Part shown: positions 1 through 32,340 of the stretch, one piece after another
How the letters are laid out: the number at the start of each line of letters is the position of its first letter
Numbering within the stretch: the first letter of the stretch is position 1
Assembly: GCA_017535945.1 (NCBI GenBank)
Contig: JAFXTJ010000009.1
Coordinates: 1-32,340 of the forward strand
DNA: 32,340 nt
Origin: Lachnospiraceae bacterium
Lineage (GTDB): Bacteria; Bacillota; Clostridia; Lachnospirales; Lachnospiraceae
Direction of reading: 5' to 3'
Translations under genes and position numbers: made by a program
The notes under the pieces: model-generated
Database searches by the model: none
What the model was told of the DNA's origin: nothing
What the model saw: only the letters and a program-made list of their open reading frames with translations

Positions 1-3000
1 CGATCAGTCCCTCAAAGGTATGGGAGCCGCCGTTCCCCGGCTGACTGGAAGCAATGAGCTGCCAGGTCTGTCCCGCATAAGAGATCTTACTGGCGGAATC
101 CGCGGCCTTCACCTTCAGGACGAAAAGACTGTTGAGATCCTGCAACCCCTGCAGCAGCATCTTGTCGAGGCTTGCGCTCTTGGAACTGCCGGAGGAAGAA
201 CTGGTCGACACCGTCACAAAATACGTCTTCTTGTCGCTCGCGCTGAAGGAGGCCGTATCTCCCTTCATCTTCTTGGTTTCCCGCTTGTCATCCGAATCGC
301 TGTCTCCCGCATAGAGGCGGTAGAGATAGAAGGTCTTATCCGACTGTGCCTTGATCGTGACCGAGCCCTTCTTCAGCTTGGCACGGATCTTGTTGTCCTT
401 TGCCTCCCAACGGCCGCCGGAACCGACCTTGGTCAGTTCGGTAAGCACACCGCCGCTCTGCGTGACCTTGAAGACCGAATAATCCCCATCGGAATCCTTA
501 TCAAGCAGGACTTGCGATGCATTCGACACCGCACTGGATTGCGTACTCTGTACATAGTATTCTCCGTCTGCCAACCCGGAGATCGTCACCGTCCCCTTTG
601 AATCCGTCTTCAATCCGGATATCTGCTTGCCTTCACTATTATAAACGGCCGTATCACAATTCTCGCTGTCATAGATGCTGAACGCAAACCCGGCGGGAGC
701 GGCAGCGACTTCCTTCTCCTTATCGATCTTGCCTTCATACTCCCCGTCATCCTCTGCCGTGCAGATCTCCATGCAGAATACCATCTTCGGCGCAGCCTCG
801 GTAAGTGTGATCTTGGGGTTTTCGGGCGGATTCTTTTTCATCGGTGAGTTATCGGCTTTGGCATTCCCGCTCTTTACGGTTACGCTGCCATCAGCCGCAA
901 CCGTAAAGGAAACATCGAGTGCAACCATACCATCGTTGGGTTTGGAAGTCTGCGTCAGATTATAAGTTGTGCCGGTCGTTACCGGTATGGAACACCCTCC
1001 TGCCGGTATGTTGATGGATAAGCCGGAAACAGCATAGCCGCCGGATGTCTTCTGTGCAGCATCACTCAGATTGAAGGTTCCCGCGATCGAAGTCCCGGAA
1101 CTGTCCTTAAAGATAAGATCCACATAGGCTTGCTTCTGAGGCGTGATGGTGGCCGTGATCTTCATATTCGCCTTATCAGCCGCATAGGTACAGGAGGACA
1201 GTGCATCCTTACCTGCCGCCATGTCCGTATTGAATCTGTAGGGACCGTGAACACGTACGTCCGGAGTATAACCGCTGATCAGAGGATCCGATTCTTTGAT
1301 ATAGTAATCCTTGTCCCAATCGAGGATCGCATCGCTCGTTCCCTGACCCGGCGTCTTTCCCGCGCCGGTTTCCTTGGTGATCTCGATCACCCCGAGCGGC
1401 ACTGCTTCCGTGCATGCCGCATCCTCATAGATCTGATATTGGATCGTATCCGTTGTGCTGATATTCTTGTCGGTCTTTACATCCGCGCGGATAACCGAAA
1501 TACTGCCGGGTATGCGCTGATTGACGATCACATCTCCCGTATCCCATTCGCTGCCATGGGAGGTGACTTTCCCCTCTTCATCCACATTAAAGGTATAATG
1601 AACGGGCTTATCATCAGGATCTTTTTCTATCAAATAACCGGCCGGCGCCTTTGTCTGAAGCAGATAATAATCCTTAAAAGGATCGGTACCGGTCAGTTTT
1701 TTGGATATTCTACCACCGCTCCCGGAAGTGACTGTTCCCTTCGACACGTCATTCTTTGCCGGATCATCTGCTTCCTCGTATATGGAAAAGACCGCACCGG
1801 AAAGCCCTTCGTCTCCGGCATCGGCGCCCCTTCCGATGACTCTGCCTATATCTGTATCGGCCGACGTATAACCGTTGTGGACCAGAATGGTGTTCGTGGC
1901 TTCATCGTACTCCACATCGGGATCCGAGCAGTCCACTTCGTCCTCCTCGATCTTCCCGTCCCCGTCTGCATCCGTGATCTTAATGGTCCCGAGGGAAAGC
2001 GCTTCTGAACCCTCGCCAACAGTCAGATCATATTCATAACCGTACACAAACACATTCGGAAAAGCTTTCTTTCCCGTGGCATTCGATGTCCAGGTATACG
2101 TATTTTTTCCTGTGCTTGTGTCAAGTACCCCGGCCGCCAATAACTCCTTGGGCGCAGTCAGGGAGAGCTTCACTCCGTCGAGTCCCGTTGTGAAATCGTC
2201 CACCGCCTTGATGTTAACGGAGGGCACATATTCAACAGCCGCCGTTTCATCAATATCACCGGTTGTAGCATCTATTCCTTTGCTGCTGTTACTTATCGAC
2301 ACATTAACTGTGCTGAAAGCGTAGCCTATTTTCTTATAATCCTCACTGCCAACAGGTTTTGTATAGTACTGGATAAACCCATAATAATTCATGGGCCCTA
2401 CGTCTTCTCTTAATACCAGTTCCCATTCATCGGTACCGACAACAGATTGATCATAATCCAACAAAGCCCAAAAACCCTCAGTGGGCTCACCAAGCTCATC
2501 TTTATCACTCGGAGACAACTCGAATCCGTCACCGGGCTTTATGGTGACCGTCATGGATCCATTGTCCTTTCCAAGTTTCGTATTATTGTGCTTGATATTA
2601 TTTATTTGCCATAATACATATCCCAGCGCCTGCATCTCTTCCTCACTAGGAGCATCCGGCGTCAATTGCCTATACCGTTCGCCCTCAACAGTAAAAGAGA
2701 TATTGTTTTTATTAACTGCACCTCCCGTCCGCTCGGGCGCATCTCCCGCGGTGGGTACCAGTAAGCCGCCTCCGGCTGTGTAGCCGCTGTTCGCCGTATT
2801 TGCCTCCGTGCTGCCGGAGGAACCCGCTGTGGCAGCATCGGAAGCACCGGTTCCGGCATCGGAAGCACCCGTGCCCGCATCGGAGGCACCGGTCCCCGCA
2901 GCCGCGGAGCCGCCTTCGCCCGCATCGGAGGTCGCTCCGGTCCCGGCGTCAGAGGAAGCACCCGTGCCCGCATCCTCCTCTTCGGAAGAGCCGGCCGCGG

Positions 3001-3790
3001 GATCCGCAACGGGTTCCGGCGCGGGATCTTCGGGACCCGCCATCGCCGTGGAGGAACTGCCGCGTCCGGGATAGACGACCGTGACGGTCGCTCCCGTCAC
3101 CTCCGCGTCATTCCCCGCGGGATAAGTCCAGGTGGCGGATGCGCGGCCCGCAGCCGCCTCAGTGAGCTGCGCGCTCACCGTGACATGCGCGTCATCGATG
3201 GCGGTGAAAAGCTGTTCATACGCGATCGGTGCCACCGTGACTGTCAATACGTTATCATTCAGCTCCGCGCTCACGATATCATCGCGGTTCTCACTCACAC
3301 TCTCAAGCGCGGGTTCCGCCTCGGGATCCGCCGCCTCCTGCGCCTCCATGCGCGTTACGGACACGGGATCGGTCTCGGAGAAGTTGCCCTGTATCCCCTC
3401 GGGGAGAGCGATCGAGATCGTCTTGCCGCTGCCCAGGGACAGATATTCCGCATTCGCAGCAGGCGTAAAGGAAAGCGCAAAATTCAGATCAAAGGCATTC
3501 TCACCCGCACCGGAGAGATCCAGCGTACCGGCCGACGCCTCCAGGAGCCGCACGCCGATCGTGCTCTCTCCTGCCGCACCCGCCGTGAGGATCATATCGC
3601 CGTCGCCCACCTTATCCCAGACGCCCTGGTAGATATCCCCGGCGATGCTGCCGCGGGAAGCATCCGATCCGGCGTCCGCCCGGGCTCCTCCGATCTGTCC
3701 GGCTGCCAGGAACGACACCTCGACGAACTGTATGACGATAAAGACAGACAGTGCGATCGCGATCAATTTGCTCCAGCTGAACTTTTTCAT
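1..3790 (-). CDS. Large secreted surface protein with SpaA/Cna-B-like modules (3' end beyond window)
   Basis: One frame is open from an ATG at 3790 to the left edge, giving 1263 visible codons with no stop. The start has an AAGGAAAGG ribosome site 8-10 bases upstream. Residues 1-39 form a signal peptide (MKKFSWSKL, a hydrophobic stretch, then an ARA-type cleavage site). Residues about 40-240 are an unrecognised extracellular domain, followed by a Pro/Ala/Ser/Asp/Gly linker (about 240-335). A perfect EF-hand loop (D-x-D-x-DG-x-I-x3-E) lies at 607-618. A SpaA-like module spans about 655-755 (GLSGAVFSIYEE, TKAPAGY) and a weaker one about 1030-1090 (FAFSIYDSE, GLADGEYYV). A partial EF-like loop is at 1097-1108. 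The sorting signal is not visible because the 3' end is missing, but the adjacent class B sortase suggests wall anchoring or pilin-like assembly. Function is inferred to be adhesion or cell-surface structure. The specific ligand is unknown. Confidence 0.85.
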   Translation of the reverse strand, partial: MKKFSWSKLIAIALSVFIVIQFVEVSFLAAGQIGGARADAGSDASRGSIAGDIYQGVWDKVGDGDMILTAGAAGESTIGVRLLEASAGTLDLSGAGENAFDLNFALSFTPAANAEYLSLGSGKTISIALPEGIQGNFSETDPVSVTRMEAQEAADPEAEPALESVSENRDDIVSAELNDNVLTVTVAPIAYEQLFTAIDDAHVTVSAQLTEAAAGRASATWTYPAGNDAEVTGATVTVVYPGRGSSSTAMAGPEDPAPEPVADPAAGSSEEEDAGTGASSDAGTGATSDAGEGGSAAAGTGASDAGTGASDAGTGASDAATAGSSGSTEANTANSGYTAGGGLLVPTAGDAPERTGGAVNKNNISFTVEGERYRQLTPDAPSEEEMQALGYVLWQINNIKHNNTKLGKDNGSMTVTIKPGDGFELSPSDKDELGEPTEGFWALLDYDQSVVGTDEWELVLREDVGPMNYYGFIQYYTKPVGSEDYKKIGYAFSTVNVSISNSSKGIDATTGDIDETAAVEYVPSVNIKAVDDFTTGLDGVKLSLTAPKELLAAGVLDTSTGKNTYTWTSNATGKKAFPNVFVYGYEYDLTVGEGSEALSLGTIKITDADGDGKIEEDEVDCSDPDVEYDEATNTILVHNGYTSADTDIGRVIGRGADAGDEGLSGAVFSIYEEADDPAKNDVSKGTVTSGSGGRISKKLTGTDPFKDYYLLQTKAPAGYLIEKDPDDKPVHYTFNVDEEGKVTSHGSEWDTGDVIVNQRIPGSISVIRADVKTDKNISTTDTIQYQIYEDAACTEAVPLGVIEITKETGAGKTPGQGTSDAILDWDKDYYIKESDPLISGYTPDVRVHGPYRFNTDMAAGKDALSSCTYAADKANMKITATITPQKQAYVDLIFKDSSGTSIAGTFNLSDAAQKTSGGYAVSGLSINIPAGGCSIPVTTGTTYNLTQTSKPNDGMVALDVSFTVAADGSVTVKSGNAKADNSPMKKNPPENPKITLTEAAPKMVFCMEICTAEDDGEYEGKIDKEKEVAAAPAGFAFSIYDSENCDTAVYNSEGKQISGLKTDSKGTVTISGLADGEYYVQSTQSSAVSNASQVLLDKDSDGDYSVFKVTQSGGVLTELTKVGSGGRWEAKDNKIRAKLKKGSVTIKAQSDKTFYLYRLYAGDSDSDDKRETKKMKGDTASFSASDKKTYFVTVSTSSSSGSSKSASLDKMLLQGLQDLNSLFVLKVKAADSASKISYAGQTWQLIASSQPGNGGSHTFEGLI
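2835..2969 (-). repeat. 21/24-bp tandem repeats encoding a TGASDAG linker
   Basis: Three near-identical 21-bp units (2835-2855, 2856-2876, 2877-2897) are followed by three diverged 24-bp units (2898-2969). In the surface protein they encode repeats of Thr-Gly-Ala-Ser-Asp-Ala-Gly, a flexible low-complexity spacer at about residues 274-319. Because 21 and 24 bp are multiples of three, gain or loss of units would keep the frame and change only spacer length. Confidence 0.85.
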
Positions 3791-3848
3791 CTCCGACACC
3801 TTTCCTTTCCCGCATGAAAACAGGGAACACCACAGTGCATACAGCGTC

Positions 3849-3857
3849 ATGATACCA
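3849..3857 (-). promoter_or_regulatory. Candidate extended -10 promoter of the surface-protein gene
   Basis: On the minus strand this reads TGG-TATCAT, an extended -10 element (TGn followed by a 5/6 match to TATAAT). The -35 position is poor (GTGCAT), which is tolerated for extended -10 promoters. It lies 59 bp upstream of the ATG at 3790, and the 186-bp gap after the sortase gene supports separate transcription. The same TGG-TATCAT string forms the -10 of the cysE promoter. No intrinsic terminator was seen in the gap. Confidence 0.4.
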
Positions 3858-3965
3858 CAATCCGATCCGCGATGCACGTACTTTTTGCAAAATCGCAAAT
3901 ATTTTTTAGCGTTTTATCGCATACCACAAGATATTGTACAAACAGGAACAGATATCACAAGATGG
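3852..3965 (-). promoter_or_regulatory. Three direct repeats ATAYCACAA upstream of the surface-protein gene
   Basis: ATACCACAA occurs at 3852-3860 and 3921-3929, and ATATCACAA at 3952-3960, all in the same direction. The last two are 31 bp apart, about three helical turns. They extend to ATACC-ACAA-GATAT and ATATC-ACAA-GATGG. The first copy overlaps the candidate -10 element. The arrangement suggests operator copies for a regulator of the surface protein. This is an inference from position and repetition. Confidence 0.45.
3921..3934. repeat. Palindrome ATAHC-N4-GDTAT, upstream copy
   Basis: The sequence is ATACC-ACAA-GATAT. It fits the half-site pattern of the dispersed 14-bp palindrome found mainly at 24-28 kb, but the centre (ACAA) differs from the common GCYT/ARGC. 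It lies in the non-coding gap before the surface-protein gene and is also part of the ATAYCACAA repeats, so membership in the family is less certain than for the other copies. Confidence 0.45.
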
Positions 3966-3976
3966 CGCGCAGAGCA

Positions 3977-5104
3977 CTACACAAACCGCTTGCGCCCCAC
4001 AACCACGAGACGGCCGTCCCGTTTTGTGTAATCACAGGTGGAGAGCGTGATCAGATGGTCCCCGTACATGGCGGTATAGGGGATGTCATAGAGGGATTTT
4101 GCCTTGATGCCGTTGATGTAGGCATCGAACTCCGCTTCATTATAGATATTGATGAAATCGTAATAACGGAAATCATCCTGTGTCTCGTCCACCGAGGAGA
4201 GGAATACCGCGATGATGTCATAGGTGTTCTCCTGATAGAGGGAGTTGAACTTCACGGTGGGATGAGCCTTATAGTAATCCTCGCTCTTGTAGTTCTTCAG
4301 CGCCCCGAACATGAAACCGGACTTCATGTTGTGGCCGTGGATCAGGACGTTGTCGTCGGTGCCGTCCACCGCACATCGCTTATCCAGGACCAGCAGGCCG
4401 TTCACATCGTCCTTGCCGTCAAAATTATGGAAGAGATAGAAATCGTTGTCGTCGGGCCGGTGCATCACGGGATAATCCACCGCCGTGCCGGCGATCGTGA
4501 GCCACCCCGCGAAATCCGGGTTTTCCAGCACGAGTTTCTTATACTGCGGCAGGATTTCCTTGCCGTCCCAGGAAAGGACCTGCACACCGCTTGCCGCCAG
4601 GGTCTCCTCCTGCACCTCGTTAAAGGTGATCTCCTCCGGCTCCGTCTCCTGCGCCACCTCCTGCAGCCTGGTGACATTTTTGCGAGAGATAAAATCCCCG
4701 TACAGCTCATGCCCGAGAAGGGATAGCAGCAGGGCCAGCGCGGCACCGAGGAAGATCATGGACACCCGCTGCCAGAGGGGGCGGGCGCCGAAACCGTTCT
4801 CCCTGCGGTATTTCGCCCGGGCCTCCTTTTTCGCCTTCTTCGGATCGTCATAGAAACGGTTCTTGTCACCGGAGGCCGGTTTTTTCCCTTCGTTCAGGAT
4901 CTCCGCCTGCTTACGGATGAAATCCTTTCCCACGGCGGTCTCAAAGCGGATGCCCTTCGCCTGGATCTGCCGGAGATAGGACACGGCCGTCTCTTTCGGA
5001 GTGCCGACGGGGCGCCGGAGCATCTGGATCTTCTGCAGATCCCGCTTCGCCGCCTGCATCTCCTGCGGTGTCCTGAATTCATGTTCTCCCACCCGGTATG
5101 CCAT
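3977..5104 (-). CDS. Class B sortase with long cytoplasmic N-terminal extension
   Basis: This 375-residue protein is a membrane-anchored cysteine transpeptidase of the sortase B family, which cleaves a C-terminal sorting motif and joins the substrate to the wall or to another pilin. The visible catalytic set is His258 (in GHNM), Cys357 (in TLSTC) and Arg365 (in DGRLVVVGR). The fold region runs from about 180 to 375. A single membrane helix lies at about 114-131. The 110 residues before it are charged, basic and predicted cytoplasmic, so the protein is much longer than the usual sortase B of roughly 240 residues. It starts 3 bp after the stop of the upstream gene, implying translational coupling. 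The next gene downstream encodes the large SpaA-like surface protein, its probable substrate. The stop codon is TAG. Confidence 0.92.
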   Translation of the reverse strand: MAYRVGEHEFRTPQEMQAAKRDLQKIQMLRRPVGTPKETAVSYLRQIQAKGIRFETAVGKDFIRKQAEILNEGKKPASGDKNRFYDDPKKAKKEARAKYRRENGFGARPLWQRVSMIFLGAALALLLSLLGHELYGDFISRKNVTRLQEVAQETEPEEITFNEVQEETLAASGVQVLSWDGKEILPQYKKLVLENPDFAGWLTIAGTAVDYPVMHRPDDNDFYLFHNFDGKDDVNGLLVLDKRCAVDGTDDNVLIHGHNMKSGFMFGALKNYKSEDYYKAHPTVKFNSLYQENTYDIIAVFLSSVDETQDDFRYYDFINIYNEAEFDAYINGIKAKSLYDIPYTAMYGDHLITLSTCDYTKRDGRLVVVGRKRFV

Positions 5105-5107
5105 CAG

Positions 5108-5824
5108 TTACCGGGTACCCGCGCACAGCGCATATTCCGTCTCATATTCCTCCCGTATGAGGAAGCTGGCGTAGCAGATGCCGTCCTCCTCGGATACCGA
5201 TACCGGCAGCGGGGCGAGCCCGCCCGGGGCATCGGGATACTGCTTGTTGTAGACCGCGTAGGCTACAAGGTTGTCCACAAATGCCTCCTCCACAAGCGCA
5301 TCCGGCACAGTGACCGTCACCGTCACCGGATCAAAGACAGAAAGCGTCTGCCAGTTGTCCGGATGATCCCGGACCAGGATGCTCATGGTATCGGCGTTTT
5401 TCGGCTCGATCCCTGCCTTCTCCATGGCCGCAAGCACCAGCTCACCGGGATCGTCATTGATCACGACAAAAAGATCCGTGGAGAGCTTCTCCTGCGTGGC
5501 GCTGGGTCTCCCCACTTTGGAGAGTCCGGCGAGCCGGTAGTCCTCCACGGTGACCTCGTAGGCCGGAAGCGCGGGACCCTTATCCTCCTCTTCGCCGTTC
5601 CAGACCGCGACATGCCCATGGGCAAACTCCTCCGGCTCCGGTTCCGCCGCTGTCGGACCCTCTTCAAAAAAGGAATCCGGAGCAGCCTACAGCCCCATGG
5701 AGGTCAGCATGCGCTCCGTGAAATACCGGAAAACGACAGCGATCACGATGAGGAGCAGAACTCCCCCGATCACCCTGCGGATCCGCCGGTTTCTTATTTC
5801 CCGCTCGCGCTCTTCCTCATCCAT
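5108..5824 (-). pseudogene. Membrane-anchored extracytoplasmic protein, interrupted by in-frame TAG
   Basis: From an ATG at 5824, overlapping the end of folA by 31 bp, the frame encodes 45 residues: an acidic/basic cytoplasmic head, then a membrane helix (about residues 18-35). It then meets TAG at 5687-5689. The same frame stays open after the TAG for 193 codons to the stop at 5108. That part begins with an acidic Pro/Glu linker and continues into a soluble domain with no family I recognise. No ATG, GTG or TTG occurs after the TAG until a GTG at 5548, so the linker and domain have no start of their own. The simplest reading is one single-pass membrane protein of about 239 codons broken by a nonsense change (CAG to TAG is one transition). 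Its neighbours, folA and the sortase, suggest an envelope role. A sequencing error or readthrough is also possible. Confidence 0.65.
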
Positions 5825-6303
5825 CGTTCCAAATGCCAGGTGGTATCGAAATAAACCTGTTCCTCTCCCTCAAAGACCATCTCCCAGTCGGGGTCCGCGG
5901 ACAGATCCGGGAAAAAAGCATCCGCCTGATAGGTCCTCTCGATCCGGGAAACCACGGCCTCCGTGCAGCGCGGCAGGAGCAGACGGTAAATACTCTCGCC
6001 TCCGATGACCCAGATCCGTTCCTCCTCATATCCCGCAAGCGCCGCATCGAGTTCCGCCTCATCATGGACGATGACGGCCGCGGGATCCCGCACCGTAAAT
6101 GCCGGATTCCTCGTCAGGATCACATTGGTGCGCTCCTTTAAGGGCGCTCCGCCGGGAAAGGTCTGCAGGGTCTTGCGCCCCAGGATCACCACCCCTCCCG
6201 TGGTCTCCTCTTTGAAATTCTTCTGATCCGCCGGGATCCGGATCAGGAGCCGCCCGTCCCGTCCGATCCCCCAGTGTTCATCCACCGCTACGATCGCTTT
6301 CAT
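5794..6303 (-). CDS. folA: Dihydrofolate reductase
   Basis: This 169-residue cytoplasmic enzyme reduces dihydrofolate to tetrahydrofolate with NADPH, supplying one-carbon carriers for thymidylate, purine and methionine synthesis. Diagnostic features are the N-terminal strand MKAIVAVDEHWGIGRDG, the active-site acid in IPADQKNFK (equivalent to Asp27 of E. coli), GRKT for cofactor binding, and IGGESIY near residue 110. Its length is normal for the family. I chose the ATG at 6303 because the family motif begins there and AGGAG sits just upstream. A longer in-frame start at 6399 would add 32 residues unlike the family. It follows the GH28 gene by 28 bp and overlaps the start of the next gene. No thymidylate synthase gene is present in the window. 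Confidence 0.95.
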   Translation of the reverse strand: MKAIVAVDEHWGIGRDGRLLIRIPADQKNFKEETTGGVVILGRKTLQTFPGGAPLKERTNVILTRNPAFTVRDPAAVIVHDEAELDAALAGYEEERIWVIGGESIYRLLLPRCTEAVVSRIERTYQADAFFPDLSADPDWEMVFEGEEQVYFDTTWHLERWMRKSASGK

Positions 6304-6331
6304 CTCTCCTCGCTTTCTTCTCCGGTTTCCG

Positions 6332-7963
6332 TCATCCGATCCGGAGATCCCGGAGTTCCTGTTCCTCCACACCTTCCAGCACAGGCTCCGCCACGTCACT
6401 GTCCGTGATATGCACGCCGTTCAGCGTGAGTTTCCTAACATTATGGGCGATGATGCTCTGCCCGCTCACCGGATCCAGATCGTCCATCATCACCGGGCGC
6501 CTCGCCACACGCTCCGCAGCCGGCCGGTAGGAGGCCTCGATCCGCTCCAGTGCCAGTTCTCCGATCGGAGACTCCGGGAGTCCCATGGCGCATACCAGAC
6601 TCGCTTCCACGCCGGTGCAGGTGATATCCCTCGCCGTTATCGTGCCGACCGAGGGTGTCCGGTCATCCCGGGGGATCGCGGAACGGTCCTGCACATAGCG
6701 GGTATGCCCGTCGGGGTCGCAGAAATAGAACATGTTGACGGTAAAAGGCATCGGGACGTCCCGCATCCGGATCTGTTCAAAACAGATCCCGTCAAGGACG
6801 GAGGTCTCTCCCCTCCCGCGGCGCGTTTTGATCCGCAGCCCTCTGTCCGTGCCGTCGAAAAGACACTTCGATACATGTACGCCGTGTACGCCGGAAGCGA
6901 TCTCACTGCCGATGGTGACACTCCCGTGCCCGCGCTCGAGCAGACAGTTGCGCACCTCGATGTCCCGCGTGGCGCGCAGATGCACACGGCTCATATAGAT
7001 CTTGCCGCTCTTGATCGCCATGCAGTCATCACCCACGGAGATCGTGGTACCCAGCACAGTGACCCGCTCACAGCTCTCGGGATCGATCCCGTCCGTATTC
7101 GGGGAATCGGAAGGATTCCTGACTGTCAGATCATAAAAACCCAGATCATCACTGTAATAGGGATGGATGGTCCAGCAGGGGGAATTGCACACCGTGACGC
7201 CCTGCATCCGGACCCCTGCGCAATAAGCCAGATAAACGATATTGGGGCGCCAGGCGATGCGTTTCTTCTTGGGGTCCCGCCACCAGTCGCCTGCCCCGGC
7301 ATTGCCATCGATCGTGCCGCCGCCGATGATATCCACGTCCCGTACACTGATCCCGGTGAGGAGAGAGGCGAACATGTCGAGCGGGTTTCCCTCCCAGGTC
7401 CCGAGATTGTACTCCTCCTCCTCGCCGGTCGAACGGGTCATACCGGGAAGAACCGGATATCTGCGGCGGTCGGTCTCCCCGAGGAGCACGGCGCCGGTAT
7501 CGATCCACAGCGTCATCCGGCTCTTCAAAAACAGCGGCGTCACTCGGTAAGTGCCGGCCGGCACATAGACGGTTCCCTCCGGCGGACACGCCTGAATCGC
7601 AGCCTGGATCGCAGCGGTATCCTCTTTTTCCCCGTCGCCTGCGGCGCCAAAGGTCCGCACATCGAGCAGTACGCTTTCCTGATGAGTGGTAAACTCCTGT
7701 CCGGTGACGGTGCCGTCGGCATCCCGCACCTGTACTTCATAGGAGGTCGCGGGGGTCAGCCCGTCGATACTGAACACATTCCGGTCTGTGGTATAGCTGC
7801 GCCAGACATTGGGACAGGCGGGAGAGCGGTGATTGCGTGCTTTGGCATCCTCTCCTGCCTCCCGGATCCGGATCTCCACGGATCTCTGCATCCGGAAGAT
7901 CTCGTCATTGTCCATCTCCAGCGTGACAGCGCGATTAAAGACCGCCGCAATCGAAAAGTACAT
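6332..7963 (-). CDS. GH28 family glycoside hydrolase (polygalacturonase-like), intracellular
   Basis: The product has 543 residues. Residues about 5-95 look like a fibronectin type III-like domain (LTPATSYEVQV), followed by a right-handed beta-helix starting at about 100 (VRTFGAAGDGEKEDTAAIQAA). All four GH28 signatures are present: NTD at 289-291, DD at 312-313, GHG at 345-347 and RIK at 377-379. The catalytic aspartates are therefore intact, and the protein should hydrolyse galacturonan or a related acidic glycan by inversion. No signal peptide is visible, so it probably acts in the cytoplasm on imported oligosaccharides. I chose the ATG at 7963 because AGAGAGGATCAGG precedes it and the domain begins there. 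It overlaps the end of cysE by 29 bp. The true substrate cannot be told from sequence. Confidence 0.9.
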   Translation of the reverse strand: MYFSIAAVFNRAVTLEMDNDEIFRMQRSVEIRIREAGEDAKARNHRSPACPNVWRSYTTDRNVFSIDGLTPATSYEVQVRDADGTVTGQEFTTHQESVLLDVRTFGAAGDGEKEDTAAIQAAIQACPPEGTVYVPAGTYRVTPLFLKSRMTLWIDTGAVLLGETDRRRYPVLPGMTRSTGEEEEYNLGTWEGNPLDMFASLLTGISVRDVDIIGGGTIDGNAGAGDWWRDPKKKRIAWRPNIVYLAYCAGVRMQGVTVCNSPCWTIHPYYSDDLGFYDLTVRNPSDSPNTDGIDPESCERVTVLGTTISVGDDCMAIKSGKIYMSRVHLRATRDIEVRNCLLERGHGSVTIGSEIASGVHGVHVSKCLFDGTDRGLRIKTRRGRGETSVLDGICFEQIRMRDVPMPFTVNMFYFCDPDGHTRYVQDRSAIPRDDRTPSVGTITARDITCTGVEASLVCAMGLPESPIGELALERIEASYRPAAERVARRPVMMDDLDPVSGQSIIAHNVRKLTLNGVHITDSDVAEPVLEGVEEQELRDLRIG

Positions 7964-8867
7964 CCTGATCCTCTCTTTCCCTGTCCTGCTTCTGATCCTG
8001 CATGGACACGCGGGTACCGGGTTCGACCGAAGAGGTGATGAAGACATTGGAGCCGATGACACTGCCTCTCCCGATGACCGTCTTGCCGCCGAGGATCGAG
8101 GCACCGGCGTAGATCGTCACATCATCTTCTATTGTGGGATGGCGCTTCACACCGGTAAGCCCATGCCCTCCCCGGGTGGAAAGCGCGCCGATCGTGACAC
8201 CCTGATAAACCTTGACATGGTCGCCGATCACCGAAGTCTCGCCGACGACGACACCGGTGCCGTGGTCGATCATGAAATACCGGCCGATCGTGGCACCGGG
8301 ATGGATGTCGATCCCCGTGATCGAGTGGGCATACTCCGTCATGATCCGCGGGATCAGTGGGATCTGCAGCAGAAAGAGTTCGTGCGCCAGGCGGTTGACG
8401 GCGATCGCCATAAAGCCCGGATAGGACAGGATGATGTCCTCCTTGCCCGTCGCCGCAGGGTCTCCGTCATACGCCGCCTGGAGATCCGTCTCCAGATACG
8501 CACGGACGCCGGGGAGTGCTCCGGTAAAGGCAAGCGTTTTATCCAGCGCGATGGGAAAGAGATCGGTATCCGCCATCTCCGCGTAATTGATGTGATACCG
8601 CAGGGCGATGGCCACCTGTCTGCGCAGGCGGTAGATCACATCCTCGATGAGTACCGCGAGGCGGTTGTCCTCATTGAAACTTCTGTAGGCGTAATCCCTG
8701 TAATACCCGGGAAAACAGATCTGCAGGAGCTTGCGGGTGATATCCTTAACCTCCTCTCTGTCCGGCTGGGCAAAGAAATCCATCCGGTCGACATCCCTGC
8801 CGCCGTCGTAATCCGCTAGCAGCGCGGAGACCGCATTGTTGATCCTCCTGTTATCTCCCTGTTCCAT
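7935..8867 (-). CDS. cysE: Serine O-acetyltransferase (EpsC-type)
   Basis: This 310-residue enzyme transfers acetyl from acetyl-CoA to L-serine, giving O-acetylserine, the first step of cysteine synthesis. An alpha-helical N-terminal region (1-180) precedes a left-handed beta-helix of hexapeptide repeats (about 183-280). The family motif is IDIHPGATIGRYFMIDHGTGVVVGET, shown here as key segments: GATIG at 191-195 and the active-site DHGTG at 201-205. The long N-terminus matches the EpsC subgroup. I chose the ATG at 8867 because AGGGGG lies 8 bases upstream. An ATG at 8900 would add 11 residues but lacks a ribosome site. It is the first gene of the left minus-strand operon and has its own promoter at 8920-8948. 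No cysK lies in the window. Confidence 0.93.
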   Translation of the reverse strand: MEQGDNRRINNAVSALLADYDGGRDVDRMDFFAQPDREEVKDITRKLLQICFPGYYRDYAYRSFNEDNRLAVLIEDVIYRLRRQVAIALRYHINYAEMADTDLFPIALDKTLAFTGALPGVRAYLETDLQAAYDGDPAATGKEDIILSYPGFMAIAVNRLAHELFLLQIPLIPRIMTEYAHSITGIDIHPGATIGRYFMIDHGTGVVVGETSVIGDHVKVYQGVTIGALSTRGGHGLTGVKRHPTIEDDVTIYAGASILGGKTVIGRGSVIGSNVFITSSVEPGTRVSMQDQKQDREREDQDVLFDCGGL

Positions 8868-8917
8868 GCAGTTTTCCCCCTTTTTCTTTTCCCGTATCAT
8901 CAGGATACAGGATCTCT

Positions 8918-8939
8918 TTATGATACCATGACATCATAA
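8918..8939. promoter_or_regulatory. Inverted repeat TTATGAT-N8-ATCATAA, candidate operator
   Basis: Perfect 7-bp arms (8918-8924 and 8933-8939) are separated by 8 bases. The repeat covers most of the cysE -10 hexamer and much of its spacer, so a bound dimer would block cysE transcription. It lies just beyond the regulator promoter on the plus strand. The gene product expected to bind is the adjacent SARP-type regulator, but this is only an inference from position. Confidence 0.55.
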
Positions 8940-8948
8940 TCTTGTCAC
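8920..8948 (-). promoter_or_regulatory. Promoter of cysE operon
   Basis: On the minus strand GTGACA (8948-8943) and TATCAT (8925-8920) are separated by exactly 17 bp. Each hexamer matches the sigma-A consensus at 5 of 6 positions, and a TGG precedes the -10 (extended -10). It is positioned correctly for cysE starting at 8867. Its -35 overlaps that of the divergent promoter by five bases. Confidence 0.75.
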
Positions 8949-8970
8949 TTTCACGAAAAAAGCGTATGAT
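8942..8970 (+). promoter_or_regulatory. Promoter of the SARP-type regulator gene
   Basis: TTGTCA (8942-8947) and TATGAT (8965-8970) are separated by 17 bp. Each matches consensus at 5 of 6 positions. Transcription would begin near 8977, which rules out starts at or before about 8979 and supports the ATG at 9018. Confidence 0.8.
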
Positions 8971-9017
8971 ATTAAGCGGTGCTTTCAGATACAGTTTTCA
9001 TCCGGACAGGTTTTGAC

Positions 9018-10220
9018 ATGAGTGAACAGGGGATGATCCAGATCGATATGCTTGGTGGTTTCGGCGTCACGTACGGCGGGAAGGATGTGACTCCGGGACG
9101 AAACGCGGGAGCCAAGTTCCTGAGCTTCCTGCAGATGTTGCTCCTGTCCCTTTCCGACGGTCTCTCCCGTGAGGACGTGGTGCACACGCTCTTTGCGGAC
9201 GCCGATGTCGCCAATATCTCCAACAGCCTGAACAATCTGGTCTACCAGACACGCAAGCAGCTGGAACGCGCGGGTCTGCCCGCCGATACCACGATCCGCA
9301 AGAAAAAGGACCGTTACTATCTGGTCTCCGCCGTCCCCGTTTCAACGGATGTGGATCTCTTCCTGCAGAGCATACCCGCGCCGGAAAAAGCTTCGGAGGA
9401 TACGCTCCGGCAGACGCTTTCTCTCTACTCCGGAGATCTGCTGCCCGGCACAAAAGGGATCGAATGGATCGATGAACGGCGTGTCTCGCTGGCCGATGCC
9501 TACAAACAGGCGATCGCCGATCTGGCTGCGATCTACCGGAAAAAAGGAGACGCGCGGAAGCTCACGGAGCTCTATGCCCAGGCCGTACAGATCACCTCAG
9601 ATGAAGAAGCGCTGCTGGATGCCGCTCTGATCCGTTCCCTCATCGACATAGGGGATACGCATGCCGCTTTCCGTCACTATGACCGGACGCTGCGTTCCTT
9701 CCAGTCCAGAGGGCGCGGCAGGATCCCGGAGGCGCTGGAAGAATGCGCGAGGCTCCTGTCCCTCACCGGTAATTCCGCGGATCCCGTCAATCTGCGCAGT
9801 TCCCTGCGTGATGTGGTGGATATCGACGCGGAGGAAACCGAAGCGGAGAAGAACGGCGCCTTTTATTGCAACTATCCCAGTTTCATTGACGCAGTCAAGC
9901 TCCTGCGACGCAATCTTCCCCGGGATCACCGTCCTGCGACGCTGATGCTGCTCACGCTGGTGGATTATGAAGGGAAGCCTCTCTCCATGAAACGCAAGCA
10001 GGAACAGTATTCCCGTGAGCTGCACCTCGCCATCCACTCCGCGCTCCGGATCGGCGACAGTTTCACGCGTCATGACGAGATCAGTTTCCTTGTGCTGCTC
10101 CCCGGCGCCGATGAGGATAACGCGGTGACCATCTACAACCGCATCGCGCGCAAACTCAAAGAAAAAGCGGGCAGCAATACCGCCGTCCGCTACAGGATGC
10201 TCTCTCTCAATGCGGTCTGA
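9018..10220 (+). CDS. SARP/BTAD-type transcriptional regulator with degenerate GGDEF-like C-terminus
   Basis: This 400-residue cytoplasmic regulator has an OmpR-like winged-helix DNA-binding domain at about 6-105 (FGVTYGGKDVT, then a recognition region near LVYQTRKQLERAG). It is followed by a bacterial transcriptional activator (BTAD) TPR-like domain at about 112-255 (VDLFLQSI, YSGDLLPG, WIDERR). A C-terminal domain at about 283-395 resembles GGDEF. In it, the signature loop reads RHDEI followed by SFLVLLPGADEDNA, so diguanylate cyclase activity is not expected. The domain may sense a ligand or mediate dimerisation. The ATG at 9018 fits the promoter at 8942-8970 and has ACAGG upstream. It is divergent from cysE and convergent with the glycan operon, which makes both candidate targets. 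No signal peptide or membrane segment is seen. Confidence 0.82.
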   Translation: MSEQGMIQIDMLGGFGVTYGGKDVTPGRNAGAKFLSFLQMLLLSLSDGLSREDVVHTLFADADVANISNSLNNLVYQTRKQLERAGLPADTTIRKKKDRYYLVSAVPVSTDVDLFLQSIPAPEKASEDTLRQTLSLYSGDLLPGTKGIEWIDERRVSLADAYKQAIADLAAIYRKKGDARKLTELYAQAVQITSDEEALLDAALIRSLIDIGDTHAAFRHYDRTLRSFQSRGRGRIPEALEECARLLSLTGNSADPVNLRSSLRDVVDIDAEETEAEKNGAFYCNYPSFIDAVKLLRRNLPRDHRPATLMLLTLVDYEGKPLSMKRKQEQYSRELHLAIHSALRIGDSFTRHDEISFLVLLPGADEDNAVTIYNRIARKLKEKAGSNTAVRYRMLSLNAV

Positions 10221-10226
10221 TCTCCG

Positions 10227-11960
10227 TTAACCTCCCGCGCTGAGCCTCCGGATCTCCTCCAGATACGCTTCAACGATCCGCGTACGGTCAAACTCCTCTT
10301 CCATCTTCTTCCTTGCTGCGATGCCCATCCGGGCGCGTTCAGCGACGGACAGCGAAAAGAACCGTTCCATGGCTCCGATCAAAGCCTCTTTATCCCGCGG
10401 TGCAAAGAGATAGCCCGTACGGCCGTTCTCCACGATCTCCCGGCAGCCGCTGATATCCGAAGCCAACACCGGTCTCGCGCAGGCCCCCGCCTCCATGAGC
10501 ACATTGCTCATCCCCTCATGATAAGACGGCAGCACCACCGCATCCGCTTCTCTGTAATAAGGCAGAATCTCCGCCGTGAACGGGATCACGCGCAGGATCC
10601 CCGCCTCCGCGGCGCGGCGCAGCGGTTCCTCATAATCCTCGTCACTGTAGCCGATGACCGCAAAGGAGACCCGGTCTCCGTGCCGTGCATGCATCTCCTC
10701 CGCCGCGGCGAGATATTCGTCGATCCCCTTCTCCCGCATGACGCGGCCGATATAGACATATCGCGTCACATCGTCCCTGTGGCCCGGATAAGGCAGAGCG
10801 GGATGGTCCGCGAGGTTCACGCCGGAGCCGTTCACCAGCCTGCGGCGGGCATTTCCCTTAAGGATCCCCAGCCGCTCAAAGACCTCCCGGTTCTCCGCGT
10901 TCTGGAAGAAGACGCAGGAACTGCCGGCGATCCCGGCGCGGTAGAGCGCGGTGATCAGCCTCTTTTTGAACCCCTCCCACTGGAAAGTGCTCCCAAGCCC
11001 CGTCACCGTGGAGAGATACCGCTGTCCCAGCCGCCTGCAGGCATAACCGCCGTACACATTGGGTTTGATGGTATAGGTGAGAACCACATCCGGTGCCGTA
11101 CCGCGGATAAGCCGCCGGTAGGCCTGATAGAGCGCAAAGTCCTCTTTCAGGGATGTCCCCCGCCGGGACATTGGCGTATGGACGACCTCATCGGCCAACG
11201 GGATCAGTTCCGGGGCTGACGCCTCATCCGGAACACTGACAACGGTCTCCAGATGTTCCTCCCTCAGACACTGCAGCAGTTCCCTGCGGAAGAGGACCAG
11301 ACCGCTCGCGTTGTTGGCAAGGATGAGCACCCGCCCGCGCGGGGCATCCGGCGAACCGGCAAACGCCTCCATCGTGGCGCTGGTCGCGCTGGAGATCCCG
11401 TCCCGCTTCAGTACCGTACGCACGGTCAGCCACAGGATCTTCAGGTCGAGAGACAGGGAACAGTTGCGCACATACCACACATCCTTCTCAAATCTCTCTT
11501 CCCAGGTGATCGCATTGCGCCCCGTAACCTGCGCATAACCCGTGATCCCCGGCCGCGCATCGTGCCGGTGCGCCTGCCTGTCATTGTACAGCGGCAGATA
11601 CGAGGGCAGGAGCGGTCTTGGGCCGATCAGAGACATCTCTCCGCACAGGACATTGACCATCTCCGGAAGTTCATCCAGTGAGGTGCTGCGGAGCTTCCTG
11701 CCGAAAGGTGTGAGCCGCTCGGCATCGGGCAGGAGTTCCCCGTCGGCGCCGCGCGCATCGGTCATGGAACGGAATTTCACCATCCGGAAGATCCGGCCGC
11801 CCAGTCCCGGGCGTTCCTGTGTGAAAAACACAGGGGAACCCAGCTTCACGCGCACGAGCAGGATCAGAATGAGATACACGGGGGAAAACAGCAGGAGAAA
11901 CGCGAGCGCGAACAGAAAATCCAGAGCGCGCTTCACAAACCGCGGATAGACGCCTCTCAT
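10227..11960 (-). CDS. Fused monotopic phosphoglycosyl transferase (PglC-like) and GT4 glycosyltransferase
   Basis: The 577-residue protein joins two enzymes. Residues about 5-190 are a bacterial sugar transferase of the PglC/WcaJ type. It has a re-entrant membrane helix with Ser26-Pro27, KFRSM at 62-66, the catalytic Asp96-Glu97 pair in TSLDELPE, and the MSLIGPRP motif. This half puts the first sugar-1-phosphate on undecaprenyl phosphate. Residues about 208-577 are a GT-B glycosyltransferase of family GT4 (GRVMREKG, PSYHEGMSNVLMEAG with the EX7E pattern), which would add the second sugar. The fusion gives immediate hand-off of the lipid-linked monosaccharide. It resembles PglC and PglA of Campylobacter joined in one chain. 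Its ATG overlaps the upstream stop (ATGA). It is the last gene of the operon and ends 6 bp from the convergent regulator. Confidence 0.9.
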   Translation of the reverse strand: MRGVYPRFVKRALDFLFALAFLLLFSPVYLILILLVRVKLGSPVFFTQERPGLGGRIFRMVKFRSMTDARGADGELLPDAERLTPFGRKLRSTSLDELPEMVNVLCGEMSLIGPRPLLPSYLPLYNDRQAHRHDARPGITGYAQVTGRNAITWEERFEKDVWYVRNCSLSLDLKILWLTVRTVLKRDGISSATSATMEAFAGSPDAPRGRVLILANNASGLVLFRRELLQCLREEHLETVVSVPDEASAPELIPLADEVVHTPMSRRGTSLKEDFALYQAYRRLIRGTAPDVVLTYTIKPNVYGGYACRRLGQRYLSTVTGLGSTFQWEGFKKRLITALYRAGIAGSSCVFFQNAENREVFERLGILKGNARRRLVNGSGVNLADHPALPYPGHRDDVTRYVYIGRVMREKGIDEYLAAAEEMHARHGDRVSFAVIGYSDEDYEEPLRRAAEAGILRVIPFTAEILPYYREADAVVLPSYHEGMSNVLMEAGACARPVLASDISGCREIVENGRTGYLFAPRDKEALIGAMERFFSLSVAERARMGIAARKKMEEEFDRTRIVEAYLEEIRRLSAGG

Positions 11961-13630
11961 GAGAAGAGCCTTCGATAAGCGCCGGGATTGTCAAACCACA
12001 GCGCGTGCATTCCGAGAGACAACGGTGCCGCAAAATCCTTGGCCGGATTATCGCCGATATAGACCATCCGTCCGGCAGGCAGACGCATCCTGCGCTGCAT
12101 CAGCGTAAAGGAAAGCGGATCCGGCTTGCGGAAGAGCAGCGGATCGCCGGTACTGCCCGCCAGTTCATCCGTGATAAGGATCTCAGCGAAATCCTCCCCG
12201 ATCCCGAGGGCCCGGATCTTGGCATGCTGGCCTCCCGGCCTCCCGTCCGTGATGAGTCCGGTTTCCACGCCCGGCATCTGTTTCAGCCGATCCAGTACCT
12301 CCCGCGCCTCGGGATACAGCCTGATATCGGGCTCCTGCTCCCGGTAGATCGTCAGGAGCCGCTGCTTCAGCTCCGGATCCGGAGCGCCGGATGCGTCGGT
12401 CAGACCATATCCGGAGAGCACCCGGTCAATGGCGGGCTCCCCCGTGAGAAAAGCCTTCCACAGCGCCTCAGCCGTCTCCCGCGGATCCCTCTCCCCGAGC
12501 AGTCCGCTCTCTGCGATCTTCCGATACCCGCTCTTCACATAATCCGTCTCCGGATAAAGGGTATCGTCCATATCAAAGATAACGCCTGATATTTTATTTT
12601 CCTTTATATAGGGGATCGCTTCCTCCAGAGAAGCGATCCGCACAGGCTCCCTGCCGGTACAGACGCTCTGGTCAAACCTGCAGTAGACGCCCGCGGTATC
12701 CAGAAGCGGCGTCTGTTCCCCGGTATATGCTTCTCCCGCAAGGATCCTGAGCAGTGCCTCCGCCTCATCCGCGCCGGCCAGGCCGCTTAAGGGGGCGCCG
12801 CCGCCGAAACGGGGATTGATCTCGATAAAATAGTCGCGGTCCTGCGTATCCGTTGCAAGCCGCCCGCGGATCAGCTGTACCGTGATCGGCCCGATCGCAT
12901 GAAATCCGGACAGCAGCTGTCTGCATTCCTCCCGGATCTGCTCATCCGGTGTCATCCGGGTCTTGATGACCTCGCCGCTGCGCATCGCGAGGCGTCTTCT
13001 GGGCGTGATGAGGACCGGTCTGCCGTCAAAGTCGCAGAGGATATCGACGGTATACTCCTCTCCGGTCACATAGGGCTGGATAATGGCATCTTTGATGCGC
13101 TCCGCCATGGCCGTCAGCGACGCGGCATCCTCGATCCGATAAGCGTCGATCGAAGAACTGCCGTCCAGCGGCTTGATGAAGCAGGGAAAGCCCTGATCGT
13201 AACGCGCCGGATCATCGACCGGAACGGGTGTGGCAAGACCTGCGGAGGCGAAAAACGCCGCTGTCTTCCTCTTATCCCGGCAGATCCGCACGGAGTCCGG
13301 CGGACACACGATGACCCTCGTCCCCGCAACAAGAAATGCTCCGCTGTGTTCCGACAGCAGGAGCAGGTCCGTGTCGATCGTGGGGATCAGCGCATCGATC
13401 CGCTCTTCCTCACAGAAGCGCAGGAGCGAAGGGATATAATCGGGATCGGAGATCCGGCAGACCGGGAGATATCTGTCACAATATGCGAGAGCCGGCGCAG
13501 TGTCCGACATGTCCGCGCCGCAGATCACAAACGGCTGCTCCAGACGTTCCGCCGCCGCGCGGAACGCCTGCATCAGTTCCACGCGCCTGCCGACGCTCGT
13601 GAACAGAACGCGCAGCGGCTTACGCTTCAT
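11957..13630 (-). CDS. ATP-grasp ligase fused to HAD hydrolase
   Basis: The 557-residue cytoplasmic protein has an ATP-grasp half (about 1-330). This half shows a CarB/PylC-like pre-ATP-grasp fold (VLFTSVGRRVELMQAF), FIKPLDGSSS for nucleotide binding, and FIEINPRFGGG with metal ligands Glu270 and Asn272. The C-terminal half (about 348-557) is a HAD phosphatase-like domain with motif I DMDDT at 353-357, motif II LITDG, motif III lysine in FRKPD and motif IV YIGDNPAKD. ATP-grasp enzymes join a carboxylate to an amine or thiol through an acyl phosphate. In this glycan operon the product may be an aminoacyl or amide substituent on a sugar nucleotide, with HAD removing a phosphate, but the substrate is unknown. 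The ATG at 13630 overlaps the upstream stop by 11 bp. The HAD motif I coding region contains one copy of the 14-bp palindrome. Confidence 0.85.
   Translation of the reverse strand: MKRKPLRVLFTSVGRRVELMQAFRAAAERLEQPFVICGADMSDTAPALAYCDRYLPVCRISDPDYIPSLLRFCEEERIDALIPTIDTDLLLLSEHSGAFLVAGTRVIVCPPDSVRICRDKRKTAAFFASAGLATPVPVDDPARYDQGFPCFIKPLDGSSSIDAYRIEDAASLTAMAERIKDAIIQPYVTGEEYTVDILCDFDGRPVLITPRRRLAMRSGEVIKTRMTPDEQIREECRQLLSGFHAIGPITVQLIRGRLATDTQDRDYFIEINPRFGGGAPLSGLAGADEAEALLRILAGEAYTGEQTPLLDTAGVYCRFDQSVCTGREPVRIASLEEAIPYIKENKISGVIFDMDDTLYPETDYVKSGYRKIAESGLLGERDPRETAEALWKAFLTGEPAIDRVLSGYGLTDASGAPDPELKQRLLTIYREQEPDIRLYPEAREVLDRLKQMPGVETGLITDGRPGGQHAKIRALGIGEDFAEILITDELAGSTGDPLLFRKPDPLSFTLMQRRMRLPAGRMVYIGDNPAKDFAAPLSLGMHALWFDNPGAYRRLFS
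12579..12592. repeat. Palindrome ATAAC-GCCT-GATAT
   Basis: Copy of the dispersed 14-bp near-palindrome, inside the ATP-grasp/HAD gene. On the coding strand it supplies Ile347-Ser-Gly-Val-Ile just before HAD motif I, with ATA, TCA and GTT codons in a gene that otherwise prefers G/C-ending codons. An AT-rich run (TTTTATTTT) follows on the plus strand. Confidence 0.7.
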
Positions 13631-15548
13631 CGATCCGCTCCGCCGCATGCCGCAGCGCCTCCGTCCGGCTCGATACATCCGGGCTGCCCTCGCCGCCTTC
13701 TTCCGGGTGATACGTTGTGACGATCTGTTTCACAAGATCCCGGATATAGGCGCTCTCATGTTTGGATTCCTGGTTCAGTTCCTCGAGCTGTTTGAAGAAC
13801 CGGACCTCGTCGATCGGAATGGGCCGGCCGATATGGATCAGCCGGTTTGCCGTATCCTGCAGTCCTTCCTCGTCCATGAGCATCTCTTCATATAGTTTTT
13901 CACCGGGTCTGAGTCCCGTGAACTCGATCCGGATGTCCTCCCCCACGCGCAGGCCGGACAGTTTGATCAGATTCTCCGCCAGATCCAGGATCCGCACGGG
14001 TTCCCCCATATCCAGAACGAAGATCTCGCCGCCCCTTGCATAGGCACCCGCCTGCAGGACGAGGGACACCGCCTCGGGGATCGTCATGAAGTAGCGGATG
14101 ATATTGGGATCCGTCACGGTCACTGGGCCGCCCTCCGCGATCTGTTTCTTGAAGAGCGGGATAACGCTGCCGTTGGAGCCCAGGACATTGCCGAAGCGCA
14201 CCGCCACAAATTCCGTGTCATAATGCTTGTTAAAGGTCTGCACGATCATCTCGCAGATGCGCTTGCTGGCTCCCATGATATTCGTCGGGTTCACCGCCTT
14301 GTCGGTGGAGATCAGGACAAATTTCTTCGCGCCGTTCTGCGCCGCGGCGAGCGCGGTCTTCCAGGTACCGAACACATTATTCTTGATCGCCTCATTGGGA
14401 GACTCCTCCATCAGCGGCACATGCTTGTGCGCGGCGGCATGATAGACGATGTCCGGCTTCCAGCGCGAGAATACGGCATTGACTCTGGCCGTGTTGCGCA
14501 CGGAGCCGATGAGCACGATGAGCTCCAGCTCCGGATACTTGCGCTCCAGCTCCTGTTGGATCTCATACGCATTGTTCTCATAGATATCAAATACGATGAG
14601 ACGTTTCGGGTCGTGCGCCGCGATCTGCCGACAGAGCTCGCTGCCGATGGAACCGCCGCCTCCCGTGACCAGCACCGTTTTACCGCGAACATAGCCGATG
14701 ATGGAATCGATATCCACCGTCACGGGCTCCCGTCCCAGCAGATCCTCGATCTCCACATCCCTGAGTTTGGAGACACTGACCTCGCCGTTCACCAGCTGAT
14801 ACACGCCGGGCAGCGACTGCAGACGGCAGTTCGTTTCCTTGCAGATGTCCAGGATCCGGCTGATCATGGGACGGGGCGCCGACGGGATCGCCAGAATGAT
14901 CTCGTCGATATGATAGAGGTCCGCAGACTCGATGATCTTGTCCCTCCCGCCCACGACACGGACTCCCTGGATGTACCGTCCCCATTTGGTGGGATCGTCA
15001 TCGATGATGCAGCGCACCACCCGCGTGGAATAATTCCCCGTCTGGATGTCCTTGATGAGGATATTTCCGGACTCGCCCGCCCCGATGATCATGACGGAGA
15101 TGGAATTGTTCCGGTTGTCATTCCGGTGCTTCTTGCTGCGGATAAAACGGTAGGCAAAGCGGCTGATAAAGGTCAGCGAGATCAGGAGAAAGGTGTAAAG
15201 GAAATAATAGCTCTGCGGCACACTGACCAGATCCACACGGAAGAACTGCAGGCCGATGCCGTTGATGACACCGTCCAGGACACATGCGACGACCAGATTC
15301 TGCAGCTCGTTCTCCCCGGCATAGGCCCACAGCGAACTGTAAAGACGGAAGATGTAAAACAGCGCGATCGTCAGGATGATGAGAATTGGCATGAAGTCGC
15401 TGATCGGCTTCATGTAGATCTCCGGCACACTGCTGATACGGAATTCAAAACGCACGAGAATGGCCAGGAAACTCGCGACGAGCACGGCGAACACGTCATA
15501 GACCATGAGCACGGCCTGCCGGCCCAGTTTGGTCCAGTTGATGAACAT
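13620..15548 (-). CDS. Membrane-bound UDP-sugar 4,6-dehydratase (PglF/CapD/WbpM family)
   Basis: The 642-residue protein has an N-terminal membrane domain of about four helices (12-135), a CoA-binding-like Rossmann domain (about 150-260) and a C-terminal extended SDR domain (about 285-590). NAD binding is shown by TGGGGSIG at 295-302. The active site has STDK at 414-417 and Met425-x3-Lys429, where methionine replaces the usual tyrosine, as in WbpM and PglF. Such enzymes convert UDP-GlcNAc to a 4-keto-6-deoxy sugar, the entry to bacillosamine, QuiNAc or FucNAc. I chose the ATG at 15548, with AGGA 7 bases upstream. An ATG at 15581 would overlap the previous stop (ATGA) and is a real alternative adding 11 residues. 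The product is the likely first sugar for the phosphoglycosyl transferase. Confidence 0.93.
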   Translation of the reverse strand: MFINWTKLGRQAVLMVYDVFAVLVASFLAILVRFEFRISSVPEIYMKPISDFMPILIILTIALFYIFRLYSSLWAYAGENELQNLVVACVLDGVINGIGLQFFRVDLVSVPQSYYFLYTFLLISLTFISRFAYRFIRSKKHRNDNRNNSISVMIIGAGESGNILIKDIQTGNYSTRVVRCIIDDDPTKWGRYIQGVRVVGGRDKIIESADLYHIDEIILAIPSAPRPMISRILDICKETNCRLQSLPGVYQLVNGEVSVSKLRDVEIEDLLGREPVTVDIDSIIGYVRGKTVLVTGGGGSIGSELCRQIAAHDPKRLIVFDIYENNAYEIQQELERKYPELELIVLIGSVRNTARVNAVFSRWKPDIVYHAAAHKHVPLMEESPNEAIKNNVFGTWKTALAAAQNGAKKFVLISTDKAVNPTNIMGASKRICEMIVQTFNKHYDTEFVAVRFGNVLGSNGSVIPLFKKQIAEGGPVTVTDPNIIRYFMTIPEAVSLVLQAGAYARGGEIFVLDMGEPVRILDLAENLIKLSGLRVGEDIRIEFTGLRPGEKLYEEMLMDEEGLQDTANRLIHIGRPIPIDEVRFFKQLEELNQESKHESAYIRDLVKQIVTTYHPEEGGEGSPDVSSRTEALRHAAERIDEA

Positions 15549-15577
15549 GCCCTCTTCCTTTTTGCCTCTTCCTGTTC

Positions 15578-17971
15578 TCATGCCTTCTTCACTCCCGCCG
15601 TTCCCCCGAAGCACAGGGGGATCCAGGCCGTCACCATGGCGATCGTCATCATATTGCCCAGATGGAACACCCACTCGGTGAGCCCCGCCACAGCGAATCC
15701 CGCCGTCAGTGCCACCGGGACATAACAGATCCCGTCCGATCCCGTATCCTGCTCCGCCCGCCTGCCATACAGGCTGCCGGCGATCATCGCCGCCACGAGC
15801 AGGAGGCCGAACACCGCTCCCGTGATCAGCCCGTGATCGTGGGAAATCTGGAGGGCGGTATTATGTGCATGGGTCGTGATCTCCCCGTCCGGCAGCGGCA
15901 CGCCCATCTCCTCATGCCCTGTGAGGTTCAGATACGGCAGATAACTGCGCCAGATCGTAAAGCGGCCGTTGGCAAGCTTCTCCGTGGTGCTCTCCTGTCC
16001 GGCTTCCTCTCCGGCATCTTCAACAGTCCCCTGCGATCCGCCGGCAGCCTCCTGCCCGGCAGAGGCAGTGGCCTGTCCCGCCCCGGTGATCCGCGGATAA
16101 ACGGGATTTCCCGCGGCGTCATAGTTGTAACGATCCTCGGGATGATCATAGTTCGCTCCCTCGATCGCGAACATCTTCTCCCGGAAGACCATATAAAACC
16201 GCTCGATGCTGATGAGAAAGCTGCTGTCCCAGTTCACCGCTCCGCGGAGATTGGGATCGATGTCCTCGATCTCCATGAAGACCGGATGTCCCGCGATGAC
16301 CGGGAGCATCCGCTGCATCGTAAAGGCCGCGGGAAAACATACGATCAGAGAGCAGACCGTCACTGCCAGGCCTGCCGCAAACCCGCAGGTCTCTCTCTTC
16401 CGCTTCCTGCCCATTCCCCGGATCCCCATCACGGCAAGCAGCAGCGGTACGGATACCGCAACCGCCAGGATCCCGGTTCTGGACAGCGTGAAGAGCACAT
16501 AGGAAGCGATCAGGCCAAAGAGGAGCGCCTCCCTGCGCACTGCCACAACGAGCCGCAGGATCCCCGTGCCGCGGGGCTGCCTGCATACGGCGGCAAACAG
16601 CAGGGCAAATGAGACCGATGCCATCATCGTCAGATATTCCGCCGTCACCGTTACCGTATGGAAGATGAACGGGAACCGCGCACTGACAAACGCCACAAAA
16701 TATCGCCTCATGAGGCAGTAACCCATGCTCACCGCAAAATGCAGGATGAGTCCCTCCGTGAGGAGGGGCAGGAAACGCTCCCGCCGCTTCGAGAAATAAT
16801 AACACAGCACTCCTTCGGCGAAGAGCCCCGCGAGTGCCGCCCCCCACAGTCTCGTATTCCGGAAGACGATCAGCAGCACGAAGAACACCAGCGCCAGGAT
16901 CCCGAAGAACGACGGCCGGGCTCCGCCCCGTTTCTTTCCCTTCCCTCCACCGATCAGAAAGAGGAGGAAGAAAGCGGACAGATATCCGGCTTCCCATCTC
17001 GCCGCGATCAGATGCTCCGCGTCATAAAGTCCGTTCATATAGCGGCAGGCTGCGCCGATCGCGAGAGCAAAGAGGACCGTCTGCGCAGCCTCGCACAGTC
17101 TGACCGGAAGAGAAACGGCTTCCTTCTCCCGCCCGCCTGCCGCCGGCGCCTCCGTAAAAAAGAACAACGCTCCCAGAAGCCCTGCGATGATGAGCCCCGC
17201 GAGATAAAATACATTATCCGTCACGCGATGATCGAAACGCCCCGCGAGGACGAGGACCGCCAGCACGGTCAGACCGGCGTAGAATACCGGCGCCAGGATC
17301 CGGCTGCAGGCCCCGGCGACCGTCACCACTTTATCCCGCTCTCTTCCGAGCCGTCGCGCGATGACATATACGGTCCGCTCCAGCAGAAGCGTCACGGCTG
17401 CGATCGCCGCGATGAGCGCCAGGATCCCCCGCGGTCCGAGAGGCCTTTTGTAGTCCAGTTTCATATCCAGGCGCCATTCCGGTGTCTCGGTATCCACCTG
17501 GTAGAATTTCGTGAAGTAGGGGGACGCGCCTTTCGCCGGGATATTCTGCAGGCCGAAACGGTAACCGGAATACACGCCCGTGAAGAAGAGCCGGTACTCC
17601 CTGCCGATCTCCAGATCCAGCCCAAGCGGGATCCTCACCCGTCCGGGCAGATCCTCCTCTCCCAGGTCCGCGTATTTGTGAAAGATCTCCACCATGCGAT
17701 CATCGAACACGGACAGATCCACATAACGTCCGGAGACAAAGTCCTGCGTATATACCTCGACGGCTTCCAGCCGCTCGTGCTGGGCAATAAAGTCCTGAAT
17801 GAGATCGTGCGCGTCATCGATCTGCGCGGAGACCTCCATCCGGACACCGCCGCCCTCCTCCGAGACCGGCACCTGCCAGAGCCGGAAAGGCCATACGGTG
17901 AGGATGAGCAGCACCCCCGCGATCACGACGGCTGCACGCAGCGCGTCGGAAAACCATACCGCTCTACGCAT
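15578..17971 (-). CDS. O-antigen ligase/polymerase-like membrane protein (WaaL/Wzy type)
   Basis: The 797-residue polytopic membrane protein has about twelve or more hydrophobic segments. After helix 1 comes an extracytoplasmic domain (about 40-180), then further membrane segments. A large extracytoplasmic loop (about 555-725) contains a low-complexity Gly/Ala/Gln/Glu stretch (about 625-660) and, near residue 700, THAHNTALQ. The HxHN pattern is typical of O-antigen ligases and polymerases. It should transfer a lipid-linked glycan to an acceptor, or polymerise repeat units, on the outer face of the membrane. It is about twice the length of a standard ligase because of the extra N-terminal domain. 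The ATG overlaps the upstream TAG by 8 bp. Whether it ligates or polymerises cannot be told from sequence. Confidence 0.8.
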   Translation of the reverse strand: MRRAVWFSDALRAAVVIAGVLLILTVWPFRLWQVPVSEEGGGVRMEVSAQIDDAHDLIQDFIAQHERLEAVEVYTQDFVSGRYVDLSVFDDRMVEIFHKYADLGEEDLPGRVRIPLGLDLEIGREYRLFFTGVYSGYRFGLQNIPAKGASPYFTKFYQVDTETPEWRLDMKLDYKRPLGPRGILALIAAIAAVTLLLERTVYVIARRLGRERDKVVTVAGACSRILAPVFYAGLTVLAVLVLAGRFDHRVTDNVFYLAGLIIAGLLGALFFFTEAPAAGGREKEAVSLPVRLCEAAQTVLFALAIGAACRYMNGLYDAEHLIAARWEAGYLSAFFLLFLIGGGKGKKRGGARPSFFGILALVFFVLLIVFRNTRLWGAALAGLFAEGVLCYYFSKRRERFLPLLTEGLILHFAVSMGYCLMRRYFVAFVSARFPFIFHTVTVTAEYLTMMASVSFALLFAAVCRQPRGTGILRLVVAVRREALLFGLIASYVLFTLSRTGILAVAVSVPLLLAVMGIRGMGRKRKRETCGFAAGLAVTVCSLIVCFPAAFTMQRMLPVIAGHPVFMEIEDIDPNLRGAVNWDSSFLISIERFYMVFREKMFAIEGANYDHPEDRYNYDAAGNPVYPRITGAGQATASAGQEAAGGSQGTVEDAGEEAGQESTTEKLANGRFTIWRSYLPYLNLTGHEEMGVPLPDGEITTHAHNTALQISHDHGLITGAVFGLLLVAAMIAGSLYGRRAEQDTGSDGICYVPVALTAGFAVAGLTEWVFHLGNMMTIAMVTAWIPLCFGGTAGVKKA

Positions 17972-18905
17972 CGCCGCGCTCCGTACCCGCCTCCTCGCGG
18001 ATCACGTACTGCGGCGTGTTGTTCTGCGTCAGATACATTCTCCCGAGATACTCGCCCACCATGCCGAGCATCAGCATCAGCATGCCGCCGATGAACATCA
18101 GGGCGCTCATCATGGCGGAGAATCCAACCGGAACATCCGGGATGACAAATTTCTTGATGATGGTATAGATCCCGTACAGGAATCCGATGACGGCAAAGCC
18201 CATTCCGGTCAGTGTGGCGATCCGGAGCGGTTTGACCGAAAAGGCGGTAAACCCGTTCATCCAGAGACTGATGAGCTTGGTCAGCGTGTAGCCGCTGTTT
18301 CCCTTCTCGCGCTGCCTGTGACTGACATCCACATTGACCACCCGGCTCGTGGTGCGCAGCACCAGACCGATGAGGTACGGATACGAACCCCGGTATCGCA
18401 GGATCTCGTCGATCACGAACCGGCGGATCGCGAAATAGCTGGATACCGCCAGATCATGCGGCTTGCCCAGCATGATATCCGCCATCCGGTCATTGATCGC
18501 GGATCCGAAATTCCGGAACAGAGAATGCTGTTTGGCGGAATACCTGGCATAAACGGCGTCCGCGCCGGCATCGATCGCATCCAGCAGTTTCCCGGCCTCG
18601 TCCGCCGGCGTCTGTCCGTCATCATCCAGACAGACCGCGACATCCCCGTGTGCCATGCGAAGTCCCGCCATCAGCGCCGCATGCTGTCCGAAATTGCGGG
18701 AGAGGTCGTAGGCCGCCACATGGGGGTCCGTCTGCGCAAGACGCTTCAATACCGTCCAGGTCTCCTCACCGGAACCGTCGTGGACCAGGATGATCTCGTA
18801 CCCGTCCGCCGCCTGCGTGAGACGGCCGCAGGTCTCTTCTATCTCCCGCACCACCGCTTCGATCGTCTGTGCCGACCGGTAACAGGGGATCACAAAACTG
18901 AGCAT
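17964..18905 (-). CDS. GT2 polyprenyl-phosphate glycosyltransferase (GtrB/DPM1-like)
   Basis: The 313-residue protein has a GT-A family 2 domain at about 1-215, with LSFVIPCYRSAQTIE at the start, LVHDGSGEETW and the metal-binding DDD at 94-96 in CLDDDGQTP. Two C-terminal membrane helices follow (about 227-250 and 264-290). This architecture is typical of enzymes that move a sugar from a nucleotide donor to undecaprenyl phosphate (GtrB, ArnC, DPM1). The lipid-linked sugar then serves GT-C transferases on the outside. A GtrA-like protein and three GT-C-like proteins in the operon fit that scheme. A ribosome site (AAGGAAA) precedes the ATG, 3 bp after the GNAT gene stop. The stop codon is TAG. 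Confidence 0.9.
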   Translation of the reverse strand: MLSFVIPCYRSAQTIEAVVREIEETCGRLTQAADGYEIILVHDGSGEETWTVLKRLAQTDPHVAAYDLSRNFGQHAALMAGLRMAHGDVAVCLDDDGQTPADEAGKLLDAIDAGADAVYARYSAKQHSLFRNFGSAINDRMADIMLGKPHDLAVSSYFAIRRFVIDEILRYRGSYPYLIGLVLRTTSRVVNVDVSHRQREKGNSGYTLTKLISLWMNGFTAFSVKPLRIATLTGMGFAVIGFLYGIYTIIKKFVIPDVPVGFSAMMSALMFIGGMLMLMLGMVGEYLGRMYLTQNNTPQYVIREEAGTERGDA

Positions 18906-18908
18906 TTC

Positions 18909-19439
18909 CTATAATTTCCTTTCCATCATGAACATATCCCGGATCTCTCCGTCTGTGGACCGGACATCCGCAAGTTTTTCCACCACCGTGAATCCGGCCC
19001 GCTCATAGCTGCGGATCGCCGGTGTGTTATCGCAATAAACACGCAGGATCACGGTCTTCAGTCCCAGCTGCTCCCGCGCCGCCCGGCAGGCCAGCCGGGC
19101 TGTTTCCGTGCCGATGCCGTGACCGACCGCGTCATCCTCCCCGATGAAGATCCCGTACTCGGCGGTCTCCCGTTCCGAGTCGATATCCCGGAAATAAACA
19201 CTGCCCACGGGCCTTGTCCCGTTCTCCTCCCTGCGGCAGATGATCCACTGCACCACGTCACCGGCGCCCTCGATATGCTCCCGGATCCATCGCTGATGGA
19301 GTTCCTCCGTAAAGGTCTCCCGGAAAACAAAACAGGCACGGACTCTCGGGTTGTTGCGCCAGCGCACGACGAGCGGGGTATCCTCTTCCGTCATCGGCCT
19401 TAAGACGATCTGCTCCCCCTCGACACAGTGGATATTCAA
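18909..19439 (-). CDS. GNAT N-acetyltransferase, probably for a 4-amino-sugar nucleotide
   Basis: This 176-residue cytoplasmic acetyltransferase has the N-terminal pattern LRPMTEEDTPLVVRWRNNPRVR seen in amino-sugar acetyltransferases such as PseH and FdtC. Acetyl-CoA binding follows as GHGIGTETARLACRAA (about residues 103-118), then the GNAT motif LRVYCDNTPAIRSYERAGF. I chose the TTG at 19439. It overlaps the previous stop (TTGA), lies 5 bases after GGGAGGTGG, and starts just before the domain. Longer frames upstream lie inside the neighbouring gene. With the WecE-type transaminase in the same operon, the likely reaction is acetylation of dTDP-Fuc4N or a similar sugar, the role WecD has in E. 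coli. The substrate is inferred. Confidence 0.85.
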   Translation of the reverse strand: MNIHCVEGEQIVLRPMTEEDTPLVVRWRNNPRVRACFVFRETFTEELHQRWIREHIEGAGDVVQWIICRREENGTRPVGSVYFRDIDSERETAEYGIFIGEDDAVGHGIGTETARLACRAAREQLGLKTVILRVYCDNTPAIRSYERAGFTVVEKLADVRSTDGEIRDMFMMERKL

Positions 19440-21271
19440 GAACCCACCTCCCGGACCGACAGGATCCGCATGGTCCTGCCGCCGGCCGTCACCGAATCCT
19501 CCTCCGTCAGCGTCACGCGGATCCCGCGCGCCGCATAGTACTCCGTAAGCCAGGAGGCATCCCTCTCCGCATCCGTGACAAAACACACGTCCTCCGAAAG
19601 CAATGCCTCCGCCAGTGTATCATAGCCGAAAGAGGAGAGCTGATCCTGCCAGACGGGACTCTTCGCCGCCCAGCCCCCGGCCAGCAACAGATTATCCGGG
19701 CGGCCTTTCCGCTTGTCTCCCGAAAAGAGCGGTCTCGTCTCCGCTACGGAACTGTAGACGTCAAACACGTACAGACTGTCCTTATGCGTCCTGCAATATG
19801 CGCGCAGCGCCAGATAGGGTTCATTGGCCTCCTGCCGGCGGCTCTGATCCTGCCGGATCAGACGCACCGTTCCGGCGCCGTACAGACCGCCCACAACCAG
19901 AAAGACAGCGAACACCGTCACGGTGACCGCCAGTTTGGCTCTCACGGGGTTCTGTCCCTTCTCTTCCTCATTGACCACTTCTTTCCTGTCGCTCAGCAGA
20001 CGCATCAGGATCATGCCGGTGAGCACAGCGGTCTCCGCAAAATACAGCGGATGCGTGATCCGGACCGGATCCCTGCCGCCGGTGATGATATAGAGCCACA
20101 GGGCACTGCGGCAGAGGAACAGCAGCACCGGCTGCCAGAGCGCACGAAGCAGACGCTGCCCCATGCTCACGGACCGCGGAATGCTCAGAAGCGCAAGGGC
20201 GATCACCCCCATATACAGGACAGCCGCCATGATGTTCCAGGGAGCGTCCGTCTGCGGCCAGGTGTAGTCTGCCGGAAATCCCGTATGATGCAGGCGGTAG
20301 AAATACGCCCCTGTCGCCTGTAGGAGCCTGCTGCCCGCAGGAGCCGCCTGCTTCGCCGCGTAGGAAGCGATCTGTTCCATGGCCTGCGCATCGATCCTGT
20401 CTTCCAGACCGAAATTGTAATTCTCAAGGAGCATGACCGAGCCGGCATCCAGACCCGCCGACCCGTAAAACGCCTCATTCCCCTCATAGGACGGGACTCC
20501 TGTGTAATCATACACCTGTGTCCTGGCGTTGAAGAACCGCACAAAATCATCCCATTCCTGCGCGGCGTACCCGATCCTGTCCACACTCCAGCAGGCGCTG
20601 AGGACAAGGACGAGACTCACCAGCGTGATCCCGAACCGGCGGTAATGATCCGTCACAAAGGGATAACGGATCAGTTCCCATATACCGGGCAGTTCCTCAT
20701 TCTCCGCCCGGGAAGCGCGGACCTCGCCGGCGTACCGGAACAACAGTGCGCACAGGATGAGCGGGAGCAGGAGCAGAAGCATCTCGGAACGGATCACATA
20801 GCCGATGCCGCAGAGGATGACACCCGCGGCAAAATGCCGTCTCTTCTGTCCCGTCATGAAGAAAAACGCTGCCGCGGCGGCAAGAAATCCCACCGTAACG
20901 CTGTATTGCACAAAGAAGAAATGCGGGAGCGACAGAAAATACAGGATCCCCCACATGAGCAGGACGACCAGCATCCCGATCCTCTTTCCCCGGACAGCTC
21001 CCGCCGCAAACCGTTCGCTGTCGCGGACCAGAGATACCGCCCTGAGCAGGATGAGGATCGCACATACGGTCTGCAGACCGAACAGGATGATCCCGAAATG
21101 CGGAACGCCGGGGATCAGCCGGTAAAGAAAAGCCACAAATGTTCCGAACGGATACAGGTTCTGGATATCCCTCGCTTCGGGCGTGCCGGAACAGACCCCC
21201 GACAGCAGATCGCGGATCAGCGCGTCATCATTGAGATCCAGATAAAAGATCGGTGTACTCTCAGCCGGCAT
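19436..21271 (-). CDS. Polytopic membrane protein, GT-C-like, with C-terminal soluble domain
   Basis: The 611-residue protein has about ten to eleven hydrophobic segments (from about residue 40 to 465) and a C-terminal soluble region (about 470-611). An acidic cluster near the start (DLNDDALIRD, residues 11-21) resembles the first-loop acidic motif of GT-C transferases, which use polyprenyl-phosphate sugars outside the membrane. The usual first membrane helix before that motif is absent here. The N-terminus may therefore be shortened, or the protein may belong to a different membrane family. The ATG overlaps the transaminase gene end by 11 bp, with AGGGA upstream. The C-terminus overlaps the GNAT start by 4 bp. 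Its role as glycosyltransferase is an inference from fold-like features and operon context. Confidence 0.6.
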   Translation of the reverse strand: MPAESTPIFYLDLNDDALIRDLLSGVCSGTPEARDIQNLYPFGTFVAFLYRLIPGVPHFGIILFGLQTVCAILILLRAVSLVRDSERFAAGAVRGKRIGMLVVLLMWGILYFLSLPHFFFVQYSVTVGFLAAAAAFFFMTGQKRRHFAAGVILCGIGYVIRSEMLLLLLPLILCALLFRYAGEVRASRAENEELPGIWELIRYPFVTDHYRRFGITLVSLVLVLSACWSVDRIGYAAQEWDDFVRFFNARTQVYDYTGVPSYEGNEAFYGSAGLDAGSVMLLENYNFGLEDRIDAQAMEQIASYAAKQAAPAGSRLLQATGAYFYRLHHTGFPADYTWPQTDAPWNIMAAVLYMGVIALALLSIPRSVSMGQRLLRALWQPVLLFLCRSALWLYIITGGRDPVRITHPLYFAETAVLTGMILMRLLSDRKEVVNEEEKGQNPVRAKLAVTVTVFAVFLVVGGLYGAGTVRLIRQDQSRRQEANEPYLALRAYCRTHKDSLYVFDVYSSVAETRPLFSGDKRKGRPDNLLLAGGWAAKSPVWQDQLSSFGYDTLAEALLSEDVCFVTDAERDASWLTEYYAARGIRVTLTEEDSVTAGGRTMRILSVREVGS

Positions 21272-22397
21272 GATAGAATTCCCTGACCCTCCCGATCACC
21301 TCGTCCTGGTCCTCCTCCGTGAGCGCGTAGTACATCGGCAGACGGAGCAGTTTTTCACTCTCCGCGGTGGTATAGACATCCTCTCCGTGAAAGCGTCCGT
21401 ATTTCAGTCCGGCAGCCGCGGAATGCAACGGCACATAATGGGAGGCCGGCAGGATGTCATGGTCTTTGAGCCACCCGATGAGAGCCGTGCGCTCGGCGAG
21501 ATCCCGGCATTTGATGTAATACATATGCGCATTGTGGACACATTCCGCGGGGATCACGGGCCTCGTGATGCGACCCGCCGCCTCCAGATCGGCAAATGCC
21601 GCATGATAACGGTCCCAGAGCACCAGACGTCTCCTGTTCATCTCATCGGCGCATTCGAACTGCGCCCACAGATAGGCCGCGTTGAGCTCACTGGGCAGCC
21701 AGGAGGAGCCTGCCGAGATCCAGCTGTATTTGTCCACCCGGCCCAGCCGGTAAAGGGTACGGTTGGTACCTTTCTCCCGGACAATGACCGCCCGGTCGGC
21801 ATAGGTCTCATCCCTGAGGATCAGTGCACCGCCCTCGCCGCAGGAGATGTTTTTGGTCTCATGGAAACTGAAATTGCCGAAATCACCGATGGCACCGAGC
21901 GGCCGTCCCTTGTAGGTACACAGGATCGCCTGGGCGGCATCCTCCACCACCGCCAGATGATGGCGGGCGGCAATCTCCATGATCGTGTCCATCTCGCAGG
22001 CAACGCCGGCATAATGGACCACGGCGATCGCACGGGTCCTGGGCGTGACGGCCTCCTCGATCTTTGTCTCATCGATGTTCATGGTATCCGGCCGGATATC
22101 CACAAAGACCGGCACCGCGCCCCGCAGCACAAAGGCATTTGCCGTGGAGACAAAGGTGTAGCTGGGCAGGATCACCTCGTCCCCCTCCTTAAGATCAAGA
22201 AGGAGCGCCGCCATCTCCGTGGCGTGCGTGCAGCTGGTGGTGAGCAGGGCATCGTGCGCACCCGTCCTTTCCTTCAGCCATCTGTTGCACCGGTCGGTGA
22301 ACTCGCCGTCTCCGCAGATCTTCTGCGCTTCAACGGCCTGTCTGATATAATCCATCTCTTTCCCGGTATAGGGCGGAACATTAAAATTGATCCGCAT
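21261..22397 (-). CDS. wecE: WecE/RffA-type sugar transaminase (dTDP-4-amino-4,6-dideoxygalactose)
   Basis: This 378-residue PLP enzyme belongs to the DegT/DnrJ/EryC1/StrS family. It agrees closely with E. coli WecE (376 residues) along its length. Shared segments include FNVPPYTGKEMDYI, KICGDGEFT, PSYTFVSTANAFVLRGA, DTMNIDET, VHYAGVACEMDTIM, SFHETKN with the PLP lysine at 182, REKGTNR, and FHGEDVYTT near the C-terminus. WecE converts dTDP-4-keto-6-deoxy-glucose to dTDP-Fuc4N using glutamate. A perfect GGAGG lies 7 bases before the ATG, which is 2 bp after the GtrA-like gene. The GNAT gene two steps downstream would complete dTDP-Fuc4NAc. Genes for RmlA and RmlB, needed to make the substrate, are not in the window. 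Confidence 0.93.
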   Translation of the reverse strand: MRINFNVPPYTGKEMDYIRQAVEAQKICGDGEFTDRCNRWLKERTGAHDALLTTSCTHATEMAALLLDLKEGDEVILPSYTFVSTANAFVLRGAVPVFVDIRPDTMNIDETKIEEAVTPRTRAIAVVHYAGVACEMDTIMEIAARHHLAVVEDAAQAILCTYKGRPLGAIGDFGNFSFHETKNISCGEGGALILRDETYADRAVIVREKGTNRTLYRLGRVDKYSWISAGSSWLPSELNAAYLWAQFECADEMNRRRLVLWDRYHAAFADLEAAGRITRPVIPAECVHNAHMYYIKCRDLAERTALIGWLKDHDILPASHYVPLHSAAAGLKYGRFHGEDVYTTAESEKLLRLPMYYALTEEDQDEVIGRVREFYHAG

Positions 22398-22399
22398 CG

Positions 22400-22888
22400 T
22401 TACGCCTCCTTTTTCTCAAGCGTCATCTTCCGGGAGATGAAATTGTAGCACATGACGATCGCTGTCGACACCAGCACCCAGAAGGTCTCCTCCGCACCGG
22501 CCTGACTCATGTTAAACAATGCGCCCCACCAGCCAATGACGCCGGTAAGCCACGGCCAGTTCGGGCTGATGATGCCCATCCCGAGGTAGAGGATGGCCTC
22601 CGCGAGGAGAAGTCCGATCACCGAGAGCACCACAAAGATGATGAACTCCCTGCGGCGGCTCATATCATCCTTGCGGGTAAAGACAAATTTCATGGACAGC
22701 AGATAGTTGCATACCATGGACACGATGACACTCACCAGCTTGGACAGCAGATAATACTGGGCAAAAACACTGTCAAAGCCGATCGACCGGAACAGGATAT
22801 TGAGCGCCGTATAGATGCCGAAATCGATGAAGAAGCAGACGATCCCCACTACCCCGAAACGCGCGATCTGTCCAAGCAGTTTATTCAC
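22400..22888 (-). CDS. GtrA-like four-helix membrane protein
   Basis: This 162-residue protein has four membrane helices (about residues 6-30, 46-68, 78-105 and 131-152) and the GtrA signature at its start (QIARFGVVGIVCFFIDFGIY). GtrA proteins are thought to move or assist undecaprenyl-phosphate sugars across the membrane for modification of surface glycans. I chose the GTG at 22888 because GAGGT lies 8 bases upstream. A GTG at 22921 would add 11 residues but has no clear ribosome site. The chosen start overlaps the upstream stop by 8 bp. A GtrB-like GT2 is encoded at 17964-18905. The stop is 2 bp before the transaminase ATG and within its ribosome site region. Confidence 0.88.
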   Translation of the reverse strand: MNKLLGQIARFGVVGIVCFFIDFGIYTALNILFRSIGFDSVFAQYYLLSKLVSVIVSMVCNYLLSMKFVFTRKDDMSRRREFIIFVVLSVIGLLLAEAILYLGMGIISPNWPWLTGVIGWWGALFNMSQAGAEETFWVLVSTAIVMCYNFISRKMTLEKKEA

Positions 22889-24803
22889 AGCCGTATACCT
22901 CGTAAAAAAGTCCGTTGTCACCCTGAACCATAAACAATTTATTATAGCCCGTTTCGTTCAGATAGTCCAGTACCAGGTCTGTCTTGGCAGGACTTCCGAA
23001 ATCGTAGACTGGATCCGCGGATGCATCGCCCCTCAGGATCACGAGCGGGCGCTCCTCCTCCGCCGCCAGAGCGGTCAGCGATGCCTCCACTCTTTCATAC
23101 GCATTGCTGTCCAGATCCGGCCAGGCCGTATAAAGGGCCGGCCGCAGACCGAGCAGCACATGCAGTCCGGGCGCATCGCCGCAGATGACGGCCCGGCGGC
23201 CGGCAGCGGAGACGGCTTCCGAGAGTTCCCCCGTGACGGCATCATACAGGCTCTCAAGCATACGGGCATTTGCCGCGGTGGTGTGCATCCCCGCCGCTGC
23301 CGGGATCCGGACGATCACGGTATCCCGCGGGGTCCCGTCCGTACCGTCGCCAAACGCGAAATTCAGGTGGAACAGTGCACCCTGCAGCGATAAAAGGAGA
23401 CACAGGGCACCGGCAAAGGACAGGAACGGCATGCGGAAGCCGTTCTTCCACAGGGAGCGCACCCCGACATCCCCCGCGTAAGGATCGGAGAGCGCCCGCG
23501 CCGCCTCCGCGAGCAGGAGGAGCAGCCCCGGCAGGAGCAGAAACAGATCGTTCACGACCGGAAAGGTATAATTGTTGGAGCCGAGCGGCAGAAAGAGGAT
23601 CGTCACAAGAAACAGAAGCGACGCGCTGCGAAGTGACCGGGAGACCCTCATAAGACCCGTGACGGCAGCCGTGCACAGGAGGATCAGGAGGATCACCGCC
23701 ATCATCGCGAGCTCAAACATACAGTCATAGTATTGATAATTCCGGGTGAAGACGCCCGTCGCGAGATACCAGCGGAACAGGAGTGCCAGCAGGATCGCGT
23801 ATAACAGGATCATGAGCCTCCTGTGCCTGCCCGTGTGCGCGGCATACAGAAAGAGGCCGAAGCCCGTCGCGAGAACAGGGAGAGCAAGCAGCAGTTCTTT
23901 GCAGGTTGTCCCGTAGGCCGCCAGGACCGATACGAGCATCCCGCCCGCCGAATAATCCCGCGCGGAACCCGTCATGGAAAACAGCGAACCGATCATCCGG
24001 AAATAGGCGGACGGCCCCTCGCTGAGCGATATGATAACAAGCGGTATGATAACGCCTGTTATGTATCCAGCGAGGCACACACCTGTCGCCGCGAGCAACC
24101 GCCTCATCACCGTCTGTCCCTTCGTCCCGCCTGCCGGCGTACCGGCGCTTTCTTCCCGGCACAGCAGGATCTCATGAAACCATACCGGCAGGATGAGCAG
24201 TGCCTGCAGAAGATTGGGGAAGCGTACAAACACGGCAAGTCCCAGCACCAGTCCTGCCAGCAGATAATATCGTCTCTTCACACGCTCACTCTGTTCCCCG
24301 GCGAACGCCGTAAATGCCCGCAGGAGGAAAAATGACGCCAGTGTCAGAAACAGGACACTGAGTGTATTGTACAGGATCGCAGCGGGACACCAGCAGAGGC
24401 TCTCCGCTGTCCAGACCGCGAGAAACCGGAAGAGCGGAGCTGCCGCGGATCGTTTCCCGTCCGGACGCAGGGCATCCCAGGGGGCAGTCCATGCAAGAAG
24501 CGCGATGGCCGCGATAAAACAGGCACAGTAAATGTTCATTCCCCTGAGCGTCCCTCCTCCGGGGAACCTCACCAGCACGGCACCGGTCAGATTGGAGAGC
24601 CAGGTGGAGTAGAACCACATGGGATCCATGGCCTGCGGCCAGGTGAAATTCGTCAGGGAATAGGTGGTATCCGCCACATCCACTCCCCGGCAAACACCCG
24701 CGAAAGGCCACAGGATAAGAATAAGCGGGAAGAGGATCCGCCCGGCCTGCGTCAGGAGCGCCCTCTTCCCGTTCAACCATGTTTTAATATCGATCGTTAT
24801 CAT
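22881..24803 (-). CDS. Polytopic membrane protein, GT-C-like glycosyltransferase candidate
   Basis: The 640-residue protein has one N-terminal helix (about 22-38), an extracytoplasmic loop with acidic residues (Asp42, Asp45) in GVDVADTTYSL, about ten further helices up to 480, and a C-terminal soluble domain (about 500-640). The pattern resembles GT-C transferases, but I do not recognise a named family. The ATG at 24803 lies 11 bp after the acyltransferase stop in a short AT-rich stretch without a visible ribosome site, unlike nearly all other genes of the operon. That stretch holds two adjacent copies of the 14-bp palindrome. A second pair lies inside the gene at 24034-24062. Confidence 0.6.
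   Translation of the reverse strand: MITIDIKTWLNGKRALLTQAGRILFPLILILWPFAGVCRGVDVADTTYSLTNFTWPQAMDPMWFYSTWLSNLTGAVLVRFPGGGTLRGMNIYCACFIAAIALLAWTAPWDALRPDGKRSAAAPLFRFLAVWTAESLCWCPAAILYNTLSVLFLTLASFFLLRAFTAFAGEQSERVKRRYYLLAGLVLGLAVFVRFPNLLQALLILPVWFHEILLCREESAGTPAGGTKGQTVMRRLLAATGVCLAGYITGVIIPLVIISLSEGPSAYFRMIGSLFSMTGSARDYSAGGMLVSVLAAYGTTCKELLLALPVLATGFGLFLYAAHTGRHRRLMILLYAILLALLFRWYLATGVFTRNYQYYDCMFELAMMAVILLILLCTAAVTGLMRVSRSLRSASLLFLVTILFLPLGSNNYTFPVVNDLFLLLPGLLLLLAEAARALSDPYAGDVGVRSLWKNGFRMPFLSFAGALCLLLSLQGALFHLNFAFGDGTDGTPRDTVIVRIPAAAGMHTTAANARMLESLYDAVTGELSEAVSAAGRRAVICGDAPGLHVLLGLRPALYTAWPDLDSNAYERVEASLTALAAEEERPLVILRGDASADPVYDFGSPAKTDLVLDYLNETGYNKLFMVQGDNGLFYEVYGCE
24034..24062. repeat. 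Palindrome doublet, two 14-bp copies with 1-bp gap
   Basis: ATAAC-AAGC-GGTAT (24034-24047) and ATAAC-GCCT-GTTAT (24049-24062) lie in inverse orientation, 15 bp start to start. Both are inside the GT-C-like gene, in the codon phase Ile-x-x-Val-Ile, using ATA, ACA, CTT and GTT codons. The geometry is identical to the doublet at 24787-24815. Confidence 0.75.
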
Positions 24804-24815
24804 ATCGCTTGATAT
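24787..24815. repeat. Palindrome doublet at gene junction
   Basis: ATATC-GATC-GTTAT (24787-24800) and ATATC-GCTT-GATAT (24802-24815) are separated by one base, 15 bp start to start. They span the start codon of the GT-C-like gene (24803) and the stop of the acyltransferase gene (24815), so part of this doublet is non-coding. Confidence 0.75.
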
Positions 24816-26026
24816 TATATCTTGTTTTCCTCATCTTCCTTTTTCTCCGTCCAGCCTTCCTTCAGACGGTTTTTATGGATGGAGGCATCCAGTTGTTTCA
24901 GGCGCCGGATCGGCGGCGTGTCCTTCGTCACCCGGATAAGCCAGGCAAAGAGCGTGGCCCGGATGAAGTCCACCATACAGCCTGCCAGAAATACTATGAT
25001 AACGCTTGTTATCATATGTAGGATCAACATCAGCGGCTGCTGCTTCGGAACCGGACCGATAAAGTCTTCCAGCCAGAAAAGCCACCGGTCCCGGATCTCA
25101 TGATGCTCGTGGAGGAGATAAACTCCAAAGGTGAAGGGAGCGAGGAACCGCGCAGCGCGGGCAAGCCATCCCTCCCTGATGCGGATGTGCCTGAAAACGG
25201 TAAATAACCCCAGCGCCGCGCCGAGCGTGGGCAGATAGTTATAATGGAACGGTGTGCCGTACCAGCTGCCGAGGTGTCCGGTCGTCAGGTTCATCGCATG
25301 GACGGCCAGCGTGACGAGGAGGATCACGGCCGACGAAACGAGATAGAGGATGGCCCCTTTCCGGGCACGGTTCAGGAAGCTGACCTCATACTTGCGGATA
25401 TACGCCGCAATGAGATAGAGACACAGGAACCATCCGAACCCGTAGCCGTAATCATCGATGGGAAAAGCGACCGGTACCACGCTCTTGATCACGGAGAACC
25501 ACAGCAGCAGGCCGATGATCGTATACTTCAGCTGTTTTCTGCTCAGTCCCAGCACACCCTTGTTCAGGATCGGAGCAAAAAGATACATGAACACATAGGC
25601 CGTCGCAAACCAGTAGTGCTCCGAGGAGATCGGAAAGCAGTACTCCTGCAGCAGGCCGTAAGCGCCCTGATACGTGCCGGAGGAGCTGCCCGCCGCAAAC
25701 ATAACGCCTGTTATTAAAACGGTATAGAACAATACCTCCAGGATCACCCGCAGCAGGCGCCGCAGGGATACGCCGGTCTGAGACAGAAAATAGCCGCTGA
25801 TGAGCACCCAGATATTGACCGATGCGATACACAGCGATTCCAGTATGGCTCCCGTGACCGTGTCGGGTGTGAGCGCCTCTCCCATCACCGGGAGCAGCCC
25901 GCCGTGGGCCAGATAATGCAGGGCGATGACCATTCCCATGGCGATCACCCTGAGGAGCTCGAAATTTGCTTCTCTCCTGGTACGGTATCCCTCGTCTCCC
26001 CTTAGGATCTCCGAATTCGCCATCAT
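24815..26026 (-). CDS. Membrane acyltransferase, family 3 (OafA/WecH-like)
   Basis: The 403-residue integral membrane protein has about ten hydrophobic helices. Its N-terminus (ANFELLRVIAMGMVIALHYLAHGG) holds the family R-X10-H motif, Arg26 to His37. These enzymes move an acyl group, usually acetyl, from acyl-CoA across the membrane to a sugar hydroxyl, so here O-acetylation of the operon's glycan is likely. The ATG at 26026 overlaps the ABC transporter stop (ATGA). A second ATG at 26023 is equally well placed behind GAGAGGAG. Two copies of the 14-bp palindrome lie inside the gene. The C-terminal tail is highly charged and ends in an AT-rich stretch. Confidence 0.88.
   Translation of the reverse strand: MMANSEILRGDEGYRTRREANFELLRVIAMGMVIALHYLAHGGLLPVMGEALTPDTVTGAILESLCIASVNIWVLISGYFLSQTGVSLRRLLRVILEVLFYTVLITGVMFAAGSSSGTYQGAYGLLQEYCFPISSEHYWFATAYVFMYLFAPILNKGVLGLSRKQLKYTIIGLLLWFSVIKSVVPVAFPIDDYGYGFGWFLCLYLIAAYIRKYEVSFLNRARKGAILYLVSSAVILLVTLAVHAMNLTTGHLGSWYGTPFHYNYLPTLGAALGLFTVFRHIRIREGWLARAARFLAPFTFGVYLLHEHHEIRDRWLFWLEDFIGPVPKQQPLMLILHMITSVIIVFLAGCMVDFIRATLFAWLIRVTKDTPPIRRLKQLDASIHKNRLKEGWTEKKEDEENKI
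24999..25012. repeat. Palindrome ATAAC-GCTT-GTTAT with extended arms
   Basis: The best palindrome of the family. The arms extend to 8 bp (ATGATAAC at 24996-25003 and GTTATCAT at 25008-25015). It is inside the acyltransferase gene, coding Ile339-Thr-Ser-Val-Ile with ATA, ACA and GTT. Confidence 0.75.
25701..25714. repeat. Palindrome ATAAC-GCCT-GTTAT
   Basis: Identical over 14 bp to the copy at 24049-24062. It is inside the acyltransferase gene, coding Ile105-Thr-Gly-Val-Met with ATA, ACA and GTT codons. The surrounding few bases are unusually AT-rich. Confidence 0.75.
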
Positions 26027-27780
26027 ACTCCTCTCTCCGGCAGCGCCCGCTGCCCGTCGATACGGTAGACCATATCACATTTCTCTATGGTCTGCAGCCT
26101 GTGGGCGATGATGATGAGCGTCTTTCTGCCGTGCAGGCGGTTGATGCTCTCCATGATGGCCGCTTCCGTCTCCCCGTCCAGCGCGCTCGTGGCTTCATCC
26201 AGCACCAGAACCTCGGGATCCTCAAAGATCGCCCGTGCGATGCCGATGCGCTGTCTCTGTCCGCCGGAGAGACGGATGCCACGCTCGCCGATCGTCGTAT
26301 CCAGCCCGTCCGGCAGGCTCTTTACAAATTCATCCAGCTGTGCCTCCGCCAGTGCCCGCCAGACTCTCTCGTCGTCGATCTCATCATCCGGGATCCCGAA
26401 GGCCACGTTCTTGCGGATGGTCGTATCGATCATGAAGATGGTCTGCGGGATGTAGCCGATGTTCTTCAACCACCCGCGATAGTTGGAGAAGACATCCACC
26501 CCATCCGCCGTGACCGTACCGCCCTGTACCTGCAGCAGTCCCAGCATGATATCGACGATCGTGGTCTTGCCGGCGCCGGAGGCGCCGACGATACCGACTG
26601 CCTTGCCCACCGGGATGGTCATGGAAGCATGTTCGAGCACATTGGTCTCCGTACCCGGATAACGGTAGGTGATATCTGACAGCTCGATCTTATCCGTGAC
26701 GGGGAGCTTATCCACCGTCTCCCTCGCCCGGTAGCCGTTTTCGTCATAGGTCACGCGCACGTCGCGGATGTCCGTCTGCAGATTGTCGCTGACATTCATG
26801 AAAAAGGGCTCGAAATACGCGATGGAGGTCAGATAATTGTTGATGCGGTTGGCACTGGGAAGAAGCCTCGCAGCGGCGCCCGCGAGGACAGTCAGCTGCG
26901 GCAGCATCTGCGTGAAGGGCACGCCCGTGGAGAGGACGGCCAGCATGTAGCCGATCATGCCGGCGATCGCCACCGTCTCGATCAGGAGCCTGGGTGTTGA
27001 ATTGTAAAGCTGATACTTCTGCACCGCGTTCACATAGCCCTTGCCGCAGTCGGCGTAGCCGTTAATGAAGTATTTCTCCCGGGCAGCGATCTTGATGTCC
27101 TTGATCCCCGTCACCGACTCCTCGATCCACTTGTACAGACCGCTGTAATAATCCTGATTGTCCTTTCCGGCCCGCACCATGACCGGTTTGATGAAGTATT
27201 TGATGACGAGGAGCGTGACGATGAGCAGCAATGCGATCGTACAGGTCATGACAGGATCCGTAAAGAGCAGGATCCCCACCAGGCAGACAAAGACGATCAT
27301 CTCGCTCACAAGCTGCAGGATGCTCAGGATCAGCCCGTACATGTTGTTCACATCCGAAGTGATGCTGCGCTGGATCACCGTTGTGTCCGCCCCCAGATAG
27401 TACTCGTACTGTCTGGTCATGAAATTGATCATCATCCGGCGCGAAGTTTCGAACTGGTTCGTATAGACAAAACGCAGCTGCACCACATTGACCAGGAAGA
27501 GGAAGATATTCTTCAACACGAAGACGACGACGATGAGCACCATGAAGAATGCCGCAAAGGCTGTGGAACTCTGCATCCCCAGCCCGTTATAGAGCATGGC
27601 GAGCCACGGCTTCTCGACGATCTTGTCCGGATCCACCACGATCTGCATCACCGGGACGATGAGCCCGATCCCCAGAGATTCCAGGATACCGCCGATCAGC
27701 ATGAGCACGACGATGCCCGCCATCTGCCGCTTCTGCCTGCCGTCCAGCAGGACCGCCATTTTCTTTAAGATCTTACGCAT
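26023..27780 (-). CDS. ABC half-transporter, lipid-linked oligosaccharide flippase (PglK-like)
   Basis: The 585-residue protein has an N-terminal membrane domain with six helices (about 20-330) and a C-terminal ATPase (about 365-580). ATPase motifs are Walker A GASGAGKT at 399-406, signature LSGGQ at 504-508, Walker B VLVLDE at 524-529 and H-loop His560. The membrane domain and short inter-domain link resemble PglK, which flips undecaprenyl-diphosphate-linked glycans to the outer leaflet. As a homodimer it would do this for the product of this operon. No Wzx-type flippase is seen in the window. The ATG overlaps the upstream GT2 stop by 8 bp, and its own stop overlaps the acyltransferase start (ATGA). 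Confidence 0.87.
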   Translation of the reverse strand: MRKILKKMAVLLDGRQKRQMAGIVVLMLIGGILESLGIGLIVPVMQIVVDPDKIVEKPWLAMLYNGLGMQSSTAFAAFFMVLIVVVFVLKNIFLFLVNVVQLRFVYTNQFETSRRMMINFMTRQYEYYLGADTTVIQRSITSDVNNMYGLILSILQLVSEMIVFVCLVGILLFTDPVMTCTIALLLIVTLLVIKYFIKPVMVRAGKDNQDYYSGLYKWIEESVTGIKDIKIAAREKYFINGYADCGKGYVNAVQKYQLYNSTPRLLIETVAIAGMIGYMLAVLSTGVPFTQMLPQLTVLAGAAARLLPSANRINNYLTSIAYFEPFFMNVSDNLQTDIRDVRVTYDENGYRARETVDKLPVTDKIELSDITYRYPGTETNVLEHASMTIPVGKAVGIVGASGAGKTTIVDIMLGLLQVQGGTVTADGVDVFSNYRGWLKNIGYIPQTIFMIDTTIRKNVAFGIPDDEIDDERVWRALAEAQLDEFVKSLPDGLDTTIGERGIRLSGGQRQRIGIARAIFEDPEVLVLDEATSALDGETEAAIMESINRLHGRKTLIIIAHRLQTIEKCDMVYRIDGQRALPERGV

Positions 27781-28891
27781 GTGCCCGCATTCTCCGATAT
27801 TTCCATAACAAGCGATATTTTATATAGAACAGGAACTGCGATCTCATCTGCAGCTCCATGAAGCCCCGTTCCTCCGCATCGATCCGCTCCCTGTAATACG
27901 GATTCTCATAAAATCGCGGAAAAGCGTCCCGCATCTCCCGTGCCAGCCGCTTCGTGAAACGATAGACGGACTCCCGCCGCTCTCCCGGTCCCTCTCCCGT
28001 CCGATAGCCCGCCATGGCGGAAAACAGCGTATTGCGGTAAAAGAGGTTCGTAAAGAGGAATTCGATCTCCGGACGGTAGGCTTCCAGATAACCGCCCTGC
28101 TCCGCCTCCGCAAGCAGCAGCCGTCCCGCCTCCATCCGGTCATTCAGATTGCTCTCCGAAAGTGTATGCACCGTCGAGGTGCCGTGCTGGTAATAGAAAT
28201 ACAGCGGTTCGGGCAGATAGGCGAAATTCGTCGCCCGCAGCATCCAGGTCGCCGCCACCGCATTATCCTCGTAAAAGATCCCCTCCGGAAAGGTACCCGT
28301 CCCGTGGCGTCCCGCGGGGCAGGGGGCCAGCGTGTCCCCGAAGATGATCCGGCGCCGGTAGATCTTGACTACGAGGCTCCCGGAGTCCAACAATAACAAC
28401 TGATATTTATTTTTGTCCAGCATCCCCGCCTGTGCAGGATCATTATTCGGTACGCGTTCACCGGGTGTCATCGTGGGATGATCCACCAGCGAGTAATCGC
28501 AGCCCGCCATATCCGCGCCGGTGCGCTCCGCTTCGGCCAGGAGCCGCTCATAGTAATCGGGGCTTACCCAGTCATCGGCATCGATGAAACCGATCCATTC
28601 GCCCTGCGCTGCGGCGAGACCCAGATTCTTCGCCCCGCCCTGCTTCCGGTTCTCCGGTGAGGCGATCACCGTGAGCACTCCGCCGCTCCGCTTCTCGTAG
28701 TCCCTGAGCACCCGGAGGGAATCATCCGTGGACGCGTCATCCACCGCGAGGATCTCCGTTCGTCCCGGCTGCAGCTTCAGGATCGTCTGTGCCAGGAGGC
28801 TGTCCAGACAGCGGGCAAGTTTCCCCTCCCCCGCCATGTTGTACACGGGGACGATAATGCTGAGCAGTTTTGTCTGATGCGAAGGATCCAT
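27773..28891 (-). CDS. GT2 family glycosyltransferase
   Basis: The 372-residue cytoplasmic enzyme has a GT-A family 2 fold. It shows LLSIIVPVYN at 9-18, the nucleotide-binding AVDDASTDDS at 49-58, and DAD at 104-106 in GFIDADDW. The C-terminal half (about 220-372) is helical and charged, ending in basic residues that may touch the membrane. It should add one sugar to the lipid-linked glycan. I chose the ATG at 28891, 2 bp after the upstream TAG, since the family motif starts soon after. In-frame starts at 28912 and 28918 lie within the upstream gene and lack ribosome sites. The end overlaps the ABC transporter start by 8 bp. Two palindrome copies lie inside the gene. Confidence 0.9.
   Translation of the reverse strand: MDPSHQTKLLSIIVPVYNMAGEGKLARCLDSLLAQTILKLQPGRTEILAVDDASTDDSLRVLRDYEKRSGGVLTVIASPENRKQGGAKNLGLAAAQGEWIGFIDADDWVSPDYYERLLAEAERTGADMAGCDYSLVDHPTMTPGERVPNNDPAQAGMLDKNKYQLLLLDSGSLVVKIYRRRIIFGDTLAPCPAGRHGTGTFPEGIFYEDNAVAATWMLRATNFAYLPEPLYFYYQHGTSTVHTLSESNLNDRMEAGRLLLAEAEQGGYLEAYRPEIEFLFTNLFYRNTLFSAMAGYRTGEGPGERRESVYRFTKRLAREMRDAFPRFYENPYYRERIDAEERGFMELQMRSQFLFYIKYRLLWKYRRMRAHA
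27805..27818. repeat. Palindrome ATAAC-AAGC-GATAT
   Basis: Inside the 3' end of a GT2 gene, in a different codon phase from the copies near 25 kb. The coding strand uses TTG and TTA leucine codons here, rare in a gene that otherwise uses CTG or CTC. AT-rich sequence (TTTATATAG) follows on the plus strand. Confidence 0.7.
28393..28406. repeat. Palindrome ATAAC-AACT-GATAT
   Basis: Inside the same GT2 gene as the copy at 27805, in the same codon phase, again with TTG and TTA leucine codons. Both half-sites match. The central four bases (AACT) differ at two positions from the common AAGC. Confidence 0.6.
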
Positions 28892-28893
28892 CC

Positions 28894-30531
28894 CTATCTC
28901 AGTCTGTACCATGTCCACATGGCATCACGCATCACAAACTCCTTGGTCCCGTGGCCGGAGCCCAGCCGCATAAGTTCCGACAGACGCCTGTCCCGGTCGG
29001 CATTGTCCGCTGTATCGGCGGCGAACACATACCAGTCTTCCGAATCCGGCAGCGCATCGGCAGGGACCGGTTCCTCCCCGGCCGCGTTCACGAAATACAG
29101 CCGCGGAAAGCAGGAGAGTTTGTCATACAGTCTCCAGATATTGTCCGGCGTCTCTTCATTATACAGGACGATGGCGGGAATGTCACGGTTTGCACGTGCT
29201 GTCCCGACGGCGGCACGGTTTTCCGGATAGAGAAAGAGGACATGATCCTCCGCAAACAGCCCCCGGGCGACAATAAAGAGCAGGAGGCCCGCATACAGAA
29301 AACGCAGTGTCGCACGGACGATGCGGTTGACAAAGAGGCTTTTCTTCGTTGGTTCTCCGCCCATCGTTTTCAGCCCGCTCAGAAACCGGGTGAGCAGATA
29401 GTCCCCGGCCGAGATGAACAACAGCAGGAACAGCGGATCCACCGGCATCAGATAGCGGTTGGAAGTGTTGCCCAAAAGCAGCGCCGTCTCGGAAACCACA
29501 AGGAAATAGCCGCCGGCCGGTACGGCGACGAGGATCGTGGAGAGTTTGAATCTCCTGTCTCTGCGGCCGCCCGCCAACGCGAGCACGATGAACAGGAACA
29601 AAAACACCGGAAGGGTTCCCGAGAACAGATAGTCATTCAGCAGACCGCCGAAGAAGGCGATCCTTCTCCCCCAGTCCCCGACGGAGAAAAAGGCGCCGAC
29701 CGCCTCCTGTCCGCGATACCCCCGCAGGATATGTCTGAGACATGCCGGATAGATCAGGACACAGGCCGCCAGGGAAACCGCCTGACACAGACCGTAGCGC
29801 AGGATCCTCATCAGCCGGGTGCTCATCTCCGTTGCCTCCGTATCCTCCGTTTTCTGCAGAAACCAGAAAACGCAAACGGTCAGTGCCGTAAAAAAGAGCC
29901 AGATCACATAATAGTAATGTGTGAGAAATCCAAGAAAATTCACCGCCATCACACCCGCCATGCGGAGCTTTGTCATCCCGCGCAGCAGCCGCAGATGCAG
30001 GAGCAGACAGGCCAGCACCCATACCGTGAGCCACAGATACATCCGGATGAACATGGCAGCGGAAACCGTAAGCGGATGGACCGCCCAGACGAGGAGAAAA
30101 AGCGCCCGCAGACGGAATGAAAGCCGGCACTCCCTGAGGATCAGAAACAGCAGGAAAAACACAGCGATATACGCCGCAAGATTGACGGCGATCCCCTGCC
30201 ATTTGGAAAACAGCCCGGGCGTCAGGGAGCATGCTGTATGCAGCAGATCGTAATAGAGCGGCGGGTGCACATCCCAGGACTGCACGGTGTGCACCAGTCC
30301 GTAGCGGAAACGCTCCGCAGGCAGCACCGTGAATTCCGCCGTGATCTCCGCCGTATCGACCCAGGTGTTGTCCGGTGTGAAGAGTCCCGCCGTCCGGTTG
30401 GAAGAATAGTACGAATACAGCTCATCCTCGTGGAATCCCTGCTTCTGCGTGCCGAAGAAGAGGACCATCGCGATCCCCAGCAGCAGAATACCCGAGAAGC
30501 AGGCTGCCCGGATCCCCCTGCGCCCCCTCAC
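28894..30531 (-). CDS. Polytopic membrane glycosyltransferase-like protein (GT-C, ArnT/PMT_2-like)
   Basis: The 545-residue protein has an N-terminal helix (about 8-26) followed at once by FHEDELYSYYSSN (33-45), with acidic residues Glu35, Asp36 and Glu37. This is typical of the first extracytoplasmic loop of GT-C transferases. A second motif, DVHPPLYYDLLH (87-98), matches the HPPLYY signature of the ArnT/PMT_2-related group. About ten more helices follow, then a soluble C-terminal region (about 430-545). It probably moves a sugar from a polyprenyl-phosphate carrier to the glycan on the outer face. The start is a GTG overlapping the upstream stop (GTGA). The stop codon is TAG, 2 bp before the next ATG. 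Confidence 0.75.
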   Translation of the reverse strand: MRGRRGIRAACFSGILLLGIAMVLFFGTQKQGFHEDELYSYYSSNRTAGLFTPDNTWVDTAEITAEFTVLPAERFRYGLVHTVQSWDVHPPLYYDLLHTACSLTPGLFSKWQGIAVNLAAYIAVFFLLFLILRECRLSFRLRALFLLVWAVHPLTVSAAMFIRMYLWLTVWVLACLLLHLRLLRGMTKLRMAGVMAVNFLGFLTHYYYVIWLFFTALTVCVFWFLQKTEDTEATEMSTRLMRILRYGLCQAVSLAACVLIYPACLRHILRGYRGQEAVGAFFSVGDWGRRIAFFGGLLNDYLFSGTLPVFLFLFIVLALAGGRRDRRFKLSTILVAVPAGGYFLVVSETALLLGNTSNRYLMPVDPLFLLLFISAGDYLLTRFLSGLKTMGGEPTKKSLFVNRIVRATLRFLYAGLLLFIVARGLFAEDHVLFLYPENRAAVGTARANRDIPAIVLYNEETPDNIWRLYDKLSCFPRLYFVNAAGEEPVPADALPDSEDWYVFAADTADNADRDRRLSELMRLGSGHGTKEFVMRDAMWTWYRLR

Positions 30532-31547
30532 AGCCGCTTCACCCGCTTGTGGAGCGCACGCAGCGTGCGCGGTGCCAGAGACAGGAGGAACAGATTCCGG
30601 CGCTCCCTGCCCGACAGATACGGATTGAGGAAGATCTCCCGTCTGTTGTGCCGGATATAGTCGACCACCCGGCGGTAAAATTCATTGTCCCCGCGCATCC
30701 GGGATACCGGGATATGGAGCAGGTAATCCAGCCGCTGCACCAAAGCGAAGCGCGCTGCCGCAGGACGGATCCCCGGATGCTTCTCTTCGACCAGCGCCGC
30801 GGCAAAGTCGGCATTGTTCACGATATCGGTAAAGACCGGAGGAAAATAGTCTGCGTCTTCTCTACGTCTCCTGGAATTGCTGCCGGTGCGGTAACATACA
30901 TGATAATCCCGGCGGGGCAGTGATCCCAGACGGTCGATCCGCTCCAGCATCTGCAGGAGGAGCCGGAAATCCTCATTGAGCTCCCCCTCGGGAAAACGAA
31001 GCGGTGCCTCCCCTTCTCCGCCGTCGAAGAGACGCTTCGCCGTAAGTTTTGTACAAAAGGACGCGTCCCCCTCATGCAGCAGAAGAGAGAAGAGCATTTC
31101 CTCCGAGCGGATCCAGGTCTCCTCTTCGGGGATCGCCACGACAGACGGCAGTGCCGTGCCGTCTTCCGCGATCTCGTCCCGCCCGGTCTGGACCATCTCC
31201 GCGCCCGTGGCTTCAATAAAAGCTGCCAGCGCCTCATACATATCGGGAGAAACCGTATCGTCACTGTCCACAAAACCCAGATGATCCCCGGTAGCCGCAT
31301 CGATCCCGGTGTTTCTCGCCGCGCTGGATCCGCCGTTCTCCCGGCGGATCAGCCGGATATTCCCGTGCCTGCGCGCATAGTCCTCCGCCAGCGCGGCACT
31401 GTCATCGGTGGAGCCGTCATCCACAACGATGATCTCCAGCCGCTCCGCGGGAAAAGTCTGGGCCAGCAGAGAATCGAGGCAGCGGGATAAATAACACCTG
31501 GTATTATATACGGGTACGATGACACTGATCTTATTCACAGGATGCAT
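30528..31547 (-). CDS. GT2 family glycosyltransferase
   Basis: The 339-residue cytoplasmic enzyme has family 2 motifs ISVIVPVYNTRCYLSRCLDS at 7-26, VVDDGSTDDS at 41-50, GGSSAARN at 72-79 and the metal-binding DSD at 94-96. The C-terminal part is basic (ending KRVKRL). It is related in layout to the GT2 at 27773-28891 but clearly distinct in sequence, so the two probably add different sugars. I chose the ATG at 31547, 1 bp after the upstream stop, with GGGAGG 6-7 bases before it. A longer frame to 31592 lies inside the upstream gene. The stop overlaps the next start (GTGA). Confidence 0.92.
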   Translation of the reverse strand: MHPVNKISVIVPVYNTRCYLSRCLDSLLAQTFPAERLEIIVVDDGSTDDSAALAEDYARRHGNIRLIRRENGGSSAARNTGIDAATGDHLGFVDSDDTVSPDMYEALAAFIEATGAEMVQTGRDEIAEDGTALPSVVAIPEEETWIRSEEMLFSLLLHEGDASFCTKLTAKRLFDGGEGEAPLRFPEGELNEDFRLLLQMLERIDRLGSLPRRDYHVCYRTGSNSRRRREDADYFPPVFTDIVNNADFAAALVEEKHPGIRPAAARFALVQRLDYLLHIPVSRMRGDNEFYRRVVDYIRHNRREIFLNPYLSGRERRNLFLLSLAPRTLRALHKRVKRL

Positions 31548-31548
31548 C

Positions 31549-32340
31549 TCAGCCTCCCGTCCGCACATAAGGGCGCCGCGCGGGATCCGCACTCATGGGT
31601 CCCTCCTCCGGCGGGGTGTAAGGCGTGCCGTTCAGGATATGTTCGCAGAAGCCAAGCAGTTCCCCGGCTGCGTGGCGCGCATTCCACAGATCCCGGATCT
31701 CCGCGTAAGCCGCCCGGCCCATCCGGTCCGCCTCCGCAGGATCCCGCGCCAGCCTGGTGAGACAGCTGACAAAAGCCGCCTCATCGGTCCCCGGATACAG
31801 GAGGCCGTTGATGCCGTCCCTGATCAGGACCGCCGGGCCGCCCGCCTCATTTCCGGCAATGACGGCGAGACCTTCGCTCATAGCTTCGATCACGACCGCT
31901 CCCCAGCCCTCCAGATGATCGCTGTTGAACAGCAGGATCTGCGCATGCCGCATCCGCTCCCTGGTCTCCTCCGGAGAGAGATAACCGGTCAGCGTCACGC
32001 GGTCCGTCAGGTTGTTGTCCATGAGATATTTCTCAATGTCTTCCCTGAGTTCCCCGTCCCCGATCATGGTGAGATGGCAGTCCACCCCGGTACTCGCGAG
32101 ATGCTTCACACCGTGCAGAGCGAGCTCCGGGTGCTTCAGGGGAAGAAAACGGCCGGCCCAGACGAGTTCCGTCCTTGATCCGGCACCCCACGGCGCGCGC
32201 TCGAGGATCTCCGCATCCCGGTCCGAAAACGGCGGAAAATACCCCCAGCGAAAGATCTTACCCGGATAGGCACCGATAAGCCGGAAATCCGAAGCCGTAT
32301 AGGCGCCGATCGCCAGAAGCCAGAGCGGCCCCCTGCGGTA
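31549..32340 (-). CDS. GT4 family glycosyltransferase (5' end beyond window)
   Basis: The frame is open from the right edge to the stop at 31549, giving 263 visible codons. The N-terminal domain is missing. Visible GT-B features are LVWAGRFLPLKHPELAL at the start of the C-terminal Rossmann domain, TMIGDGELRE, and the EX7E signature in EGWGAVVIEAMSEG, followed by GGPAVLIRDGINGLLYPG. This is a retaining GT4 enzyme that uses a nucleotide sugar. It is the first visible gene of the glycan operon and ends 1 bp before the next ATG. Its TGA is embedded in the ribosome-site region of the next gene. Confidence 0.9.
   Translation of the reverse strand, partial: YRRGPLWLLAIGAYTASDFRLIGAYPGKIFRWGYFPPFSDRDAEILERAPWGAGSRTELVWAGRFLPLKHPELALHGVKHLASTGVDCHLTMIGDGELREDIEKYLMDNNLTDRVTLTGYLSPEETRERMRHAQILLFNSDHLEGWGAVVIEAMSEGLAVIAGNEAGGPAVLIRDGINGLLYPGTDEAAFVSCLTRLARDPAEADRMGRAAYAEIRDLWNARHAAGELLGFCEHILNGTPYTPPEEGPMSADPARRPYVRTGG

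Follow-up and report, generated by a model that had tools for sequence, protein, structure and literature searches.

Why should a 14-bp near-palindrome, ATAHC-N4-GDTAT, recur through a glycan operon, mostly inside genes? We examined this in a window of 32,340 nucleotides, the whole stretch of Lachnospiraceae DNA that was analysed, in which a first-pass annotation had reported the motif. The window holds 11 matches to ATAHCN4GDTAT versus a mean of 0.16 and a largest value of 1 in 100 dinucleotide shuffles, and the dispersed near-palindrome is therefore real. All ten positions given by the first-pass annotation are exact matches; the one it called likely, at 3921, is weak, and it had missed the copy at 31491. 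The copies are listed below without strand, with scores from a 24-bp weight matrix and with counterparts in contig C197 of a related genome, G033.

3921..3934: weak or chance copy ATACCACAAGATAT, a loose pattern match; score 12.8
12579..12592: copy ATAACGCCTGATAT in a 573-aa ATP-grasp/HAD gene (11957-13678, minus strand); 24-bp site at 12574, score 26.6
24034..24047: copy ATAACAAGCGGTAT, first member of a pair with 15-bp spacing, in a 640-aa gene (22881-24803, minus strand); score 25.0; counterpart at 7051
24049..24062: copy ATAACGCCTGTTAT, second member of that pair, 15 bp from the 24034 copy; score 22.6; counterpart at 7066
24787..24800: copy ATATCGATCGTTAT, first member of a pair with 15-bp spacing, at the start of the 640-aa gene; score 29.7; no counterpart aligned in G033
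24802..24815: copy ATATCGCTTGATAT where the 640-aa gene meets an acyltransferase gene; score 29.9; no counterpart aligned in G033
24999..25012: copy ATAACGCTTGTTAT in the acyltransferase gene (24815-26026, minus strand); score 26.9; counterpart at 11300
25701..25714: copy ATAACGCCTGTTAT in the same acyltransferase gene (24815-26026, minus strand); score 24.7; counterpart at 11999
27805..27818: copy ATAACAAGCGATAT in a GT2 glycosyltransferase gene (27773-28918, minus strand), close to its end; score 29.1
28393..28406: copy ATAACAACTGATAT within the same GT2 glycosyltransferase gene (27773-28918, minus strand); score 27.5
31491..31504: copy ATAACACCTGGTAT in a second GT2 gene (30528-31592, minus strand); score 27.6

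Can chance or codon usage account for these copies? The matrix was built from sites of the host genome, G000, with reversed sequence, which preserves composition but not all local structure, as the control. Across 543 kb of G000, 97 sites scored at least 16 versus 1 in the control, although raw G000 counts include some doublets from near-duplicate contigs (C58/C101, 83% identical; C3/C116, ∼80%). Ten of the 11 window copies score 22.6-29.9. The copy at 3921 is doubtful, because its score lies near the range (at least 12) in which the control still yields 3 matches. The strict pattern gave the same picture: ATAWCRNNYGWTAT occurs 61 times in G000 and the reversed pattern not at all, and the window has 8 strict sites versus 0.74 expected (Poisson P of 1.2e-6, calculated post hoc). 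Most directly, the comparison with codon-preserving shuffles that the first-pass annotation had proposed returned 54 real coding sites versus a mean of 2.6 and a maximum of 5 (40 synonymous shuffles). Chance and codon bias are rejected as the source of the motif. The copies do draw on rare codons, as had been claimed (ATA is 3.5% of Ile, GTT 7.0% of Val, and ACA 10.1% of Thr codons), and protein conservation is insufficient to explain them, since sites are found on both strands, in differing codon phases and also between genes.

Inspection of the genome-wide site set showed that 14 bp is too short. About five A/T-rich bases on either side of the core are also selected, giving a full-length site of ∼24 bp, W5-ATAWC-RNNY-GWTAT-W5, beyond which the flanks approach background and homology ends. 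The centre reported earlier, GCYT or ARGC, is correct locally; genome-wide it is R-N-N-Y. Neighbouring sites are frequently 15 bp apart and otherwise about 30 to 35 bp, and the 15-bp tandem pairs and triplets preserve the reading frame. The fourth base of each arm does not vary with the full independence that had been proposed. Among 83 G000 sites with A/T at both places, ATAAC..GTTAT, mixed and ATATC..GATAT sites number 26, 54 and 3 (24/48/3 without near-duplicate contigs), an excess of mixed sites by chi-square that is not seen in G033 (17/17/5) or in chromids (56/41/8).

We then asked where the sites lie. The glycan operon holds for the window; hosts elsewhere include purL, carB, addAB, purH and valS, genes of unrelated function, and a glycan-specific regulator is rejected on this ground. 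(Genes in fetched stretches were called with a simple in-house script; purE, pyrE, glyA, ftsZ, secA and GDP-fucose synthase were named by eye.) One potential explanation is a global transcription regulator or silencer with operators in and between many genes, tuning or blocking transcription over whole stretches, as with stoperators, KorB operators and H-NS/Rok-type silencing. The palindromic site, its HTH-like half-site spacing and arrays of two to four sites in several gaps before genes (the purH, GH2 and larB regions) are consistent with such a regulator, and silencers are known to bind within genes. Out of 86 sites placed (G000 contigs C3 and C58 excluded), 36 are intergenic versus 6 expected from the DNA share. 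The next start codon lies at a median of 72 bp, versus 120 bp for random intergenic positions, a possible sign of regulation. Against this, the intergenic share is the same as that of A/T-rich 24-mers (50 of the 86 sites are in genes, compared to 50% of such 24-mers), and placement tracks A/T-rich sequence, not promoters. The hosts are also mostly housekeeping genes that differ between species: purL and carB of G065, a Butyrivibrio fibrisolvens genome, lie at 3.58-3.59 Mb with no strict copy there. Moreover, a protein that silences foreign DNA would most probably target the two megaplasmids, and these are without copies in the 150 kb sampled. On balance, we regard a regulator or silencer as possible but rather unlikely.

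Which replicons, then, carry the motif? The matrix was not trained on chromids, and at scores of at least 18 all seven Butyrivibrio chromid stretches were enriched, with 9 to 39 matches versus 0 to 6 in reversed sequence and means of 0 to 3 in local shuffles. In the B316 genome, 9 of 22 strict copies are on the 302-kb chromid, and the megaplasmids pCY360 and pCY186 gave 0 matches versus 2 reversed in the 150 kb sampled. A Roseburia sp. 831b plasmid gave 1 match versus 1 reversed at scores of at least 18 (100 kb of 243 kb). Motif density declines with distance from the origin on BPc2 (P of 0.0003) and on contig C3 of G004 (P of 0.01); the origin bias on the B. fibrisolvens replicon pNP243 is not significant (P of 0.14), and A/T-rich origin DNA contributes some chance matches. 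Scattered on chromids and not detected in the megaplasmid DNA sampled, the sites may help to organise or sort DNA.

The strongest signal comes from G000 and G033, where sites fill chromosomal regions. We had initially favoured a chromid origin for the window region, because a MatE gene that adjoins a dense group of sites on G000 C5 shares 67% identity with the MatE beside the chromid origin. This was rejected when genes of the dense region (valS, asnA, addB, purH, purL, carB and queH, used as a chimeric protein query) mapped to 3.55-3.73 Mb of one closed chromosome; moreover, the G000 and G033 contig ends past MatE are not origin-like. The densest G000 genes map ∼1 Mb from the origin of a related chromosome, at neither ori nor ter. 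G065 has its own site cluster elsewhere, at 615-702 kb, and because the G000 and G065 clusters lie in different places, there is no conserved position for the marked regions. The epsE-like piece of the window contig maps to 4.24 Mb of G065, a placement that is uncertain as the family has paralogues.

The reading that we favour, giving it something close to an even chance, is that these are sites of a dimeric, host-encoded DNA-binding protein and that they mark replicons or chromosome segments and not single promoters. Among the functions offered by the first-pass annotation, a site organising a replicon or region fits best, with silencer or operator as the rival reading. Each half of the dimer would read ATAWC and its A/T-rich flank, the halves being separated by the 4-bp RNNY gap, and the bound protein, presumably a single one encoded on the chromosome, would act on the chromid and on particular parts of the chromosome, organising, tethering or segregating them. 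Among 1,051 called genes, none was a convincing candidate for a neighbour of the clusters in every group.

Could the protein instead belong to the chromid? The sites might serve in partition of the chromid, with its own centromere-binding protein, P0001, as the binder; P0001 is ribbon-helix-helix-like, 187 aa long and a partner of ParA. Chromids that carry P0001 have the motif scattered along them, several copies lie between parA and rep on G004 C3, and the half-sites resemble, by eye, the GTTATATAAC repeats of that intergenic region. The sites are, however, enriched where a cognate P0001 was not found. pNP243 has the motif (32 versus 5), but a partition protein of the ParB/Spo0J family is annotated beside its ParA, and P0001 was not matched in G065, the genome of pNP243. 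P0001 was likewise not found in G000 or G033, where the signal is strongest and the closest ParA has 28% identity, an absence that is not proof in assemblies only about 80% complete. The chromid's own partition protein is not the fit for this motif, and we rejected P0001 as the binder, an improbable reading. The complete genome G015 lacks P0001 and has sites, but because its stretches had been selected for their strict hits, these sites are not evidence.

We compared the sites with those of relatives, as the first-pass annotation had suggested; the motif is retained while the surrounding letters change. Counterparts were in place for four of the six window sites compared with G033 and for six of the nine sites on G033 contig C12; they were missing for 4 of 10 sites on G000 contig C109 (two in alignment gaps) and for the other 3 on C12. 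In the ten site pairs with a counterpart in place, the arms agree at 78 of 80 positions (partly by construction, the pairs having been chosen as sites), the flanks at 69 of 100, and R/Y at 11 of 20. Where relatives have a counterpart, the arms are held while centre and flanks drift. In carB, three copies lie within a coding insertion of roughly 40 residues that is common to G000 and G033 and missing in eight of nine other carB proteins aligned; the inserted peptide differs between the two genomes, and the DNA motif is the same. The lineage-specific insertion and the frame-preserving 15-bp tandem pairs and triplets would suit a short palindromic element that moves or duplicates in tandem and, functionless itself, inserts into genes and gaps in the manner of Rickettsia palindromic elements. 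Homology does not extend past ∼24 bp, though, and letters of the homologous carB arrays are 46 to 75% identical yet score as sites; selfish insertions would not maintain arms in this way despite drift, which makes this reading more improbable still. An RNA hairpin or riboswitch is rejected, because the fourth position of the putative stem is mismatched (A-A or T-T) in 54 of 97 sites and Rfam families gave 0 matches within the window; together with the indifference to strand and phase, this upholds the earlier preference for a dimeric DNA-binding protein.

Is the motif a known site? The parS site of chromosomal ParB/Spo0J is a palindromic, centromere-like sequence; our motif is not TGTTTCACGTGAAACA-like, and canonical parS lies separately beside parAB in G000 and G033. 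The three copies adjoining G000 parAB, 48 bp apart, do not resemble the motif, and stretches of the two parAB contigs contain no motif at scores of at least 14. The most likely mode of action, by analogy, would be that of SegB, Noc or MatP sites. For SegB in Sulfolobales (PMC12284271), a 13-bp palindrome, TCTAGA-S-TCTAGA, occurs at a few dozen chromosomal sites. Over 80% of them lie within genes, whose functions are diverse, and the sites cluster in one chromosome part and are missing from another; SegB, an archaeal RHH protein acting with ParA-like SegA in chromosome organisation and segregation, has sites clustering near segAB. Our palindromic sites are likewise dispersed in genes of diverse function; they differ from SegB sites in sequence, in their 15-bp steps and in marking a secondary replicon. 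Noc of Bacillus subtilis, a ParB paralogue, has ∼70 discrete palindromic sites (NBS) around the chromosome, absent at the terminus, according to PMC4331003. The ori bias, significant on two of the three chromids tested and not on pNP243, may recall that pattern. G000 and G033 differ from it in having one ParB_N protein each, encoded beside canonical parS, and a second ParB-like protein was not found in either draft assembly (∼82% and ∼78% complete). The matS site of MatP, GTGAC-RNY-GTCAC, which occurs 23 times in a single Ter domain at a density of one per 35 kb (PMC6907758), is similar in anatomy to ATAWC-RNNY-GWTAT and likewise consists of dispersed sites that define a domain. Its arms and gap length differ, and our sites mark chromids and other regions; instead of GTGACRNYGTCAC in a terminus domain, we found chromid copies that thin out away from the origin. 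Mycobacteriophage stoperators are also numerous across a genome, but these repressor sites are asymmetric, bound by a monomeric repressor and located in a phage genome (PMC9283540).

Chromids carry core genes, and sites found chromid-wide and missing from sampled megaplasmid stretches of the same cell would give a way into the question of how cells distinguish and organise a secondary chromosome. The published account of the Butyrivibrio chromid, in the portion available, rests on plasmid-like rep/par genes (PMC6249431). With somewhat less confidence than in the marking itself, we propose that Lachnospiraceae may have a new system in which a host-encoded dimeric protein recognises the chromid and selected parts of the chromosome as distinct from megaplasmids in the same cell and either shapes or segregates them, selection keeping its sites in core genes, rare codons and coding insertions. 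Selection at the DNA level acts through the coding sequence of housekeeping genes, inserted codons included, and the named motif would serve as bait for fishing out a candidate binding protein.

Elsewhere in the family, 3 of 159 sampled genera were strongly enriched, and most were without clear excess; presence on a species' main chromosome was judged from strict counts alone. Samples of G144 (6 kb), G171 (20 kb) and G238 (10 kb) gave 0, 2 and 0 matches at scores of at least 14, so few that the strict counts there are not confirmed by the matrix. Among viral contigs, one had a two-site array and was dropped, as the array lies in what is apparently a short tandem repeat at the end of the examined stretch.

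The dispersed near-palindrome ATAHC-N4-GDTAT described in the first-pass annotation is real. The window (58.6% G+C) contains 11 matches compared to a shuffle mean of 0.16, and the host genome (2.65 Mb in 144 contigs, 82% complete) contains 84 compared to 5 for the backwards pattern. With the refined core ATAWCRNNYGWTAT, 61 strict copies were found in the host genome versus 0 in the reversed control. Alignment of the host stretches containing all 61 revealed a 24-bp motif, the 14-bp core plus ∼5 A/T-rich bases per side, with no signal outside it. A weight matrix for this motif identified 97 sites scoring at least 16 in 543 kb of the host genome versus 1 in reversed sequence. Most copies originally listed stand, with 10 of the 11 window copies scoring 22.6 to 29.9; the supposedly likely copy at 3921 (12.8) is doubtful. 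Near-duplicate contigs (C58/C101 and C3/C116, 80 to 83% identity) suggest that the host assembly is a mix of related strains or species.

The motif excess is not driven by protein sequence. About half of the sites are intragenic, with all three codon phases represented. When codons were shuffled synonymously within each of 441 called genes, the 54 observed coding sites compared to a mean of 2.6 (maximum of 5 in 40 shuffles). The proposed use of rare codons was borne out, as ATA makes up 3.5% of Ile codons. Conservation in a related draft genome (G033) was partial: in two alignable stretches of its homologous operon, with only 60 to 69% identity in flanking DNA, counterparts were in place for four of six window sites, but the gene-junction pair at 24782 and 24797 had none.

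Window sites with a counterpart in G033 (starts of 24-mers)
24029
24044
24994
25696

Between host contig C109 and G033 contig C12 (74% identical), counterparts were seen at six of the nine sites in G033 and at six of the ten in the host. Across these two comparisons, ten site pairs agreed at 78/80 arm, 69/100 flank, and 11/20 R/Y positions, partly by construction because both members were picked as sites. The carB gene of C109 bears an insertion of ∼40 residues between domains.

L024 11463-14789 (C109): carB, with an insertion built largely of three motif copies ∼30 bp apart

An insertion is common to the host and G033, whose version encodes a different peptide. It is missing in eight of nine other carB proteins aligned from among 80 loci, and the remaining one carries a shorter insertion that is unrelated. 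All 80 carB loci, from many phyla (1.01 Mb), gave 6 motif matches versus 7 reversed.

Nor is the motif driven by gene function. By Pfam, the site-bearing or adjoining genes include addB, addA, valS, asnA, purL, carA/carB, queH, IMP cyclohydrolase, AICARFT, dapA/dapB, greA, larC-like, polC, secE, rpsF, purD, pyrD, glycoside hydrolases, and the window glycosyltransferases; the glycan-operon setting first emphasized is thus not specific. Could the sites instead act in transcription? This is the main rival explanation, and sites do lie nearer the next start than random positions (median of 72 bp versus 120 bp). However, 86 deduplicated sites divide into 50 intragenic and 36 intergenic (0 between convergent genes), and A/T-rich 24-mers split likewise (50% in genes), so that no promoter preference was seen beyond base composition. 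In the glycan operon itself, three long genes had no Pfam match, and a further gene closes the operon.

28894-30531 (-): no Pfam match
22881-24803 (-): no Pfam match
19436-21271 (-): no Pfam match
8979-10220 (+): BTAD-domain protein; its G033 relative (C28) has three motif copies ∼1 kb away

The strongest excess was found in the host genome (61/0) and G033 (47/0), although neither yielded a protein closely related to the chromid ParA. Among other genera of the family, 3 of 159 sampled were strongly enriched (104/2, 112/9, and 27/0), a few mildly, and most were near 1:1, while 24 genomes from other families summed to 177 matches versus 202 reversed. The motif-dense host genes valS, asnA, addB, purH, purL, carB, and queH map to 3.55 to 3.73 Mb on the 4.67-Mb chromosome of genome G065, whose own chromosomal cluster lies at 615 to 702 kb (19 matches scoring ≥16 in the 160 kb scanned versus 4 in reversed sequence), besides its chromid. 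The marked chromosomal regions therefore differ between species.

Chromids are also marked. The matrix, trained solely on the host genome, gave the following counts.

Matrix matches on chromids (observed/reversed, score ≥18)
BPc2: 39/6
G004 C3: 23/0
pNP243: 32/5
G018 C12: 17/1
G021 C14: 13/3
G030 C14: 10/0
G023 C2: 9/0

The last four were selected for the chromid partition protein P0001, a 187-aa ribbon-helix-helix-like ParA partner, not for the motif; G065 C2 equals pNP243 of Butyrivibrio fibrisolvens D1 across both ends compared. The replicons of B. proteoclasticus B316 include BPc2 (302,358 bp), pCY360 (361,399 bp), and pCY186 (186,325 bp) (PMC2914790), and G084, taken here as the B316 genome, is identical to pCY360 across the first 20 kb of that plasmid. 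The 22 strict B316 copies fall on the chromid (9), chromosome (12), pCY186 (1), and pCY360 (0), with 11 in the reversed control of the entire genome; 150 kb of the two megaplasmids gave 0 matrix matches versus 2 reversed. Sites become sparser with increasing distance to the origin in BPc2 (P = 0.0003) and in G004 C3 (P = 0.01), where GC skew and gene direction switch at the ParA/Rep locus; thinning on pNP243 was not significant (P = 0.14).

Which protein might bind these sites? Chromosomal ParB is unlikely, as three canonical parS sites lie beside parAB instead. Noc was not found, with one ParB_N protein in each of the host and G033. P0001 is also unlikely, since it is absent from pNP243, which encodes a ParB/Spo0J-type protein in its place. 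A putative host protein is thus the remaining reading. SegB sites of Sulfolobales (PMC12284271) are closest in behavior, followed by Noc sites (PMC4331003) and matS (PMC6907758), judged by predicted dimeric half-sites, dispersed placement, lack of any tie to gene function, and a preference for certain replicons and regions. On the features tested, the motif is outside the Noc, parS, and matS families. Looking through open-licence papers for the motif, or for any dispersed motif of Butyrivibrio chromids, turned up nothing on this one.

Several further elements were observed near the partition genes and origins. The HU protein is 94 to 100% identical among the P0001-type chromids examined and 83% identical to that of pNP243. 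The GTTATATAAC-type repeats are likely the chromid's own centromere; by eye, their half-sites look like motif half-sites.

L140 5992-6103 (host contig C121): three parS sites, 48 bp apart, beside parAB; the spacing recurs in relatives
L136 12438-12719 and homologues: HU protein (94 aa) beside the chromid origin
L080 7764-8600: GTTATATAAC-type repeats upstream of chromid parA
L080 10100-10950 and L137 1350-2340: on both chromids, many AAAAGGGAAT-type repeats, iteron-like by eye, ahead of the Rep gene
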